From NCBI RefSeq assembly GCF_030658505.1, contig NZ_JAUTXR010000125.1, positions 1 through 64,000 of the forward strand: DNA of 64,000 nt. Reading direction: 5' to 3'. The translations under genes and the position numbers were made by a program. A model generated the notes under the pieces. It did not search any database. It was not told the DNA's origin and worked only from the letters and a program-made list of their open reading frames with translations. Numbering within the stretch: position 1 is the stretch's first letter; each line of letters opens with the position of its first letter. This DNA is from Stenotrophomonas raiganjensis (SeqCode) (GTDB lineage: Bacteria; Pseudomonadota; Gammaproteobacteria; Xanthomonadales; Xanthomonadaceae). Positions 1-64,000 of the stretch are shown one piece after another.

Positions 1-310
1 TCACTTTCATTGCGGTCTCCCGTGGGGACGCGTGGTGCGTTCCCTTCATTGGGTACAACGAACCAGGGGGCTGGGAATCGACACGTCTGTAAGAAATTTT
101 TTTTTTCCGCGGAAAGCGTGCCTTCGGCGGGGGGCGGCGAACGGCGGAGCCCCTCCGTGGTGGGGTGGGTTGGTCGCTGAAAGCTGGCTTCCTGTGAGTG
201 GGCCGGGCGGGGGGGGGTGGGGGGGGCGGCCGGGACCCCCCCCCGCCGGGCCGCCCCCCCCCGCGGGGGTGTGCGGGGGGCGCCCCCACCCCCCCCCCCG
301 CCCCGCCCAG
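1..310. other. Low-complexity homopolymer-rich stretch, suspected sequence error
   Basis: No credible gene is visible upstream of recQ. Bases 96-106 are a T run, and about 205-305 consist of long alternating G and C homopolymers. The short reading frames here encode only Gly/Pro/Arg-rich low-complexity peptide. Such runs are unlike the rest of the window and look like a poor-quality consensus or a contig junction. The true upstream chromosome may differ. From about 311 to 422 the sequence looks normal again. Confidence 0.6.
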
Positions 311-422
311 TAAGCAGACAGCCCAGAGCCGGCTGTTGCCTTTGACGTTGCACTGGCTTGCAGCAGGTGCAGGGCGCAGCCCTGCCGAACCCCTACCCCT
401 CGCTCCGGAGTAAACTAGCCGG

Positions 423-2228
<1,806 letters not shown>

Positions 2229-2322
2229 CGGCGGGCTGGGCGCTACATTGGTGCGGCTCCAACCTTGAACCGGCCATTCAGCCGGAAGTGCATCCACGCC
2301 CGCTTGCGGCTAGATTAGCGCC

Positions 2323-2706
2323 ATGTCCCTCGCCTCGACCCTGCTCCGTGTCGTGCTCATGCTCAGCCTGTTGCTCAACGGGCTGAACGCGGCCATGGCC
2401 AGCGGTCATGAGGAAATGGGGCGGATGGCCCATGCCGTGGCCGCCACGGTTGAAGGCGGCGATGCCGACTGCCACCACCACGCCGCCATGCAGGCCGACG
2501 AGGCCCCGCAGGCCAAGGCCCCCGCCCACGACGCCCACTGCCAGATCAAGGACTGCGTGCGCAGCTGCGCCCAGCACCCGCTGCTGGTGGTGCAGCCGTT
2601 GCCGTTCATGGCTGGCCCAGCGTTGTCGCTGGCCCCGCAACCGATGCCGGCCACCGGCCGCCCGGCACCGCCGCTGCCGCCGATCTCGCGTCCTCCCATC
2701 GTCTGA
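2323..2706 (+). CDS. copL: CopL-type copper resistance leader/metal-binding protein
   Basis: 127 aa with an N-terminal hydrophobic signal segment (about residues 1-25) and His/Cys-rich stretches (DCHHHAAM, HCQIKDCVRSC), ending in a Pro-rich tail. In Xanthomonas and Stenotrophomonas, CopL lies directly upstream of copAB and is needed for copper-induced expression. Size, composition and position all fit. A TAGATT box at 2311-2316 ends 6 nt before the ATG, suggesting a leaderless transcript. The gene is followed by copA after 75 bp. Confidence 0.85.
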   Translation: MSLASTLLRVVLMLSLLLNGLNAAMASGHEEMGRMAHAVAATVEGGDADCHHHAAMQADEAPQAKAPAHDAHCQIKDCVRSCAQHPLLVVQPLPFMAGPALSLAPQPMPATGRPAPPLPPISRPPIV

Positions 2707-2781
2707 TTCCACACGCACCGTGCGCCCTGCGCACCACAGCCGGCCGCCTGCCGGCGTCTTTCCGTGTCTGGAGTCACCACC

Positions 2782-4590
2782 ATGAATACCCGCATTTCCC
2801 CCGGGCCGAGCGCTGTGCCCATGCCGTCGCGCCGCCTGTTCGTACAGGGCCTAGCCGCCGGTGGCGTGGTTGCCGGCATCGCCGCTGCTGGCGTACCGCA
2901 GCGCGCGCTCGCCGCCGCCCGTGCCACGCCACGCCTGGCCGGCGCCCCCGCCGTGCTCAGCGATACCCGCATTGAACTGGCCATTGGCGAATCGCTGGCC
3001 AACTTCACCGGCCGCACCCGTCCGGCGATCACCGTCAACGGCTCGCTGCCGGCGCCGATCCTGCGCTGGCGAGAGGGCCAGACCGTGGACCTGTTCGTGC
3101 GCAACACGCTGGAACGCCACCCGACCTCGATCCACTGGCACGGCATCCTGCTGCCGGCCAACATGGACGGCGTGCCCGGCCTGAGCTTCAACGGCATCGG
3201 CCCCGGCGAGACCTACCACTACCACTTCCAGCTGAAGCAGTCGGGCACCTACTGGTACCACAGCCATTCGATGTTCCAGGAACAGGCCGGCCTGTACGGC
3301 GCGCTGATCATCGACCCCGCCGAGCCGGCGCCGTACCGGCACGACCGCGAGCACGTGATCATGCTGTCCGACTGGACCGACATGGACCCAGGCGCCCTGT
3401 TCCGCCGCATGAAGAAGCTGGCGGCGTACGACAACTACTACATGCGCACGCTGCCGGATTTCCTGCGCGACGTGAAGCGCGATGGCTGGTCGGCCGCGCT
3501 GTCGGACCGTGGCATGTGGGGCCGGATGCGGATGACGCCGACCGACATCTCCGACATCAATGCGCACACCTACACCTACCTGATGAACGGCACCGCCCCG
3601 GCCGGCAACTGGACCGGGCTGTTCCGCAGCGGCGAGAAGGTGCTGCTGCGCTTCATCAACGGCGCCTCGATGACCTACTTCGATGTGCGCATCCCCGGCC
3701 TGAAGATGACCGTGGTCGCCGCCGATGGCCAGTATATCCATCCGGTCAGCATCGACGAGTTCCGCATCGCCCCGGCCGAAACCTACGACGTTCTGGTCGA
3801 ACCCAGCGGCCAGGACGCATTCACCATCTTCTGCCAGGACATGGGCCGCACCGGCTTTGCCGCCGGCACGCTGGCGGTACGCCACGGCCTGCAGGCACCG
3901 ATCCCTGCGCGCGATCCGCGCCCGTTGCTGACCATGAGCGACATGGGGCATGACATGGGTGCAGGCGGTCATGGCGGCCACGACATGGCCGCGATGAAGG
4001 GCATGGAAGGCGGCTGCGGCGCCAGCATGGGCCATGGCGCGCACGGCGGCGATACCGCCAGCAAGGCACCGAAGCATCCGGCCAGCGAACGCAACAACCC
4101 GCTGGTGGACATGCAGAGTTCGGCCTCCGAACCGAAGCTGGACGACCCCGGCATCGGCCTGCGCGACAACGGCCGCCAAGTGCTGACCTACGGTGCGATG
4201 CGCAGCCTGTTCGAAGACCCGGATGGCCGCGAGCCGAGCCGCGAGATCGAGCTGCACCTGACCGGCCACATGGAGAAGTTCTCCTGGTCGTTCGACGGCA
4301 TCCCGTTCGCCAGCGCCGAACCGCTGCGGCTGAACTACGGCGAGCGCATGCGCATCGTGCTGGTCAACGACACCATGATGCAGCACCCGATCCACCTGCA
4401 CGGCGTGTGGAGCGATCTGGAAAACGCGCAGGGCCAATTCCAGGTCCGCAAGCACACCATCGACATGCCACCGGGCACCCGACGCAGCTACCGCGTGCGC
4501 GCCGATGCACTAGGTCGCTGGGCCTACCACTGCCATCTGCTGTACCACATGGAAGCGGGCATGATGCGCGAAGTGAGGATCGAAGAATGA
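2782..4590 (+). CDS. copA: CopA family copper-resistance multicopper oxidase
   Basis: 602 aa from the ATG at 2782, preceded by GGAG; a GTG 18 nt upstream is possible but less likely. Residues 16-23 (SRRLFVQG) are a twin-arginine signal, so the protein is exported folded to the periplasm. Copper ligands are visible as HWHG and WYHSHS in the N-terminal cupredoxin domain and as HPIHLHG and YHCHLLYHMEAGM at the C terminus. A Met/His-rich insert lies at about residues 383-428 and probably loads or sequesters Cu(I). The family oxidises Cu(I) to Cu(II) in the periplasm. The stop codon overlaps the copB start (ATGA). Confidence 0.96.
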   Translation: MNTRISPGPSAVPMPSRRLFVQGLAAGGVVAGIAAAGVPQRALAAARATPRLAGAPAVLSDTRIELAIGESLANFTGRTRPAITVNGSLPAPILRWREGQTVDLFVRNTLERHPTSIHWHGILLPANMDGVPGLSFNGIGPGETYHYHFQLKQSGTYWYHSHSMFQEQAGLYGALIIDPAEPAPYRHDREHVIMLSDWTDMDPGALFRRMKKLAAYDNYYMRTLPDFLRDVKRDGWSAALSDRGMWGRMRMTPTDISDINAHTYTYLMNGTAPAGNWTGLFRSGEKVLLRFINGASMTYFDVRIPGLKMTVVAADGQYIHPVSIDEFRIAPAETYDVLVEPSGQDAFTIFCQDMGRTGFAAGTLAVRHGLQAPIPARDPRPLLTMSDMGHDMGAGGHGGHDMAAMKGMEGGCGASMGHGAHGGDTASKAPKHPASERNNPLVDMQSSASEPKLDDPGIGLRDNGRQVLTYGAMRSLFEDPDGREPSREIELHLTGHMEKFSWSFDGIPFASAEPLRLNYGERMRIVLVNDTMMQHPIHLHGVWSDLENAQGQFQVRKHTIDMPPGTRRSYRVRADALGRWAYHCHLLYHMEAGMMREVRIEE

Positions 4591-5567
4591 GCCGCTCACT
4601 GCTTTCGCCCAGCCTGCTGGCGCTGGGCCTGGCCACCGCACTGCCGGTGTTCGCGCAGTCGCATGCCGGGCATGACATGGGCACGATGGACGCGCCGGCG
4701 AAGACCGCAACGACGCCGGCCGAACCGGTCGATCATTCGAAGATGGATCATTCGACCATGGACCACTCGAAGATGGACCACGGCGCGATGCAGCCGGCGA
4801 CGATGGATCATTCCGCGATGGACCACGCCGCCATGGGTCACGGCGCGACCGAACCGACCGAACCGCGCGAACCGATCCCGGTCCCGACCGACGCCGATCG
4901 CGCCGCCGCCTTCCCGCCCATCGCCCACGGTGCGATGGAACACGCGCCGGAGATCAACAGCCTGCTGCTGATCGACCGTCTCGAGCATTGGGACGGCAAG
5001 AGCAGCAACGGCCAGGCCTGGGAGGCCACTGGCTGGATCGGCGGCAACATCAACCGGCTGTGGCTGCGCACCGATGGCGAACGCAGCCGTGGCCGCACCG
5101 AGTCGTCGTCGCTGGAAGCCCTGTATGGCCGCAGTGTCTCACCCTGGTGGGACGTGCTGGTCGGCGTGCGCCAGGACTTCCGGCCGGCCGACTCGCGTAC
5201 CTGGGCGGCGATCGGCATCCAGGGCCTGGCGCCCTACAAGTTCGAAAGCTCGGCCACGCTGTACATGGGCTCCGGTGGCCAGGTGCTGGCCAAGGCCGAA
5301 GTCGAGTACGACGTGCTGCTGACCAACCGGCTGATCCTGCAGCCGCTGCTGGAAGCCACGGTGGCGGCCAAGGATGAACCGGAGTACGGCATCGGTCGCG
5401 GCCTGAACAAGGTCGAAGCCGGGCTGCGCCTGCGCTATGAGTTCAGCCGCCGCTTCGCGCCGTACATCGGCATCAGCCACGAACGCAGTTTCGGCGACAC
5501 CGCCGACTATGCCGGTGACCACGCGCGCGACACGCGCTGGGTGGCCGGCGTCCGCCTGTGGTTCTGA
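4587..5567 (+). CDS. copB: CopB family outer-membrane copper resistance protein
   Basis: 326 aa beginning at the ATG that overlaps the copA stop, so the two are translationally coupled. A signal peptide ends near residue 22 (PVFAQ). It is followed by a Met/His-rich region (about 24-95) made of MDHS/MDHA-type repeats that should bind copper. The rest is the CopB beta-barrel domain (ALYGRSVSPWWD, LRLRYEFSRRFAPYIG) ending in an aromatic residue (RLWF), typical of outer-membrane proteins. It works with CopA in periplasmic copper detoxification. Confidence 0.95.
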   Translation: MSRSLLSPSLLALGLATALPVFAQSHAGHDMGTMDAPAKTATTPAEPVDHSKMDHSTMDHSKMDHGAMQPATMDHSAMDHAAMGHGATEPTEPREPIPVPTDADRAAAFPPIAHGAMEHAPEINSLLLIDRLEHWDGKSSNGQAWEATGWIGGNINRLWLRTDGERSRGRTESSSLEALYGRSVSPWWDVLVGVRQDFRPADSRTWAAIGIQGLAPYKFESSATLYMGSGGQVLAKAEVEYDVLLTNRLILQPLLEATVAAKDEPEYGIGRGLNKVEAGLRLRYEFSRRFAPYIGISHERSFGDTADYAGDHARDTRWVAGVRLWF

Positions 5568-5648
5568 GCATCGCATTGTGAGCAACCGCCAGCCCCGGCA
5601 GCCGCCGGGGCCGGCTACACTGCGCCTCGTTCCATTGCAGGCCCCGCC

Positions 5649-6161
5649 ATGTCGTTGCAGATCCGCCGCGCCACCCTTGCCGATGTCGACGCCCTGTCGG
5701 CGATCGCGATCACGACGTACAACGAAACCTGGGGCGACTCGTACCCGGCGCAGGAGCTGCAGGAATTCCTGCAGGCGCACTACAGCAGCGAACCGCAGCG
5801 CGCCGAACTGTCCGATCCGCGCAGCGCGGTCTGGCTGTTGATGGACGGCGACAGCGTGGTCGGCTATCTGGCCGCCGGCGCCAACACCCTGCCGCATGCG
5901 GAGGCGCGCGAGGGCGACATCGAACTGAAGCGGTTCTACATCCTGGCCGCGCACCAGAACGGTGGCCACGGCGCGCGCCTGATGGACGCGTTCATGGCCT
6001 GGCTGGACCAGCCGCAGCGCCGCACCCTGTGGGTGGGCGTGTGGGAGGAGAACTTCGGCGCACAGCGCTTCTACGCGCGCTATGGCTGCAGCAAGGTTGG
6101 CGAGTACGACTTCATCGTGGGTGACACCCACGATCGCGAGTTCATCCTGCGCCGGCCCTAG
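5649..6161 (+). CDS. GNAT family N-acetyltransferase
   Basis: 170 aa. The fold is recognisable from the N-terminal IRRATLADVDAL, the central strand ELKRFYILAAHQNGGHGARLM (acetyl-CoA binding loop Q/R-x-x-G-x-G/A) and the C-terminal WVGVWEENFGAQRFYARYG. The architecture resembles the PaiA/SpeG-like amine acetyltransferases, but the substrate cannot be read from sequence. It has its own promoter-like TACACT box at 5617-5622 and is separate from copB by 81 bp. Confidence 0.88.
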   Translation: MSLQIRRATLADVDALSAIAITTYNETWGDSYPAQELQEFLQAHYSSEPQRAELSDPRSAVWLLMDGDSVVGYLAAGANTLPHAEAREGDIELKRFYILAAHQNGGHGARLMDAFMAWLDQPQRRTLWVGVWEENFGAQRFYARYGCSKVGEYDFIVGDTHDREFILRRP

Positions 6162-6197
6162 CGCCGGGCATGCTCGGCGCTACTGAGAGCGAAGCGC

Positions 6198-6509
6198 CTA
6201 GAAGTCGAACAGCTCCGACAGGAAGCTGTCCTTCTTCTTTTTCCTGTAGCCCTGGCCACGGTTGTCCTCATAGCGCTGGCCCAGATGCCGGGTGTCGCGG
6301 TGCATCACCGGTGGCGGGGAAGATACCGGCTGCTGCACAGGTGCAGGGGGTGGCACGGCCGCCCCCGCACCCGCGCGCTCGATGATCTTGTCCAGCTCGC
6401 CTCGATCCAGCCACACACCTCGGCAGCTCGGGCAGTAATCAATCTCGATGCCGTGGCGTTCGGACATCTGCAGCGTCTGGGTCTTGCACACGGGGCACAG
6501 CATCGGCAT
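6198..6509 (-). CDS. Small TFIIB-type zinc-ribbon protein
   Basis: 103 aa from the ATG at 6509 (AGGAG lies just upstream); longer starts would add an Arg-rich tail without support. The N terminus is a zinc ribbon with C5-x2-C8 and C26-x2-C29, then the family signature RGVWLDRGELDKI. A Pro-rich linker follows and then a basic stretch (KKKK) with an acidic/aromatic end (SELFDF). Proteins of this family are widespread and their function is unknown. It is transcribed opposite to its neighbours. Confidence 0.9.
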   Translation of the reverse strand: MPMLCPVCKTQTLQMSERHGIEIDYCPSCRGVWLDRGELDKIIERAGAGAAVPPPAPVQQPVSSPPPVMHRDTRHLGQRYEDNRGQGYRKKKKDSFLSELFDF

Positions 6510-6653
6510 CGCTCCTGTCGGTCTGGCCACGACTCTACCTGTGCGGCGATGACCATGCGGCAACGCATGACCGATGGCACAGGGACTTCCGACGCGTGCC
6601 CGGTGCGGCAGCAGTCCGCCACACTGGCGCCCGGCCTTGCATGGAGTGCATAC

Positions 6654-7421
6654 ATGACCCCGTTGTCCCGCCTGCCCAACGCCGTGCGCCTGTTGCTGGT
6701 GCTGCTGGGCGCCGCCCTCGGCCTGAACCTGCGCGACATCGCCGCAGCCATCGGCACACCGATTCCGGCCCTGCCCATGTCCTACGGCGGCAGCCTGCTC
6801 GACAACGCGCTGGCCGTGCTGCTGGCGCTGCTGCTGGCCGCGCTGCTACGGCCTCGTGGCATGGGACTGCTGGCCAGCCTTGGGCTGCGCGGCAACGGCT
6901 GGCGCGGCCCATTGTGGGTGCTGCTGGCCAGCCTGGCATGCTGGCTGGGCCTCGCCCTGCTCGGCACGCCGAACACGGCGCTGACCGTGCTGGACGCCAC
7001 GATGCTGGCGGTGCTGTTTCCGCTGGCCGAGGAAGTCCTGTTCCGCGGTCTCGGCTTCGTACTGCTGATGAAGATCGTCCGAGGTCCGTGGCCACTGCTC
7101 GCGTTGCCGCAGGCGCTGCTGTTCGGCTGGGTGCACTGGCTGGGTTTCGGCGGGTTCGACGGCGGTGGTACCGCCCTGTTCGTCGGCGCGGTGATCGCAC
7201 TGGGCGGCTTCATCTTCGCCTGGCTGGACCATCTGGACGGCGACACCCTGTGGTGCGGCCTGGTCCTGCATGTATCGATGAACCTGGCCTGGAACGTGTT
7301 CAGCCTCGATGACGCCGCCGCGCTGGGCTGGCAGGCCACCAGCCTGCGCATCGGCACGGCCCTGCTGGCGGTGGCAGTCCTGGCCTGGCAGGTACGCCGC
7401 CGGCGACAGCGTCGGCTGTAA
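6654..7421 (+). CDS. CPBP family intramembrane metalloprotease
   Basis: 255 aa with about seven hydrophobic segments. The Abi/CPBP (Rce1-like) motifs are present: EEVLFRG with E126, E127 and R131, then H161 in GWVHWLGF, and a later HVSMNLAWN. These are the expected active-site residues for intramembrane proteolysis. Bacterial members have varied or unknown substrates. The start at 6654 (ATG) precedes the first hydrophobic helix; more upstream in-frame codons are not hydrophobic or conserved-looking. Confidence 0.88.
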   Translation: MTPLSRLPNAVRLLLVLLGAALGLNLRDIAAAIGTPIPALPMSYGGSLLDNALAVLLALLLAALLRPRGMGLLASLGLRGNGWRGPLWVLLASLACWLGLALLGTPNTALTVLDATMLAVLFPLAEEVLFRGLGFVLLMKIVRGPWPLLALPQALLFGWVHWLGFGGFDGGGTALFVGAVIALGGFIFAWLDHLDGDTLWCGLVLHVSMNLAWNVFSLDDAAALGWQATSLRIGTALLAVAVLAWQVRRRRQRRL

Positions 7422-7515
7422 CGCCCACTTAGCCTGCCGTGCACGCCGGGATCACCCCCGGCTTGCACATACTTGCGCGCCTTTCGCTCCCCCTGTTGTC
7501 CGGAGTTGCCGCGTC

Positions 7516-7938
7516 ATGTTGCTGTCCAAGCGCTTTGTGGAACCGCGCGTCCTGCTGATCGAGGACGCCGAGGAAACCCAGGAACTCAGTCGTCTCGCCC
7601 TGGAAAGCCAGGCCTGCCAGGTCACCGCTGTCAGCAGCGCCGAGGCCGCGCTGGGCCTGCTCAACGCCGGTGAACCGTTCGACCTGCTGTTCACCGACGT
7701 CTGCCTGGGCGGCATCAGCGGCATCGAAACCGCCAACCGCGTGCGCGAGCACCTGCCGCAGCTGCCGATCCTGGTCACCTCCGGCATGGATCAGCATCGC
7801 GTGCTGCCGCAGCTGCGTGCCGGCATCCACTTCCTGCCCAAGCCCTACAGCATGAGCGAGCTGCTCGATGCCATCCGCCTGTGCTTCCGCCACGCCGATG
7901 TGGGCGTGTTGACTGGGCCGGACATGCAGGCGGCATGA
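7516..7938 (+). CDS. Single-domain response regulator (CheY-like receiver)
   Basis: 140 aa, a receiver domain only. The acidic pocket is E16/D17 (VLLIEDAEE), the phosphoacceptor is D61 (FTDVCLGG), the conserved T/S lies in LVTSG, and K109 is in the LPKPYS motif. There is no output domain and no adjacent kinase, so it is likely to act by protein-protein signalling like CheY or DivK-type regulators. The start at the ATG after the leader is chosen because upstream in-frame sequence does not match the fold. Confidence 0.92.
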   Translation: MLLSKRFVEPRVLLIEDAEETQELSRLALESQACQVTAVSSAEAALGLLNAGEPFDLLFTDVCLGGISGIETANRVREHLPQLPILVTSGMDQHRVLPQLRAGIHFLPKPYSMSELLDAIRLCFRHADVGVLTGPDMQAA

Positions 7939-7975
7939 GGCATTCCTCCACGCCTGGCGCGGATGGCCCCTGCCA

Positions 7976-8914
7976 TCAACCGCTGCTGTAAGGTCCGGTA
8001 CCCGGGAACACCTTCAGCAGCGCGCGGGTGATCATGTCCGGGTAGACGGTGAAGTGATCCTCGTCATCGATCACCATGTTCTCCACCTTCAACGATCGGC
8101 CACTGCTGCGCAGCTGCTCGGCGAATTCGGCATTGTGGCGCAGCATGTCATTGCGGGTGAAATAGCGCGGCTCGGGCTTGACCGTTTCAAAGCTGCCCAC
8201 CGACAGCAGCACCGTGGTCGGCTGCGCCGGCGCCTTGGCCTCGGCCTGCATGCGCGGCACCCGATGGTCGTCGAACCACAGCGACGGACTGGACAGGATG
8301 TAGGTGCGGAACATGTCCGGGCGCGTGGTCAGCACATAGGCACCAAACAGGCCACCATAGGAATGACCCGCATAGGCGCGCCGCGCCGGATCAGTGCGGT
8401 AGCGCGCATCGATCATCGGCAGCACCTGCTCAGCGAGGAAATCGCGGTAGTGCGCCGCGCCGCCGTAGCTGATGTCATCGCTGTAGTCACGCGGATCGGT
8501 ACGCGCCGGGTCGCTGGGCGTGTAATCGCGCGAGCGGCTCTGCTTGGAGGTCAGGCCCTCCTGCGGCGGCAGCCCGACCAGGATGAAATCCTCCAGGTTG
8601 ACGCCCTTCTGGCCCACCATGTTGCGCACGCTGCGTACCAGCGGAAAGCTGTACAGCGCATCGGTCACGTACAGCACCGGGTAGTGCTTTTCCGGATGTG
8701 CGGCGTAGTCGGCCGGCAGCGCCACCCATACCGGGTAATCGCGGCCGACCGGATCGTGCACGCGCAGCGCTTCGGTATCCGGCAATACCACGCCCGACAC
8801 AGCGGCGGCCGGGCTCTCCTTCGCTTCACCCTGCGCTGCCGGCGGTGCCACCGACATCGCACAGCCACTTACAGCCAAGCAGGCCGCCACACTCCATCCA
8901 CGCACGCGCTGCAT
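7976..8914 (-). CDS. Alpha/beta-hydrolase esterase, lipoprotein
   Basis: 312 aa. A lipoprotein signal is at the N terminus with lipobox AVSGC18, so it is probably anchored in the outer or inner membrane. The hydrolase domain carries the nucleophile elbow GHSYGG, an acidic residue late in the domain and a C-terminal DEDHFTVYP holding the catalytic His. It matches the esterase D / Fes-BesA-like family (COG2819), which includes ferric-siderophore esterases. GGGAGA upstream of the ATG at 8914 supports the start. Its upstream neighbour is a second member of the family, which suggests an old duplication. Confidence 0.88.
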   Translation of the reverse strand: MQRVRGWSVAACLAVSGCAMSVAPPAAQGEAKESPAAAVSGVVLPDTEALRVHDPVGRDYPVWVALPADYAAHPEKHYPVLYVTDALYSFPLVRSVRNMVGQKGVNLEDFILVGLPPQEGLTSKQSRSRDYTPSDPARTDPRDYSDDISYGGAAHYRDFLAEQVLPMIDARYRTDPARRAYAGHSYGGLFGAYVLTTRPDMFRTYILSSPSLWFDDHRVPRMQAEAKAPAQPTTVLLSVGSFETVKPEPRYFTRNDMLRHNAEFAEQLRSSGRSLKVENMVIDDEDHFTVYPDMITRALLKVFPGTGPYSSG

Positions 8915-8996
8915 CCACACTCTCCCTTTGCGGGCGGCGCACCCGATGGCGCCGCTACCGCATCCTTGCATGGCGTGCAGCCGGGTACCAGTGCGG

Positions 8997-9848
8997 TCAG
9001 GGCGAGGCCGGCGGCGGTGCCGGGAACAGCGTGCGCAGCGCCTGCAATGCGGCCGGGTGATAGATCGTGGCATGGGTTTCCTCCGGCAGCGGCAGGTACT
9101 TCACCAGCGGCGACGGCGACACCTGCTGCAGCAGCGTGGCCAACTGTGCAGCGGACGCAGCCAGCTCCGGCTGCCCGCTGCTGGCCAGGAACACGCGCGG
9201 CTGTGTGCGCGTCACTGCCGGCAGCTGCTTGGCCGCGCCTGCCAGCATCGTGCCCCGGTTCCACCACAGGCTCGGGTCCAGCGCGATGTAGCTGTTGAAC
9301 AGCGTCGGCTCCTGCAGCAACGTTTCCACCACGAACAGGCCGGCCAGCGATTCGCCGATCAACGCACGCTCGTCGGTGGTCGGGTAACGCTGGCGCACCT
9401 GCGGCATCAGTTCATCGCGCAGGAAGGTGCGGTAGGCCGCCGAGCCACCGATGCGCGGCGCGATCTTCTGGTCCTGCGGGTCCTTGCTGGGGCCGGTCAT
9501 GTCGCGGCGGCGCTCGGTGTTCTCGATGCCGACCAGCAGGAACGGGCGCATGCTGCCGTTGCCACTCAGCACCTGCACCAGCCCGGCCACATGCAGGAAG
9601 TCCTCGCCGATGCCGCCGTCGGGCATGTAGAGCACCGGCAATGGCGTTTTCGGGTCCAGGCCCCACGGCTGCGGGCGGTAGACGTTGATGCGGCGGGTCT
9701 CGCCCAGCGCCTTCGATTCGATGGTGAAGGTTTCGCCGATGACCAGCGGGGTGGCGGCCGCTGGTTGTGCGGACGAGGCCGGTTCGGCAGCCATCAACGG
9801 CGCGACGGAGACCGCGGACAACAACAGCGACAGCACGATGAGGCGCAT
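8997..9848 (-). CDS. Secreted alpha/beta-hydrolase esterase
   Basis: 283 aa with a Sec signal peptide (cleavage near PLMAAEP, residues 17-21). The nucleophile elbow is GESLAG and the C-terminal catalytic His is in EETHATIYHPA. It has the same COG2819 esterase family architecture as the adjacent lipoprotein: VLYMPDGG, LVGIENTERRRDMT and a SLWWN-type motif. It may hydrolyse esters such as siderophore backbones, but the substrate is unknown. It lies 82 bp upstream of the other esterase on the same strand and could be co-transcribed. Confidence 0.87.
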   Translation of the reverse strand: MRLIVLSLLLSAVSVAPLMAAEPASSAQPAAATPLVIGETFTIESKALGETRRINVYRPQPWGLDPKTPLPVLYMPDGGIGEDFLHVAGLVQVLSGNGSMRPFLLVGIENTERRRDMTGPSKDPQDQKIAPRIGGSAAYRTFLRDELMPQVRQRYPTTDERALIGESLAGLFVVETLLQEPTLFNSYIALDPSLWWNRGTMLAGAAKQLPAVTRTQPRVFLASSGQPELAASAAQLATLLQQVSPSPLVKYLPLPEETHATIYHPAALQALRTLFPAPPPASP

Positions 9849-10080
9849 GGGAAAACCCACCCTGGGAAAGATGCCGAGCATAGCGTCAGGGCCTCGAGCC
9901 AGGTGGGTCGCACTGCAAGACGATGGATTCACGCGAAGGCACATCCCTGCCGAATGCTCGATTCTGGTCCATGCCTGCTTGAACCATGACGCGCCCGCCG
10001 AGCGACGACGGGCGGGGACGGCGCTATGCTCGAAGCTGGCAGCCCCAGCCGCCCCAGCTGACCACTACAAGGAGGTTTCG

Positions 10081-10419
10081 ATGTTGAGTGCATTGATTGC
10101 TGTTGCCCTAGCTGCAGGCTCACCGCAACCCACGGGAAGCCAATCCACATCTGCGTCGTATGCCGACTGCCTGCTGGGTCATATTCAGCCGGGATTGTCC
10201 GATCACGCGGTGCAGCTGGTGCAGCAGGCCTGTGCCTCCAAGCATCCGGAGAGCTTCGTCGCATCGATGGAACTGGAGCGCAGGATGAGTGCACAGCGCC
10301 TGGCCGCTTTCGAGGCGGAACGCGTCGCGATCGAGCGCTCTGCGAATGCCGCAGCAACAGCTGCACAGAAGGCTGCTGACGCAGCAGCCGCAACGGCAAA
10401 CGGAGCGCGGACGAAGTAG
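10081..10419 (+). CDS. Small secreted protein of unknown function
   Basis: 112 aa with a strong ribosome site (AAGGAGGTTTCG before ATG). A short hydrophobic N terminus (LIAVALAAG) looks like a signal peptide. The central part has two Cys (ADCLLGH and QQACASK), and the C-terminal half is Ala-rich alpha-helix (FEAERVAIERSANAAATAA) with coiled-coil character. I do not recognise the family with certainty. It is the last chromosomal gene before the prophage and ends at a hairpin terminator. Confidence 0.75.
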   Translation: MLSALIAVALAAGSPQPTGSQSTSASYADCLLGHIQPGLSDHAVQLVQQACASKHPESFVASMELERRMSAQRLAAFEAERVAIERSANAAATAAQKAADAAAATANGARTK

Positions 10420-10440
10420 CAGCCTGGCACCGGGAACAAC

Positions 10441-10469
10441 AAAAAAGGCACCGCTTTGCGGTGCCTTTC
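10441..10469. terminator. Bidirectional Rho-independent terminator
   Basis: Perfect 8-bp stem GGCACCGC / GCGGTGCC with a 3-nt loop. On the plus strand it follows the small secreted protein gene. On the minus strand it is followed by TTTTTT and sits downstream of the tRNA-Lys 3' half. It was probably the native terminator of the tRNA-Lys gene before phage insertion. Confidence 0.85.
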
Positions 10470-10494
10470 TGAATGACCTGGGTCATTGATCGCA

Positions 10495-10542
10495 ATGGTG
10501 GGCCGTGAAGGATTCGAACCTTCGACCAAAAGATTAAAAGTC
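10495..10542 (-). repeat. attL: attL: 3' half of tRNA-Lys (48-bp core repeat)
   Basis: The minus strand contains the anticodon loop CTTTTAA, the T-loop GGTTCGAATCC and a terminal CCA, as in bacterial tRNA-Lys(TTT). Left of the anticodon (plus-strand 10543 onward) the expected partner of stem TCTTT is missing, so this is not a complete tRNA. It is the displaced 3' end left at the left junction after integration. It is identical over 48 bp to 54691-54738. Confidence 0.9.
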
Positions 10543-10584
10543 TGACGAAGAACCATTGCGGCACAAGGCTTTCGCCATGATTCC

Positions 10585-10657
10585 CGCTCCGCAACACCAT
10601 CTGAAACGGCGCCCTGAAACCCTTGTGTGGCTTGGCGCCGTTTCTCGTTGCGGAGCG
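10585..10657. promoter_or_regulatory. Integrase arm-type sites, left arm of prophage 1
   Basis: Two copies of TTGCGGAGCG: one on the minus strand at 10585-10594 and one on the plus strand at 10648-10657. The same decamer occurs at 54633 and 54652 next to the integrase gene and, as variants, at 54780 and 54843. Repeats flanking att on both sides are typical of tyrosine-integrase arm sites. The role is inferred. Confidence 0.6.
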
Positions 10658-10667
10658 CCCAAGCACC

Positions 10668-11012
10668 CTACTCCATCCACTCGAACGGCGGCTTCAGGCT
10701 GTCCCTCAGCAGGCGGTTCTCCGCGATCGCGTCCCGGTACTCCCGGATCTTGGCCACGTCCTCGCGCAGCCGGTCCTCGTGCCTGGCCACCCACAGCTCG
10801 GCCCCTGCCCGGCCCTGCTCGTAGCTGCTGCACCAGCGGAACGGACCGCCGGGGCCATGCCGATGCCGGTCCAGTGAGGCGATCCAGATCCCGTCGCCCA
10901 CACGTTCGGCCATGGCCACCACCCACACGCTGTGGCAGGCGATCACGGTGAGCGGGTCATTCGGTAAGCTGGCGGACCTGGTTGTCCAGCGGAAGTCGGC
11001 GGGGAGCGGCAT
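10668..11012 (-). CDS. Prophage border protein of unknown function
   Basis: 114 aa starting MPLPADFRW; not recognised. The C-terminal half is charged and helical (HEDRLREDVAKIREYRDAIAENRLLRDSL), compatible with a short coiled coil. The frame is open upstream to 11063, but I place the start at 11012. The upstream part overlaps a palindrome and a -10 box that are conserved at the matching gene of prophage 2 (start 55381). That makes a leaderless transcript more likely than a longer protein. It is the outermost gene of prophage 1 on this side and probably accessory. Confidence 0.65.
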   Translation of the reverse strand: MPLPADFRWTTRSASLPNDPLTVIACHSVWVVAMAERVGDGIWIASLDRHRHGPGGPFRWCSSYEQGRAGAELWVARHEDRLREDVAKIREYRDAIAENRLLRDSLKPPFEWME

Positions 11013-11019
11013 GGCCGGA

Positions 11020-11050
11020 AGGATACGGCCAGCCGTCGCAGATCCTGCGA
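11020..11050 (-). promoter_or_regulatory. Palindrome plus -10 box, leaderless promoter
   Basis: TCGCAGATCCTGCGA at 11036-11050 is a perfect palindrome with a 3-nt centre. The minus-strand -10-like box TATCCT is at 11020-11025, exactly 7 nt before the ATG at 11012. The palindrome covers the place of a -35 box. The same arrangement, with 18 identical bases around the palindrome, precedes the gene at 55381. Confidence 0.6.
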
Positions 11051-11104
11051 ACGGGTCGGCCACCTACCTGAACGGCCGGGAAGGCGGTTCCGCCGCGACT
11101 TCGA

Positions 11105-11287
11105 TCAGTCCTCGTCGGAGATATGGGGCGCCCCACGGAAGAGCCACACCCCCAGGGCAATGGCTCCCGTGACACATAAACCACCCCCAACGTACTTCAC
11201 CCACTCGCCGTCGAAGGCGCTCAGCGCCATCGCGCTGATGTAGCAAGCAAGGGCGGTATAGCCGGCGGCTTTGGTCTTGGAGTCCAT
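11105..11287 (-). CDS. Small two-helix membrane protein
   Basis: 60 aa with two hydrophobic helices (about residues 8-26 and 31-50) separated by a short polar loop, and an acidic C terminus. The size and topology would suit a holin or antiholin, but the lysis cassette with its own holin is elsewhere (35.5-36.7 kb), so the role is open. TATAGT at 11295-11300 on the minus strand lies 7 nt before the ATG, again a leaderless arrangement. A GTG 9 nt upstream is an alternative start. Confidence 0.65.
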   Translation of the reverse strand: MDSKTKAAGYTALACYISAMALSAFDGEWVKYVGGGLCVTGAIALGVWLFRGAPHISDED

Positions 11288-11322
11288 AGCCGGCACTATA
11301 CCGCCGATGCTGCCCTCTACTG

Positions 11323-14106
11323 CTACAGGGGCAAGAACCCCTTCAGTGCTGCCGCAATAGCTTGATGACCATCCCCGTTGGGGTGGTGGCTGTCGTATGC
11401 CAGCCCCCTTGTATTGGCTTCGCTCCAGGTATTGCCGAACACATCGCGGAGATCAAGGAAGAACCAGGCCCGATCCACTGCCAACTGCTTCAGTGCCGTT
11501 GCGTAGGCGTCGTAAAGGCCGTTTGTCACACCCGAAACGTTCGCCGGGAATCCCACGCATAGGCAACCGTTCGCCTTGGGGTAGAGCTGCTCTATGACCG
11601 TTTCCACCTGGCCCTTGTAAGCGGCAGCCGAAGTGCCAGCCCCTGCGTCATTGATCGTGCAGTAGTAGATGACGAAGTCAGGAGCAATGGTCTTCATCCC
11701 AGGCAGGCTGTTCCAGGGATTCGCTGCAGAGGCCAGGTTGGCAGCTCGCGCGCCCCCCCAACCTCCCTGCAGCAGCACAGGGGTTGCGGTCCCATTGAAT
11801 GCCTCGATGCCCTGCACAAAGGCACTGCCGCTTCCGGTGGGGGTTACCGCGATGTTGTGGCTCCCAGCTGCCACGTTATAGTCTCGGAAGGTCAGGAGCG
11901 CAGAGCCGGACGTATTGATTGTGTCCACCAGGACCCCGTCTATCCGAACCTGCAGAGCGTTGTTCAATCCCGTGAACGTGGCATACCACAGACGGAACTT
12001 GGTCACGCTGCCTACCGGAGAGTACGTGAGCGGGCCGGCCCCGGGAGCCGCGACCATGAAACTGGCGCCGAAGATGCTAGACACCGCAGCGTCGGGAGCC
12101 CAACCACTGCCCAGCGTGATCGCGGGGTTGAAGGTACTGAGGGGTACACCTGCTTCCTTGGTGTTCTGGTCACCGAACCAGCTGGATCGCTGATAGCCAA
12201 ACAGTTCCGCCAACCTCGCTGGGAACGAGGTCTCAGACGCCCCGGTGAGGCCAAGCGTTCCAGCCCCGCTGCCCACACCTTCCACGTTACTGTCACCGAC
12301 GACCATCAGCCTGGCCGGATTGCTTGCGCCTCGTGCCTTCGCTGCGTTCCACAGGTCCAGCGGCCCGGGAATTGGCGGATCTGGGAAGGTCTCCCTGCTC
12401 ACAACCTGCTCACCCCAGACCCTGATTGCACGGAAGTCGCCGGTGATAGGGCCGACTGGGACCTGTTGCCACGTTGCGCAGAAATCGACTGTCCTGAAGA
12501 TTTCGCCAAGGCTGGTCCCGGCCAGGATGTACTTGGTGTTTGCAGCGAGCGTCCGAACCAAGCCAGCCGTGGGGACGGGTGCTTTTTCCACCCATCCATC
12601 GCTCCGATCCCAAACCCGGGTCAGGATCCGGTTGTCTCGGAACACGGCAATCCACCCGTCATGGCTGTACGCCATGTCGACAACCTCAGCGGTCATCGGG
12701 TAGGAGATGATTTCATTCACGCCGGACCGTGGCTTCCCAAGGAACTGGCAGCGGAACACCCCATTCTTGGTTCCCCCGAACGCGGTCACTGCCATGTTGC
12801 CTACGCCGGCCAACGACACAGGGAAATCAATCGCGGTCGGACCTACCAACGTCCAGCTCGCACCTTGGTCAAAGCTGTACGAAAACGTGAAAGTGTTGTT
12901 GTTGCCTCGGTTGTACTGCGCAAGCACCACCTCGTCGCCGAAGATGTCACCGCCTCCGACAAAGCCCTGTGAGAGCACACTGCCGTCGATTGTGTTCAGG
13001 CGGTTGTTCTGCCAGTTGTCCGGCGATCCGCTCACGATGTAGCGCCCGGCCAGCGCAAATTTCGAGTTCGTAGGAAGCTCCTGCACGCCCTTGACGTTGA
13101 ATCCCGGCATGTCGGCGTAGTACGTCGCCTGGAACACGCTTGGGGTGTTTGCACAGGCTATGAGTCCGTTGACCTGCAGCTGCGACACCTCGGTGTTCTC
13201 TGCACCGAACACATTGGCCTGAGCCGTGGGGAACGAGTTTGAATCCTCGGCGATCCACAAAGTGCGCCCGAAGGTCAACGCCCACTTCGTGTCGACGAAG
13301 TCGGCAACGATCACGCTCCCAGCCCACATAGCACTCCGCCCGCGCGAATCGCTCACCAGCAGCGTCAGCTGGAAGGTCGCGTTATGGTTGATGCCGGCAG
13401 CTGCGACGGTGTGGTCCCACTCGAAATCATCGACAAAGAGTGGCTTGTTCTCACGGAAACGGATGCCGTTGCTGCCGATGTTGACCGTCTTCGCAGCTGC
13501 AGGCGCCTCGCCGTTCACCGTGGAATCGTAGACAGCGCCCTTGCTGGCTGACATGACCCGGTTTCCTTCCCTGGTCAGCACGACCTCTCCCGCTTCGTCG
13601 CGGTACTCCAGCAGCACCGACGCGCCAGCGTTTCCCTCTGAAGATGCGCCCTGGCGGACCTTGCACTTTGCCGAAGTCCGCTGACCGGGGTACACGGAAT
13701 AGCGCGAGGTGCTGGAAAGCGGTGAAATGCCACCGTTGTTGCTGTACTCGCCCGACCACTGGCCAACGATTGGCCCATAGGTCGAAACCTTCCAGCCGGC
13801 ACCGCACTCCCAGCCGGTCGGTCCCGACTCGAACCCAGGGTTGGAGATCGGGGCAGCTCCGGCCACATAGGCAGGCCAGGCCAGCACTACCTCCTGCGTG
13901 GCCTGATCCACGTAGAGCTGGTAGCCATCAGGCAGCTTGTCGCCATCGATCTGCCGGACCTGGCAAGCACCGACCGCGTTCTTGATCTGCAGGCGCCCCT
14001 CATAGGCCTGCGAAGGGAAGGCGTTGCCCAACCTCCCGGCCACATACAGGGCCAGCATACCTTCGCGCTGGTCGAGGTCAGGTCGATCGTAGATGCGCGC
14101 GGTCAT
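11323..14106 (-). CDS. Tail fibre/tailspike with C-terminal SGNH hydrolase domain
   Basis: 927 aa. The N-terminal part is beta-rich, with Asp-box-like segments (SFDQGASWTLVG, SHDGWIAVFRD) suggesting a beta-propeller. From about residue 600 an SGNH/GDSL esterase domain begins. Block I is VVGDSNVEG with the catalytic Ser, and block V is DSHHPNGDGH with the Asp and His. Phage SGNH domains usually deacetylate surface polysaccharide, so this protein likely binds and trims LPS or capsule. It overlaps the adaptor fibre gene by one base and forms the distal end of the late operon. Confidence 0.85.
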   Translation of the reverse strand: MTARIYDRPDLDQREGMLALYVAGRLGNAFPSQAYEGRLQIKNAVGACQVRQIDGDKLPDGYQLYVDQATQEVVLAWPAYVAGAAPISNPGFESGPTGWECGAGWKVSTYGPIVGQWSGEYSNNGGISPLSSTSRYSVYPGQRTSAKCKVRQGASSEGNAGASVLLEYRDEAGEVVLTREGNRVMSASKGAVYDSTVNGEAPAAAKTVNIGSNGIRFRENKPLFVDDFEWDHTVAAAGINHNATFQLTLLVSDSRGRSAMWAGSVIVADFVDTKWALTFGRTLWIAEDSNSFPTAQANVFGAENTEVSQLQVNGLIACANTPSVFQATYYADMPGFNVKGVQELPTNSKFALAGRYIVSGSPDNWQNNRLNTIDGSVLSQGFVGGGDIFGDEVVLAQYNRGNNNTFTFSYSFDQGASWTLVGPTAIDFPVSLAGVGNMAVTAFGGTKNGVFRCQFLGKPRSGVNEIISYPMTAEVVDMAYSHDGWIAVFRDNRILTRVWDRSDGWVEKAPVPTAGLVRTLAANTKYILAGTSLGEIFRTVDFCATWQQVPVGPITGDFRAIRVWGEQVVSRETFPDPPIPGPLDLWNAAKARGASNPARLMVVGDSNVEGVGSGAGTLGLTGASETSFPARLAELFGYQRSSWFGDQNTKEAGVPLSTFNPAITLGSGWAPDAAVSSIFGASFMVAAPGAGPLTYSPVGSVTKFRLWYATFTGLNNALQVRIDGVLVDTINTSGSALLTFRDYNVAAGSHNIAVTPTGSGSAFVQGIEAFNGTATPVLLQGGWGGARAANLASAANPWNSLPGMKTIAPDFVIYYCTINDAGAGTSAAAYKGQVETVIEQLYPKANGCLCVGFPANVSGVTNGLYDAYATALKQLAVDRAWFFLDLRDVFGNTWSEANTRGLAYDSHHPNGDGHQAIAAALKGFLPL

Positions 14107-15650
14107 CAGCCTGCCCTCTGGCCGACCAGGTACACGCGCAGTCCCTTGGCGTTCGCGGTGCCCACCTGGTCCACGTCGATAGTGATCTCGTCACCCTTGG
14201 CCAGGAGATTGCCGCCAGCCTCGAACACTGCCGGAATGGCAGCCGTCAGGGTGCTGCGCTCGTTGTTGTCGAAGGTCAGCTTCGTGGAAAGGATGCTGAT
14301 GCCGTTGCGGTTCACGTCGACGGTCAGCACCACACCAGTGGCCTGCGCCGTCGACAGGGTGGCGTAGATGCCCCCGTTGGCCACGGTGTCGAGCAGCAGC
14401 CCGTAGGGCAGGATCAAGCTGTCCTTGCCGGTGCCCGTGGCGATGTTCGTCCCCAGTAGCACGGTACGGTCGACCAGGTCGAAGCACTGCAGGTCGGGCG
14501 TTGAAGACACCCGCAGCAGGTCACCGGCAGCCACCCATGCGTCGGCGTCAGGCGCAAGGCAGGTGCCGCTGATGACACAGCCCGGTGCACGGGTCTTGGC
14601 CTGGAAGCTCGGCGGGATCGTGATCGGGCCTCCGCCTTCCACAACGAGGATCACCTGGCCAGCGCCCACCTGCAGCACCGAGAAGAACTGGCCTTCCTTC
14701 CAGTCCGCACTGCCACCCGTGTTCGCCCGGATGGTCAGAGTGATCGGCGTGGCCGAGTTGGCGAGGATCAGGGTGTTGTGCATGTCGCCGGCCAGCATGG
14801 TGCTGCCGGTGACGCTCACGATCCGTGGCGCAACCGTGTAGACCGGGGGTTGGCCGATCCACGGGCGGGCGTAGCCGCGCAGGGTCGTGAAGCCCCGCAC
14901 GCCGTCGCCGAGCGGCGGATTGAAGCGAATGGCCGGCGGCGCCCCTTCAGTGCCCGGGACGATCATGAACTCGCCGACGCCGTTGGCGTCGACCGGCCTG
15001 GACACCTTGTAATTGCCCGCGCCCGCGGTGATCTCGGCGGCGGTGTCATAGAACAGCGGATCCAGAACGTCTGCGCCTGTCAGGGGGAAGTCGGTCACCT
15101 CTCCGTCACCGGTGAAAGTCCACAGCTTGGGCGTAACACCGACCGTCCCACCGCCGTTCTGGATGCCCTCGATCATTGCCAGCAGCGTCCGCAGATTGAC
15201 TGCGTCTCCGTCCAGGCTTGCGTCGCCCACGTTGATGATGCGGCTGCCCTTCGCATCCCACACGAATTCGCCGGTGTCAGGGTCCTGCACCAGCTGCATG
15301 CCGCTATCCATCAGCTGCTGCAGTTGCATCACACGGTAGTCGAAGGCGTCTTCGTGGATCTCCGGGAGGAAAGCACCCTGGTTGGTAATGTCGGCTGGCT
15401 GATCGAGCGGCACCGTACGCAGGATCAAGATGTCCAGGTTCAAGGCAGGCGCAGTGTTGAAGGTGATCGTGCTGGCGTTCGCCCGCAGCCCGGTCACGGT
15501 GTACTGAGCTGGCGGCACAAGCTGATAGACCGGGTGCGTGCCAGTGAACACCTGGATGTGGCTCGACAGGAACGCCCTCGGCCCGTTGAACGCGGTGGCG
15601 ACGCCGTTCCCCACGTAGGTTTTGCGGCGGTCATTGGCGGAAATGGTCAT
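14106..15650 (-). CDS. Tail fibre with T7 gp17-like N-terminal adaptor
   Basis: 514 aa. The first ~150 residues match the podovirus tail-fibre anchor, including RRKTYVGNGVATAFNGP and the helical stretch AFDYRVMQLQQLMDSG. This domain attaches the fibre to the tail tube. The rest is beta-structured and ends in a jelly-roll-like region. A hairpin terminator lies between this gene and the giant virion protein upstream, so it may also be transcribed separately. The adjacent SGNH protein may be attached to this fibre, which would give a branched receptor-binding apparatus. Confidence 0.85.
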   Translation of the reverse strand: MTISANDRRKTYVGNGVATAFNGPRAFLSSHIQVFTGTHPVYQLVPPAQYTVTGLRANASTITFNTAPALNLDILILRTVPLDQPADITNQGAFLPEIHEDAFDYRVMQLQQLMDSGMQLVQDPDTGEFVWDAKGSRIINVGDASLDGDAVNLRTLLAMIEGIQNGGGTVGVTPKLWTFTGDGEVTDFPLTGADVLDPLFYDTAAEITAGAGNYKVSRPVDANGVGEFMIVPGTEGAPPAIRFNPPLGDGVRGFTTLRGYARPWIGQPPVYTVAPRIVSVTGSTMLAGDMHNTLILANSATPITLTIRANTGGSADWKEGQFFSVLQVGAGQVILVVEGGGPITIPPSFQAKTRAPGCVISGTCLAPDADAWVAAGDLLRVSSTPDLQCFDLVDRTVLLGTNIATGTGKDSLILPYGLLLDTVANGGIYATLSTAQATGVVLTVDVNRNGISILSTKLTFDNNERSTLTAAIPAVFEAGGNLLAKGDEITIDVDQVGTANAKGLRVYLVGQRAG

Positions 15651-15662
15651 GGGTGCATCGGC

Positions 15663-15695
15663 TCCAGAAAGAAGAAGCCCCGCATCTGCGGGGCT
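15663..15695 (-). terminator. Rho-independent terminator (minus strand)
   Basis: Stem AGCCCCGC / GCGGGGCT at 15676-15695 with a 4-nt loop, followed on the minus strand by the pyrimidine run CTTCTTCTTTCTGG. The same run follows the hairpin at 28451-28483, so both terminators derive from one template. It would limit readthrough from the virion genes into the fibres. Confidence 0.75.
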
Positions 15696-15707
15696 GGGCG
15701 TGGTCGA

Positions 15708-18700
15708 TTACTGCTGGTCCTTGGGTCGGCGGTACATGAGGTATGCGGCCGCCTCCGCGGGGTTGTCCGGGGTGTACTGGCCGGTACCGACGTCGTAGAG
15801 GTATTCGCCGGTGGTCAGCATCTGATTGCTGGGAATGCCGGTCAGCGGGCCGGCAGCGCGCACGCCGGTCTTGATCAGCTTCTCGGTGTCCGGATCCTCG
15901 TCGTCCTCGATCCAGTCCCTGCCTTCATCCCATGCGGCTTTGCCGAACTTTGCCAAGGCAATGCCCGCATCGGCGATGGGATTCGGGCGCCCCGTGCTGG
16001 GCTTGCCCTCGATCGAGGCATCGATCGCGCCAGCCACGTCTCGTAGAACTGGGAACGTCTGGAACGGGAACAGCAAGGTCTTCCGGGCGAGCCAAGCGCT
16101 CCAGTCATCCCATCCCTTCTCGTCGTCATCGCCACCGTCGGGGCCACGCATCATCAGCAGTTCGAACACCGCGTTGGACAACACGCCAGCCGACAGCCAG
16201 GTGCCCAGCGCTCGGGCCGGGGACTGCACGCGTCCCAGGTACAGGCCGCGCAGACCCGATTCCTGCAGCCGGTTGTTCATGATGATCATCGGGCCAATGA
16301 ACATGCGCACCCACTTGTATTTGGGATCTCGCTCTGCGGCACTGAGATCCTTCGGGGCGCCTGCCTGCTGCGTAGCGCGGATCGACTTGTCCGCTAGGCG
16401 TACAGCCTCGTCGACGCCGGCGCCCTGCGCCTGCGCCTGCTGGTAGCGGCCCAACCAGATGGCTCGCTCGGCCAGCGGCACCGTCCAGCGGTGGACCTCC
16501 ATGGCCATCTTCATGGCCGCCGCGCGGATGCCGCGCTTTCCCGACAGCTTGCCCAGCACCACCTGATAGGACGAATCCAGCGAGTTGGAGCGTTCCTCCA
16601 TGAAGGGCGACAGCGAGTGGATCATCTCCGTCATCTTGCCCGGGCTGCGGTAGTACGCCGCATAGCCGGTGGCGAGGTACTTCGTGTCAACGCGCGCCGC
16701 CGCCTGGATCGGCGCCACAACTGTGTTGGCAAATACCAGCGGCAGTCTGAAGCCCAGCGCGGCTACAGCCGTGTTGGTCAGAACCGCGTCGCCGATCTTC
16801 TCGAACACACTGGAACCTGGCTCAGACACTGAAGCGCCCCGCACGGCATTCCCAACGCTGCCATGCAGCGCTTGGTACGCTCCAACCGACAGCCGCTGCT
16901 GGATCAGGTTCTTCAGCTCCTGATCTTCCAACACCCGCAGCGCCTGCTTCACGTAGCCACGGTGCGAGACGTCGGTGATCACGTCATTCAAGTGCCGCGA
17001 CAGCACGCGGTGGTAGTCCAACAGCATCGGCGCTGCGTACTCGGTGCGCTCTTTCGTGTGGCCCTTGCTGGTCATGGCACGGCTGAAGGTGCCGCCCATG
17101 ATCTGTTCCTCCGCTGCGCGCGCTTGCTTGACGCCGCCGGCTCCCGCCCGGGGGTCGTACACCGCCGGGTAGTAGCCGCCGCGCAGGCTGACCATCGAGC
17201 CATCGGCCGCGGTGAAGATCAGCGGCATCGGCTCGACCTGCTCGGGTGCAACGCCCGACAGCCGGCGCTGCTGCTCCACGATGTCCGGCCACAGGCTGTT
17301 CACCGCGTCCCAGATGCCCTGCACCATCTGTGCGTCCGCCGGCGTGAGGTGGCCCAGCATTTCCGCGATGTTCTGCGGAGTGACCTGGACCACCTCGGCG
17401 TTCTTGCCGATGAACCCGCCGCGCATCAGCTTGTCGCGGTTGCCGGCATTGCCCATGTTCAGTGCCACGGCCACGATCGTGTTTTTCGACAGAGCGCGCC
17501 CCAGGCTCGGCACGTAGACCAGTCGGTTCAGGTCCGCCCGCTGTGCCGGGGTCAGGGCCTTCATGGTCTGCTCCAGCATGCCGCCGACGCGGTTGCGCAG
17601 CTCAATTCGCTGCTGCTGCGCTGCCTCTGCCTGGTTCCACAGGAAGTCGTGCCACGGGCCGGTCTCGCCACCGTCCAGCCACTCGACCACGGTCTCCGGG
17701 CGCAGTACCCAGTCCATCAGGCCGGTGTAGGTCGCGCCCACCTTCTGCATCGCGGTCAGGTCCGCATCGGAGAGCGGCAGCGGCTTTCCTTCAGCGATCG
17801 CACCACGAATGGCGCCGGCCAGCTCGGCCTGTGCGCTCTCCCAGTCACGCTGGTCCTTGTTGCTCAGCAGCTTGTTCTTCAGTTTGGCCAGACGCGCGAT
17901 GTTGGTCACCGCGTCGTGCAGCTCGCGGAACTCGGTAATCGGCAGGTCGGCGTAGTTCGTTACGCTTTCCGCCTCGACCCGGGCCAGCAGCGCGTCGCTT
18001 ACGGCGGTCAGATCGTCCTCGGCCTGGCGAGCTTCGACCCACTGCCGCAGGCTTTGGCGGCGCGCAACGGCCCGGCCGGACACGTCGCGGAACTCGTAGG
18101 TATCGGCGATGGTGTCCATCGCTTCCAGGTAGTCGGCGCCGGCCTTGCCCAGCCGCTCGCGGGCCTGCGGCGTCATCTGCCGACGGATGTAGCCGACCTT
18201 CGACTCGACCTCCTGCTGCACCGCACGGGCCTCAGCGAACAGCACAGCGTTCAGGGCCTGCTGCCGCTTCGTCTGCAGCGCGTCGGCATACTTGCCCGCG
18301 GCCGCCGCCTGCGCCGCCGCGCGCGCAGCCTTGCGCTCAGCGACCAGGTACTCATTGGGCCGGATCTGGCGCGCAGTCTTCTCGGCCAGCACGGCCTGCG
18401 CCACGGCCTTCAACTCGCGTCGGTTCGGCCGCGGCTCCTTGGCCAGGTCGGCCAGCACGCCCAGCTCGCGCTCCAGCAGCTGGATCTTGCGACTGCCATG
18501 CACGGCGTCCAACGCTCGCTGCGGCAGCGTGCCGTCGGTCATGGGCTCGCCGTGCCGGGCCTGCATGCGCGCATCTGCCTCCGCGCTCACACCCGCCAGG
18601 GTCTGCCGTACCGTCCACAGTCCCTGCACCAGCTCGTCGGCGGAGCTGAAGCCCAGCAGGGTGGCCGCCTCTTCGGGATGGGTGCCGCCCTTGCGGGCGT

Positions 18701-21700
18701 AGACCCGGCCCATCTTGTCGAGCAGGCCGTCGCCGTAGGTCGCCGCCAGCACGGCGCGGTCCAGCTTCAGGCCCTGCAGCTGCTCGGGCACCGGCTCGCC
18801 GCCCGCCTCCTTCCGCCCTGTCAGCACGCGGTAGGCGCGCACGATCGGCGTGGCCTCGACCTCCGCCTCGACCTCGTCGCGGATGGTGGCCAGCTCGTCC
18901 TTCCACCAGCGCTCGCGCGCCCGTGCATCCGCCTCCTGCAGCTGCGCCATCAGGTCGGCCTCAGCTTGCTCACGCGCCGCCGCGACCTGCTGCTGGTAGT
19001 CAGCGAACTGGCGCTCGGTCATGCCCAGCGCCTGCGCTTCGGCCAGGTCTCGCGCGATCGGCTCGAACCCCACCCGGACCTGTGCCGCTTCGATCTCTTC
19101 CTGGCTGGCCAGCATGCGGTCGAACACGCCGCGCACTTCGTCGGTCAGCTCCACATCGAGATTCCGCAGGCTGCGGTAAACCCCGAGAATCCACTGCTTG
19201 AACTGGCTGAACACCGATTGCAGCTCCGGCGTCGGCGCCCTGCCCTCGCCTAGGTAGGCCTCAAAGCCGCGGGCGAACTGTTCGTGCTGATCGACGCCGA
19301 TCTGGTCAGCAGACTCGACGCCGAACCACTTCAGCAGGGCATCCAGATCGGAGCGGATCTGCGGCGAGGCGTCCTCCGCCGTGGCTAGGTCGCGGTAGAC
19401 CTCCAGGAAGAAGTGCCCGGATTCGTGCAGGAACGTGGATAGGTCGGCGCCCTTGAACAGGCTGATCTGCATGGCACGATCGGGCCCGATCTGAATCTGA
19501 CCACGCGGTGCGGCGCCGCCTTGGAACAGGATGTCGCCGGCCAGCACCTCGCGCGCAGCGGCGTCCGGCAGCGCCACGCTCCAGGTCTGCCGCTGCCCTT
19601 CGATCGGGTCGTCTTGCACGATCTCGCCGCCGGTGCGTTCTGCTTCCGTGCGCGCTTGGTCCAAGGTCAGGAAGTCGCGGGCCTGGCCCTGCTCGTCGGC
19701 CAGAAACCACTGGCCCGCGCGCTGAACATAGGCGCTGCCCTCGCGCTCGATGGTCTGCTGCCCACGGCCATCGGTGGCCACCTGCGGCCGGCCGAACAGG
19801 CTGCGCAGGGCATCCATCCCACGCTGCATCAGGGTGCGCGGTTGGGACTCTGCGCCCTCTGCCGGCGCCTCGGCCGCATCGATGCCGGCCGCATAGCGCT
19901 CGTACAGCGCCACCGGATCCTGCCCGGTGACCTCGCCCAGCCGGCCGAACATGGCTCCCCACAGCTGCGCCTGGCTCTCGGCCTGCGCCGCGGTATACCG
20001 CTCGGTGCCAACCAGCTGCGCCATGACCGACTGTTGCACTTGCGCGCGGGCATTCGCTGCCGTGGCATCCGGCGCCGGCGCGTCCAGCGGCACTCCCAGC
20101 TCGCGAGCCATGGCGTCGATGTCGAGCGTTTCCAGCTCCGCCGGCGACAACCCCTCTGCGGTCGTGCGAGCGTTGCGCAGGATCTCGTCGCGGTTCGGCA
20201 GCCGCGGGACAGCAGCCATCCACTCGGCCATTGGGATCACGACCTGACCGGTCGCCAGCTGCTCGGCCAGCGCCGACTCGCCGCCAACCATGTCCTGCAG
20301 CACCTGCGGTGCGGACTGGAACAGCGTCTGCGCCTGGTCAGCGTCCAGATACACGCGCGCGTCTTCGCCGGCCACCTGCGCCGTCAGCGCCTTCATGTCC
20401 TCCGGCGAGCGCTCCCCCAGTTTCAGCTCGCCGGCAAGCTCGGTGGCAGCGCGCAGCCGGTCGTTGCTCTGGCCCGACTGCATCACCTGGTCCAGGCGCT
20501 CGTTGATCCACCGCACCTGCCCGGACGCGCGCGCAGCGCGGTAGTTGGCGTGCACCTCGACCGCACCGGTGGGGACCTCGGCCAGGCCCTCCATGATGAT
20601 GTCGCCCCACTTCAGGCGTTCCTCGGTCAGCAGCTGCGCCGTGGCCTCGCCGGCCGCTCCGCCACCCAGCTGGACGCCGGCCTCGGCGCCGGTGCGCAGG
20701 ATCGCCGAGGACGCGCTGCGTCGGGCGTTGTTGATGAAGTGGCCCGCCACGCCGGCAGTCAGCGCGTCGAACACGCCGATCGCCACGCCGCGCTTGGCCG
20801 CCTTGTCGCGCGCGGCGGCCATCTTCTGCGGATCGCGCAGGAACTGGCCTACCGCATAGGCGTCGGTCGGGTCGACCTTCGCGTCCTGCATGGCGTCGGC
20901 GATACTGGCGCCGAACTCGGTCAGCCCCGAGCCGGTACCGGCCGAGGCCGCGGTCACCACGCGGCTACCGCCGCCCGTGGCCGCCGTCAGCGCCAGGCCC
21001 GGGGCGCCCATGCCGATCGACTGCCCCAGGGTGACCGCAATCGCGCCCAGCGTGTCGGTGCCGCCGCCGGCCAGCTCGCGCACGGCACCGCCGAAGCTGC
21101 CGGCGTTGTTCGCACGGTCGAACGCCTGGAACCCACGGTCGGTGCTCGCGCTGGTCACATCCGCGGCCTGCGCGCGGCGCTCCTGGTCTGCACGTAGTGC
21201 CGCTTCCTCCGCCGAGCGATCCGTGGTCATGCGGCCGGTCGCTGGATCCATCACAGCCGGGCCATCAGGCAGCAGGGACAGTGCATTGGCCTTGCCGCGC
21301 TGCCAGCCGCTGACGATGCCGCCGATGACCTGCTCCAGAATGTTCGGCTCTGCAGTCGCGCGGGCCTCGCCGGTCACCAGCGAGTTGGCATAGGTGGCCA
21401 GCTTCGGGGCCTCATCGCTGGCCAGCGCCATGCGGCGCGGATCGCTGAGGAAATCGCCTACGTGGGGCGACGCGCGGCCGGCGTCGTCGATCTCCTGCCG
21501 GCGCGCGTCCTGCTCGTAGTCGGCGAGGTTCGCCGCCACGACGCCGAAGGGCTGGCCAAGCTGGTCCGACAGCTGGTTCGCGCGCGCGGCTTCTTCTGGC
21601 TTCTGGCGGGTGCCGGTGTAGGCACTGCGCAGGGTCACCCGCCGGTTGCTCTCGATCTCATCCGACAGTTCGTCGAAGCCTTCCAGCACGTTTTCGATCA

Positions 21701-21701
21701 C
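15708..21701 (-). CDS. Giant internal virion/ejection protein with zincin motif and LPD38-like C terminus
   Basis: 1997 aa, the largest gene here. Long helical, Ala/Gln-rich segments are typical of podovirus internal (ejected) proteins analogous to T7 gp16. HESGH at residues 759-763 is a HExxH zinc-protease motif, followed about 40 residues later by FARGFEAYLGEG with a possible third ligand. The C-terminal ~500 residues, ending near LLFPFQTFPVLRDVAGAID, resemble the LPD38 domain of polyvalent phage proteins. Glycine-rich hydrophobic segments at about 230-260 could insert into membrane. The start overlaps the stop of the transglycosylase gene by 4 bases. Confidence 0.85.
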   Translation of the reverse strand: MIENVLEGFDELSDEIESNRRVTLRSAYTGTRQKPEEAARANQLSDQLGQPFGVVAANLADYEQDARRQEIDDAGRASPHVGDFLSDPRRMALASDEAPKLATYANSLVTGEARATAEPNILEQVIGGIVSGWQRGKANALSLLPDGPAVMDPATGRMTTDRSAEEAALRADQERRAQAADVTSASTDRGFQAFDRANNAGSFGGAVRELAGGGTDTLGAIAVTLGQSIGMGAPGLALTAATGGGSRVVTAASAGTGSGLTEFGASIADAMQDAKVDPTDAYAVGQFLRDPQKMAAARDKAAKRGVAIGVFDALTAGVAGHFINNARRSASSAILRTGAEAGVQLGGGAAGEATAQLLTEERLKWGDIIMEGLAEVPTGAVEVHANYRAARASGQVRWINERLDQVMQSGQSNDRLRAATELAGELKLGERSPEDMKALTAQVAGEDARVYLDADQAQTLFQSAPQVLQDMVGGESALAEQLATGQVVIPMAEWMAAVPRLPNRDEILRNARTTAEGLSPAELETLDIDAMARELGVPLDAPAPDATAANARAQVQQSVMAQLVGTERYTAAQAESQAQLWGAMFGRLGEVTGQDPVALYERYAAGIDAAEAPAEGAESQPRTLMQRGMDALRSLFGRPQVATDGRGQQTIEREGSAYVQRAGQWFLADEQGQARDFLTLDQARTEAERTGGEIVQDDPIEGQRQTWSVALPDAAAREVLAGDILFQGGAAPRGQIQIGPDRAMQISLFKGADLSTFLHESGHFFLEVYRDLATAEDASPQIRSDLDALLKWFGVESADQIGVDQHEQFARGFEAYLGEGRAPTPELQSVFSQFKQWILGVYRSLRNLDVELTDEVRGVFDRMLASQEEIEAAQVRVGFEPIARDLAEAQALGMTERQFADYQQQVAAAREQAEADLMAQLQEADARARERWWKDELATIRDEVEAEVEATPIVRAYRVLTGRKEAGGEPVPEQLQGLKLDRAVLAATYGDGLLDKMGRVYARKGGTHPEEAATLLGFSSADELVQGLWTVRQTLAGVSAEADARMQARHGEPMTDGTLPQRALDAVHGSRKIQLLERELGVLADLAKEPRPNRRELKAVAQAVLAEKTARQIRPNEYLVAERKAARAAAQAAAAGKYADALQTKRQQALNAVLFAEARAVQQEVESKVGYIRRQMTPQARERLGKAGADYLEAMDTIADTYEFRDVSGRAVARRQSLRQWVEARQAEDDLTAVSDALLARVEAESVTNYADLPITEFRELHDAVTNIARLAKLKNKLLSNKDQRDWESAQAELAGAIRGAIAEGKPLPLSDADLTAMQKVGATYTGLMDWVLRPETVVEWLDGGETGPWHDFLWNQAEAAQQQRIELRNRVGGMLEQTMKALTPAQRADLNRLVYVPSLGRALSKNTIVAVALNMGNAGNRDKLMRGGFIGKNAEVVQVTPQNIAEMLGHLTPADAQMVQGIWDAVNSLWPDIVEQQRRLSGVAPEQVEPMPLIFTAADGSMVSLRGGYYPAVYDPRAGAGGVKQARAAEEQIMGGTFSRAMTSKGHTKERTEYAAPMLLDYHRVLSRHLNDVITDVSHRGYVKQALRVLEDQELKNLIQQRLSVGAYQALHGSVGNAVRGASVSEPGSSVFEKIGDAVLTNTAVAALGFRLPLVFANTVVAPIQAAARVDTKYLATGYAAYYRSPGKMTEMIHSLSPFMEERSNSLDSSYQVVLGKLSGKRGIRAAAMKMAMEVHRWTVPLAERAIWLGRYQQAQAQGAGVDEAVRLADKSIRATQQAGAPKDLSAAERDPKYKWVRMFIGPMIIMNNRLQESGLRGLYLGRVQSPARALGTWLSAGVLSNAVFELLMMRGPDGGDDDEKGWDDWSAWLARKTLLFPFQTFPVLRDVAGAIDASIEGKPSTGRPNPIADAGIALAKFGKAAWDEGRDWIEDDEDPDTEKLIKTGVRAAGPLTGIPSNQMLTTGEYLYDVGTGQYTPDNPAEAAAYLMYRRPKDQQ

Positions 21702-23938
21702 TTCTTGGCTCCTTGGCTCTTGCGGGCGAGGTACTGCGTAACCCAGGCATCGGTCGGCGGTCGGCCGTACTTGTCGGTGTATGCGCCCCGCACCGCGTCG
21801 CGGTCTGCCTGGCTGACCTGCAGGTCAAACTGTGCGGCGCTGCTGTAGAGACCCACTTTCACCTTCGGGTTGTTCTTGAACTTGCCGTCCTTCTCTTGGA
21901 TCGCGCCGAGACGGCCGGCCTGCAGGTTCTGGGCGAACTGCTTGGCCGTCGCCGACAGCAGCACGTCCGCCTGCTCAGGCGTCGGCTTCTTTCCGGTGGA
22001 CTGCACGAACGCCGTCTGGGCGTTCTGGTAGGCGATGCGGAACTCACCTCGCAGGGCGTCGCGCGGAGCGTTCTTGCCCTGCGACCCGCTACCCGATACA
22101 TCCGTGTCCTTGCCGAACCCGAGCATCTGGAACCCGCGTTCCAGGCGCTCGTTGTCGGTCATCCAGTCGGCGCGCTTCGACGGGTCGTTCGCCTTCGTCT
22201 GGTCTTCAGCCAATGACTTCAGGGTCTTGCCGCTGAGCTTGTCGGCGTACTGGCCGAGCGGAAGCTTGGCGAACTCGGTGGGCTGCAGCGCTTGCATGCG
22301 CTGGATGGTCTCCAGTGTCGCGGGATCGTCCTGGACCACAGCGCCTTCGGCGACGAGCTTCCGGTAACGGTTGATCGACTCGGACAGGCTGGAATCCTTA
22401 CCAACCAGCGCCAGCTCGGCCGGAGCCAGAACCTGTGACAGCGGCACGCTCGCGCCGGCGGCAGCCACCTTGTCGTAGATGGACATGGCCGCGGCCTTCT
22501 TCGCCTGCTCGAGCTTGTCCTTGCGCTGCGCGTAGATGTCGCGCAGGTAGCCCTCGGCAGCAGAGCGCTGGTCCGGCGGCATCGTGCGCGGGATCGCAGC
22601 AATGGCATCGGCCAGCGTCGAGGGTGCGGCAGTTGCAGCGACAGCGACCGGCGCTCCAGATGTTGCGCCCTGCCCCATGGATGACGCCCACCGCGCAGAG
22701 CGCCCCATGACCTGCCGCACGTACAGGGCGGTCTTCGGGTTCTGCGCCGAGCGGCCGCGGTTCACCACCGCATCGGCCCCACCCTCTCCAGCGAAATGAG
22801 CGGCAATGGCGAACGCCCGGCCGCCCTTGGCCAGCCGTTCCTTGTACTCACGAGCTGCGCGCCGGGCAGACGCTGCAGCGTCCTTGCGGTCGATGCCGCC
22901 AGCGCTGGTGGCGCGGTACTGGAACAGGCCGGTGGCCTGGTCGCCGTCGTCCAGCACTTCAGGGTTGACGGCGTCAGCGCGGAATCCCGATTCCTGTTCG
23001 GCCAGCGCATACAGATCCGCGCGACCTGCTGCGTCCAGCCCCTCGGCCTTCGCGGCATCATCGATCGCCTTGGCGATTGCTGCAGAGGGTGTGCCCCTTG
23101 CCGCTGGCGCCGGCAACGGTTCGACCGCACCGCGGCCATCGGCCAGCGACTGGGCCAGTTCATAGGCCGCGCGGTCCTTCACCACCGGGTACAGCGTGCG
23201 CTCGATCTGCGCGCGGTCCTCCGGCGTCATCTGGTCCGCGTAGCGGTGGTAGTAGTCCTCTGCCGCAAACGGGTCACGGGTAGCCATCGCCGCAGCCGTC
23301 TGCTTGCGCACGGACGATACGATGCCGCGCTCGCTGGCCTTGATCGCTTCCGCGCCCATGCCCTGCGTCTGGTAGGCAGCGCTGGCGATGCCGACGGCCT
23401 CCTGCAGGCGGACGTCCGCCAGGCCGAAGTCGCCCGCCATGCCGGCGCTGACGGCGTCCTGGCCGATGTTGTCGATCGTCGCCTTGCGCTCGTTGGCCTC
23501 ATAGGCGCTGTACTCGCGATCGGCGTAACTGTTGAGGCGGCCCTGGATGGAGTCGCGGAACGAGAACGACACCTGGTCAAATCGCTGCTGCTGTTCCGGC
23601 GACAGCCGGCTGCGGATTGCCGACACCCGCTGGTCGAGGTCGCCCAGCAGCGCGTCGTGCGCCTGCAGCGCGTTCTTACCCTGGTACTTGGCGATGCCGT
23701 CGGCGTTGGCTGGGTTGAAGGTGGCGCCCTCCCAGTCCGAAAGCTCGCGGCGTGCCTCCATGACCGCAGTCAGGTCGGCGCGCTGCTTCTGCTGCTGGAA
23801 CAGGTCGGCCGCCGCCTGGCCAACGGCACCTGCGGTACGGCTGAGCGGCGACAGGTCGACCTGGGCGGTGTTGCGAACCTGCGGACCCAGCTGGGCCTCG
23901 ACCTGCGGGCCGCTGGTGCGGGGGATCAGGGTCGCCAT
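21698..23938 (-). CDS. Internal virion protein with lytic transglycosylase domain
   Basis: 746 aa. A lytic transglycosylase (SLT-like) domain sits near the middle: LYALAEQESGFRADAVNPE supplies the catalytic Glu, and GLFQYRATSAG is the partner motif. Flanking regions are long Gln/Ala-rich helices. Such proteins are carried in the head, enter the cell envelope with the DNA and open the peptidoglycan. The ATG at 23938 is chosen as start; the open frame upstream overlaps the preceding gene. The stop overlaps the start of the 1997-aa gene (ATGA). Confidence 0.87.
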   Translation of the reverse strand: MATLIPRTSGPQVEAQLGPQVRNTAQVDLSPLSRTAGAVGQAAADLFQQQKQRADLTAVMEARRELSDWEGATFNPANADGIAKYQGKNALQAHDALLGDLDQRVSAIRSRLSPEQQQRFDQVSFSFRDSIQGRLNSYADREYSAYEANERKATIDNIGQDAVSAGMAGDFGLADVRLQEAVGIASAAYQTQGMGAEAIKASERGIVSSVRKQTAAAMATRDPFAAEDYYHRYADQMTPEDRAQIERTLYPVVKDRAAYELAQSLADGRGAVEPLPAPAARGTPSAAIAKAIDDAAKAEGLDAAGRADLYALAEQESGFRADAVNPEVLDDGDQATGLFQYRATSAGGIDRKDAAASARRAAREYKERLAKGGRAFAIAAHFAGEGGADAVVNRGRSAQNPKTALYVRQVMGRSARWASSMGQGATSGAPVAVAATAAPSTLADAIAAIPRTMPPDQRSAAEGYLRDIYAQRKDKLEQAKKAAAMSIYDKVAAAGASVPLSQVLAPAELALVGKDSSLSESINRYRKLVAEGAVVQDDPATLETIQRMQALQPTEFAKLPLGQYADKLSGKTLKSLAEDQTKANDPSKRADWMTDNERLERGFQMLGFGKDTDVSGSGSQGKNAPRDALRGEFRIAYQNAQTAFVQSTGKKPTPEQADVLLSATAKQFAQNLQAGRLGAIQEKDGKFKNNPKVKVGLYSSAAQFDLQVSQADRDAVRGAYTDKYGRPPTDAWVTQYLARKSQGAKK

Positions 23939-23939
23939 G

Positions 23940-24509
23940 TCACAGCCCCCAGCCGCGCGAGATGCGCGCGTTGTTGCGCACGGTGATGCTGTTGGCCTGA
24001 GACGACAGGTTCCCACCGCCGCCAGCCACGCCCGCCCGGCTCATGCCACCAATGCCCATACTCGCGGCGCTGGCGAGCGATCCCAGGATCGTGCCGGTCG
24101 CCTGAGCGTTGCCGCTCCAGCGGGCCAGCTCGCCCTGGGTGCGCTGGTTCTGGGCCTGTGCGTTGAAGCCCCAGGCCTGCCGCGCAGCGTTCATGCGGAT
24201 GGTCTGCTGATCGACCTCACCGAACATTGCGGTCTCGCCGAGGATCTCCGCCGGCGTGCCAAGCGTCGGGTCGATGTTGTTGGCAGCGATCGCGGCGCGC
24301 TGCTGGCCGAGCGCAATGCGCGTGCGCCAGGACTGCTGCTCCATCTCGCGGGTGGCCAGGGCGTTGCTGGCGTCGGCGTCCTGCTGCGCCAGCATCGCGT
24401 TGTTCTCGGCGATCTGCGCGTTGGCCTTGCCCTGCTTCTGCTGCTGATCAGCCTGGTATGCACCGGTTACAACGGTGGCCGCCAGAAGGGCGATTGCGGG
24501 ATTGCACAC
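23940..24509 (-). CDS. Internal virion protein (T7 gp14-like)
   Basis: 189 aa from a GTG at 24509 with GGAG 8 nt upstream. The N-terminal hydrophobic helix (NPAIALLAATVVTGAY) is followed by a Gln/Ala-rich helix (AENNAMLAQQDADASNALA) and a Gly-rich C-terminal part. This matches the small, membrane-active internal proteins of T7-like phages that form the outer-membrane part of the ejection channel. It lies between the gp13-like gene and the transglycosylase gene, the same order as in T7 (13-14-15-16). Confidence 0.75.
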   Translation of the reverse strand: MCNPAIALLAATVVTGAYQADQQQKQGKANAQIAENNAMLAQQDADASNALATREMEQQSWRTRIALGQQRAAIAANNIDPTLGTPAEILGETAMFGEVDQQTIRMNAARQAWGFNAQAQNQRTQGELARWSGNAQATGTILGSLASAASMGIGGMSRAGVAGGGGNLSSQANSITVRNNARISRGWGL

Positions 24510-24510
24510 G

Positions 24511-24984
24511 TTATGCGCTCCAGTAGAACGGAAGGAAAGGGGCGCTGTCCGGTCCGACCGGCACCGGCGCGAGGAAGTGGAAGCCCAGCCAATGCAGCCA
24601 GCGCTGCGCGGCCTCGTTGCGCTGGTCGACGACGTTGAACAGCATCGAAGGGAATGCCTGCTGCATTCGGTGCAGGGCCGGGCGAGACAGGCGCAGCAGT
24701 TCCTTCTGGACCGACAGCGGGTTGAGCCCCGTCGAGCCGACCATCCAGGGCGTACCAATGCCGCCGAGGATCGAGTAAGGGGTGGCCCCGAACATGCACA
24801 CCGGCACGTCGCGCACCATCGCAGTCCATGCCTCAGCGCTGCCCGCCAGGCCACGCTGCAGGGCCTCCGCCGGCGTGGTGTGGGCGCATGCCCACAGCTC
24901 GACTACGTCTGCGGGCCGTGCCGCAGCCGCGATCATTTCAATGTGTCCAGCCTCGGCCGGTACCAGTTCTGCGGTGACCTTCAT
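24511..24984 (-). CDS. T7 gp13-like/DUF2833 GNAT-fold virion assembly protein
   Basis: 157 aa, start MKVTAELVPAE. Motifs WTAMVRDVPVCMFGATP and GGIGTPWMVGS, and the end RWLHWLGFHFLAP...PFYW, match the GNAT-like DUF2833 family, to which T7 gp13 belongs. These proteins help load internal virion proteins. It sits directly before the gp14-like gene, and the ATG overlaps the stop of the tail tubular gene upstream. Confidence 0.75.
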   Translation of the reverse strand: MKVTAELVPAEAGHIEMIAAAARPADVVELWACAHTTPAEALQRGLAGSAEAWTAMVRDVPVCMFGATPYSILGGIGTPWMVGSTGLNPLSVQKELLRLSRPALHRMQQAFPSMLFNVVDQRNEAAQRWLHWLGFHFLAPVPVGPDSAPFLPFYWSA

Positions 24985-26627
24985 TCGGACGCCACCACCT
25001 GGGGCATCAGAGAAAGGATCTCCATCGGAAGCGGGTCGTCGCTCACGATGTGGAAATGACCGCTGTCCACGCCCCACCGGCAGGACATGTTCTTGCGCAG
25101 GACGCCCGTGTACGGGGCCGTGGGCTCGTCGTAGTCCTCAAAATCACGTTGCGCGATAGGGTCCAGCGTGTCCAGCGTGGTGCCGACGTAGACGCCGCGG
25201 GTGTTGCGTACCAGTAGCGCGACTTCGAAGGCGAGCTTCTTCATCGGGCGCAGCGGGTCGCCGCCATTGGCGTTGACCTCCAGCGTCTCGATGTGGGCGG
25301 TGTAAGGCAGGCCGATGTGCACCACGCCGCCCGGGCGCTGCAGCTGCACCTTGCCGTCGACCACCAGCAGGTCCTTCTGCACGTTGCCATCGACCAGGGC
25401 CACCACGGTCTTGCCCTCCAGGTGGCCCATGCCGGCGATCGTCGAGCGCTGATAAGTCCAGTCCTGCACAGCGACGCCGCGCAGCGCCAGCGGCACCGAG
25501 CCGATCGATTCCACCGTCGCTACCGTGGGCGACACATACGCCACTACCCGCACGCGGACGTGCTCGTCGCCAATTGCCAGCCGCAGGATGTTCCCCACGT
25601 CGCCTGCCCCGCTGAAGATCGCGGCGCCGGTGGTGGCGGTGATCACGGAACCCTCGTTCCACCCATCCGTGCTAGTCAGGGTCATGGGCGAGCCGTTCGG
25701 GCGCCGGCCGTCGTAGGTCAGGAGGCTATCGGCGTACTTCCAGTCGAGCGGATCGTCGTACCGGGTCGGGGCCATCTGCTCCACGTACTGGACCCATTCG
25801 CCGTTGATGAAGCGACGCACCAGCAGGTAGACCTCGGTTTCGATCTCGCCCGGCAGGCAGCACACGTCCAGCACCTGGCCATCGGTTTCGTGCGGATGCC
25901 AGCCGGTGACCTCCTGCTCGGGCATGTACGTGCAGCCGATCAGCACGCCATCGGTGCGCGGCATCCACAGGATCGGCCAAGGCGCGGTGCTGTACTCGAT
26001 CCCGCGGAAGGTATAGCCCTGCACCAGGTGATCTGCCCAGATGCTGATCTCGTTGCCGCGGAAGCCGTCCTTCTCGAACTGATAGGCCAGATCGCGCACG
26101 CGCTGACCCTGTGCCTGCAGGAACACCGCCGACTCGCCCAACACGCGGGCCTGCAGGTCGCCGGTGCCATAGGCCGACTGCGGTTTGATCCCGATGGTGC
26201 TGGGCGTCACCACCGAGTCCTGGCCGCCGGTGACCTTCCACTCTCCGCCGGTCGTCAGCACCAGCAGGCTGTCCAGTGGAACCAGGTCGCGGATCGCATT
26301 CACCTGGCGCGCGTTGATCGTGAACGACACCGCGTCGCTGTCGACAATCGGCGAGCTGCGCCCGAAGTTGGGATAGTCGCCGATGTTGGACGCCCACACC
26401 GTCTGCGGGTCGCCGGGGCTGCCGGCGAACCACAGGCGGTCGCCGAAGAACTCAACCTCACCGGGATAGCCGTAGCGGTAGGACCAGGCACCCACGGCCC
26501 ACACGTCGGTGCCGCCATAGGCCCCCGCGGCGTACTGGGTCACCACGATATTGTCAGTGCCAGTCGGCGGCGCCTCGTAGAAGTTGATCAGGTCCGCGCC
26601 GGGATCAATCGTCCAGCCCTGCGCCAT
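24981..26627 (-). CDS. Tail tubular protein B, C-terminal part (gp12-like)
   Basis: 548 aa starting MAQGWTIDPGADL. Motifs such as PGEVEFFGDRLWFAGSPGDP and SVVTPSTIGIKPQSAYG are typical of the beta-propeller/nozzle part of T7 gp12-like proteins. In most podophages gp12 is one protein of about 800-960 aa. Here the sequence is split, and the N-terminal part is the next gene upstream. AGGAGG lies 7 nt before this ATG, inside the end of the upstream gene (TGATG junction), so it is translated on its own rather than by frameshift. Confidence 0.82.
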   Translation of the reverse strand: MAQGWTIDPGADLINFYEAPPTGTDNIVVTQYAAGAYGGTDVWAVGAWSYRYGYPGEVEFFGDRLWFAGSPGDPQTVWASNIGDYPNFGRSSPIVDSDAVSFTINARQVNAIRDLVPLDSLLVLTTGGEWKVTGGQDSVVTPSTIGIKPQSAYGTGDLQARVLGESAVFLQAQGQRVRDLAYQFEKDGFRGNEISIWADHLVQGYTFRGIEYSTAPWPILWMPRTDGVLIGCTYMPEQEVTGWHPHETDGQVLDVCCLPGEIETEVYLLVRRFINGEWVQYVEQMAPTRYDDPLDWKYADSLLTYDGRRPNGSPMTLTSTDGWNEGSVITATTGAAIFSGAGDVGNILRLAIGDEHVRVRVVAYVSPTVATVESIGSVPLALRGVAVQDWTYQRSTIAGMGHLEGKTVVALVDGNVQKDLLVVDGKVQLQRPGGVVHIGLPYTAHIETLEVNANGGDPLRPMKKLAFEVALLVRNTRGVYVGTTLDTLDPIAQRDFEDYDEPTAPYTGVLRKNMSCRWGVDSGHFHIVSDDPLPMEILSLMPQVVASE

Positions 26628-27799
26628 CACTGCACCTCCTGCGCGACGTTGCCGCCGCGGCCGATGCCACCACCGCTGGTGCCGCCGGTGCCACTGCCGC
26701 CCGGGTAATACGGATTCGACTGCACCGGCACGCCGTCGATCTTGACCTGGTAGTCCAGGTAGCTGCTGCTGGTCGCGCCAGGGATGGAGAACTGTTTCGT
26801 GGTGCCGTCGCCGCTGAAGGTCCACGGACCTGCCACCGGCGGCGGTGCGTTGCCCACGATGCTGTCGGGGATCCGCTCGATCACCGTGGCGGTGACCTCG
26901 AACGGGCTGGTAAAGGCGGTGATTTTCATGATCCCGAACCCGCCGTGCACGTATTCCCATTCGACCCCGACGGCGTAGTCGTTGACGTTGTCGAACTTCA
27001 CGTCCTGCGGGCCGTCGAACGCTCGGCCGCTGTCGTGCACGGGGCGCACGCTGCCGCAGACGTAGTACGGCGTTCCTTCCAGTCCGGTCACCACGGGGAC
27101 GCTCACGCAGCGGTAGACCTTCTGGTCGCTCCGGCGGAGGGCACCCAGCGGCACGTTCTTCTCCGCCGCCACCCAAGGCTTCACCGAGCGCAGTTCCTTT
27201 TCCTCGGCATACAGCAGCGAGCCGACCATTTCTGCGGTGAACGTCGGCACGTTGGTGGTCACCGTCACCACGCCTTGGGTGCCGGACACGGCCAGCAGCG
27301 CAGCCTCGTCGTTGTTGAACGGGCGGAACGGTCCACGCCGGTATTCGAAGTCGCGCAGCTCGAACTGATCCACGGCCAGGCGGCGCAGCTCCTTTTGCGG
27401 AATCCACGGGTGCACCAGGAACAGCACATCCGCCGACTGCGTGTGCCGCACCTTGTAGATGTCCTCGCCGGTGTAAGGCGTGGCCACCTCGACGATGCCC
27501 CCTGCCCCATTGCGCAGCAGCGCGCCGTCGACCCAGAAACGCATGTAGCCGTCGCCCATCTCGATCGCGTACTTGACCGTTGTCGAGTAGATGAACGGGA
27601 TGAAGCGGGTGGCACGGTCGTTGTGCTTGGTGCCGCCGCGGAACAGGTAGCCCGGCCGCTTCTCTCCCCCGCCGGTGGGCTTGGTGATGACGTTCAGACA
27701 CCGCTTCAGGCTGATGGCGTACCGCACCATGTCGACGCGGCCCTGGAGCCCGGGCGAAAGCTCGCCGCCGGACATGCTCGGTTGCAGCAGACGTGCCAT
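26627..27799 (-). CDS. Tail tubular protein B, N-terminal part (gp12-like)
   Basis: 390 aa. The start MARLLQPSMSGGELSPGL and the early RCLNVITKPTGGGEKRPGYLF are the hallmark of T7 gp12-type tail tubular protein B N termini. It ends in a Gly-rich tail (GGSGTGGTSGGGIGRGG). Together with the next gene it rebuilds a full-length nozzle protein. The Gly-rich end would be a natural place for a linker or a split. It is downstream of the gp11-like gene by 2 bp. Confidence 0.84.
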   Translation of the reverse strand: MARLLQPSMSGGELSPGLQGRVDMVRYAISLKRCLNVITKPTGGGEKRPGYLFRGGTKHNDRATRFIPFIYSTTVKYAIEMGDGYMRFWVDGALLRNGAGGIVEVATPYTGEDIYKVRHTQSADVLFLVHPWIPQKELRRLAVDQFELRDFEYRRGPFRPFNNDEAALLAVSGTQGVVTVTTNVPTFTAEMVGSLLYAEEKELRSVKPWVAAEKNVPLGALRRSDQKVYRCVSVPVVTGLEGTPYYVCGSVRPVHDSGRAFDGPQDVKFDNVNDYAVGVEWEYVHGGFGIMKITAFTSPFEVTATVIERIPDSIVGNAPPPVAGPWTFSGDGTTKQFSIPGATSSSYLDYQVKIDGVPVQSNPYYPGGSGTGGTSGGGIGRGGNVAQEVQ

Positions 27800-27801
27800 G
27801 G

Positions 27802-28443
27802 TCAGGCCCTCGCCATCTGGGCCATGGACGGCTGGCGCTCGTCCTCGTCGGCCTCGTTGAAGTCATGCGCCGCGGCCTGGCTGAGCGCGAGCTGGTAGAG
27901 CTGCTTCAGGCCGGATTTGTTGGAGAACCCATTGGCACCGATGATCGTCGGCGCGCCCTCCTCAGCCAACTTGCAGGCCAGCGCGTCGACGAAGTGAGCC
28001 GGGTAGCGCTCCGGGTCTTCCACGCGCGCGACGTAGATCAGATAGGCCTCGGCCCGATCGCACAGCAGCGACGTGCCGTCCGTGCCCATCGCCTGCTCGA
28101 ATTGGATGCCATGGCACCGGCGGAACTGCGGCTCGCACCAGCGCGACAGGCGGCGGCCAGCGCGCATGCCCTGGTCGTCGGTGATGGCCAGCACGGTGAT
28201 GCAATCCGCCGGACGGGCGTAGCGGATCTCCCAACCCGGCATCGGTGCCTCAGCGGCGACGGCCAGGCGCTGGGCCTTCATCGCCCACGGCCACAGCCGG
28301 TCGGCCAGCACCAAATCGCGCATCGGCTCCCACAGGCGCGAGAATACGCGCGCCTCCTTGGAGCGCTCGGTGAGCGAGGTGATCGTGATGTCCTGGGCCA
28401 GCTTGCCCAAGGCCAGGTTGCAGATTTCAACTTGGGAGGTCAT
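27802..28443 (-). CDS. Tail tubular protein A (T7 gp11-like)
   Basis: 213 aa. VEICNLALGKLAQDITITSL and SRLWEPMRDLVLADRLWPWAM are characteristic of the gp11-like adaptor that joins the portal to the tail nozzle in short-tailed phages. ALACKLAEE and FNEADEDERQP near the C terminus also fit. The gene is separated from the cement gene upstream by a terminator-like hairpin. Confidence 0.88.
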   Translation of the reverse strand: MTSQVEICNLALGKLAQDITITSLTERSKEARVFSRLWEPMRDLVLADRLWPWAMKAQRLAVAAEAPMPGWEIRYARPADCITVLAITDDQGMRAGRRLSRWCEPQFRRCHGIQFEQAMGTDGTSLLCDRAEAYLIYVARVEDPERYPAHFVDALACKLAEEGAPTIIGANGFSNKSGLKQLYQLALSQAAAHDFNEADEDERQPSMAQMARA

Positions 28444-28450
28444 GGCTCAC

Positions 28451-28483
28451 CCAGAAAGAAGAAGGCCGCCCGAAGGCGGCCTT
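28451..28483 (-). terminator. Rho-independent terminator (minus strand)
   Basis: Inverted repeat AAGGCCGCC / GGCGGCCTT with a CGAA loop at 28462-28483. On the minus strand it is followed by CTTCTTTCTGG. It lies between the capsid cement gene and the tail genes and may reduce expression of the tail relative to the head. Confidence 0.7.
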
Positions 28484-28501
28484 GTGTTGCCAGTGGTGCG
28501 A

Positions 28502-28969
28502 TCAGGACGCCGGGGTGGCCGGCTTGCCGTCTGCGTACACGCGCCAGATGCTCGGGTCGAGCGTCAGATACGCGTTGAAGGCACCAGCCGTCAGCGGTCC
28601 GGTCGCCACCGTGTAGCGCACGCCCAGATACTGCTTGTAGTCGCCCGCCGGCAGCGGCACGACCGCCAGAACCGCACCGGCGGTCATGTCGGCCAGTGCC
28701 AGGGCGCCGGTGGCGTAGTGCACCTTCGGGTTGGTGGACAGAGCGGCGTTGTCGGCCGACTCCAGGGACGCGACGACGGTGGCAGCGCCTGCCGCTGCTG
28801 CAGCCTGGGTGGCGACGATCACCAGATAGGTAATCGCCGGAGCGCCCAAGTTTTCGGTGGCATTCGGCGCAAGGCCGGTGCCCTTCAGGTTCATCACGTT
28901 GGTCGAAATGGCGGTCGCGGTGACCGCCTGCGCCGAGGAGAACTCGGCGCGTGCGTCAATGTGGGACAT
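28502..28969 (-). CDS. Bbp16-like capsid cement/decoration protein
   Basis: 155 aa starting MSHIDARAEFSSAQAVTATA. Ala/Thr-rich, beta-type sequence with WRVYADGKPATPAS at the end. It resembles Bbp16 of Bordetella phage BPP-1, the cement protein that stabilises the head. Position immediately downstream of the major capsid gene supports this. Confidence 0.8.
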   Translation of the reverse strand: MSHIDARAEFSSAQAVTATAISTNVMNLKGTGLAPNATENLGAPAITYLVIVATQAAAAAGAATVVASLESADNAALSTNPKVHYATGALALADMTAGAVLAVVPLPAGDYKQYLGVRYTVATGPLTAGAFNAYLTLDPSIWRVYADGKPATPAS

Positions 28970-29028
28970 GGATCTTGCTCCAGGTTTGTGGGTTTTCTTT
29001 CGGCACCCGCCGAAGCGGGGTCGGTCAG

Positions 29029-30021
29029 TTACGCGACGGCGGATTCGTCCCAGGCGAGCGCGTCGCTGACGCGGATCGGGATGCCACGGAAGGTGTTCAC
29101 CGGCTGGCCGTTCAGTTCGGTCTGCTTCAGGGCCAGGATGCGGCGGTTGTTGGCCTGGATGTCCAGCCACTCGTAAATGTCGCGGTTGACGTAGATCACC
29201 GTGTTCAAGCTCTCCAGGCGCTCGATGCGGTGCGTCGCCTTGATCAGCTCGTTGATCAGCACCAGCTCGGTGTTCGGCTCGGGATCGACCTTCAGATTGC
29301 TGACCTTGATGTTCGCCACGCGCGCGATGCAACGCGGGTCCTCAACCGCCAGGCCAGCCTGCAGCGCAAACCAGTCGCGGTAGGCCGGGTACTTGCCGCC
29401 GTTGCCGTCGTCGACCAGCTCGTCGCCGTAATCGGTGTGCTGGATGCCGGCCTTGGTGCCCTTGGCGTAGATGCCATACACCGAGTCATCGCCCCAGCCA
29501 ACGACCCAGATCGAGGTCAGGTTGCTGCCAGTGCCCGACAGCTTGATGATCTGGCGCGACAGGTCACCGGTGGCGTCGGCGTAGCGCTCCTTCAGGCCCA
29601 CGAATCCGGCCGACTGGATCTTGGAGCCATTGAAGAACTGCGACTCGAAGCTCTGGCCGATCGCCTCGATGTGGCGGCCGTTCTTCTTCACGCGGAAGTC
29701 GGAGACGTTGGTCGACAGCTCAGCCAGCACCTTGTCGACCTGGCCCAGCGACGCGAACTCGGCAGTGGCTTCGGTGATGTCGGCGGCCTTACCGGTCGAC
29801 GGCTTCACACCAGCGTTGAGCTTGCGCAGAACGGCCTCGGGAAGCTGCGTTTCGACGCCGATGCGATGACCGTTCGTGGTGTTGGCTTCAACCCACGGGA
29901 TGTCCTGGAAGACCGGCTTGCGCTTGGTCAGGATCTCTGCGATCGGCAGCGGCTTGCCGTCCTGGGTGTAGCGGGTGGAGATGTCGGTGATGTTCGGAAC
30001 ATCACGGGTCAGAGTTGCCAT
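29029..30021 (-). CDS. Major capsid protein (HK97-fold, BPP-1-like)
   Basis: 330 aa. The family signature is seen in the N-terminal TRDVPNITDISTRYTQDGKP, and centrally in RSAGFVGLKERYAD-like sequence, SIWVVGWGDDSVYGIYAKGT and the end FRGIPIRVSDALAWDESAVA. These are typical of the Bbp17-type capsid proteins of podophages. It is flanked by hairpins on both sides, upstream at 30042 and a weaker one between it and the cement gene, which fits a need for high separate expression. Confidence 0.87.
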   Translation of the reverse strand: MATLTRDVPNITDISTRYTQDGKPLPIAEILTKRKPVFQDIPWVEANTTNGHRIGVETQLPEAVLRKLNAGVKPSTGKAADITEATAEFASLGQVDKVLAELSTNVSDFRVKKNGRHIEAIGQSFESQFFNGSKIQSAGFVGLKERYADATGDLSRQIIKLSGTGSNLTSIWVVGWGDDSVYGIYAKGTKAGIQHTDYGDELVDDGNGGKYPAYRDWFALQAGLAVEDPRCIARVANIKVSNLKVDPEPNTELVLINELIKATHRIERLESLNTVIYVNRDIYEWLDIQANNRRILALKQTELNGQPVNTFRGIPIRVSDALAWDESAVA

Positions 30022-30041
30022 TGTTCAGTCCTCTGGATACG

Positions 30042-30063
30042 AAAAAGCCGCCAATCGGCGGCC
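30042..30063 (-). terminator. Hairpin terminator between scaffold and capsid (minus strand)
   Basis: Stem GCCGCC / GGCGGC with a short AATC loop, followed on the minus strand by TTTTTCG. It lies between the scaffold stop (30087) and capsid start (30021) and is probably an attenuating or partial terminator or RNA-processing hairpin. Confidence 0.65.
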
Positions 30064-30086
30064 GTGGGATGGGTTGTTGTGTTGGC

Positions 30087-30800
30087 TCAGTCGCGCTGGC
30101 GTGCGGCCGGGCGGTCGGCGTACTGGTACATGCGGTCACCGGTGCTCTGCGTGCCACTGGTGGTGGTACCGCCCAGACCGTCCACCTTGCTGTCGCGAAG
30201 GAACTCGCCGAAGAAGGCGAACGCCTTGATCATGGTCGGGTGGTTGCCCCAGCCCAGTTCGTTGAACGCCTTGGTCAGCTCGGGGTCGTTGATGGCCTTT
30301 ACCGCGGTGGTGGCCAGGCCGACAGTTTCGTCGTACTTGGCGCCCAGCTGCTGCTTGGCATCCACGCCCCACTGCTCCAGCTGCTGCAGGCGCTGAGCCT
30401 CCACGGCTTGCTGCAGTGCCGCCGCGTCCTGCCCGGCCATCTGGGTATACAGGTCCACGGCCTCCTGGGCCTGTTCCTGCGTCCAACCCTTGGCCTTGAA
30501 GAACTCGGTGGCCTGCCCGAGGCGGTCGCCTTCGAGGGTGAATCCCTCCGGCACCTTGAACGCCTCGTACTGCTCCGGTGCGCCATCGCTGGTGTCGCCC
30601 TTGGACTTGCCGGCCTCGCCGCCTTCGTCCTTGGTGTCCGTGCTGGTGGTGCCCTTCGCATCACCTCCGTTCCCCGTACCCTCGGTTGCCGGCTGGCCAC
30701 TGCCGCCGGTGACCTGCTGTTCCGTGGTGCTGGTGGTGGTCTTGCCCTCGCCTTCGCCAGAATTTTGGGTGCTGGTCTCGGTGGCGGTTTCAGTCGACAT
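30087..30800 (-). CDS. Capsid scaffolding protein
   Basis: 237 aa from the ATG at 30800 (a GTG 6 nt upstream is possible). The first ~75 residues are a low-complexity Thr/Gly/Glu stretch. Then comes helical sequence (GDRLGQATEFFKAKGWTQEQAQEAVDLY), typical of podovirus scaffold proteins, and the end is ADRPAARQRD. Position directly upstream of the capsid gene is standard. It overlaps the Bbp19-like gene by 11 bases. Confidence 0.83.
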   Translation of the reverse strand: MSTETATETSTQNSGEGEGKTTTSTTEQQVTGGSGQPATEGTGNGGDAKGTTSTDTKDEGGEAGKSKGDTSDGAPEQYEAFKVPEGFTLEGDRLGQATEFFKAKGWTQEQAQEAVDLYTQMAGQDAAALQQAVEAQRLQQLEQWGVDAKQQLGAKYDETVGLATTAVKAINDPELTKAFNELGWGNHPTMIKAFAFFGEFLRDSKVDGLGGTTTSGTQSTGDRMYQYADRPAARQRD

Positions 30801-31149
30801 GTTCACTTTCCTCGGGTTGCTGCAGCTGCGACTGCAGCCGCTTCAGTGCACTGTTGGCCTCGGCGCGCATTTGAGCTTCGCGCTCCGGGCAGCTGTCACG
30901 GACGACGCTCAGCCACCACTGGCCGGCCTCCTGACGTCCGATTTTTCGGGACTGCGCCATCGCGTTGGTGTTGAACGCGCTGTCATCCACATCCATGGCC
31001 TGAATGAACAGCCACACCAGCCGGCGCCCGGCTGGATCGGCCAGCACTGCCCGCGCGTCCTCGCGCAGCTGGCTGTCCTGCAGGTCGGCGATGCGCTCGG
31101 CCACACGGCGCTGCTCTTCCTCCCGTGGGTCCATGCCGGGGCGCTTCAT
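30790..31149 (-). CDS. Bbp19-like phage protein
   Basis: 119 aa. The core DPAGRRLVWLFIQAMDVDDSAF and GRQEAGQWWLSVVR matches the Bbp19-like family found between portal and scaffold genes in BPP-1-type phages. The function of the family is not known; a role in head assembly is plausible from position. It overlaps portal (4 bases) and scaffold (11 bases), so the three are translationally linked. Confidence 0.72.
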   Translation of the reverse strand: MKRPGMDPREEEQRRVAERIADLQDSQLREDARAVLADPAGRRLVWLFIQAMDVDDSAFNTNAMAQSRKIGRQEAGQWWLSVVRDSCPEREAQMRAEANSALKRLQSQLQQPEESEHVD

Positions 31150-32858
31150 GCGGCACCCTGCATGGCGTCAATCAGCGCCTGGGCCGCCGAGCCTTCCTCG
31201 GGCACGGTGTCGCTGGCCGTCTTCAGCGCCTGCGCGGCGTCCTTCATGGGCTGGGCAGACGCTGCCAGCTGCTGCTGGCGCTGCTGCTGGGCGCGATCGG
31301 CACGAATGCTGGCCACGGCATCGTCGCTGCGGATGATCGAAGCAGGACCGCCGACCGCAGTGGTGTATTCGTCGACTACCTGGTCCGCGTCCAGCTTGTC
31401 CATCACCGATGGATCGCCGGTTGCCTGGGCGACGCCGGCAACGAACTGCACCGTGCGCTCGATGGAGCCGACTGCTGCGGCCTTGGCCGCCTGCGCCAGG
31501 ATGCTGGTGTACTCGATCTTCAGGGGAAGGTCCGCCAGCACCTGCGGCGGGTCCGGGATGCGGCCGGCGCGTTCCAGAAGGCGGAACACGCGGACGATCA
31601 CCGGGTCGAGAACTTCGTCCGTGATCGACTCCAGCGTGGGGGCCAGCACGGCAGCCTTCTCTTCCTTTCGGGTGGCGATCTCGGTGGCCGTGCGGTCAGT
31701 CTTGTCACCCAGCGCTTCCAGCATCAGGAAGAGCTGATAGAAGAAGGCCCGCTCGATCCGGGCCTCGATGGTGGCGATCTCTTCGCGGATCTGCTGCAAC
31801 GCCCTGGCGTCGGGCGTGTAGACCGGCGCAACGGTGGCGTTGACCGAGTCCTGTGGCAGGTAAACCATGCCGCCCTTTCGCAGGCGCGCGCCTCCGGACC
31901 GCTTCAGCGATTCCGGCCCTCCGAGCGTGGGATCGGAGAGTTGCTCCATCAGACGCAGCTTTTCGCCTTCCAGATATTGCAGCTGCTTGATGTCTCCCAA
32001 GCAGTCGACCGCCGGGCTGGTGGAGTACACGTCTTCAGCCACCGGATTCCAGCGAGCCACCACGAACGGCGCTTCGTAGTGCCCGCCGATGTCCAGAATC
32101 CCGTGGTCGGCAGTGCCCACCCCATCGATCCAGACCACCTCACGGTAGGGTCGGAACTGCGGCGCCTGCAGCCCCAGCGGCCCGATACCGGGGCGCTCGT
32201 TGGGATTCGGCTCGATCAGCGATTCCACGATGAACTCTCGGTCGCCATTGTTCGCCAGGCAGTCCCGAACGGTTCTCGGCAGCCGGTCTGCACCGTAGCG
32301 CTGCTCCAGCTGCCGGGCAGTCTTCGTGTACCGGCGCCACAGCGAGTCGACACGCTGCTGGTCGTCCAGCCCCACCGCGTAGGTGCCTGCGGTGAGCGAG
32401 TAAAACCGGACCACCTCGCGCGGATCTTCGAGGATCAGCATTGGCGCAGTGCCGAAAAGTCCGTCTTCCGTGTAGACGACCGGCATGGCCTTGTAGAAGT
32501 TGCTGCTGGCCAAGGCGTCCCGGATGCGCTGCGCGACGTCGTCCAGCCATACCCGGACGCCAAACTGCTCAGACAGCGACGGGTCCGGCGTCTTGACCAG
32601 GAACCACGGCTGCGCCTTCGGCGTCATGTGGGACATCATGCCGGCCGACATCGTGCGCAGGACCTCGGTGGCGGTGCTGTTGATGACCTTGGCCCGGTTG
32701 CGCTTCCTTGGCTTCGTGTCGGTCTCGCCGTAGAAGCGGCCGCGGGTTGGGTCCACGTACTCCGACACCTGGCGCCAGTCTGTGTTCCAGTCCGTCTGGT
32801 TGTCCTTCATTGCCTTCTTGCGGCGCCGGCAGTGCGCGCGCAGCTCCATCATGTCCAT
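31146..32858 (-). CDS. Portal (head-tail connector) protein
   Basis: 570 aa from MDMMELRAH; a start two codons later is better spaced from GGAGG. Recognisable T7 gp8-like portal features: WRQVSEYVDPTRGRF near the N terminus, MSAGMMSHMTPKAQPWF, VVYTEDGLFGTAPMLI, and the helical C-terminal part ERAFFYQLFLMLEALGDKTDRTATE. It forms the dodecameric ring for DNA packaging. The start overlaps the stop of the small gene upstream (TGATG). Confidence 0.9.
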   Translation of the reverse strand: MDMMELRAHCRRRKKAMKDNQTDWNTDWRQVSEYVDPTRGRFYGETDTKPRKRNRAKVINSTATEVLRTMSAGMMSHMTPKAQPWFLVKTPDPSLSEQFGVRVWLDDVAQRIRDALASSNFYKAMPVVYTEDGLFGTAPMLILEDPREVVRFYSLTAGTYAVGLDDQQRVDSLWRRYTKTARQLEQRYGADRLPRTVRDCLANNGDREFIVESLIEPNPNERPGIGPLGLQAPQFRPYREVVWIDGVGTADHGILDIGGHYEAPFVVARWNPVAEDVYSTSPAVDCLGDIKQLQYLEGEKLRLMEQLSDPTLGGPESLKRSGGARLRKGGMVYLPQDSVNATVAPVYTPDARALQQIREEIATIEARIERAFFYQLFLMLEALGDKTDRTATEIATRKEEKAAVLAPTLESITDEVLDPVIVRVFRLLERAGRIPDPPQVLADLPLKIEYTSILAQAAKAAAVGSIERTVQFVAGVAQATGDPSVMDKLDADQVVDEYTTAVGGPASIIRSDDAVASIRADRAQQQRQQQLAASAQPMKDAAQALKTASDTVPEEGSAAQALIDAMQGAA

Positions 32859-33121
32859 CAGCCTCCCCCCAGCACGGTGTTGCGCGGAGCTGTTCCACCC
32901 AGCGCGGTTGTCGTCGGCGCCAGCGATCGATACGCCACAGAGGACGCGCCGCTGCTGGCGTAGGTGCGGCGCTCGTCCTCGGCTTCCTTGCGAGCGCGGC
33001 GCACGCGGCCAGTCGGATCGCCTACCGCGGTCTTGGTGATGCCAAGCGGGTCGGCGTACTTGCCGGTCTTGTCGCCGAACAGCAGGCCACCCGGATCGAT
33101 GATCTGGCGCGAGGTGCACAT
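32858..33121 (-). CDS. Small phage protein upstream of portal
   Basis: 87 aa starting MCTSRQIIDPGGLLFGDKTGKY. It has a conserved-looking N terminus and a charged middle (RRARKEAEDERR) and ends in Gly. It is not recognised beyond being the kind of short protein found upstream of portals in BPP-1-like phages. It overlaps the portal start, so is probably co-translated. Its neighbour at 33329 also begins MC and is of similar size. Confidence 0.68.
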   Translation of the reverse strand: MCTSRQIIDPGGLLFGDKTGKYADPLGITKTAVGDPTGRVRRARKEAEDERRTYASSGASSVAYRSLAPTTTALGGTAPRNTVLGGG

Positions 33122-33125
33122 GGCG

Positions 33126-33329
33126 TCAGGCACCCAGCGCCGTCTTGACCGACGCGGTCGGCATCGCCGAGCTGGTGTCACCGGCCAGGATGGTCGACCG
33201 CGCGCCGAAGCGCTGGCGCTGCCGCTGGCGTTCGCGGTCACGCTCGTTCACGGCAGCGTCGTCGATGGACTCGGGCGCCACTTCAGGCGCTGCGGCCACC
33301 GGCTTCACCTTTGGGGCGGAGTTGCACAT
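33126..33329 (-). CDS. Small phage protein between terminase and portal genes
   Basis: 67 aa starting MCNSAPKVKPVAAAPE. It is Pro/Ala-rich at the N terminus, with a strongly basic middle containing an RQRQRQRFG run. It lies 10 bp after the terminase gene and 4 bp before the next small gene. Unknown function. The ATG at 33329 is preferred over a longer frame because upstream sequence overlaps the terminase C terminus. Confidence 0.65.
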   Translation of the reverse strand: MCNSAPKVKPVAAAPEVAPESIDDAAVNERDRERQRQRQRFGARSTILAGDTSSAMPTASVKTALGA

Positions 33330-33339
33330 GGAGATTCCT

Positions 33340-34839
33340 TCAGGACAGCGGGTTGTAGGGCTCGCCGGCCTGCTGGTCGGCGTGGTCGCGATGCTCCATC
33401 GGCGACCCATCGGGGAAGCGCGGCCGGGGCATCACGGGGTATGCGAACGACAGCACCAGGGCGTCGGCCCGGTTGGGGCTCGGCAGGCCGCGGCGCTTCA
33501 TGTCCTTCTTCGATTCCATCTGCAGCTTGCCGTCGAGGCGCGGCACGGTTTCGGGTGCCTGCAGCTCGTCGCGCAGCTGCGGGTCTTCAGGGATGGCGCC
33601 GCCTTCCTTCAGCCAGTCGCGGCAGGCTTTCCACATCTCGGCGCGCTTGTTGAGGCAGCCTTGGTCGCCCGACTCTCCGGAGAACCACACCAGGCGCCAG
33701 TCGCGGCCCATGGTTCGGCCTGCGGACACGATGCCGGTGCCGAACCCGCCATCGACGAACACAGCGTCGGCCTGATGCTCGTCCTCCAGCTGGGCGAGGA
33801 TCGCCGCCACCGCCATGTCGTTGTCGTTCTTGGCCAGCGTGCGCAGCTGCCGATAGGCCAGGCCCTGACGCAGGCCGATCACCAGCTCGTCGTCGCCTTC
33901 CCACGCCGGGTCCAGCGTGAGGATCTTCGGCGCCCAGCTGTACTGTTCCGGCCGCAGGTGTCGCCCGTAGGCTGCAGCCACATCCGCCTCGGCGATGAAC
34001 TGGCGGGCTGACATCGAGGGGAACAGGCCGCGGATACGGACCTTCACCACGTCGCTGTCCTCGCCGTAGTCGCGCACCATGCGCTCGGCCTCGACCAGGT
34101 TCACACCCTCAACGGTGCGGCTGTCGATCTGCTCGGTGTCCCAGCTGGCCTTGAACCGGCGGAAGCACTCGCGGAACCGCCCGGTGTTGCGGGTGGTGTT
34201 GCCGAACGCAGCCCAGATGATCTCGGTGCCTTGGTCGGTCAGCGCGCCCTCGGCAACTTCCCACACCTTGTCGGCGATGGCCGAAGCCTCGTCGAACACC
34301 AGCAGGATGCGCCGGCCCTCGTTGTGCAGGCCCGCGAATGCCTCGGTGTTGTTCTGCGACCACGGCACCGCGTCGATGCGCCAGGTCTTGTCGTGGCCCG
34401 GGGCGTTGCTGATCAGCGCGGTGGCGGTCAGCGTTGCCCAGTCCTTGGTGAGGCTGATTCCGTGCCACTTCGACAGCTCGGCCCAGGTCTTGGTGCGCAG
34501 CTGGATGTCGGTATTGGCCGTGACCACGCCGCGGGTGTCCTCGAACGTGTCGAAGGCCCACTTGATCAGCATCGCCACCAGGGCGGATTTGCCGATGCCG
34601 TGACCCGAGCCGACGGCCTGGCGGATCACCTCGCCAGCATCAGCAGCCCCGGCCTGCAGCTTCCTGCCAACCTTCTCCAGCTGCCGGCGCTGCCAGGCGC
34701 GCAGCTTCTTGCCATCCAGCGGGCCGCCCTTGACGCCCCACGGGAAGTTGAACAGCACGTAGCCCAGCGGGTCGTGCTGGAACGAGCCGATGGCCTCGAC
34801 CAGCTGCTGCTCAGGACTCGCGGCCAGCTGCGCGCTCAC
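33340..34839 (-). CDS. terL: Terminase large subunit
   Basis: 499 aa. The ATPase domain has Walker A GSGHGIGKS (77-85) and Walker B LLVFDEAS (D183, E184). The C-terminal nuclease part starts with ILTLDPAWEGDDE and includes VFVDGGFGTG and NRADALVLSFAYP. Size and motifs fit a phage packaging motor. It overlaps the small terminase gene by 29 bases. Confidence 0.93.
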   Translation of the reverse strand: MSAQLAASPEQQLVEAIGSFQHDPLGYVLFNFPWGVKGGPLDGKKLRAWQRRQLEKVGRKLQAGAADAGEVIRQAVGSGHGIGKSALVAMLIKWAFDTFEDTRGVVTANTDIQLRTKTWAELSKWHGISLTKDWATLTATALISNAPGHDKTWRIDAVPWSQNNTEAFAGLHNEGRRILLVFDEASAIADKVWEVAEGALTDQGTEIIWAAFGNTTRNTGRFRECFRRFKASWDTEQIDSRTVEGVNLVEAERMVRDYGEDSDVVKVRIRGLFPSMSARQFIAEADVAAAYGRHLRPEQYSWAPKILTLDPAWEGDDELVIGLRQGLAYRQLRTLAKNDNDMAVAAILAQLEDEHQADAVFVDGGFGTGIVSAGRTMGRDWRLVWFSGESGDQGCLNKRAEMWKACRDWLKEGGAIPEDPQLRDELQAPETVPRLDGKLQMESKKDMKRRGLPSPNRADALVLSFAYPVMPRPRFPDGSPMEHRDHADQQAGEPYNPLS

Positions 34840-35266
34840 GGGCGGCCCTCAGTTGGTCGGCCAGGTTGTCCTGCACGCCGTGGTCCAGGGCAACACGCTC
34901 GCCGTACTTCTTGGGCTGCAGCTTGCCGGCGTACCACTTCCGGGCATCGATCATCAGCTTGGAGCGCTCGACCATGTCGCCTGTCTGCCGCTCCAGCACC
35001 TTGCCCTTCCCATCCTTCTTCAGCCGCTCGCCCTGCACCGCCTTGTCGGCGATGTCTAGGATCTCTTCGGCCAGCGTGTCCGCCTGCAGCTCGCGTGCAC
35101 GCGCGTACTGGTTTCGAAACGCCTCGTTCTCAGCCAACCAACGAATGACCGTGGAACGGCTCGGCATCTTCGCCGTGGAACAGATCGTGCGCAGGCTCTT
35201 GCCATCCACCAGCAGGTCGCAGATCGCGTCGGCCAGCTGCTGGCTGTACTTGCTGGGGCGTGCCAT
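34811..35266 (-). CDS. terS: Terminase small subunit
   Basis: 151 aa. Begins MARPSKYSQQLADAICDLLVDG with a helix-turn-helix (SLRTICSTAKMPSRSTVIRWL), followed by the characteristic NEAFRNQYARAREL and a basic WYAGKLQPKKYGER. This is the usual layout of DNA-binding small terminases that recognise the pac or cos site. It overlaps the gene upstream (ATGA). Confidence 0.88.
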   Translation of the reverse strand: MARPSKYSQQLADAICDLLVDGKSLRTICSTAKMPSRSTVIRWLAENEAFRNQYARARELQADTLAEEILDIADKAVQGERLKKDGKGKVLERQTGDMVERSKLMIDARKWYAGKLQPKKYGERVALDHGVQDNLADQLRAARERAAGRES

Positions 35267-35514
35267 CAGTAGTCGCCCCTGATGATCCGGGCCTTCGACC
35301 ACTCCAGCAGCCCGACCAGCTCTGCGGCACTGCACTGCCGCCCATAGACGCGGTGATCTACGCCACCTGCGCAATCCACCACCAGGGCCACCTTCTCCAC
35401 GTCCCCGAACTGCCCGGCCTCGATGCGGTCGGCGAACTCCCGGATGCGCGCGGCAAGCTGGTGCTGGTCCACCGCCAGCGCGTTGTTCGGGACGAGCTGC
35501 AGGACGTTGCTCAC
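35266..35514 (-). CDS. Conserved small phage protein upstream of TerS
   Basis: 82 aa: MSNVLQLVPNNALAVDQHQ start, then amphipathic helices (REFADRIEAGQFGDVEKVALVV). It resembles small proteins seen in many phages before the terminase genes, but no function is known. It overlaps both the terS start and the Rz stop by four bases each, so it is part of the late operon. Confidence 0.68.
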   Translation of the reverse strand: MSNVLQLVPNNALAVDQHQLAARIREFADRIEAGQFGDVEKVALVVDCAGGVDHRVYGRQCSAAELVGLLEWSKARIIRGDY

Positions 35515-35981
35515 GGTTGGCCCCTGTCCGCCCGGATCACGGCTTGGCTGGCGCGGACGTGGTCGTCGGCGTCGCGGCCGATTTGAACAGCAGCTCCCGC
35601 AACCTCTGCTCGTAGTTCGGCGTGCGCATCACGTTCGACGGCGCCGGCGACGGCTTGGGACAGGAGGCTGGTGCTGCAGGTGGCGAGGTCGTCGCGCAGC
35701 TGGAGACGCCCAGCGCGCAGGTCAGCCACAACAGCAGCAGGGACGGTCGCGGCCGCAGTGCGGTCTTCTTCATGCTTCGCTCCAATGGCGGCCAGTGTCT
35801 CGGCCTGGGCATGCTCGGCGGCACGGGTTTGGTTCACCTGGGCTGTGATTGCCTCGGCGCCGGCGGCGCGCTGGTCGGCTTCCCTACCCTCTGCCCGATC
35901 ACCCCGCCAGGCCCAGCCAGCACCGAACATGGCACCGGACCACAGGGCGAAGGCGGCGACCGCGATGGCGATGCGGGTCAC
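35511..35981 (-). CDS. Rz: Rz-like spanin, inner-membrane subunit
   Basis: 156 aa from a GTG at 35981 that overlaps the endolysin stop (GTGA). An N-terminal transmembrane helix (IAIAVAAFALWSGAMFGAGWAW) is followed by a long Ala/Glu/Gln-rich periplasmic coiled coil. This is the i-spanin layout. Together with the nested lipoprotein it should fuse inner and outer membranes at the last step of lysis. Confidence 0.83.
   Translation of the reverse strand: MTRIAIAVAAFALWSGAMFGAGWAWRGDRAEGREADQRAAGAEAITAQVNQTRAAEHAQAETLAAIGAKHEEDRTAAATVPAAVVADLRAGRLQLRDDLATCSTSLLSQAVAGAVERDAHAELRAEVAGAAVQIGRDADDHVRASQAVIRADRGQP
35537..35773 (-). CDS. Rz1: Rz1-like spanin, outer-membrane lipoprotein, nested in Rz
   Basis: 78 aa, wholly inside the Rz gene in another frame. 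MKKTALRPRPSLLLLWL is a signal peptide and LGVSSC26 a lipobox, followed by a Pro/Ser-rich linker (PPAAPASCPKPSPAPS). The nested arrangement is the classical Rz/Rz1 pair of lambda and T7-type phages. Confidence 0.85.
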   Translation of the reverse strand: MKKTALRPRPSLLLLWLTCALGVSSCATTSPPAAPASCPKPSPAPSNVMRTPNYEQRLRELLFKSAATPTTTSAPAKP

Positions 35982-36442
35982 GACCGGCCCTCGCACATGC
36001 GACGCTCGGCGGCCCGGCGGTTCACCAGCCCCTGCACGCGCTTGCCGCCGGCGTAGACCCAGCGGTCCAGCTCCGGGCACCAGCTCGCGGCAGGCTGGCC
36101 AGCGTTGATTCGCCCCACCAGCGTCGAGCGGCAGGCAGCACCCACGCCCACGTTGTAGGTCCAGCTCAGCACCGCGGCCCACTCGCGCTCGCGCAGCGGG
36201 ACCTTGATGCACTGGCTGATGCCGGTCAGGTAGCTGCCCAGGCGGCTGTTGAGCTTTTCGGCACACTCCTGCTCGGTGTAGACCGCTTTGTCCGGGCGGC
36301 TGGTGTCGCCGTAGCAGTGGGTGGCGACGCCCACCATGTCGATGTACGGCGTGGGCGAGTAGCCCTCCCATGGCTTCACCAGCGCCGCGGCGGCCAGTGC
36401 GATGACAGCTGCGGCGCTGCCGCCGATCACCTTGCCCTTCAT
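35978..36442 (-). CDS. Endolysin, T4-type lysozyme (GH24), SAR-like N terminus
   Basis: 154 aa. The GH24 catalytic triad is visible as E26-x8-D35-x5-T41 (WEGYSPTPYID then GVAT). Residues 5-22 are a weakly hydrophobic Ala/Gly/Ser helix that fits a signal-anchor-release segment, so export may be Sec-driven with holin-triggered activation. Later parts (AVLSWTYNVG) match the family. The start ATG at 36442 overlaps the holin stop. Confidence 0.9.
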   Translation of the reverse strand: MKGKVIGGSAAAVIALAAAALVKPWEGYSPTPYIDMVGVATHCYGDTSRPDKAVYTEQECAEKLNSRLGSYLTGISQCIKVPLREREWAAVLSWTYNVGVGAACRSTLVGRINAGQPAASWCPELDRWVYAGGKRVQGLVNRRAAERRMCEGRS

Positions 36443-36678
36443 CCGATCACCCCGCCTCGGCGCGCCTGGCGCCATTCGCGTATCCACTTCCACACCAGGT
36501 AGCCGATCTGGCCCACCAGGTAGATGGCCGTCAGCACCAGCACCGCCTTGTCCAGGGTGAACCCCGATGCGACGGCCGTGGCCACCGTTACCGGCGGCGT
36601 GACCTTCAGGGCTGCGGTCCCCACCGCGTCAATGATTTCTCCCCGCATGTCGGTTCCATGGTTGGTCCGGTTCGGCAT
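36439..36678 (-). CDS. Holin
   Basis: 79 aa from the ATG at 36678 with GGAGGG 4 nt upstream. One clear transmembrane helix (VLVLTAIYLVGQIGYLVWKWI), a weaker one before it (VTPPVTVATAVASG), and a basic C terminus (REWRQARRGG). First gene of the lysis cassette holin-endolysin-Rz/Rz1. It may be a pinholin if the endolysin is SAR type. Confidence 0.78.
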   Translation of the reverse strand: MPNRTNHGTDMRGEIIDAVGTAALKVTPPVTVATAVASGFTLDKAVLVLTAIYLVGQIGYLVWKWIREWRQARRGGVIG

Positions 36679-36766
36679 GACGCCCTCCCCGATTGGTCGA
36701 TAGGTGCCCGTCACCGCAGCCCGGCAGGCTCGGCGAATTGGTCCGGTGAGGGTGGACGGGCGTGGA

Positions 36767-36845
36767 TGGTTGCGGGGGCCGGATTCGAACCGGCGAATCT
36801 CCGGGTTATGAGCCCGGCAGCCTGGACCTCTGGCCTACGCCCGCA
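36767..36845 (-). tRNA. tRNA-Met(CAT)-like, phage-encoded, divergent
   Basis: Minus-strand cloverleaf: acceptor TGCGGG pairs with CCCGCA, D stem GGCC/GGCT, anticodon stem CCGGG/CCCGG around loop CTCATAA (anticodon CAT), T stem GCCGG/CCGGC around TTCGAAT, and an encoded ACCA end. One extra base lies near the acceptor/D junction and the variable loop is 6 nt, so length is 79. It could be elongator Met or an Ile2-type tRNA; sequence alone does not decide. Confidence 0.75.
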
Positions 36846-36868
36846 GGAAGCGCAGTCCCGGAAACGCA

Positions 36869-36895
36869 GAAGCCCCGACGCAGGGCCGGGGCTTC
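36869..36895 (-). terminator. Possible hairpin terminator between HEPN-like gene and tRNA
   Basis: Stem GAAGCCCCG / CGGGGCTTC with a 9-nt loop. There is no long T run, so it may be a weak terminator or an RNA-processing site ahead of the tRNA. Confidence 0.45.
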
Positions 36896-36946
36896 AGGGA
36901 CAATTCTTGACAGTTGCAGAATTAGGGCATCTGCTTGTGCAACTTG

Positions 36947-37510
36947 TCAAGCGCCATTTCCCAGGGTTGCGGGGAAGGCTGCGAGGAAGCGTCGAAACAG
37001 TAGGTCCTTCCCGAGGTTCTTCGCGACTACCGCGACCTTCGCAGAAAGCTCCGCGTCCTCTTCCAGACGATCCGTGAACTCGTTGTAGCACCGCACTGCA
37101 ATCAACTTGAGCTGCAGGATGTCCATCACGTGAAACCGTTCCAGGCCGTCGGCTCTCAGTTGCGCTTCGAGATCCTCCGCCCGGTCAGGGAAGCAGTAGA
37201 AGTAGATGGGAACTGCCTTGCCCTTCTCATGCCCGTGGCCAATGTGTGCCAACGAATGCAGCATTGAGCTTCGGGCCCACCAAAGGTCGCTGTTCGAGAT
37301 ACCTGGATATTGGCCGGAATAGTCGTCTAGAAACTGGACAAACCTCTTCGAATTGCTGAGGTCTGCAGGCATCGCCAATGACGCGCAAACATCGATCATT
37401 ACGAACAACAAGCAGGCGGAAGAAAAGACTCTGCGCTCCTTCATTTCGGAAAAAGCGCCTGCCTTAATCTCGTTGACGATGTTCAGTACTTCGAAGGTGT
37501 GTCGGTCCAT
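36947..37510 (-). CDS. HEPN-like accessory protein, candidate abortive-infection or moron gene
   Basis: 187 aa, all-helical, with lower GC than its neighbours. WWARSSMLHSLAH contains R80-x4-H85, matching the Rx4-6H catalytic motif of HEPN ribonucleases. Helices before it (CLLFVMIDVCASL, RFVQFLDDYSG) have the same layout as the protein at 56372-56965 in prophage 2. It starts 4 nt after the stop of the late-regulator-like gene, so it may be co-transcribed with it. Family assignment is inference from motif and shape; no close family is recognised. It could protect the lysogen or be a host-interaction factor. Confidence 0.6.
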   Translation of the reverse strand: MDRHTFEVLNIVNEIKAGAFSEMKERRVFSSACLLFVMIDVCASLAMPADLSNSKRFVQFLDDYSGQYPGISNSDLWWARSSMLHSLAHIGHGHEKGKAVPIYFYCFPDRAEDLEAQLRADGLERFHVMDILQLKLIAVRCYNEFTDRLEEDAELSAKVAVVAKNLGKDLLFRRFLAAFPATLGNGA

Positions 37511-37514
37511 CGCA

Positions 37515-38048
37515 CTACGCTGCCTGTTTTCCCAGTAGCCAGTCTACCCCTCGCTGCAACTCCCGGCGGTACTGCCAGACTGACAGCGTCCCGCCGTACT
37601 TCTCCGCCACCATGCGTGCCTTCACTGCTTGGCTGGCCGACACCGTGTACTCGGTGTGCAACACCAAGGCGCGCAGCGGATACTGCCGCATCATCGACGC
37701 CAGCGCCTGCTCCACCCACCTCAGGTCGTCGGGGATACCGACGTCGACCGCGATCTCGGGGTTGTCGTGCGGTTTGTCTGCATCGTTCGTTGAGCGCACC
37801 GGGTCCACCGCCCACGTCGGCAGCATGCCCATGCCCTCCACGCCGCTGCGGTCGGCCATGAAGCGCCGGCGGCTGGAACCGTCTCGGCCCACCAGGTCGC
37901 GCAGGGCCCGTTCCCGGGTTCCGGGCGCCATGTCGCGGGCCTTCTCCAGCACGTGCGTGCTGCGGTCGGCGTACGTCAGCGCGAACCGGTTGGCCTGCGC
38001 ATGGCCCCAGGCCCGGAGCTGTTGCACCAGGTAGTCATCAGTCGCCAT
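37515..38048 (-). CDS. Putative late-gene regulator (Q-like antitermination protein)
   Basis: 177 aa. The C-terminal sequence KARMVAEKYGGTLSVWQYRRELQRGVDWL looks like a helix-turn-helix of the kind found in Q-like/DUF1133 late regulators, and a basic N-terminal half follows a Tyr/Arg-rich start. It is the last gene of the early-middle block before the lysis cassette, the usual place of Q. No zinc-finger Cys cluster is seen, unlike lambdoid Q. The assignment is tentative. Confidence 0.55.
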   Translation of the reverse strand: MATDDYLVQQLRAWGHAQANRFALTYADRSTHVLEKARDMAPGTRERALRDLVGRDGSSRRRFMADRSGVEGMGMLPTWAVDPVRSTNDADKPHDNPEIAVDVGIPDDLRWVEQALASMMRQYPLRALVLHTEYTVSASQAVKARMVAEKYGGTLSVWQYRRELQRGVDWLLGKQAA

Positions 38049-38250
38049 CGCGCATCCCCTTCAGCACGTTCTCGTCGAATCGAAACACCGGCAGCAGACC
38101 GTCGGTGTCGCAGCTGCCCTGCCGCTCGGGCCAGCCTTTGCAGTGCGCCGGGCTGCTGCCGGCCGCACGCATGGTGCAGACCGCGCACCGACCGTGCCGG
38201 CGCAGGTGGGCGTTGTATCGCTTCCGCGTGCGGGCCTCGGCAGTGGTCAT
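38038..38250 (-). CDS. Small Cys/His-containing phage protein
   Basis: 70 aa, basic at the N terminus (RTRKRYNAHLRRHG), with CAVC, HC and a further Cys, suggesting a zinc-binding fold. It overlaps its neighbours by 4 (resolvase stop) and 11 bases (late regulator start). Similar short zinc proteins occur in Nin-type regions. Function unknown. Confidence 0.65.
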   Translation of the reverse strand: MTTAEARTRKRYNAHLRRHGRCAVCTMRAAGSSPAHCKGWPERQGSCDTDGLLPVFRFDENVLKGMRDGD

Positions 38251-38756
38251 GCGCCGCCCCTGATCAGGCTGTCCCCGTACAGGCCGATCAGCAGTGCATC
38301 GGCTCGACCGTTGTCCTTCTTACGCTGCAGCTGCGTCGCCGCGGCCGGGAATCGCTGGATAGCCAGCACGCGGCCGGCGTCCTTGCCCTTCCCCGACAGG
38401 TCGAATCGGCGCTTCCATACCGACGGCTGCACCAGCACCAGGTGCAGGCCCAACAGGCGCACGGTCGCCTTCAGCTGCCCGAAGCCCTCGGCCAGGTTGT
38501 GCCTGGCCACTGATCCCTCGATGGCCTTGCCCTCGTCGTTGCGCATCGGACGGGCGTGGATGCGTTCCAGAGCTACGGCGATCACCGCACCAGGATGGGC
38601 GTCCCGCTGTTGGCGAAGGAATGCGGCAACGGCGCGTGCGTCTACCTCCCCGTCCATCACCGGCATGTCGACCATCGGGCCGGGCTCGCCATCGATCAGC
38701 GTCACGATGGCGCCGGTCAGGCCGGGGTCGATGCCAAACGTCAGGCGGCTTGCCAT
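38247..38756 (-). CDS. RuvC-like Holliday junction resolvase
   Basis: 169 aa from MASRLTFGIDPG. RNase H-like fold with acidic residues in GIDPGLTGA, VALERIHA and GRADALLIG, as in RuvC-type resolvases. Phages encode such enzymes to resolve branched DNA before packaging. It starts inside the end of the Ref-like gene (16-base overlap). Confidence 0.85.
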   Translation of the reverse strand: MASRLTFGIDPGLTGAIVTLIDGEPGPMVDMPVMDGEVDARAVAAFLRQQRDAHPGAVIAVALERIHARPMRNDEGKAIEGSVARHNLAEGFGQLKATVRLLGLHLVLVQPSVWKRRFDLSGKGKDAGRVLAIQRFPAAATQLQRKKDNGRADALLIGLYGDSLIRGGA

Positions 38757-39136
38757 TGGCGGGTCTCCTTCATGTGTTTCTCGATCAAGGTGTTCTGTAG
38801 GTCCAGCAGGTAGTCGTCGCTGCCGACCTCTTGGCGGAACTTGCGGGGTTGACGGGCGTAGGACGGGCCGAACAGTTCCTCGCACCGCGCAGCGGACATG
38901 CCGCCGAATGGCTCGCCGCGGTGGGACCAAGGGTTCAGCCCGATGGTGAAATCGTGGCCACGGCGCTTGGCGCCGTGCTTGCCGCCGACCGTCAGGTGGT
39001 GCACTTCAGCCGGGATAGGCCTGTCGCCCAGGTCAATGCCCAAGCTATGGGCCACGATGCAGCCGATTTCGGTGATGACATCCATCCGCTGCTGCTGGGC
39101 CACGGTCGGCTTGCCGGTAGAGCGGCCGCGCTTCAT
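38741..39136 (-). CDS. Ref-family recombination enhancement nuclease
   Basis: 131 aa. EVHHLTVGGKHGAKRRGHDFTIGLNPWSHRG is split here as the segments EVHHLTVGG, KRRGHDFTIG and NPWSHRG, which match the HNH-like nuclease core of the P1 Ref family (RecA-dependent nuclease). The conserved IGCIVAH with a Cys lies before it. It is upstream of and overlaps the resolvase, so together they form a DNA-processing pair. Confidence 0.8.
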   Translation of the reverse strand: MKRGRSTGKPTVAQQQRMDVITEIGCIVAHSLGIDLGDRPIPAEVHHLTVGGKHGAKRRGHDFTIGLNPWSHRGEPFGGMSAARCEELFGPSYARQPRKFRQEVGSDDYLLDLQNTLIEKHMKETRQWQAA

Positions 39137-39168
39137 GCTTCGCTCTCCACCATGGACAGGCGATCAAA

Positions 39169-39792
39169 ATGGCCGAGCCGCTTTACTGCTACCCCCTGCA
39201 GATTCTCTGCCAGCCGCTTACTTGGTGGGCCTCCGCTGCCTCTTGGGCCCAGGCGATCCTTTCGGCATTGGCAATCTATTGGGCTGCACGCATCGCGACG
39301 CAGCAGCACCGCCGAGACCTCTTCCAACGAGTGTCGGTGGTCAAACAACTGCTCAGCATAGTCTGCTCCGTTTCCGCTGCGAATAGCGCCCATATTGGTC
39401 AGTGCGCGCGCGAGGGAAGAACCTTCGTTTCTGACGTTGAGTATTTCAGCCAGTTGGTGCAGACGCTGAAACAGGTTCCGCTTCAGGAACTGCCTGACGG
39501 GCGATTGACCCACATCGTCGCCGGAATCGCGAGAACCGCAGAAAAATCCGCAGCGGTATTCATTGACGTCGAAATGCGTGGCCGGCGGATGGTCCCTCCA
39601 TCCCCCGAGCAAGCAAAGGAGTGCGCCGATCATGCGACCTTGATGTGGACGTTCAACGCACAGGCGGTAAAAGTCGGCCTCGACTACGAACGCAAGCTCG
39701 TTGTGTTCGGGCTTCCCGGATACTGGAAGTGGTTGCGCCGGAAACGGAAGATCAGCAAGGCGCCGATCGAGCCAGAAATTAAGTTCAAATAG
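39169..39792 (+). CDS. Plus-strand membrane-anchored accessory protein of unknown function
   Basis: 207 aa, on the strand opposite to the surrounding replication genes. An N-terminal hydrophobic segment (WASAASWAQAILSALAIYWAA) is followed by a mainly helical soluble part and a basic C terminus (WKWLRRKRKISK). GC is lower than in neighbours. Divergent from Ref (33-bp gap) and convergent with the DUF1367-like gene (2-bp gap), it fits a moron with its own promoter. I do not recognise a family; superinfection exclusion is only one possibility. Confidence 0.65.
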   Translation: MAEPLYCYPLQILCQPLTWWASAASWAQAILSALAIYWAARIATQQHRRDLFQRVSVVKQLLSIVCSVSAANSAHIGQCAREGRTFVSDVEYFSQLVQTLKQVPLQELPDGRLTHIVAGIARTAEKSAAVFIDVEMRGRRMVPPSPEQAKECADHATLMWTFNAQAVKVGLDYERKLVVFGLPGYWKWLRRKRKISKAPIEPEIKFK

Positions 39793-39794
39793 CA

Positions 39795-40415
39795 TCAGGC
39801 TACCCTCCTGTTCTGCCCGGCCATGTTCCAGAACTCGGCGCGCACGTCGTCGAGCATCACGTGGGTGTAGTGGTTGCCGATGTACTCGGTCAGGCCGTCG
39901 AACAGCTCCTGGAATCGGGCCTGTTCCATTTCGTCGAATGACAGACTCTCGGCGCGCTTTACAGGGATCGTGCGGATCTCCGGCAGCACGCCGGCCAGCA
40001 CTTTGCGGGCGCCTGCACCCAGCAGCGCCTCGCAGGCGTCCAGCACCGCCGCGATGACCGGGGTCGCGTCCATCTCCACGGTCTCGCAGCACACGCCGGC
40101 GTCCAGCTGCAGGCGCTTCACCGCGTCGTGCGCGTCCAGCTGCTCCCAGCCTTCGACGTTGTCGACCATCAGGTGCCCGATCTTGTGGATCAGGCGGTGC
40201 TGCCATTCCTCGCGCGGCTGCTTCAGCTCGCCGCGGATCTCCCGGCCCACGCGGAACTTGCGATCGCGCAGCAGACGCTGGTCGACGGCATTGGCCGGCA
40301 CCAGGGCGCCCACCAGCTCCCCGGTGTTGGGGTCGATCAGCTTGGCCACCACCAGGTAGATCGGCCGGCGTGCGCGCTTGGCGCGGATCTTCTTTGCTGC
40401 AGCGGTTAGGGTCAT
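39795..40415 (-). CDS. Nin-region-type phage protein (DUF1367-like)
   Basis: 206 aa with a basic start (AAAKKIRAKRARRPIYLVVAKL), the segment HRLIHKIGHLMVD and a C-terminal part SLSFDEMEQARFQELFDGLTEYI. The latter resembles DUF1367 proteins of replication/nin regions. The molecular role is unknown. The start overlaps the DnaB stop by 4 bases. Confidence 0.65.
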   Translation of the reverse strand: MTLTAAAKKIRAKRARRPIYLVVAKLIDPNTGELVGALVPANAVDQRLLRDRKFRVGREIRGELKQPREEWQHRLIHKIGHLMVDNVEGWEQLDAHDAVKRLQLDAGVCCETVEMDATPVIAAVLDACEALLGAGARKVLAGVLPEIRTIPVKRAESLSFDEMEQARFQELFDGLTEYIGNHYTHVMLDDVRAEFWNMAGQNRRVA

Positions 40416-41884
40416 TCTCGATCACCCATCGGCAACGCGGCGGCGAGCCCTCGGCGAGCCCTCGGCGCGGCCCCAGCAGCAGGTGCCGACGCGCTGGTCT
40501 GCTTCGGCTCCCACCATTCGGGCAGGTCGGAGAACCGGAAATATTCCGGCGCATAGGCGACGCGTGCCATGCCGGGCGCACCGTCGCGCTGGATGGCCAC
40601 GATCAATTCGGCCGTGCCAGCCCAACGGCTGTCGGGGTGATAGATCTCGTCGCGGTAGATGAAAATCACCGCGTCTGCGTCTTGCTCAATGGAACCGGAG
40701 TCGCGGAGGTCGGCCACGATCGGGCGCTTGTCGCCGGTGCGCTTCTCCAAGTCGCGGTTGAGCTGGCTCAGCAGCAGCACCGCGATGTCCAGCTCGCTGG
40801 CCAGGAGCTTCAGCGCACGGGTGATGTCGCCGATGCCTGCGGCGCGGTTGTCCCCCGAGACGTGCATCAGCTGCAGGTAGTCGATCACCACCAGGACCAG
40901 GTTGTCGTCCTGCGCCTTCATGCGGCGCACTTGGGCGCAGACGTGCTGCACCTTGGCGATGCGCGGCCGGCTGATGCGCATTGCCGCCTCGCCGATCCTG
41001 CGGGTCCAAAGGGTGACGTTCTGCCAGTCGGCGTTGTCGAGCTTGCCCGACCGCAATTTGCCGCCGCTCACCCCGGCCAGGTTGGCCAGCATGCGCTTAC
41101 CCAGTTCCTCCGGCTTCATCTCGAAGCTGAAGAAGGCCACCGACCTGCCCGCACGTAGGGCGACCTGCTCGGCGATGTTCTGCGCCAGGGTCGTCTTGCC
41201 CATCTTGGGTCGAGCGGCCAGCACGTACAGGCGTCCACCCAGCAAGCCGTCCAGGATCTGGTCGAGGTCTTCCATGCTGGTGGACAGGCCGGTGATGCCA
41301 TCGACCGTTTCGGCGGCGTGGGAAAGCTGGTCGAAAACGCGCGCCATCACCGGTGCCACCGGCTCCAGGTCGCATGGCTCGCTGTCCAGCAGCCCTCCGA
41401 TGCGGGATTGGGCGTGCCCGATCAGGTCGAGCGCACTGCGGCCCTCGGGGCTGTACGCGGCGTCGATCAGGTCGTGCCCGGCATCGATCAGCGCACGCAG
41501 CTTCGCCTTCTCGGCCACGATCTCGGCATAGGCCCGCACGTTGGCAGCCGACGGCGTGTTGTTGGCCAGCTCGATGATGTACGCGCCATCGCCCACCAGC
41601 TCCAGCTGTCCTGCGGCCTCAAACCATTCTCCGATCGTCACCGCATCGAACGGCTGGCGCTTCTCGGCCAGCTGCAGGATGCAGCGCCACAGGAGCTGGT
41701 GGTCGCGGCGGTAGAAGTCACCTTCCACCAGGACGTCCTGCACCTCGACCAGCGCCCGGTTGACCAACATCAGCCCGCCCAGCACTGACTGCTCGGCGTC
41801 GATGCTGTGCGGCGGGAGGCGCAGGGCCTGCTGGTCGCCGTACAGGCCCGACAGGCGGCTCACTTCGTCACGGGCCGCGTTCAT
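40412..41884 (-). CDS. dnaB: DnaB-like replicative helicase
   Basis: 490 aa, standard DnaB length. N-terminal domain PHSIDAEQSVLGGLML, Walker A ARPKMGKTT (224-232), Walker B VLVVIDYLQLMH, arginine/motif 4 segment LSQLNRDLEKR and H4-type DLRDSGSIEQDAD. A phage-encoded hexameric helicase that should be loaded by the adjacent initiator. It overlaps it by 4 bases. Confidence 0.95.
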   Translation of the reverse strand: MNAARDEVSRLSGLYGDQQALRLPPHSIDAEQSVLGGLMLVNRALVEVQDVLVEGDFYRRDHQLLWRCILQLAEKRQPFDAVTIGEWFEAAGQLELVGDGAYIIELANNTPSAANVRAYAEIVAEKAKLRALIDAGHDLIDAAYSPEGRSALDLIGHAQSRIGGLLDSEPCDLEPVAPVMARVFDQLSHAAETVDGITGLSTSMEDLDQILDGLLGGRLYVLAARPKMGKTTLAQNIAEQVALRAGRSVAFFSFEMKPEELGKRMLANLAGVSGGKLRSGKLDNADWQNVTLWTRRIGEAAMRISRPRIAKVQHVCAQVRRMKAQDDNLVLVVIDYLQLMHVSGDNRAAGIGDITRALKLLASELDIAVLLLSQLNRDLEKRTGDKRPIVADLRDSGSIEQDADAVIFIYRDEIYHPDSRWAGTAELIVAIQRDGAPGMARVAYAPEYFRFSDLPEWWEPKQTSASAPAAGAAPRARRGLAAALPMGDRE

Positions 41885-42765
41885 TGGACCACCTCGGACA
41901 ACGCCCGGTCGGCCAGCTTGGCGATGGTCTTCTCGCGCAGCAGGACTTCGAAGTCGGGAACGTAGTTCTCATGACCTGGGCCGCCCTTCACCCGGCCCGA
42001 GTAGAAATCATCATCGGCCGCGGATTCGAAGTAGAGCTTCCAGAACTGGGGCGTCACCCGCTCGCTGCCGAACAGCTGCTGGCAGAGCTGGCGCACGGTC
42101 GGCAGAGCGTTCTCGACCGCCTTCAGCCGCGGCTTGTTCAGCACGGTGCACTTGGACAGCAGGCCGTGCGGCTTGGCCATGGTCGCGTTGAACGCAGCCT
42201 GCGCATCGGCAGCGATCTCGCGGATGCGGTCGGCCTTGCGGGCCTTCAGGTCAGCCTTGGCGTCCTGCCCCTGCCCCTTGCCCTGGCCTGCGGCGTCGCC
42301 GAGCAGGTCCACGCCAGCGGCGTTGGACGAATCCGAGCGTAGCGAGGATAGATCTTCTCCCTTCCCTTCCTCTCCACTCCCCTCCACTCCATTCCCTTCC
42401 GGGGGTGAGGACTCGTCGAGCCCTCGTCGAGCATCCTCCGAAAACGGCGGATGTTTAAACGTAGGACGGTCAATTTTCTGGTGCTTGCGCCAGCCAGTGA
42501 CGTGCAGATATTCCTTGTCACCGTTGGTGTAGAAGGCGATCAGAGAATTCGACGACAACTCGTCGAGCATTCGCTGCACATCCGACGAGCCAATGTCGTC
42601 GCCGGGGAAGATTTCGGCCTTCACGGTCTTGGCGCTGGCCACATGGTTACCGGCGTCGTCGCAGAAATTCCACAGGCCGATGAAGAGCAGCCGAGCCATC
42701 GGCGAGCATTCCATCACCTGCTCGCTGGACCAGAACTCGGGCTTGATAGAGCGGATCCTGGCCAT
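41881..42765 (-). CDS. Replication initiation protein (O-like)
   Basis: 294 aa from MARIRSIKPEFW. The N-terminal ~120 residues contain the winged-helix DNA-binding pattern typical of phage initiators (WSSEQVMECSPMARLLFIGLWNF, DDAGNH). A low-complexity Gly/Glu linker (about 135-150) is encoded by an unusual pyrimidine-rich tract near 42355-42405. The C-terminal part likely contacts DnaB. The origin may lie inside the gene as in lambda, but I see no clear iteron set. Confidence 0.8.
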   Translation of the reverse strand: MARIRSIKPEFWSSEQVMECSPMARLLFIGLWNFCDDAGNHVASAKTVKAEIFPGDDIGSSDVQRMLDELSSNSLIAFYTNGDKEYLHVTGWRKHQKIDRPTFKHPPFSEDARRGLDESSPPEGNGVEGSGEEGKGEDLSSLRSDSSNAAGVDLLGDAAGQGKGQGQDAKADLKARKADRIREIAADAQAAFNATMAKPHGLLSKCTVLNKPRLKAVENALPTVRQLCQQLFGSERVTPQFWKLYFESAADDDFYSGRVKGGPGHENYVPDFEVLLREKTIAKLADRALSEVVQ

Positions 42766-42848
42766 CAGGAACCCCGCAGCAGCTGCAGGCAGCCAGCGAT
42801 GAACCACAGCGAGCGAACGGCCAGCATGGCCTTCTCGGTAGCGTTCAT
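42765..42848 (-). CDS. 27-aa coupled micro-ORF
   Basis: MNATEKAMLAVRSLWF start, hydrophobic/aromatic, 27 aa. The start overlaps the CII-like stop (ATGA) and the stop overlaps the initiator start (TGATG). The double overlap suggests it is translated and couples the two genes; a function for the peptide itself is unknown. Confidence 0.5.
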   Translation of the reverse strand: MNATEKAMLAVRSLWFIAGCLQLLRGS

Positions 42849-43210
42849 GGCCACTTCGCTCCCAGGCTCTTGGCCAGCGGCTCCATCAGCGCGGCCAGCT
42901 TCGCGAACTGGGCCAGCGCCTCGGCGTGCTGTGCCTCGGGAGAAATCAGGTAGCGCTCGACCAGGTAGTGGATCGGGGTGACGTCCTTCGTCTCGGCGAT
43001 GTAGCGCTCCAAGTCGTCGATCGACAGGCCGCGCGGCTTGCCGCCGCTATCGCTGCCGGCCAGCTTCTCGCTCAACTTCGAAGGGGCCATGTCGAGCCGA
43101 CCGGCAATCGCAGTCACACCCGCGCCGGCGTACACCTGGGCCGCGATGTGCTCACGCAACGACCTGTTGCGCGCGATGCCGTCATCGTAGGTAATTGTTA
43201 GGCTTTTCAT
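42845..43210 (-). CDS. Phage regulatory protein CII-like (CP76 family)
   Basis: 121 aa. NRSLREHIAAQVYAGAGV and DMAPSKLSEKLAG are typical of the CP76/CII group of phage regulators with a helix-turn-helix; the C-terminal helix probably oligomerises. It lies downstream of cro on the leftward early transcript, equivalent to lambda cII. Likely to act in the lysis-lysogeny decision. Confidence 0.75.
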   Translation of the reverse strand: MKSLTITYDDGIARNRSLREHIAAQVYAGAGVTAIAGRLDMAPSKLSEKLAGSDSGGKPRGLSIDDLERYIAETKDVTPIHYLVERYLISPEAQHAEALAQFAKLAALMEPLAKSLGAKWP

Positions 43211-43311
43211 GCAGTTATCCCGTGGGTGGGAATGCGGGGGTCAACGTGTTCCCCTGCGTTCCCCTGACTGGTTCTGAAAATGGCCGCATCCCCAAATCGG
43301 AGTGCAGCCCT

Positions 43312-43512
43312 GTGGCGAAAACGAATCAGCTGGCCGGAGCCAACGTCCTGACGCTCATGCGAATGGGTGGAAAGTGGTTCGTGTTGAAGCGGGTCGGCGA
43401 GCGGGTCGACGTGCGGCCGGTCGGCCAGGCGGTGCGGCCGCGGCGGCGCCGGAAGGTGCCCGGGGTCGTGATCCCCTTCCCTGCCCGACGAGCGGTCGGG
43501 GCTGACCGTTGA
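43312..43512 (+). CDS. Small basic protein, plus-strand gene within the leftward early region
   Basis: 66 aa from a GTG at 43312, with GGAG 9 nt before it. A strongly basic C-terminal half (RPRRRRKVPG) follows a segment GGKWFVLKRVGERVDVRP. Unknown family. It runs antisense to the transcript from cro to the CII-like gene. Upstream lies the repeated element GTTCCCCTG at 43251 and 43260. Moderate support only. Confidence 0.45.
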   Translation: MAKTNQLAGANVLTLMRMGGKWFVLKRVGERVDVRPVGQAVRPRRRRKVPGVVIPFPARRAVGADR

Positions 43513-43575
43513 ACGCTTCCCCAACCTGTGTACGGTCGGCCTGCAACACCCGCCGAACCCACACAGGAGTTACCA

Positions 43576-43791
43576 ATGCGAGAAGCCCAATCGACCCGCG
43601 CCGTAGAGCGCGCCCAGCGGGAACGCCAAGAGCTGCAGCAGCAGCTGGCCGAGATCGAACAGATGTTCACTGGCGCCCCCACGCAGCCACAGCTGCTGGA
43701 GGAACTTCGCCGGGTTGCCAAGAACGGATCGCCGGCAGAGGCGAGGCAACTGCTCGCAACAGTGCAGCGCGTGCTTGCGCCCCTGCAGTAG
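43576..43791 (+). CDS. Small coiled-coil protein, plus strand
   Basis: 71 aa, with AGGAG 7 nt before the ATG. Sequence is helical and charged (ERAQRERQELQQQLAEIEQM) with high coiled-coil potential. No family recognised. It lies 63 bp after the small basic gene and ends 17 bp before cro, which is on the opposite strand, so their transcripts converge. Confidence 0.65.
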   Translation: MREAQSTRAVERAQRERQELQQQLAEIEQMFTGAPTQPQLLEELRRVAKNGSPAEARQLLATVQRVLAPLQ

Positions 43792-43808
43792 CGCGGGAGG
43801 CGCACATG

Positions 43809-44042
43809 TCAGGCGGCGGCCCCGGTTTCCGGGGTCTGCTGCTCGATGTCGGTCGGCGCCGGACCGAACACATCGGTTCGGGTGACCCGCGTGTAAGGGG
43901 GGATGCCCCGGTACTTCCAGTTCTGTACTCGCTGGGTGCCCTTGGGCATCGCGAAGCCCAGTCGTCGGGCCACTTCGGCGGGGCCACCGAGCTGGTCGAT
44001 CAGCTCGGAATCCTTGTGCATGGTCGTGGTTGGCTGGTTCAT
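43809..44042 (-). CDS. cro: Cro-like repressor
   Basis: 77 aa. DSELIDQLGGPAEVARRLGF and the recognition helix TQRVQNWKYRGIP form the Cro/YdaS-like helix-turn-helix. It is divergent from the CI gene. The -10 box TTTAAT (44050-44055, minus strand) is exactly 7 nt before the ATG, so the mRNA should be leaderless. Expected to repress the CI promoter during lytic growth. Confidence 0.85.
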   Translation of the reverse strand: MNQPTTTMHKDSELIDQLGGPAEVARRLGFAMPKGTQRVQNWKYRGIPPYTRVTRTDVFGPAPTDIEQQTPETGAAA

Positions 44043-44049
44043 GCCAAAG

Positions 44050-44078
44050 ATTAAACGCCATGTTTATTCGACAGTCAA
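44050..44078 (-). promoter_or_regulatory. Leftward early promoter (cro promoter)
   Basis: Minus strand: -35 TTGACT (44073-44078), 17-nt spacer, -10 TTTAAT (44050-44055). A strong sigma70 layout. Operators at 44052-44066 and 44075-44089 overlap the -10 and -35 boxes. Nearly the same sequence forms the rightward early promoter at 45392. Confidence 0.85.
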
Positions 44079-44104
44079 CATGGCGTGTAACAACGCCATG
44101 TTTA
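44052..44104. promoter_or_regulatory. CI/Cro operators O1-O3
   Basis: Three 15-bp sites of type TAAAC-N5-GTTTA: 44052-44066 (TAAACGCCATGTTTA, perfect arms), 44075-44089 (imperfect, TCAAC/GTGTA) and 44090-44104 (ACAAC/GTTTA). All have GCCAT or its complement in the centre. O1 and O2 are 23 bp apart centre to centre, O2 and O3 15 bp. They lie between cro and CI. Confidence 0.82.
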
Positions 44105-44123
44105 GCCACAGGACAATGCCCCT

Positions 44124-44813
44124 ATGGCTGAAATGCACCCTTCGATGAAACGGCTCTACGCCGCCGCCGCTCACCTCGATTCGCCGATCCGAGGCCAGTC
44201 GGCTGTGGCGCGAGCCTTGGGCCAGTCGCCGCAAACGCTAAAGAACTGGGAGAGCCGGGCGACCGGAGTGTCTGCCGCTGGCGCGAACAAGGCGCAGCAG
44301 ATGCTCGGCATCAGCTCCACTTGGATCCTTGAAGCCCAACCGCCGATGCTGATTGGTGGCCCCTCGCCGGTCTCCAGTTCTGCGACAAACTGTGACTATG
44401 TTCGCGTTCAGCAACTGGACGCGGAGGCAGGCATGGGCGAGGCAGTGGAAAACGTCGACTACCCGGAGGTGATCCGGGCTATCGATTTCGAACCCGGCTA
44501 CATCCGGAGCATCGTGGGCTTCGTGCCAGCACCAGGTCGGTTGAGGCTCATCACGGGTAACGGAGACTCCATGCAACCCGTGATCCAACCCGGAGATGCG
44601 GTGGTGGTGGATACGGGAATCACCTCTTTCGACGGTGATGGCATCTACCTGATCAACATGGGCAACGGCCAGCAGATCAAACGACTGCTGGACAGGGGTG
44701 TAATCCATGTCGCCAGCGACAACAAGAGCTACGGCGATCCCTTCCCGATGCCAGATGGCACGTTAATTGGGGGGAAGGTGTATCTGCGAAATAGGATCGA
44801 GCGGTTCAACTAG
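44124..44813 (+). CDS. cI: CI-like repressor with S24 self-cleavage domain
   Basis: 229 aa. N-terminal helix-turn-helix (SAVARALGQSPQTLKNWE), then an S24/LexA-type peptidase domain: cleavage site A102-G103 in DAEAGMGE, catalytic S149 (GDSMQP) and K186 (QQIKRLL). RecA-stimulated self-cleavage and SOS induction are expected. It should bind the three operators upstream and those at 45381-45418. Starts with an ATG after AGGA; the promoter overlaps O2/O3. Confidence 0.92.
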   Translation: MAEMHPSMKRLYAAAAHLDSPIRGQSAVARALGQSPQTLKNWESRATGVSAAGANKAQQMLGISSTWILEAQPPMLIGGPSPVSSSATNCDYVRVQQLDAEAGMGEAVENVDYPEVIRAIDFEPGYIRSIVGFVPAPGRLRLITGNGDSMQPVIQPGDAVVVDTGITSFDGDGIYLINMGNGQQIKRLLDRGVIHVASDNKSYGDPFPMPDGTLIGGKVYLRNRIERFN

Positions 44814-44839
44814 GGGTTTTGCGACACAAAGGGGGAGTT

Positions 44840-45304
44840 GTGAAGGAAAAGCTATGGATGGTTTTGGGAACGCTGCTGTTCGTGGGCGTGGGAATCGCAG
44901 CACTCTTCTTTACCGGCGCCCTTCTCAATCTGTTGCTATGGCTGAGTAGCCGCGGTGCTAGCTGGTTGCTGCTCGCGTCGATCGCCTATGTGGTTTTCAG
45001 CCTGATCGTGCTGCTGCCACTCGCTGCATTCCGCGGAACCAGGCGCTTCGCTGGTGGTGGGATGACCGTGGGCAAAGGCCTGTTCGGCTTCACGCTCTGG
45101 GTTCTCTGCATTGCACTGACCTTCGCCAAATGGGGGAAGACCGTTACGATCGTCGGGCTTCTATTCTTCGGCGTGGGCATCCTCCCCATGGGCGTCGTTG
45201 CCGGTTTCCTGACCGAACCCTGGTATGGGGGATTTGTCCCAGTGCTGTTGATAGCGGCCTACCTTGGAGCGTCCGCTGCCGCGAACCACTTCCTCGAGGA
45301 TTGA
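44840..45304 (+). CDS. Four-helix membrane protein downstream of CI
   Basis: 154 aa from a GTG at 44840 preceded by GGGGGAG. Four hydrophobic segments (VLGTLLFVGVGIAALFF, LLLASIAYVVFSLIVLL, LFGFTLWVLCIALTF, LLIAAYLGASAAAN). It is co-transcribed with CI, so is expressed in the lysogen. That context fits superinfection exclusion or lysogenic conversion, but no family is recognised. It is followed by a strong terminator. Confidence 0.7.
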   Translation: MKEKLWMVLGTLLFVGVGIAALFFTGALLNLLLWLSSRGASWLLLASIAYVVFSLIVLLPLAAFRGTRRFAGGGMTVGKGLFGFTLWVLCIALTFAKWGKTVTIVGLLFFGVGILPMGVVAGFLTEPWYGGFVPVLLIAAYLGASAAANHFLED

Positions 45305-45326
45305 CCGGCTCATCGGTAGACCAAGA

Positions 45327-45348
45327 CCCCGCCCCGGCGGGGTTTTTT
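45327..45348 (+). terminator. Rho-independent terminator after the CI operon
   Basis: Stem CCCCGCC / GGCGGGG with a short loop, then TTTTTT. It ends the CI/membrane-protein transcript just before the rightward early promoter. Confidence 0.92.
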
Positions 45349-45380
45349 GTTGGCGGCCCCGAAATTTTACACGCCAACAT

Positions 45381-45420
45381 TAAACATCGTGTTGACTTTC
45401 AAATAAACGCGGTGTTTAAA
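45381..45420 (+). promoter_or_regulatory. Rightward early promoter with operators O4 and O5
   Basis: -35 TTGACT (45392-45397), 17-nt spacer, -10 TTTAAA (45415-45420). Operators 45381-45395 (TAAAC/GTTGA arms) and 45404-45418 (TAAAC/GTTTA arms) cover both boxes and are spaced 23 bp, as at the cro promoter. It drives the recombination operon and is probably silenced by CI. Confidence 0.85.
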
Positions 45421-45462
45421 TGATCCTCGTCGGCCCACCCGGGCCATATGACGGGGTTCACC

Positions 45463-45786
45463 ATGGCAGTCCGCACCGCAAACGACTTGGCCCGCGCTGC
45501 CCAGCGCAGCCATGACGGCCGCGCACCGGCCGAACCGAACGACGAGGCCTTCCAATTCGCCTGCGACCACGTGGCGGCGGAGCTGGAGCGCGAGGGCGAC
45601 GTCGCCCCGCTGGTCGAGAAGCTGAGCCAGGCCCGGCACGTGATGACCCACCTCCTGACGCAGGAGGTTCCGGCTCACCTGTTGCCCCACTTCCGCGAGC
45701 TGGCCGACCTGGTCCGCGACATGTCCCGCCGCGTGGACGCCTCGATGAGCGGTTTCGAGGCCGGGCACATGGAGGACGCCGCATGA
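45463..45786 (+). CDS. Early phage protein of unknown function
   Basis: 107 aa (ATG at 45463; an ATG 15 nt upstream is also possible). Helical, acidic sequence (AFQFACDHVAAELEREGDV, RELADLVRDMSRRVDAS). First gene of the rightward early operon; not recognised. The stop overlaps the next start. Confidence 0.7.
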   Translation: MAVRTANDLARAAQRSHDGRAPAEPNDEAFQFACDHVAAELEREGDVAPLVEKLSQARHVMTHLLTQEVPAHLLPHFRELADLVRDMSRRVDASMSGFEAGHMEDAA

Positions 45787-45899
45787 CCGCCGCCGAACGC
45801 GATCATCGCCACCACGTGGTGGCCGCTGTCGTCACGAATGCCCTGGCGTTCTGCCTGGGCGTGCTGGCCGCTGTGCTGGCGCAGGCGGTGCTTTCGTGA
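45783..45899 (+). CDS. 38-aa membrane microprotein
   Basis: One hydrophobic helix (TNALAFCLGVLAAVLAQAVL) after a polar, His-containing N terminus. ATGA overlap with the upstream gene and GTGA overlap with the downstream one indicate translation. Function unknown; host membrane targeting is possible. Confidence 0.65.
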   Translation: MTAAERDHRHHVVAAVVTNALAFCLGVLAAVLAQAVLS

Positions 45900-46192
45900 G
45901 CGCCGGTCTGCTGGCAATCGGCGTGGATGCCGCCCTCGACAACTGCGCGCACTACCTGCGCGAGGAACAGGGCCTGGCTGACGCCGCTGCACAGATCGAC
46001 GCCGTGCGCATGGCCTTCGCCAACGTCCGCGCCGCTGCCCGTGCCTACCGCGACTCCAGCGACCTGGTCGACGTGATCACAACCGGCGATCGCTTGGACG
46101 CTGCTCTGGCGGCCTGCGAACCCGCCGACACCGATCACAACCGCGAGGCCGTGGACGGCCTGTGCGTGGAGGAAAGCAACGATGAGCAGTAA
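45896..46192 (+). CDS. Early phage protein of unknown function
   Basis: 98 aa from a GTG overlapping the upstream stop. Ala/Asp-rich helical sequence (QIDAVRMAFANVRAAARAY) with three Cys and an acidic C terminus. No family recognised. Part of the tightly packed early operon. Confidence 0.7.
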   Translation: MSAGLLAIGVDAALDNCAHYLREEQGLADAAAQIDAVRMAFANVRAAARAYRDSSDLVDVITTGDRLDAALAACEPADTDHNREAVDGLCVEESNDEQ

Positions 46193-46517
46193 GCACTGGA
46201 AAGTCGGCGAAGTCGAATGCGTGGCTGGCTTTCGGATCATTCCCAAGGAAGGCGGGAGTAGTGTCGCCATCGCCATCCAGCGTGATCCCAACGCTCATGG
46301 TCTGCACGGAATCACCGTCAGCGAAGCACTGGGTCACGCCCGCCTGATCGCTGCCGCGCCGGAGATGTTTGAGGCCCTGGACACCATCGGCGGCCTCTCG
46401 CGTGCGCTTCGCCAAGGCGGTCCAGATCCGATGGATCTGCAAGGGCTGTCCGATGCGCTGGAAGAGGCAGTCGACTTGGCAAACAGCTTGGTCGCACAGA
46501 TCGAAGGCCGCGCCTGA
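46182..46517 (+). CDS. Early phage protein of unknown function
   Basis: 111 aa. KHWKVGEVECVAGFRIIPKEG is followed by ARLIAAAPEMFEAL, a segment common to many small phage proteins of uncertain role (Ead/Ea-like region), and an acidic helix at the end. The start overlaps the upstream gene by 11 bases, and the stop overlaps the next ATG (TGATG). Confidence 0.72.
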   Translation: MSSKHWKVGEVECVAGFRIIPKEGGSSVAIAIQRDPNAHGLHGITVSEALGHARLIAAAPEMFEALDTIGGLSRALRQGGPDPMDLQGLSDALEEAVDLANSLVAQIEGRA

Positions 46518-46636
46518 TGCGCCTCCTGACCTTCCTCGGCTGCAGCAGTTGGCGCGACTTCGCCGCCTTCCTCGCCTGCTACGCCATCACCGCCTTGCTC
46601 GCAGCCGCCATGTGCTGGCCGCTGGCCTGGTCCTGA
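46517..46636 (+). CDS. 39-aa membrane microprotein
   Basis: MRLLTFLGCSSW start, then one hydrophobic helix (FLACYAITALLAAAMCW) with three Cys in total. TGATG overlap with the upstream stop supports translation. Unknown function. It resembles the other two microproteins (45783 and 52786) only in layout. Confidence 0.62.
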   Translation: MRLLTFLGCSSWRDFAAFLACYAITALLAAAMCWPLAWS

Positions 46637-46677
46637 CTTCCCGCCGGCGCGGCCGGCTCCTACGAGAGGCACCACCG

Positions 46678-47196
46678 ATGTTCCAACTCGATCAACACGA
46701 TGCGGTGTTCTCGCATCTGAACCTGCGGAAGGAAAGGCACGGCGACGAAGACGCGGCCGCTGCTGATCTGAAGTTCTCGCTGAACGCTCCGAACACGATC
46801 CTCAACACCATCGACCCGGCCATCCTGCCGGCGTTCTGGAAGAAGGCCGACAAGGGCCAGCAGCAGAACCTGCCGATGGAAGGCAGCACGGACCTGGTGG
46901 CGCTGAATCTGCCGCTGCTGGGCGAGCAGGACATCACCGGCAAGTTCGAAGGCTACGAGCTGTCGATCGGCTCCCTGATGGACCACATCGATCCGGTGTT
47001 CTTCGCCGACGCCAAGGTGAAAAAGATCACCTGGAAGCCGCTCGAAGGCGGCAGCGTGGCCATGGGCTTCACCTGCTCGGTGCTGCTGGACGAAGACGAA
47101 GCGGCAGAGCTGCTGTCGGCATGGATCCGCGGCGAGGTGCGTCTGACCCTCACGCCGCCGAGCGCTGCCGCGCAGCAGGCCGACCTGGCCGCGTAA
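46678..47196 (+). CDS. Conserved early phage protein preceding the recombination genes
   Basis: 172 aa, ATG at 46678 with GAGAGG upstream. Mixed alpha/beta, strongly structured sequence (LKFSLNAPNTILNTIDPAILPAFW, KVKKITWKPLEGGSVAMGF, LLDEDEAAELLSAW). It is regularly the kind of gene upstream of Bet/RecT in such phages and may modulate DNA metabolism, but there is no recognisable domain. Confidence 0.75.
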   Translation: MFQLDQHDAVFSHLNLRKERHGDEDAAAADLKFSLNAPNTILNTIDPAILPAFWKKADKGQQQNLPMEGSTDLVALNLPLLGEQDITGKFEGYELSIGSLMDHIDPVFFADAKVKKITWKPLEGGSVAMGFTCSVLLDEDEAAELLSAWIRGEVRLTLTPPSAAAQQADLAA

Positions 47197-47279
47197 CGCA
47201 TTCCCCCGCCCTCACGGGCCCCGCGCCGGCCGGGATTCCACGACGCCGGCATCTATTCCCATCCGACAAAGGAACTGCC

Positions 47280-48218
47280 ATGTCCGAAGCCCTGATTCCA
47301 CTCGAATCCGTCAACGCCGTCGAGGTCTTCACCGGCGGCGGACTGGACGACCTGCTGGCCCGCATCCGCGCTGAGGCCGTCACCCTGGTACCGAACGTCA
47401 AGACGGTTGCCGGCCGCAAGGAAATCGCCTCGATCGCCTATAAGGTGTCGCGCTCCAAGACCGCCATCGATGACGCCGGCAAGGCGCTGGTGGCCGACCT
47501 GAAGAAGCAGACCGGCGACATCGACTCGGCCCGCAAGAAGGCCCGCGACACCCTGGACGCGCTGCGCGACGAAGTGCGCAAGCCGCTCACCGACTGGGAA
47601 GAAGAGCAGGCCCGCATCGAGCGCGAGCGCGCCGAGGCCGAGGAACGTGCCCGTGCTGAGGCCGAAGCGGCCCGCCTGGCCGAGATCGCCCGGAAGGAAG
47701 AAGAGATCCGCGCCCGCGAGGAAGCCGTGCGCGCCGCTGAAGAGGCAGAGCGCCAGCGCGTTGCAGCTGAGCAGGCCGAGCGTGAGCGCGTCGAGCGCGA
47801 GGCCCGCCTGCAGGCTGAGGCCGCAGAGAACGCGAAGCGCGAGGCAGCTGCTGCCGTGGAGCGTGCCGAACGTGAGGCGCGCGAAGCCACCGAGCGCGCG
47901 GCCCGTGAGGCAGCCGAAGCCGAGCAGCGCGCCAAGGATGCCGCCGACAAGGCCGAGCGCGAAAAGGCCGAGGCCGTCGCCGCTGCCGAGCGCCGCGCCC
48001 ACGAAGAAGCCGACCGCGCCGAACGCCAGCGCCAGGCCCAGGCCGATGCGCAGCGCAAGGCGGACGAGGCCCGCGCCGCCGACGTCGAACACCGCCGTTC
48101 GATCAACCGCGCCGCCATGGCCGCACTGATCGCACAGGGCATCAGCGAAGACGATGCCGCCACCGTCATAACCGCCATCGTGCAGGGCAAGGTCCCGGCC
48201 GTGGCCATCCGCTACTGA
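47280..48218 (+). CDS. Long coiled-coil protein in the Bet/exonuclease operon
   Basis: 312 aa, AAGGA before the ATG. The first ~105 residues form a globular domain (VFTGGGLDDLLARIRAEAVTL, IASIAYKVSRSKTAIDDAGK). From about 110 to 280 it is an almost uninterrupted Ala/Glu/Arg coiled coil (ERAEAEERARAEAEAARL-type repeats), then a small C-terminal domain (AAMAALIAQGISEDDAATVITAIV). Similar proteins are frequent neighbours of RecT; the role is unclear. The minus-strand open frames here are shadows of the repetitive composition. Confidence 0.78.
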   Translation: MSEALIPLESVNAVEVFTGGGLDDLLARIRAEAVTLVPNVKTVAGRKEIASIAYKVSRSKTAIDDAGKALVADLKKQTGDIDSARKKARDTLDALRDEVRKPLTDWEEEQARIERERAEAEERARAEAEAARLAEIARKEEEIRAREEAVRAAEEAERQRVAAEQAERERVEREARLQAEAAENAKREAAAAVERAEREAREATERAAREAAEAEQRAKDAADKAEREKAEAVAAAERRAHEEADRAERQRQAQADAQRKADEARAADVEHRRSINRAAMAALIAQGISEDDAATVITAIVQGKVPAVAIRY

Positions 48219-48225
48219 GGCACCC

Positions 48226-49188
48226 ATGAACCAGATGACCAGCCGCGCCGCTGCCGGCGCCCTGATGACCAGCGAGCAGGCCGAAGCCATCCGCGGCGCG
48301 TTGAAGTCGAGCCTGTACCCGGGCGCCAGTGATGCGTCCATCGACATGGTGCTGAGCTACTGCCAGGCGGCCGGGCTCGACCCGATGACCAAGCCGGTGC
48401 ACATCGTGCCCATGAAGGTGAAGATCGGCGAGAACCCCGACGGCACCGCCGTCAACGGCATGCGCGACGTGGTCATGCCCGGCATCGGCCTGTACCGCAT
48501 CAACGCCTCCCGCACGGGCCAGTACGCCGGCTGCAGCGAACCCGAGTTCGGGCCGACCTGCACCATGGAGTCGGTGCGGGACGTGTGGTCGGATGGACCC
48601 AATGGGCGCAGGCAGAAGACGCAGAAAGCCTTCCAGCTGCACTACCCGGAATGGTGCCGCGTCACGGTACGCAAGCTGCTGGGTAGCCAGGTGGTCGAGT
48701 TCTCGGCCAAGGAATACTGGCTGGAGAACTACGCGTCCAAGAGCGATGGCAGTCCCAACGCCATGTGGGAAAAGCGCGCCTTCGGCCAGCTGGCGAAGTG
48801 CGCTGAGGCCCAGGCGCTGCGCAAGGCGTTCCCGGAAGCGGTCGGCTCCCAGCCCACCGCCGAGGAAATGGAAGGCAAGGACATCATCGATGCCGAATCT
48901 GTGCGCGCTGATCGCCGCCCCTCGACCGCTGGCGCCATCACCCGCCAGCAGCAGGCCGAGCCGCAGGACACCCCGGAGCGGCAGGCCCTGTACGCCAGCC
49001 TGCAGGAGTTCGCGGAGTGCGGCATGGAGGAATACCAGGGCGCATGGGGCCGCCTGACCAAGGAACAGCGGCAGCTGATCGGCACGGCCGGCCACGAAAC
49101 CCTGAAGGGCATCGCCGACCGCGCCAGCGCCACTGTGGTTGAAGAAGGCGGCCAGCAGACCGCAGCCGATGAAGAGGTGCCGCTGTGA
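48226..49188 (+). CDS. bet: Bet/RecT-type single-strand annealing recombinase
   Basis: 320 aa. Core motifs of phage recombination protein Bet are visible: CQAAGLDPMTKPVHIVPMKV, RDVVMPGIGLYRINASRTGQY and MWEKRAFGQLAKCAEAQALRKAFP. It anneals single strands exposed by the exonuclease encoded next. The stop overlaps the exonuclease GTG. Confidence 0.92.
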   Translation: MNQMTSRAAAGALMTSEQAEAIRGALKSSLYPGASDASIDMVLSYCQAAGLDPMTKPVHIVPMKVKIGENPDGTAVNGMRDVVMPGIGLYRINASRTGQYAGCSEPEFGPTCTMESVRDVWSDGPNGRRQKTQKAFQLHYPEWCRVTVRKLLGSQVVEFSAKEYWLENYASKSDGSPNAMWEKRAFGQLAKCAEAQALRKAFPEAVGSQPTAEEMEGKDIIDAESVRADRRPSTAGAITRQQQAEPQDTPERQALYASLQEFAECGMEEYQGAWGRLTKEQRQLIGTAGHETLKGIADRASATVVEEGGQQTAADEEVPL

Positions 49189-49964
49189 TCGTCATCGGGT
49201 GCGACCAGGGCAGCGAGGCGTGGCACCGCGCCCGCGCCGGCATCATCACGGCCAGCATGTTCGCCACCGCGCGCTCGCGCGTGGGCGAGCTGACCGACCA
49301 GCAACGCACCTATGTGGACGCGGTGCTGTCCGGCCTGGCCGAGAGAACCGCCATGGAGCGCGCCGGCTACAAGGCCGTGCCGCGCTCGGCCATCATCGAG
49401 AAGGCCATCGCCGGCGAGCCCATCGGCGACTTCAGCGAGGCCTCGAAGAACTACGCCTTCCGGCTTGCCATCGAACGCATCAGCGGCGAGCCGCTGGACG
49501 AGGGATTCGAGACGTTCGCCATGCGACGGGGTCATGAGCTGGAACCGCAGGCACGCGCCGAGCATGAGGTGCAGTCCGGGCTGCTGGTGAAGCGCGCAGG
49601 TTTCGTCCTGAGCGACTGCGGCGACTACGGCTGTTCGGCAGACGGCTTCATCGGCGAGGACGGCGGCAGCGAATACAAGTGCTTCATCAACCCCGAGAAG
49701 CTGCGTGCCTTCCACATCGACAACGATGCGAGCGAGGTGTTCGAGCAGGCCCAGGGCTGCATGTGGCTGACCGGCCGGCAGTGGTGGCACATCGGCCTGT
49801 ACTGCCCGGCGCTGGCCGCCGTCGGCAAGCAGCTGTGGTGGCGCCGCTTCGACCGCGACGAGGCGTTCATCGCCAAGCTGCGCGCCGACCTGGAGCCATT
49901 CCGGCAAATGGTGGTCGGGTTCGAGCAGAGCCTGCGCGCTGACGACCACCAGGAGGCGGCATGA
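49185..49964 (+). CDS. YqaJ/lambda-type exonuclease
   Basis: 259 aa from a GTG overlapping bet. The fold is recognised from GSEAWHRARAGIITASMF at the N terminus, GHELEPQARAEHEV, SADGFIGEDGGSEYKC (nuclease acidic and Lys residues) and MWLTGRQWWHIGLYCP. It processes double-strand ends 5'-3' for Bet-mediated annealing. Confidence 0.92.
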   Translation: MIVIGCDQGSEAWHRARAGIITASMFATARSRVGELTDQQRTYVDAVLSGLAERTAMERAGYKAVPRSAIIEKAIAGEPIGDFSEASKNYAFRLAIERISGEPLDEGFETFAMRRGHELEPQARAEHEVQSGLLVKRAGFVLSDCGDYGCSADGFIGEDGGSEYKCFINPEKLRAFHIDNDASEVFEQAQGCMWLTGRQWWHIGLYCPALAAVGKQLWWRRFDRDEAFIAKLRADLEPFRQMVVGFEQSLRADDHQEAA

Positions 49965-50182
49965 AGGGCCTGAACTACTTCTACCCGCACCGGGGAACGA
50001 TCCGTGGTGGCAAGGCCAAGGCGGCGCTCTTCGCCCGAGTGGTCGAGGGCAAGAGCTACACCATGCGCCAGATCGCCGAGCAGCTGGGCGTTTCGCTCAC
50101 CACCGCAGACAGCCGGGTGAAGCGTGGCCCCTACCCGCTCACCTGGGAGAACCTCAGCAAGTCGCGCCTGGAGCAGCCATGA
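49961..50182 (+). CDS. Small helix-turn-helix protein
   Basis: 73 aa. RQIAEQLGVSLTTADSRVKRG is a helix-turn-helix pattern, preceded by GKAKAALFARVVEGKSYT. A small early regulator of unknown target. ATGA overlap with the exonuclease gene and with the next. Confidence 0.75.
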   Translation: MKGLNYFYPHRGTIRGGKAKAALFARVVEGKSYTMRQIAEQLGVSLTTADSRVKRGPYPLTWENLSKSRLEQP

Positions 50183-50400
50183 AGACCTGCACGAAGTGCG
50201 CGGCCCGGCTGCCGCTGCGGTTCTTCCCGCTGATCAACGGCAAGGCAACCGCCGCGTGCGCGCCCTGCCGGAACACCGAGCGCCGCCTGCACGACCCGCT
50301 CCGGCCCCTGCGCCGCGATCCGCTGCAGGTCCGCCTGAACAACCTCACCAACCTGTGGCACGGGCCAGTGCGCCGCGTGCCGCTTCGGAGCCACGCATGA
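50179..50400 (+). CDS. Small zinc-finger phage protein
   Basis: 73 aa. CTKC at residues 4-7 and CAPC at about 28-31 make a zinc-finger typical of small phage proteins and of endonuclease VII-like N termini, followed by a basic region (RRLHDPLRPLRRDP). No catalytic residues are seen. Overlaps both neighbours by 4 bases. Confidence 0.72.
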   Translation: MKTCTKCAARLPLRFFPLINGKATAACAPCRNTERRLHDPLRPLRRDPLQVRLNNLTNLWHGPVRRVPLRSHA

Positions 50401-50798
50401 CCATCGACGTTATCGACAAGTGGGCGCGCGAGCTGCTGGCCGCGCAGTACCGGGGCTATGGACGGAAGGCGAAGGCCATCCGCATCGCGCACAAGTCGCT
50501 CACCGAAGAAGACAACCGCGCACTGCGCGCTATCGCCGCGGCGCTCACTTCCCATTGGCTGCCAATCAGCACGGCGCCGAAGGACGGAACCGGAATCCTC
50601 CTTTCCAACGGCAAGGACGTGGCTGAGGGACATTGGTACTTCGAGGAAGGCGGCACCACTGAGTATCGGGATCTGGATGGCCGCTACATCGGCCAGACGG
50701 ATAGCGACGGCTACGCAGGCTGGCTCGATTGGGATGGCGGCATGCAGCCGGACCCTACCCATTGGCAGCCGCTGCCAGTAGCACCGGAGGTCGTATGA
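50397..50798 (+). CDS. DUF551-containing phage protein
   Basis: 133 aa. The second half carries the DUF551 pattern: WLPISTAPKDGTGILL, then EGHWYFEEGG, and WLDWDGG, PTHWQPLP at the end. The N-terminal half is basic and helical. Widespread in early regions of phages of Gram-negative bacteria; function unknown. Confidence 0.8.
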   Translation: MTIDVIDKWARELLAAQYRGYGRKAKAIRIAHKSLTEEDNRALRAIAAALTSHWLPISTAPKDGTGILLSNGKDVAEGHWYFEEGGTTEYRDLDGRYIGQTDSDGYAGWLDWDGGMQPDPTHWQPLPVAPEVV

Positions 50799-51085
50799 CC
50801 CACCACCGCTACGACCGCCGGCTGCCGAAGCGCACCGAGGGCTTCGCCTGGGGCCGGTCCATCGACAAGGTGCTGGGCGGCCACGTCCTCACCTACCGCC
50901 TGTTCCGCCGCGACCTGGCCGGAAAGCTGCACATCGAGACGCGGACGTTTCAGCTCAACGACCACCGCCGGCACATCGCGCTGCAGCTGCTGATCGCACG
51001 CCGCCAGCTGCGCGACCGCGTCGAAGCCATCGGCTATGCCCTGATCGAGGCCGAACAGGCCTCCCAACTGCAGGAGGTTGCATGA
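50795..51085 (+). CDS. Early phage protein of unknown function
   Basis: 96 aa, basic (MTHHRYDRRLPKRTEGFAWG) and then helical (LLIARRQLRDRVEAIGYALI). No family recognised. Start and stop each overlap neighbours by 4 bases. Confidence 0.7.
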   Translation: MTHHRYDRRLPKRTEGFAWGRSIDKVLGGHVLTYRLFRRDLAGKLHIETRTFQLNDHRRHIALQLLIARRQLRDRVEAIGYALIEAEQASQLQEVA

Positions 51086-52272
51086 ACGATATCGACCAGA
51101 CCGCGCTGGAAATCGCGCGAGCATTCATCCCGGTGGACGTGGTTGGCCAGCAGCGCGCCAACCTGCAGGTGGCCATCATCGAGGCCATCAAGAAGCACGC
51201 GAACCCGAAGACCCTGGCGGACGTGCAGCCCGGTGGGAGGGTGAGGCTGGGGGATGCGCCCTGGCCGGAGATCGACGCCATCCTGGCTGATGCATATTCC
51301 GCAGGCGCAGTGGGTCTGCCATTCGAAGGCGTCGCGCGCCGCCATGCTGTGCGTGCAGCCGTCGCCGCCCTCTCCGCCCAGCCATCCCCGGGTGGTCAGC
51401 GCGATTCGGACGAGGATGCCTATGTCATCGAAAGGCTGTCGGGTTTGCTGGCTGAAATCGCGGTGATCATCAACGGGCCGCAGCCCGCTGGCACTCGATG
51501 GAGCTACCACGATCTGCCCGAGAAGGTGCGTGCACTCGCCGCCCGCCAGCCGGTGGGGGAGCCGGTGGCAGCAACCGACGCAATGGTTGAGGCCGCACTT
51601 CAGTCCACCGTGGCGAACAACGCATCGCCATGGCGCCAGGTCGTATCTTCTGAGGATCATGCCGACTTCATCTCGGATATGCGGGCAGCAATCAACGCGG
51701 CTCTCGCTGCACGCCCCTCTCCAATTACGGCTGAAGCAACCACCACCTCAACGCAGACGGTTCCGGATCACTGCGACCGCATCTTCTGGCAGCACAACTA
51801 CTATCAGCTCCCCATTGGTCCCACTGACCAAAAGAAGCCGACGAAGCGCAGGCAGGCTGCTGTGGAAACCGTGCTGAGCTTGGGCTACTTGTGGCGCAAC
51901 GACGAATGGACCGCCCCGCCCGCGCAGGCCGATCAGGAATATCTGGAGAGTTTGGATCGCGCCCTGGAAGGTGTCATCGACCAGCGCGACCGCTGCGAAG
52001 AAGTAGCCGACGAGCTGGCCGACCACATCGCTCGGATCACTGGCGTAGATATCGGCGAGCACAGCAGCGCCAACTGCCCGTGGCAGAACGCCATTGAGGC
52101 AGCCGAGGAGTACAAGCCCGCGCAGGCCGTGGAGCTGGGGCAGTTCCGTGCGCTCGCCGAGTTTGGCGAGGAGTTCGCGCTCAGTGCCGAGAAGCAGCCG
52201 CAGTCCCGTGTGATCTATGCACAGGCACGCCGCCTGCTGGCCCTGATCGACAGCCAGGCGGTGGGCGAATGA
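51082..52272 (+). CDS. Ead/Ea22-like modular phage protein
   Basis: 396 aa, built of segments that occur in many early phage proteins: IDAILADAYSAGAVGLPFEG, ALAARQPVGEPVAATDAMVE and DRCEEVADELADHIARITG followed by the NAIEAAEEYKP box. The mosaic of short modules is typical of Ea22-like proteins, which reassort between phages. Function unknown. GC and codon use dip slightly in the middle (51700-51850). Confidence 0.75.
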   Translation: MNDIDQTALEIARAFIPVDVVGQQRANLQVAIIEAIKKHANPKTLADVQPGGRVRLGDAPWPEIDAILADAYSAGAVGLPFEGVARRHAVRAAVAALSAQPSPGGQRDSDEDAYVIERLSGLLAEIAVIINGPQPAGTRWSYHDLPEKVRALAARQPVGEPVAATDAMVEAALQSTVANNASPWRQVVSSEDHADFISDMRAAINAALAARPSPITAEATTTSTQTVPDHCDRIFWQHNYYQLPIGPTDQKKPTKRRQAAVETVLSLGYLWRNDEWTAPPAQADQEYLESLDRALEGVIDQRDRCEEVADELADHIARITGVDIGEHSSANCPWQNAIEAAEEYKPAQAVELGQFRALAEFGEEFALSAEKQPQSRVIYAQARRLLALIDSQAVGE

Positions 52273-52793
52273 GCCCCGCCCATCCATATGCTGCCCGGCC
52301 GGAGGCAGTCACTCACACGTGGCTGACTCCTCCAGAGATCATCGCGGCACTCGGCGCGTTCGACCTGGACCCGTGCGCTGCGCCATCACCGCGTCCGTGG
52401 CCGACCGCCATCCGACACATTGAACTGCCGGAAGATGGCCTGACTGCGGAGTGGCATGGCCGGGTGTGGTGCAACCCGCCGTTCGGTCGTCACACCGAGG
52501 CATGGCTGGCGCGCATGGCGGACCACGGAAACGGGATTGCGCTGGCGTTCGCCCGCACCGAGACGGCCATGTTCCAGCATTACGTGTGGCGTCGCGCCAG
52601 TGCCGTTCTGATGCTGGCAAACCGGCCTCACTTCCACCGGCCAGACGGCACCCGCGCACGTGGCAATAGCGGGGGACCGATCTGCCTGATCGCATATGGC
52701 GACGCAAACCGCCGCGCCTTGATCGACAGCGGCCTACCCGGCGCGGTCATCGTCGTGCACCACTTCCAGCAGAAGGAGTCGCCCCATGGCTGA
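52269..52793 (+). CDS. dam: Phage DNA N6-adenine methyltransferase (Dam family)
   Basis: 174 aa. TWLTPPEIIAALGAFDLDPCA is the start of the phage N6A methylase family (S-adenosylmethionine site), NPPF at 69-72 the catalytic motif, and RPHFHRPDG and GGPICLIAYG further landmarks. It likely methylates GATC or a similar site on phage DNA to evade host restriction. No cognate nuclease is nearby. Confidence 0.87.
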   Translation: MSPAHPYAARPEAVTHTWLTPPEIIAALGAFDLDPCAAPSPRPWPTAIRHIELPEDGLTAEWHGRVWCNPPFGRHTEAWLARMADHGNGIALAFARTETAMFQHYVWRRASAVLMLANRPHFHRPDGTRARGNSGGPICLIAYGDANRRALIDSGLPGAVIVVHHFQQKESPHG

Positions 52794-52938
52794 CCAGCTG
52801 CTCACCGCTGCAATGGTCCACGTGCTCGCCCTGGCCGGGTTTGCGGCCGGCATCGCCACCCTGTGGGCGATCAGCCGCGCATGCCGCGCCGCGCGCAATG
52901 GGCTGCGCTGGTGCTGGCGGAGGGGCGCTCATGGCTGA
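52786..52938 (+). CDS. 50-aa membrane microprotein
   Basis: One transmembrane helix (HVLALAGFAAGIATLWAI) and a basic C terminus rich in Arg and Trp. Overlaps both neighbours by 8 bases, consistent with coupled translation. Unknown function. Confidence 0.62.
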   Translation: MADQLLTAAMVHVLALAGFAAGIATLWAISRACRAARNGLRWCWRRGAHG

Positions 52939-53197
52939 GGCAATCGACCACCGCGAGGTCGGCCGGCAGCTGGCCAGCATCGAAGGCGTGAACCTGGAAT
53001 CCGCCTCGCCGGCAACGCTGCGCCTGTGGGATGCCCGTGGCCTCGCCCTGATGGCTCTGGCACGTGGCGACAAGGTCGAGGCGGAGAAGGTGATGCGCCA
53101 GTTCAAGCCGGCAACCCGGATGTGCGGCGGCTGCGGCGAGACGGACCCGAGCAAGCGCTGCCTCGGCTGCCTTCACGACTTCGGGGAGCCGCGATGA
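52931..53197 (+). CDS. Small Cys-rich early protein
   Basis: 88 aa. A helical N-terminal part (EVGRQLASIEGVNLESASP) and a C-terminal cluster CGGCGETDPSKRCLGC that looks like a zinc ribbon or knuckle. Possible regulatory role. No family recognised. Confidence 0.7.
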   Translation: MAEAIDHREVGRQLASIEGVNLESASPATLRLWDARGLALMALARGDKVEAEKVMRQFKPATRMCGGCGETDPSKRCLGCLHDFGEPR

Positions 53198-53376
53198 ACG
53201 CCCAGCTCTTCCCCCGCGAACCGCGCCGCATGAAGCAGCCGGCCAAGGACGTGCTGCGCGAGCAGCTGGTGGTCGCGGCCGATGAAGTGATCCGCCTGCG
53301 CGCAGAGGTTCTGCGCCTGCGCGATGCAGCAACCCAGGCCACCGAGCAGCTGCGCGCTGCGCTGGCCACGAACTGA
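53194..53376 (+). CDS. Small coiled-coil early protein
   Basis: 60 aa, helical with heptad-like Leu (VVAADEVIRLRAEVLRLRDA). Overlaps the upstream stop by 4 bases. Unknown function. Confidence 0.65.
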   Translation: MNAQLFPREPRRMKQPAKDVLREQLVVAADEVIRLRAEVLRLRDAATQATEQLRAALATN

Positions 53377-53387
53377 AGGAGGACAAC

Positions 53388-53603
53388 ATGGCCGACAGCC
53401 CCTACCTGTCCCGTGACGATATCAAGGCGCTCTGCCGCACACCGCGGCGCAAGGGCCAGGCCGAGTTTCTGCGCAACAACGGGATCCGGCACTATCTGGA
53501 CGCCCACGGGTGGCCAGTGGTGCTGTGGTCCGCGATCGAGGGCAAGCCGGAGCCGAAGACGCCGCCGGCGACGGACTGGAAACCGAACAAGGCAGCAGCG
53601 TAA
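53388..53603 (+). CDS. DUF4224 protein, possible excisionase
   Basis: 71 aa, start MADSPYLSRDDIKALCRTPRR with AGGAGG upstream. The pattern L(S/T)xxDIxxLC...KGQAEFLRNNGI is that of DUF4224 proteins, small partners that sit directly before phage integrases. A role as recombination directionality factor is plausible from position. Its TAA overlaps the integrase ATG (TAATG). Confidence 0.75.
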   Translation: MADSPYLSRDDIKALCRTPRRKGQAEFLRNNGIRHYLDAHGWPVVLWSAIEGKPEPKTPPATDWKPNKAAA

Positions 53604-54631
53604 TGGGAAGGAAACCGAAGAAGCCGGGGGCTATCCCCCGGTTCCGCCCGCGCAAACAGAAATCCGGCGTGGTGCACTACTACTACGACCACGGCGGCAA
53701 GCCGCGCAAGGAAACTGCGCTGGGCAGTGATTACGGCCTGGCCATCCAGAAGTGGGCCGAGCTCGAGCGCGCGGCGACGATCCCGACCGATGCGAAGTTG
53801 ACGTTCCGGCAGGCCGCCGAGCGCTACCGCATCGAGGTGATTCCGACCAAGGCCGAGGGCACGCGCAAGGCGAACCTGCGCGAGCTGGACACGCTGCTGA
53901 AGTTCTTCGACGATCCACCGGGACCGCTCGATGCCATCCGGCCGACGCACGTGTTCAATTATCTGCAGTGGCGCCGCGCTGCGCCGGTGAGCGCGAACCG
54001 CGAGAAATCGCTGCTGTCGCACCTGTGGAACTGGTGTCGCAAGAAGGGCTACACAGACCTGCCGAACCCATGCGCGGGCGTGAACCGCAACCGTGAGGAC
54101 GGCCGCGACGTGTACGTGGAGGATGACGTGTTGCAGCGCGTGTACGACGCCGCCGACCAGGTGCTGAAAGACGCGATGGACCTGGCCTACCTGACTGGCC
54201 AGCGGCCGGCGGACGTGCGCGAGCTGGACCGCCGCAACATCAAGGACGGAGTGCTGGTGTTGCGCCAGAGCAAGACGAAGATGCAGATGCGCATCGCCAT
54301 TACCGGCGAGCTGAAGGTGTTGATCGACCGCCTGCTGTCCAGGAAGCGGCCGGACGATGCGCCGATCAGCACGCGCCTGCTGCTGGGCGAAGACTGGCTT
54401 CCGATCGGCAAGGACGCGCTGCGCTACCGCTTCGATCGGGCACGCGAACGTGCTGGCATCCCGAAGGACCAATTCCAGTTCAGGGATCTGCGAGCCAAGG
54501 CCGGCACCGACAAGGCCGATTCGGCAGGCGACATTCGGAAAGCACAGCAGCAGCTCGGCCACCAGTCGGTGACCACGACAGAGATCTATGTGCGGAAGCG
54601 CCGCGGTGCGTTGACCAGCCCGACGAAGTGA
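53603..54631 (+). CDS. int: Tyrosine-type phage integrase
   Basis: 342 aa. SAM-like N-terminal core-binding region, then the catalytic domain: R201 in TGQRPADV, K in SKTKM, RDLR (294-297; the usual His is replaced by Arg), H320 in LGH and the nucleophile Y329 in EIYVR. The RDLR variant is known in this subfamily and does not imply inactivity. It lies 60 bp from attR, in the usual arrangement for tRNA-targeting phages. It probably recombines at the tRNA-Lys. Confidence 0.92.
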   Translation: MGRKPKKPGAIPRFRPRKQKSGVVHYYYDHGGKPRKETALGSDYGLAIQKWAELERAATIPTDAKLTFRQAAERYRIEVIPTKAEGTRKANLRELDTLLKFFDDPPGPLDAIRPTHVFNYLQWRRAAPVSANREKSLLSHLWNWCRKKGYTDLPNPCAGVNRNREDGRDVYVEDDVLQRVYDAADQVLKDAMDLAYLTGQRPADVRELDRRNIKDGVLVLRQSKTKMQMRIAITGELKVLIDRLLSRKRPDDAPISTRLLLGEDWLPIGKDALRYRFDRARERAGIPKDQFQFRDLRAKAGTDKADSAGDIRKAQQQLGHQSVTTTEIYVRKRRGALTSPTK

Positions 54632-54632
54632 A

Positions 54633-54661
54633 TTGCGGAGCGGTCTATATTTTGCGGAGCG
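54633..54661 (+). promoter_or_regulatory. Integrase arm-type sites, right arm of prophage 1
   Basis: TTGCGGAGCG at 54633-54642 and 54652-54661, direct repeats 19 bp apart between the int stop and att. They match the left-arm copies at 10585 and 10648 exactly. Confidence 0.65.
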
Positions 54662-54690
54662 AGGGAGAAGGGTTGAAACCCTTGGTGCAT

Positions 54691-54738
54691 ATGGTGGGCC
54701 GTGAAGGATTCGAACCTTCGACCAAAAGATTAAAAGTC
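54691..54738 (-). repeat. attR: Internal att: attR of prophage 1 / attL of prophage 2
   Basis: Identical over 48 bp to 10495-10542. On the minus strand it is the tRNA-Lys 3' half (CTTTTAA anticodon loop, T-arm, CCA). The bases continuing the anticodon stem (TCTTGA) do not pair with TCTTTT, so it is not a complete tRNA. It is the junction of two tandem prophages. Confidence 0.9.
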
Positions 54739-54779
54739 AAGAGAACAATTCTTTCATTTCAAAGGCTTAGGCGGAAATC

Positions 54780-54852
54780 CGTTCCGCATGGGTTCCCGAA
54801 ACTGAGCCCTAGAACCTATGCGCCGCAAGGGGTTCGGAGAAATTGCGGAACG
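54780..54852. promoter_or_regulatory. Integrase arm-type sites, left arm of prophage 2
   Basis: Variants of the arm site: ATGCGGAACG on the minus strand at 54780-54789 and TTGCGGAACG on the plus strand at 54843-54852. They lie 42 and 105 bp from the att core; the prophage 1 copies lie 43 and 106 bp from theirs, in the same orientations. Confidence 0.65.
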
Positions 54853-54871
54853 GGTTCTAGGCCCGAAAGGG

Positions 54872-55381
54872 TCACACGGTAGGGCCAGTTTTCCATCGTC
54901 CCGGCACCAACCGCCCCTTCCTCGGATCCTTCGGCCTGGGCTTGATCTCCGCCGGCGGCCGGATCGGCTCCAGCGCCGCCATCACCCGGGCGGACGCGGC
55001 AGCAGCCGCCTCGTCCAGCCGCTGGGCCTGCTGCTGTTGCTCGCGGGTCGGGGGCAAGGCTGGAAGCGGCGCAGTCGGCTCGATGGGCGTGCTATCGGTC
55101 AGGCGGTCCACGGCCTCGCGCAGCGGAAGGCCAGGGTAGAGCCGGACCGCGCACCAGCGCTCAGCGAAGCGCTTTCCCTGGCGCACGCTGGCCACCCTCG
55201 CCTCCTTCACCTGCCACATCTTCTGGCCTTGCATCCACAGGCGAAGCCCCGGCCGGCCATCAGGCGCGACGCTGGCCGTCTCTCGGCCGTTGTACCAAAG
55301 CGACCAGCGCTCGCCCGACTGCACCCACCCCGATGGGATAGGTGCAACGCGGAAACCCTGGTAGCTGGAGGACGGGAGCAT
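54872..55381 (-). CDS. Prophage 2 border protein of unknown function
   Basis: 169 aa from the ATG at 55381. N-terminal half WSLWYNGRETASVAPDGRPG and LRLWMQGQKMWQVKEARVAS looks beta-rich. The C-terminal part is a helix with a QQQQ run and a basic Pro-rich tail. Not recognised. It holds the same place as the border gene of prophage 1 and shares its promoter palindrome, but the proteins are not clearly similar. A frame upstream is open but overlaps the conserved palindrome. Confidence 0.68.
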   Translation of the reverse strand: MLPSSSYQGFRVAPIPSGWVQSGERWSLWYNGRETASVAPDGRPGLRLWMQGQKMWQVKEARVASVRQGKRFAERWCAVRLYPGLPLREAVDRLTDSTPIEPTAPLPALPPTREQQQQAQRLDEAAAAASARVMAALEPIRPPAEIKPRPKDPRKGRLVPGRWKTGPTV

Positions 55382-55388
55382 GCCCGGG

Positions 55389-55419
55389 AGCATACGCGCG
55401 GTCGTCGCAGATCCTGCGA
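55389..55419 (-). promoter_or_regulatory. Palindrome plus -10 box, leaderless promoter (prophage 2 copy)
   Basis: TCGCAGATCCTGCGA at 55405-55419 and minus-strand TATGCT at 55389-55394, 7 nt before the ATG at 55381. Same spacing and the same 18 bases around the palindrome as at 11020-11050. Confidence 0.6.
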
Positions 55420-55616
55420 ACACGGCCAGCACCTGGCTGAATCGTTGCCTGCGCGGCGCTGCTCAGGCGCCACCCGGGCAGAGCGGCCGGTGGCCCCGGG
55501 TCCGGCACGACCAGAGTGCGCCGGCCTGCCGCCGGCCGCCATCGGGCAACCGCGCGACACCGGGTCAGCATGCCCCTACACGCGCCAGCCACGGGCGGCA
55601 GGGTTACCCTCCGGCC

Positions 55617-56282
55617 ATGTGCGGCCGATTCGTCCAGCTCCCCATTGTCGACTTCGGCCTGCCCGACCTGGCGGACCTCGCCCCGGGCCTTGCCGAGATC
55701 CAGCCGAGCTTCAACCTGGCGCCCACTCAGCGCGCCGCGGTCATCCTCGACCGCGGCGAAGGCCGCCAAGTGACCCGCATGGCCTGGGGCCTCTTGCCCT
55801 TCTGGGCAAAGGCCAAGGGGCTGCAGGGCTCCACCATCAATGCCCGCATCGAGACGGTGGCCTCCAAGCCCGCCTTCCGGACGGCGTTCAAGAAGCGCCG
55901 CTGCGTCATTCCCATGGCCGGGTACTACGAGTGGTCGGTGAGCCCCGAGGACGGGAAGAAGGATCCGTGGTTCATCCACGCCACAGGCCCGCTGCTGGCC
56001 GCCGGCCTGTGGGAAGACACCAGCCCCCTGCTGCCCGACGGCAACCTGGGCACCTTCACCATCATCACCGGCGACAGCAGCGGCGTCTCGGCGGAAATCC
56101 ACGACCGCATGCCGGTGTGGCTGCAGGCCGGCCAGATCGATGACTGGATGGCCGCCGGCCCAGACGAAGCGATGACGATGCTGCTGGGCAGCACGCCCCC
56201 ATCCATGAAGGCGTACAGGGTCAGCCGGGCGGTGAACACGCCGCGCAACAACTCCGGGACGATACTCGAGCCTATTAACTGA
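55617..56282 (+). CDS. SRAP-domain protein (YedK/HMCES family)
   Basis: 221 aa. MCGRF gives the catalytic Cys2 after Met removal. NARIETV, KRRCVIPMAGYYEW and IHDRMPV supply the conserved Asn, Glu and His of the abasic-site-sensing SRAP fold. These proteins crosslink to abasic sites in single-stranded DNA. TACCCT at 55605-55610 ends 6 nt before the ATG, so it may be leaderless. It sits divergently from the border gene in the prophage 2 end and may be a phage or captured host repair factor. Confidence 0.92.
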   Translation: MCGRFVQLPIVDFGLPDLADLAPGLAEIQPSFNLAPTQRAAVILDRGEGRQVTRMAWGLLPFWAKAKGLQGSTINARIETVASKPAFRTAFKKRRCVIPMAGYYEWSVSPEDGKKDPWFIHATGPLLAAGLWEDTSPLLPDGNLGTFTIITGDSSGVSAEIHDRMPVWLQAGQIDDWMAAGPDEAMTMLLGSTPPSMKAYRVSRAVNTPRNNSGTILEPIN

Positions 56283-56371
56283 GCACCTGATTTAACTACC
56301 TCAACCCCATCCCGGGCAACCAATATCCTGCAAAACCAGCAATCGAGCAAACATAGCGACACTCAAAATAG

Positions 56372-56965
56372 CTAACTAATAACTGGGACCCCGCTAATAT
56401 GAGGCGGCAAGCCTTCTGCGTAGCGCCGTGCGGACGAGGCGATGTTCCGTGCAAATATTTCGTTACCTTCCATGCTCTTCAACCATGCCCTTGCACCCTC
56501 CAGAACTTCCGAGCAGAACATCGGAAGATCTAATATCAGACTATTGTCCGACATTGAGTTATGGATCGTGACACTACTTGTTCGCGGCTCGATGAACATT
56601 ATCCTATCAAACGGGCTCGACTTTCTGATAGTTGAACTTTGATGAAGCAAAGAACAGCGAAACTGGTAGCAAGCCGCCCCATCCAATGGCCCAAGTATCT
56701 TAGGCCCCATCCTCTCCCGCACATCCAAGGGAAGACGCGCAAGAACTTGGTCACCCATTCGAGGACGCACCCAAGCATCGAACCAAGCAACATACTTATC
56801 CTGAGTCGCCCAAAAATTCTCGGACTCGAGCGCTCCTGCCGCGTCAGGAACAGTGAGGGTGGCGTACAAAGAAAGAAAGTAAAACTTGTGCTCTAGAGAA
56901 TTCTCAATCTGGTCCAGTAGCTCATTCACAACAAACCATCCATGTGTTTTTTGAATGCTGCTCAC
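56372..56965 (-). CDS. HEPN-like accessory protein of prophage 2
   Basis: 197 aa from a GTG at 56965; markedly lower GC than neighbours. YQFRCSLLHQSS contains R103-x4-H108, an Rx4H motif as in HEPN ribonucleases. Preceding helices (LSLYATLTVPDAAGAL, KYVAWFDAWV) parallel those of the protein at 36947-37510. Position at the prophage border, on its own, suggests a moron with a defence or conversion role. No family is recognised by name; the HEPN idea is inference. Confidence 0.6.
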   Translation of the reverse strand: MSSIQKTHGWFVVNELLDQIENSLEHKFYFLSLYATLTVPDAAGALESENFWATQDKYVAWFDAWVRPRMGDQVLARLPLDVRERMGPKILGPLDGAACYQFRCSLLHQSSTIRKSSPFDRIMFIEPRTSSVTIHNSMSDNSLILDLPMFCSEVLEGARAWLKSMEGNEIFARNIASSARRYAEGLPPHISGVPVIS

Positions 56966-57015
56966 ACTGTAGTCGATAGACTAGCGTCGAACAATGCGGC
57001 CAGCTAGCTTGCAGT

Positions 57016-59640
57016 TCACTCAAACGACTCTGGCAGATCGATTCTTATCCTCTCAAACATCTTCGCATTGCCAGCTACGTTGGGGTGGACGTTGTCTCCG
57101 ACCTGCATGCTCGGTGCCCAGGCCGCACCGTCGTTTGCATCAGAAAGCGCCAGGTCGAACCGAACCGGAGGCAGCAGGTCAGCACCGAAGTACCCGGCAA
57201 GAATGTCATCGTTGTACTGGGCACGCAGCGCGGCCGCCGTTGGGAGAGGCGGCAAACAGGCCAGGGATATTCTCGACGTGCGACCGCGCAACTGGCTCAG
57301 CAATGCCTCGACGTTCGCCCTCCATGCTGCCCTGGTAATGCCACCAAGAGCATCGTTGGTGCCGATCAAGATCACCACCACGGTGTTCCTATCACACAGG
57401 CCCAACGCTTCGCTTCCGGCCGCCCGAAGGTGGTCAGAGCGCTGCCCACCACGGGCGATGATTGCGGTATCGATCGCGCCGGCTTCGACCCGCTCATCCT
57501 CCAGCATGTAGGACCAGGTCTTGCCATAGTTGGCGGCGCCGATCTGCGAGCCCTCGGTGATGCTGTCGCCCATCAACAGCACCCGGGCAGCACGCGCGGT
57601 CGGGAACGGGTAGTCAGCAACCATCCGGACGCGGTCAACCTTCACGCCGCCGGCGGTGGTGCCGGGGAAGACCACGCACGGCGTGCCCCACGGCCTACCA
57701 CTGTTCGCGCCAGTGCCGGCCCCATAGTCCAGCACAAGCTGCACATTCTGGCCGCTGACCAAGTTGGTCAAGGTTATGTAGGTGGCAAACCGCACACGTT
57801 TCACATCGAGACGAACTCGAGAGCCGGTCAAGGGCCAAGGAATCGAAATCTCGGCGACAGCTGCGGGCGGCGTTGTGGTGCCATCCCAGCGATAGACCCG
57901 CAGCTGCCCGGTCACCCCGTCTACGATCGCAGCAGGCGTGTCCAGCACGGTGCCGCTGGTCTCGCGGATCCAGCCGAGACCCCAAACCTGGTCGGCAGCA
58001 ACGATGTCCGCTACTGCCGACAGGGTGCGCCGGCTCAGCTGCGACTTTCCGTAGGACGCGGGGTAACTCTTGCTGGCCCAAGTGGATGATACCTGGCTCA
58101 CCAGTGCCCCATCAGCCAGCGTCGAGCCATTGAGCACCCAGCCTGCGGCCGAGCCATTGAAGCGCTCGTCGATAAGCGCGGGGGCCACGACAGGATCGAG
58201 TACATCTGCGATGGTTTTCGACAGAACCTGGAACTCCACGCGCATCGCCACGTTGATCGGCGACACCTGCCAGTCCTGGACCTGACCCAGCCCGTTCGCC
58301 TGCGTGAATCCGGAGGTCGAGAGGCCCGGGCCGGCGCCCGCTGACCCGTCGTACCTGACGTTATTGCCACTGATCGATCGCATGTACACGTGGCCGCCGG
58401 CAGGAACGAATGTCTGTGGGAAGCTCTCGCCCGCCAGCCACGTATTGGTTCCGTTTCCGAACTCTACCTGATGACGCGCGATCACCACCTTGTTCGCATC
58501 CTGCGCCTCAATGATGGCTTGCCCGGCGCCGGCGAAGACCGCTTGTACTTGGCTCATGTACCCACCCGGCGAGGGCTGCGCGATGCCGTATCCGTTCGCA
58601 ACGTTGGCATTGCCGGTGTAGGTGGAAGAGACGGATCCCAACGGCACGATACTGGCGTCCACATCCTCGAGCCCCAAATAGCGGGATGCAAGGGTTGCAT
58701 TTGCTTCGGCACTTGATGCCGCAGTCTCCGCGCGCTCGACACGTTCTGCCAACGGCGGCGAGTCTTGCCCTTGATAGTCAACGCGAAGCGATATTCGAAT
58801 TGCCGGACCAATGACAGGAGAGCCCTGAATGTCTCCAATGTTCACCGAGTCACCTACCAGCCAGCGGGCCGAGCCCGGAGGGGTTCCACCTGGCTCGTCA
58901 AAGCAAATGTTCACGCCTGAAATCGGCTTGTACACGATGTAGGAGCCGGCCTCTGCCGTGTACTCAGGCGAGATGGTCACAACGCCTGCGGAGGTGATCG
59001 ATACGGGCAAGATGGCGGCAGTGTACGTGCCGGCGCCATTCGCGCGAGGCGACAGTACATGGAACTGCCCAGCAGCCGGCCCCAAGAAGCGCGCGGAGAT
59101 TCGTAGCAACAGCGCGCGGAATGGAAGCGTCACGGCATTGCCGAACATGGACGCAGCTACGGCGGGGCCACCGGCGGCGGTGGTGGAGCCGAGCACTGCA
59201 CTTTCAAGCTCTCCCGTGTCACCAAGCAAATACCCCAGCGCAGCCACGGAATCGCGACTGGCCTTCTCGGTGATCGTATCCGCGCGTAGCCATTGCCAGC
59301 CGGTGCCGCTCCAACGGTACTGTCCACTGTTGCTCACGGACTGACCTGAGACAGGATCTACATGCGTGCCCGGATCGCTGATCACGTCTGCAGCAAAGCC
59401 CACGCCACGGCTGGTATCAGCTTGCAGTGCGGCCCACGATGGATAGCGCTTAAGCCCGTTGGCGCCGACAAACTGATCGAACTCCGTGAGGATCCCGTTC
59501 CAGCTACGTCGAGACCGGCCAAGCCGATCATTCCAGGTGGGCCCAGCCCCGTTGATGCCGGCATCAAGGTTCTCGGCGTTGTCGTACAGATCAAGGGGTG
59601 AACTCGACCCCACCGGGTTGCCGGTGCTGTATCTGGTCAT
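57016..59640 (-). CDS. Tail fibre with C-terminal SGNH/GDSL hydrolase domain
   Basis: 874 aa. N-terminal fibre region (DLYDNAENLDAGING is a common start of such fibres) and beta-rich repeats. The last ~220 residues are an SGNH esterase: block I LLMGDSITEG, block III GTNDALGG and block V GDNVHPNVAG with Asp-His. It likely de-esterifies the host O-antigen or capsule. It is the last late gene on this side, like the SGNH fibre of prophage 1, although sequences differ. Confidence 0.86.
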   Translation of the reverse strand: MTRYSTGNPVGSSSPLDLYDNAENLDAGINGAGPTWNDRLGRSRRSWNGILTEFDQFVGANGLKRYPSWAALQADTSRGVGFAADVISDPGTHVDPVSGQSVSNSGQYRWSGTGWQWLRADTITEKASRDSVAALGYLLGDTGELESAVLGSTTAAGGPAVAASMFGNAVTLPFRALLLRISARFLGPAAGQFHVLSPRANGAGTYTAAILPVSITSAGVVTISPEYTAEAGSYIVYKPISGVNICFDEPGGTPPGSARWLVGDSVNIGDIQGSPVIGPAIRISLRVDYQGQDSPPLAERVERAETAASSAEANATLASRYLGLEDVDASIVPLGSVSSTYTGNANVANGYGIAQPSPGGYMSQVQAVFAGAGQAIIEAQDANKVVIARHQVEFGNGTNTWLAGESFPQTFVPAGGHVYMRSISGNNVRYDGSAGAGPGLSTSGFTQANGLGQVQDWQVSPINVAMRVEFQVLSKTIADVLDPVVAPALIDERFNGSAAGWVLNGSTLADGALVSQVSSTWASKSYPASYGKSQLSRRTLSAVADIVAADQVWGLGWIRETSGTVLDTPAAIVDGVTGQLRVYRWDGTTTPPAAVAEISIPWPLTGSRVRLDVKRVRFATYITLTNLVSGQNVQLVLDYGAGTGANSGRPWGTPCVVFPGTTAGGVKVDRVRMVADYPFPTARAARVLLMGDSITEGSQIGAANYGKTWSYMLEDERVEAGAIDTAIIARGGQRSDHLRAAGSEALGLCDRNTVVVILIGTNDALGGITRAAWRANVEALLSQLRGRTSRISLACLPPLPTAAALRAQYNDDILAGYFGADLLPPVRFDLALSDANDGAAWAPSMQVGDNVHPNVAGNAKMFERIRIDLPESFE

Positions 59641-59661
59641 CTTGGTGCGTCTCCAGTGGTG

Positions 59662-62600
59662 CTACGGCGCGGTCGCGTCGTCGTATTGGTAGAAGGCGGG
59701 GTCGTACTGCAGGGCGGTCAGCTCCACCGAGCCGTCTTCGCCGGGCGTGAGTTCGGCCAGCACTGCGTCGTACCCAGCGCGCGTGCTGTCGCAGAAGATC
59801 AGCTCGGGCGGGTCAATCGTTGGGTCGTCCATGATCCAGGTGTTGAACGCGTGCTCGCCGGGCAGTGCCGAGGCGGCGATAGTCAGACGATGGTCGTCCA
59901 CACGGGTGGGCACCATCACGCCGGACAGCGTTCCGTCCTGAAATCGGACCAGGCACCGCGGCGCTGGCAGGCTCCAGTCCAGGTACTCGCCCACCTCGAT
60001 CAGAAGCCGGGTTCCATCCAGCCGCGCCGACTCAATCATGGTGCTGGTGGTGCTCGAACCCGGAATGTCATCGAACAGCTTCACCCGGTCGCCGTACTGG
60101 TAGACCAGGCCCATCATCTCGGTCTTGGTCTTATAGGTCAGGCGCTGGCCTTGGTGCTTCATCAGCCGGCGCATGCCGATCCGGTACGCGCGATCGCGCG
60201 TGCCGACACCCTGCAGCTCGTAGGTCTCCACCTTCCACGGCTCGGTCACACCCGGTAGTCGGCACTCCACCGTCTCGGCCGCCCACGTGACCTCGTCGAC
60301 GTAGGTCACGTCCACGCCGTCGTAGTCGTCCGGGCCCGGCGAAATGAACGACGTGCTGAGCGGCTCAAGCTGGCGCTGCGGCGAGATCCCGCCTCGCCAC
60401 CCCTTCACCCCTTCGCGGCCTGCCGAACACATCGAATCGATCAGCAGGAAGTAACCCATGCCCGCCTGCGCCGCCATCTGCAGCATGTCCAGTGCGCTGG
60501 TGCCGGACTTCTCCGCGCTGAAGTCGAAGAATTCCCCTCGTGGCGTCCAGTAGGTGTCTTCCAGATGCTGCAGCGTGTCCGTATCGATCTGGTCCGCCGG
60601 CAGGCCAAGGGAGCGCATGACGTGGATCATGGCGCCGCTGATGCTGCGTGCAGTGCCTTGGTCGTAGAGCCGTGTAGCCTCTACATTGAACCGGCGGTCG
60701 GTCTGCGCTGCCAGCTTCGTCCCGGTGGTAACCGTCAGGCCGATGGTCGTCAGGTCGTCGTAGCGTGTCGGCCGCTGCGACAGGCGCGCGCGCAGGCCCT
60801 GCCAGTAGCAGGCATCCCGTGCCGAATTGCCCCCGCGCTCTGTCACCCGCCTGATCCGCACCTCAACCTGCCCAGGTGCGCCGAGGGTGATGCGCTCGGT
60901 GAAGCCCACCGCATCCTCGGAGTATCCGGTGTACGTGTGGGTCCGAACCGTCCAGGGCGCGCCCGAGCCATACACCCGATATCCAACGCGGATGCTGACC
61001 GTAAACGTGCGCTTGTTGCCCTTGCTGGTGTACCAGATCAGGCCGCTGGGGAAGTTGAAGTCGTATTCAAACGCATCGGTGGTTTCGCCGTTCGGGCACA
61101 CCAGGAACGGTCCCAACCACTCCTCGCCCTCCTGGAACCCGGTGGCGCTGTAGTCAGTGGCCGTCCGGCTGGTCCAGCCCGGCCAGCTCGTATCGACCAC
61201 GCCAGCCTCTGTAAGCCGTTCCACCGCCAAGGTGAGCCCGGACACGGCCGCAATCCGATAGTCACTTTGGCCGCGCGACATTGCCAGAGACACCACACCA
61301 GGCGGCAGGCCTCCAAAAGCAGTTCCGGTCGGGCCGTCATAGGCCAACGTCACACGGGGCTGCGTCGCAGGTGTTCCACCGCTCGTGGCCACACCCACCG
61401 TGGACGTTGGGCTGCTACCGAAGACAGACGCCGGCAGTCCGCTGTAGGTGATGCTCCCGCCAGCAAACGGGCTGGCCGCCTCAGCAATCGTCACCACACC
61501 GCCGGACTGGGTCGCCACCAAGCCGCTATCCACCAACTGGTCGTTGATGGCAGTCAGCAGCACGCCCAAAGTGATGTAGTTGGCCACCAGCGCCACGCTG
61601 TAGGTGGTTCCCCGCCAGCTGATCCCGAAGGTGACCGGAGAACCGCTGAAGTCGAAGTTGCTCGCAGCGGCCGATCCCGTCACACGGGCAGCGCTGCCAC
61701 CAACACCGGGCACTGCGGGCGAGCCAGGGACGTAGCTGGCCACGAACAACGCGTAATCGGCTCCGTTGTAGGTCAGCAGAACCGGCATGCCCACGTAGGG
61801 TGCCAATTCCGCCACAGCACTGCCGGCGATGATCGAGTAAAGGCCGCTGGTGGTCGCGGTGAAGGAAGCCGCAACCTTGAGCGTGAGCACGGCGCCGACA
61901 ACCCAGCTGCTGGGCACGGAGCTGGTCGGCCGCTCGTTACCGTTCGCGTCGGTGACTGTCGCGTTGTTCAGGGTGATCACATTCCCCGATACCGTCACCG
62001 AGTCTGCGTTGATGCCCGTAGACACGTCTGCCGTGTCGCTCAGGTCCAGGCCGGCTGTGCCAGAGGCGGTAGCGCCCACCTCGGTGGAGTTCACCCAGTT
62101 CTCGGAGCGCACGTCGCCACCGACATCGGCGCCCGGTGGGTAGATGGTCATCTGCACGTCACTGCCGAACGAGCTGATGGGCGTGTTCCCCAGCCGGGCC
62201 GAACCCACCGGGATGATGTGCCGCCCCTTGCCCACGCACACGAACATGTGGGTTCGATAGGATTTCTCCCCCACGAAGCGGGACACCGGCTGCACCAGGT
62301 AGTCGGCCCAAACGCGGCACCGCCCCAGAACCTCGCGCACGGGGCTTCCGAGCCGCGCAGTGTTCGCCCGCGCCGTGTCGAGGCTGAGGCTATCTCCCTG
62401 CCCGTTTCGACTGCCGGGCAGGTTGTTGGCCATGTAGATGGCATACGCAGCCACCACCGCAACCACGACCCAGTAGATCACTGCGGCGATGCCCTCGTAA
62501 TGAGGGACCGGGTAGATGCGCACGTCGCTGCCGTGGTCGATCCAGGTGGTTGCCCACGCACCTGGCGCAACCGGCGCGCCGTCCACCTCCAGCTCGATTG

Positions 62601-62724
62601 GCTGCTCACCCTCTCCGGTGTAACCACGCACGTTCGCCCGCAGCCATCCATCCACCGTCATCCGGCCATGCTGGTGGGTTTCCAGCGCTTCACCCGGCAT
62701 GCGGGAAGGAAACACGCGGATCAC
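59662..62724 (-). CDS. J-like tail tip/host specificity protein
   Basis: 1020 aa. N-terminal small beta domain, then a hydrophobic segment (AAVIYWVVVAVVAAYAIYM, about 80-100), then RANTARLGSPVREVLGRCRVWADYLVQPV, a stretch typical of siphophage tip proteins. Repeated beta regions with Gly/Thr/Ser-rich loops (61-62 kb) and a C-terminal domain ending with DPAFYQYDDA. It caps the tail and leads DNA entry. It is downstream of the peptidase gene by a 4-base overlap. Confidence 0.83.
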   Translation of the reverse strand: MIRVFPSRMPGEALETHQHGRMTVDGWLRANVRGYTGEGEQPIELEVDGAPVAPGAWATTWIDHGSDVRIYPVPHYEGIAAVIYWVVVAVVAAYAIYMANNLPGSRNGQGDSLSLDTARANTARLGSPVREVLGRCRVWADYLVQPVSRFVGEKSYRTHMFVCVGKGRHIIPVGSARLGNTPISSFGSDVQMTIYPPGADVGGDVRSENWVNSTEVGATASGTAGLDLSDTADVSTGINADSVTVSGNVITLNNATVTDANGNERPTSSVPSSWVVGAVLTLKVAASFTATTSGLYSIIAGSAVAELAPYVGMPVLLTYNGADYALFVASYVPGSPAVPGVGGSAARVTGSAAASNFDFSGSPVTFGISWRGTTYSVALVANYITLGVLLTAINDQLVDSGLVATQSGGVVTIAEAASPFAGGSITYSGLPASVFGSSPTSTVGVATSGGTPATQPRVTLAYDGPTGTAFGGLPPGVVSLAMSRGQSDYRIAAVSGLTLAVERLTEAGVVDTSWPGWTSRTATDYSATGFQEGEEWLGPFLVCPNGETTDAFEYDFNFPSGLIWYTSKGNKRTFTVSIRVGYRVYGSGAPWTVRTHTYTGYSEDAVGFTERITLGAPGQVEVRIRRVTERGGNSARDACYWQGLRARLSQRPTRYDDLTTIGLTVTTGTKLAAQTDRRFNVEATRLYDQGTARSISGAMIHVMRSLGLPADQIDTDTLQHLEDTYWTPRGEFFDFSAEKSGTSALDMLQMAAQAGMGYFLLIDSMCSAGREGVKGWRGGISPQRQLEPLSTSFISPGPDDYDGVDVTYVDEVTWAAETVECRLPGVTEPWKVETYELQGVGTRDRAYRIGMRRLMKHQGQRLTYKTKTEMMGLVYQYGDRVKLFDDIPGSSTTSTMIESARLDGTRLLIEVGEYLDWSLPAPRCLVRFQDGTLSGVMVPTRVDDHRLTIAASALPGEHAFNTWIMDDPTIDPPELIFCDSTRAGYDAVLAELTPGEDGSVELTALQYDPAFYQYDDATAP

Positions 62725-63098
62725 GCGTAGTACTCCACACGATTGAAGCGGCGCTCAAAGCGCGCCACAGGCAGGACGGTCACGTTGCGGCCGTCGTTAC
62801 ATTCGAGCGTGCACATGCGGCCATCTACCTCTACCAGCACGGCAACGTGGGTCACCATGCTGCCCTCGTAGCAGAACGCCACGGCACCCTCCACCAGGTC
62901 GCTGCCGGCGTGCTGCAGAACCGCCTGCTGTGCCAGCTCGGGCAGATCGTCACGGGTAGCCCCAGGGTGCTCATCCCACGGCGGCAACCCAAGGTCCCGC
63001 CGCACCTCATTGACCACGCCATAGCAGTCCAGTTCGGGGAACACGCGGCCGCCACTGACCCAGACAACGTCCAGGTATTTTTCAAGGTCGATCGTCAT
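62721..63098 (-). CDS. NlpC/P60-like tail assembly peptidase
   Basis: 125 aa from MTIDLEKYL. C25 in LDCYGVVNEVRRD and H84 in THVAVLVE form the Cys-His pair of the NlpC/P60-type domain, which is the lambda K-like tail assembly protein in this position. Unlike K, the N-terminal Mov34 domain is missing, so it is a stand-alone peptidase. ATGA overlaps on both sides. Confidence 0.8.
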   Translation of the reverse strand: MTIDLEKYLDVVWVSGGRVFPELDCYGVVNEVRRDLGLPPWDEHPGATRDDLPELAQQAVLQHAGSDLVEGAVAFCYEGSMVTHVAVLVEVDGRMCTLECNDGRNVTVLPVARFERRFNRVEYYA

Positions 63099-63577
63099 GA
63101 GATGTAGCGCAGTCCGGGGTGCTTGGAGAGATTGAAGCGATCGCGCGGCCAGGCCGTGTCGAGGATGTTCATGAAGCCGGCCGTGATCTGGACCTCTGTG
63201 GCCGACCACTGGCCGCCCTTGATGACCATCGAGAGCGGACGCTTGATGGGTGCCAGCAGATCACTGCTCAGGTAGACCCGCAGGGTTACCGTCATCTCCT
63301 GCCGCGCGGCCAGCGCGGCACGGATCTTGGTGCTCACCACGCCATCAATGTTGGTCAGCGCGAAGCGCAGATCCTGTACGCCGTCGGCATTGCGAGCCGG
63401 CTTGGCCACGTCCATGCCGCAGGCCTTGAAGGTCACCGTCTGGCCCGTCTCCAGAACCGCAGTCAGGTCCTCCCAACCCTTGGTCAGGTAGTGGGTTTCA
63501 CCACCGACGGTGATGGCCAGCGTGTCGTGCTCGATCTCGCTGCCACCGGAAGCATATAGCCGTTCAAGGATGCTCAT
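63095..63577 (-). CDS. DUF1833-like tail assembly protein
   Basis: 160 aa from MSILERLYASGGSEIEHDTL. ITVGGETHYLTKGWEDLTA and the C-terminal FMNILDTAWPRDRFNLSKHPGL fit the DUF1833 family of siphophage tail proteins between the tape measure and tip genes. It overlaps both neighbours by 4 bases, as is normal in tail operons. Confidence 0.75.
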   Translation of the reverse strand: MSILERLYASGGSEIEHDTLAITVGGETHYLTKGWEDLTAVLETGQTVTFKACGMDVAKPARNADGVQDLRFALTNIDGVVSTKIRAALAARQEMTVTLRVYLSSDLLAPIKRPLSMVIKGGQWSATEVQITAGFMNILDTAWPRDRFNLSKHPGLRYIS

Positions 63578-64000
63578 GGCTGAGGCCACTCCCTGTTTGC
63601 GGCAAGGTCCACGACATTGGCCTGCAGGAAGCCTTCCGGGTACTCAGACCAACCATCAGCCAGCAGCGGCCGGAGGTACAGCTCCAGCTGCGCGGTGAAC
63701 ATCCACAGATTGCCGTTGGTCAACGTTGGACCGTCGTAAATGTCGGTGAACCGCGCCTTGTAGTAGTCCATGCCCAGCGGGCTGCGAAGGCGGCAGGCAA
63801 ACCAGGACACGCCATCGAATAGCTTCTCCTGGAACCACTTCTCGAACAGAGCAGCCTGCTGATCATTCAGCAGCCATCGCACCTCGGTCTGGCTCGGGGT
63901 GGCGGTGTAGGCCCGGCGTGGAAGGGACCGTCCGCTAACGAAGGTGGACCGCGTCTGCGGTGACACGTGGCGCAGCCCATAGCCCTCGCGCAGCGGTTCG
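63574..64000 (-). CDS. Tail protein, 5' end beyond the window (partial)
   Basis: About 142 aa visible; the frame stays open to the right edge (EPLREGYGLRH precedes a possible GTG at 63966), so the real start lies beyond 64000. RSLPRRAYTATPSQTEVRWL and FQEKLFDGVSWF resemble small beta tail proteins (M-like) upstream of DUF1833 genes. Annotated as partial. Confidence 0.7.
   Translation of the reverse strand, partial: EPLREGYGLRHVSPQTRSTFVSGRSLPRRAYTATPSQTEVRWLLNDQQAALFEKWFQEKLFDGVSWFACRLRSPLGMDYYKARFTDIYDGPTLTNGNLWMFTAQLELYLRPLLADGWSEYPEGFLQANVVDLAANREWPQP

Follow-up and report, generated by a model that had tools for sequence, protein, structure and literature searches.

The tandem of two prophages at one tRNA is a known arrangement, of which the locus described here is a clear case. 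With SGI1, elements are reportedly brought into a tandem array at one site by site-specific recombination; that site is not the tRNA considered here, and SGI1 is a genomic island, whereas the present locus holds two unrelated phages. As far as the available part of the source goes (PMC9934374), a single attB of Mycobacterium abscessus is likewise occupied by a tandem of two different phages, prophiT36-2a and prophiT36-2b, with their own integrases and an internal attR/attL junction; the attP of each was detected by PCR, and the authors discuss the use of a resident prophage's attR.

The window, that is the whole stretch of DNA analysed, comprises bases 1-64000 of a 105,148-base contig (C140). 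This contig almost certainly carries two unrelated temperate phages, P1 and P2, head to tail at a single tRNA-Lys(TTT) of a Stenotrophomonas chromosome, with an att that came to be shared through exchange of an integrase-attP module. It contains three cores, one intact tRNA and one integrase adjoining each right-hand core (Table 1); the two prophages are different, lie in the same orientation, share the internal core, and both keep phage gene sets.

Regarding the core, the 48-mer at att1 and att2 is 100% identical and is the sole direct repeat of at least 30 bp that find_repeats reported for the window (seed 20); on the minus strand it corresponds to positions 30-76 of tRNA-Lys(TTT), numbered from the intact gene, plus one base past the CCA. 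Chance is no explanation for an exact 48-bp repeat of a tRNA half. The preliminary description had taken both repeats for 3' halves lacking a 5' half, and the core match and mismatch counts bear this out: the 29-nt 5' half mismatches the 10495 site at 18 positions and the 54691 site at 20, and nowhere in the window does it match with fewer than 11 mismatches. ARAGORN reported no tRNA-Lys in the 64-kb window, which, together with these mismatches, rules out a complete tRNA at either core (10.5 and 54.7 kb); the same program placed one tRNA-Met at 36767-36845. The intact gene had been predicted beyond the window, and to the right of 64 kb the contig indeed holds a full tRNA-Lys(TTT), with an exact third copy of the core as its 48-bp 3' end and an integrase beside it; the copy at 54691 is then the internal junction, as had been proposed.

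Table 1. Features of the locus. Positions are those of the window; those preceded by C140 are contig positions.
Feature	Position	Strand	Remark
Native intrinsic terminator of tRNA-Lys, 13-pair stem, T-rich tail	10442..10470	-	now 84.6 kb from tRNA
att1, displaced tRNA-Lys 3' half, P1 left end (chromosome/P1 junction)	10495..10542	-	left flank abuts tRNA in empty-site relatives
P1, podovirus-type (CP2-like head and tail genes)	10543..54690	.	44 kb
P1 left-arm site TTGCGGAGCG, inverted	10585..10594	-	TGCGGA match begins at core +46
P1 left-arm site TTGCGGAGCG, direct	10648..10657	+	TGCGGA match begins at core +107
P1 tail fibre, C-terminal GDSL lipase domain	11323..14106	-	927 aa
P1 1997-aa protein, phrog_9880 (unknown function)	15708..21701	-	LPD22 domain
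P1 major head protein (phrog_212)	29029..30021	-	
P1 head-tail adaptor / portal (phrog_332)	31146..32852	-	
P1 terminase large subunit (phrog_2)	33340..34839	-	
P1 DnaB-like helicase	40412..41884	-	
P1 repressor-like protein (Peptidase_S24)	44124..44813	+	37% identical to P2 counterpart
P1 RecT-family recombinase	48226..49188	+	
P1 YqaJ-family exonuclease	49185..49964	+	
P1 396-aa gene common to P2 (C140:91340-92452)	51082..52272	+	DNA 92% over 400 bp
Int1, P1 tyrosine integrase	53510..54631	+	373 aa; 59 bp from att2
P1 right-arm site TTGCGGAGCG, first	54633..54642	+	
P1 right-arm site TTGCGGAGCG, second	54652..54661	+	19 bp after first
att2, internal junction (P1 right arm, core, P2 left arm)	54691..54738	-	
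P2 left part, siphovirus-type	54739..64000	.	runs on to C140:95090; whole P2 40 kb
P2 left-arm partner (TGCGGAA), inverted orientation	core +45		
P2 left-arm site TTGCGGAA	54843..54850	+	TGCGGA match begins at core +106
SRAP-domain protein, P2 left edge	55617..56282	+	
P2 tail-fibre-like protein, GDSL lipase domain	57016..59640	-	874 aa
P2 tail protein, phrog_469 and central tail fiber J-like	59662..62724	-	
Int2, P2 tyrosine integrase	C140:93966-95018	+	ends about 70 bp before intact tRNA-Lys
P2 right-arm sites	C140:95021 and 95040		
Terminator-like hairpin in P2 right arm	C140:95079-95058	-	
Core copy 3	C140:95091-95138		exact copy, part of intact tRNA-Lys(TTT)
Intact tRNA-Lys(TTT)	C140:95092-95167	-	

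The repeat at both prophage ends is therefore the 3' part of a tRNA that is intact at one end, and in relatives the site is uninterrupted. Both outer flanks of the 84.6-kb block formed by P1 and P2 match the empty-site flanks of relatives, and they abut the tRNA in five of the six relatives without a displaced copy (L009-L013); in the sixth (L026) the left-flank match ends 606 bp short. Empty-site junctions were read directly in three relatives. The rest of the contig and these genomes agree with the earlier reading, in which the tandem occupies one tRNA-Lys on the minus strand and its left end carries the displaced 3' half. They also bear on an assembly chimera, in which real prophages from different cells or places would have been joined at the 48-bp repeat: the assembly is a draft of 192 contigs, but the genome has one intact tRNA-Lys(TTT) only, to which both chromosomal flanks belong; a repeat of 48-52 bp is presumably below usual read lengths; and the internal junction combines the P1 right arm and the P2 left arm, each in real attP geometry. 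Such an artefact is extremely improbable.

As for the phage genes, family matches agree with the podovirus-type P1 and siphovirus-type P2 of the preliminary description. P1 has a CP2-type head and tail module; its 1997-aa protein is probably a large internal virion protein, judging by its place beside the CP2-like tail genes, and no tape-measure family was matched among the 10 P1 proteins scanned, a part of the P1 ORFs. P2 has an HK97-type terminase, portal, protease, major head protein and tape measure (phrog_9, phrog_12, phrog_1684, phrog_10 and phrog_2854, respectively). On its sequence, P2 also carries a probable diversity-generating retroelement (DGR): the template and variable repeats (110 nt; variable repeat at contig positions 89398-89507) are 85% identical with 16 of 17 mismatches at template A, and the reverse transcriptase is over the Pfam cut-off (67.3 vs 29.6); the Avd matches are under their curated cut-offs (21.9 vs 40; 26.6 vs 80). 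PADLOC, applied to 10 P1 and P2 proteins in search of prophage-borne defence genes, matched the reverse transcriptase only, and the template/variable repeats assign it to the DGR and not to defence. P1 and P2 (57 and 62 called ORFs) have just four protein pairs in common, the integrase among them, which rules out a duplication or two copies of one phage. The differing S24 repressors (37% identity) may let both prophages live in one cell.

Both integrases match PF00589 (70.2 and 80.4 bits; cut-off 27.1) and are 56% identical. Four arm sites are laid out alike in the two attPs, whose arm words differ, the predicted positions being -57, -38, +46 and +107 in P1, -70, -51, +45 and +106 in P2, and -57, -38, +46 and +107 in a circular attP (L030). 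The word TTGCGGAGCG has four occurrences in the contig, all at the two ends of P1; TTGCGGA has 14, seven of them at the three junctions. The differing words (TTGCGGAGCG for Int1, TTGCGGAA for Int2) may keep the two systems apart; the P2 left-arm words (TTGCGGAACG, ATGCGGAACG) are unlike its right-arm words (TTGCGGAAAA), and therefore arm specificity is not clean.

The claim that unrelated phages share one att stands as far as the phage bodies are concerned; the integrases, by contrast, are related. Phage bodies were compared for P1, P2 and 11 of 16 IMG/VR records, as partial sequences (G440, G441, G446, G449 and G452 left out); among these 11 records, the Int1-type integrase occurs on four body types and the Int2-type on two, one body type having both. 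Close relatives of each integrase, some of them near-identical, thus sit on unrelated bodies, and because of this and of the body found with either type, the best account of the common att is that unrelated phages have exchanged a related integrase-attP module. In a tree of 35 of the 38 gathered integrases (L037, L045 and L062 were dropped for an in-frame stop; L063, at 33%, was not gathered), the tRNA-Lys users are not grouped together; therefore "one guild" spans at least two integrase lineages.

Regarding the free forms, the circular metagenome record G442 of IMG/VR, a P1 relative with a 123-bp end overlap and one att copy, carries the predicted P1-type attP: P1 right arm, 48/48 core and P1 left arm (87% over 532 bp); its integrase is 94% identical to Int1. 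A solo prophage with an Int1-type integrase also occupies this tRNA in G444. A proven free attP of P2 was not found: in the candidate L051, the right arm and core are of the Int2 type, but the left side is different, without the TGCGGA arm words, and no circular overlap was found in it. Each prophage keeps both its own arm sets, so it would be able to excise alone, and the two could also leave jointly as one 84.6-kb circle.

In the mechanism that we propose, each phage would bring a tyrosine integrase of one family beside an attP holding a 48-bp copy of the tRNA 3' half; because of this copy, integration would restore a complete tRNA at one end of the insert and leave an extra 3' half at the opposite end. 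A further phage of the guild could then integrate at the restored tRNA or, in principle, at the extra half. The preferred target of lambda-type integrases is normally attB, and the usual rule is that the youngest element adjoins the tRNA; this rule favours P1 first. In the reverse order, P2 would have taken the tRNA first and P1 would then have used the displaced half (attL) at the left end of P2. Both orders end in the same map. Since the three cores are identical over 48 bp, the displaced half could serve as a core just as well as the tRNA, and the order is unreadable from core polymorphism; however, the P2 attL has the P2 left arm beside the core, and with the rule just given the reverse order is possible but doubtful. 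The probable course is that P1 integrated first and that the tRNA thus rebuilt was the target of P2.

The tandem also separates the tRNA from its native terminator (fold z -4.16; none of 200 shuffled sequences folded as well), a similar hairpin being present at the same position in all three empty-site relatives tested. The P2 right arm has a terminator-like hairpin; the P1 arm has none within 90 bp. A tentative and rather speculative proposal is that in this genus one tRNA-Lys serves as the common dock for phages that are otherwise unrelated and exchange an integrase-attP cassette, in which Int1-type arms would remove the terminator and Int2-type arms replace it 20 nt past the tRNA; a P2-type phage on a P1-type phage would then restore termination and could be favoured outermost. 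If true, phages differ in giving back the terminator of the tRNA they occupy. In the literature, surveyed by title and abstract, nothing was recognised as describing this locus or a tRNA terminator carried by a phage.

Concerning the occupancy of the site, 88 of 91 Stenotrophomonas genomes have one intact copy of tRNA-Lys(TTT), and a displaced core is present in at least 14 of the 91, two of these having more than one. Core and tRNA are 2-9 kb apart in G006, G022, G033, G036, G488 and G491, the last with a small occupant that keeps an Int2-type integrase (97%). Such small occupants favour the view that the tandem is a fixed, decaying scar and not two live prophages; against it, the head, tail, packaging, repressor and integrase genes are open frames in P1 and P2, and a circular form with intact attP is on record for the P1 relative, so a scar is very unlikely. 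PADLOC matched no defence cargo among 10 proteins of the smaller occupants; Pfam gave PIN_8, Big_13 repeats, an IS transposase core, NmrA, an integrase and a weak Sel1 for the same set, and nothing for four of the 10. An Int2-family match (E <= 1e-60) was found in 15 of the 91 genomes, with two matches in the source genome and in G478; the latter is not a second tandem, its two matches being 2.5 Mb apart. Int1 relatives (E <= 1e-70) occur in seven of 395 genomes of the family, in a survey whose first look scored five candidates a genome, and only the source genome has two.

In conclusion, all three att sites, the empty site and the attP of a relative can be read, so that stacking rules at one tRNA become testable; same core, different arm words and different repressors are the candidate rules. 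The data suggest that the dock is a property of the exchangeable integrase-attP cassette, not of the phage lineage. As for known phages, we take Xanthomonas citri phage CP2 to be a podovirus, its record saying Caudoviricetes only. The head and tail genes of P1 match those of CP2 (NC_020205) in kind and in order, the common set being the major head protein, head-tail adaptor, internal virion proteins, endolysin, a large hypothetical protein and the tail fibre, whereas the alignment at the DNA level covers only 3% of the P1 query stretch, at 77%. Burkholderia phage KL3 comes first among phage records for both integrases and is distant (42% and 40% identity). The Haemophilus phages HP1, HP2 and S2 likewise have an attP with a tRNA-Lys copy (annotated in the S2 record; 92% over 76 bp), in a different host group and with a longer tRNA homology than here. 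Finally, in the available part of its description, the prophiT36-2a/2b att lies in a repressor gene, with integration-dependent immunity (PMC9934374), whereas here a tRNA half would be rebuilt each time.

The 48-bp repeat is present as three exact copies on contig C140, which is 105,148 bases long and whose first 64,000 bases make up the window: a repeat search of the window gave att1 (the chromosome/P1 junction) and att2 (the junction between the podovirus-type prophage P1 and the siphovirus-type prophage P2), and a search of the whole genome (4.7 Mb in 192 contigs) added a third, which is part of an intact tRNA-Lys(TTT). The repeat spans tRNA position 30, two bases ahead of the anticodon loop, through CCA; att1 and att2 both lack a tRNA 5' half. 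These results bear out the preliminary description, which had recognized two tRNA-Lys 3' halves devoid of a 5' half and had placed the intact gene to the right of the window. Two further matches in the genome, at 85-87%, are tRNA-Lys(CTT) genes located elsewhere. The core-to-core distances are 44,196 and 40,400 bases, 84,596 in all.

Coordinates of the features at the tRNA-Lys locus (L007 is a fetched stretch of C140)
Feature	Position	Strand	Remark
Native tRNA-Lys terminator	window 10470-10442	minus	13-pair stem and T tail
att1	window 10495-10542		chromosome/P1 junction
P1	window 10543-54690		podovirus-type
P1 tail fibre	window 11323-14106		C-terminal GDSL lipase/acylhydrolase domain
tRNA-Met(CAT)	window 36767-36845	minus	carried by P1
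Int1	window 53510-54631	plus	tyrosine integrase
Weak terminator-like site	window 54564-54548		inside int1
att2	window 54691-54738		P1/P2 junction
P2	window 54739 to C140:95090		siphovirus-type
SRAP gene	window 55617-56282		P2 left edge
P2 tail fibre	window 57016-59640		C-terminal GDSL lipase/acylhydrolase domain
Diversity-generating retroelement	C140:88955-91343 (L007:8956-11344)		P2, right of the window
Variable repeat	L007:9399-9508		110 nt
Template repeat	L007:10042-10151		110 nt
Int2	C140:93966-95018	plus	tyrosine integrase
tRNA-Lys(TTT)	C140:95092-95167	minus	intact; third exact core

As for the unoccupied site, 18 same-genus stretches were fetched, and six of them (L009-L013 and L026) come from genomes with no displaced copy, i.e., a 3' half parted from its gene, among the matches listed. 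In five of these six, the sequence flanking att1 on the left and that flanking the tRNA on the right meet exactly at the tRNA, a junction confirmed by direct reading of L010, L011, and L013; in L026, the left-flank match ends 606 bases short of it. Since the flanks abut the tRNA in relatives, the whole 84.6 kb parts the tRNA from the sequence that naturally lies downstream of it. Of 91 Stenotrophomonas genomes, 88 have a single intact tRNA-Lys(TTT), and the other three, two of them less than 90% complete, have no match. Displaced copies occur in at least 9 genomes among 37 (first search), in 8 of 91 (exact-boundary patterns), and in at least 14 of 91 when the two are united; both searches undercount, because the first covered 37 of the 91 genomes and the patterns demand an exact boundary. 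The source genome (two) and G025 (three, spread over two contigs, with no linkage between these implied) have more than one copy. The G025 halves lie near two contig ends (L017 on G025:C3 and L018 on G025:C2), and one interval encodes a protein of 1309 aa in which bacterial Ig-like domains are repeated.

Solo prophages of both integrase types exist at an intact tRNA-Lys, which ARAGORN detected in L029, L032, L033, L035, L036, L052, and L053. The IMG/VR record 3300013817_000001 (G442; 44,760 bases) has ends overlapping by 123 bp, so it closes to a circle; its single att copy is ordered as Int1 (94%), P1 right arm, core (48/48), and P1 left arm (87% over 532 bp). Judged from its sequence, this junction is the attP of a P1 relative, and the short record L028 has the same arm-core-arm join with two core mismatches. 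A second tRNA-Lys allele, with a paired T-stem change, occurs in hosts and phage cores alike (L028, L029, L033-L036, and L053), and the same allele was found at both ends in the four prophages compared (G444, G445, G447, and G454).

Regarding the phage bodies, the P1 genes for major head protein, head-tail adaptor, terminase, tail proteins, and endolysin are arranged as in Xanthomonas phage CP2, and no tape measure was found among the 10 P1 proteins scanned; P1 also encodes a DnaB-like helicase, RecT, a YqaJ exonuclease, an S24 repressor-like protein, and a tail fibre with a GDSL lipase domain. P2 has an HK97-type set of terminase, portal, protease, and major head protein, an 865-aa tape measure, a J-like tail protein, a GDSL-lipase tail fibre, an S24 repressor-like protein, and the integrase; the fibre ends the tail module in both prophages. 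Comparison of 57 P1 with 62 P2 called ORFs (E <= 1e-3; one P2 ORF double-counted at a piece edge) gave only four matching pairs: the integrases (56%), the repressors (37%), a small gene (37%), and a 396/370-aa gene (63%). At the DNA level the last of these is 92% identical over 400 bp, a sign of recent exchange. The P2 retroelement consists of an Lcl_C-domain target gene, distant from the tail genes, an Avd-like gene, and a reverse transcriptase, whose called start encloses the template; 16 of the 17 mismatches between the repeats fall on template A.

Each integrase gene is directly trailed by two TTGCGGA words 19 bp apart, and across the core stand two more, one inverted and one direct; words of this type are putative arm-binding sites of the integrases. 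Counted from the core, they lie at -57, -38, +46, and +107 in P1, all four as TTGCGGAGCG, and at -70, -51, +45, and +106 in P2, with TTGCGGAAAA on the right and T/ATGCGGAACG on the left; L030 and L034 have the P1 positions. On the contig, TTGCGGAGCG occurs only four times, always at the ends of P1, and the three junctions account for 7 of its 14 TTGCGGA words. The right-arm pair of the relatives, spaced by 19 or 20, tracks the integrase clade and not the tRNA: GCG follows TTGCGGA in Int1-type loci and in the tRNA-Gly(CCC) and one tRNA-Leu(TAA) user, and AAA follows it in all four Int2-type loci reaching the core. L043 and L062 depart from this with ACCG words and L035 with single words, and the pair was absent from L039, L047, L055, and L056. 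The distance from integrase stop to arm sites is 2-3 bases in P1 and P2 and ~0.4-1.1 kb in the Int relatives L032, L036, L041, L042, L050, L052, and L061.

In a tree built from 35 integrases, the 13 rows of the Int1 clade (support 100/98) group with a Pseudoxanthomonas integrase for tRNA-Lys and the clade that uses tRNA-Gly(CCC) (99/98), and Int2 with six relatives forms a distinct clade (100/100); the two being separate, tRNA-Lys users are not one clade, and target choice would thus have switched more than once or been regained. The deep part of the tree is unsure owing to long branches (L047, L056, and L057). Parts of 11 of 16 IMG/VR records were compared with P1 and P2 (ORFs >= 100 aa), giving five body types, a number from partial records that unseen halves could lower: A (P1, G442, G448), D (G444), and E (G443) have Int1-type integrases, C (P2, G451, G453, and via these G450) Int2-type ones, and B both (G439, G445, G447, Int1-type; G454, Int2-type). 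The G439 integrase is 99% identical to Int1, the G439 body has one ORF in common with P1, and the G439 left end carries the P1 left gene (91%) followed by the P2 left SRAP gene (88%). These patterns are evidence that the dock may travel with an exchanged integrase-attP cassette. Besides this one in G439, the SRAP (SOS-response-associated peptidase) gene of P2 has a relative in L034.

The tandem prophages part the native terminator from tRNA-Lys; its fold has a z of -4.16, equalled by none of 200 shuffles, and it is retained in the three empty sites tested. A 9-pair hairpin with ATTTTTGTTTTT lies just beyond the tRNA in the P2 right arm, but its z is only -1.65, equalled by 11 of 200 shuffles, and shuffled regions yield 0.6 sites of this kind each in the scan. 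Such hairpins are present in 5/5 Int2-type arms, with stems altered yet still paired, and in 1/10 Int1-type arms (L033), counts that are not independent because several arms are near-copies; the recurrence among Int2-type arms supports a terminator-like reading. No terminator hairpin was found within 90 bp in the P1 arm, and a looser scan gave one weak site. A terminator difference between the two arm types is suggested as a lead.

In conclusion, arrangements of this kind are known: in M. abscessus, prophages that differ in type likewise stand in tandem at a single attB, and PCR revealed the attP of each (PMC9934374). What is new here is the member, the site, the layout of shared core and different arms, the evidence for an exchanged dock cassette, and, as a lead, the terminator difference.
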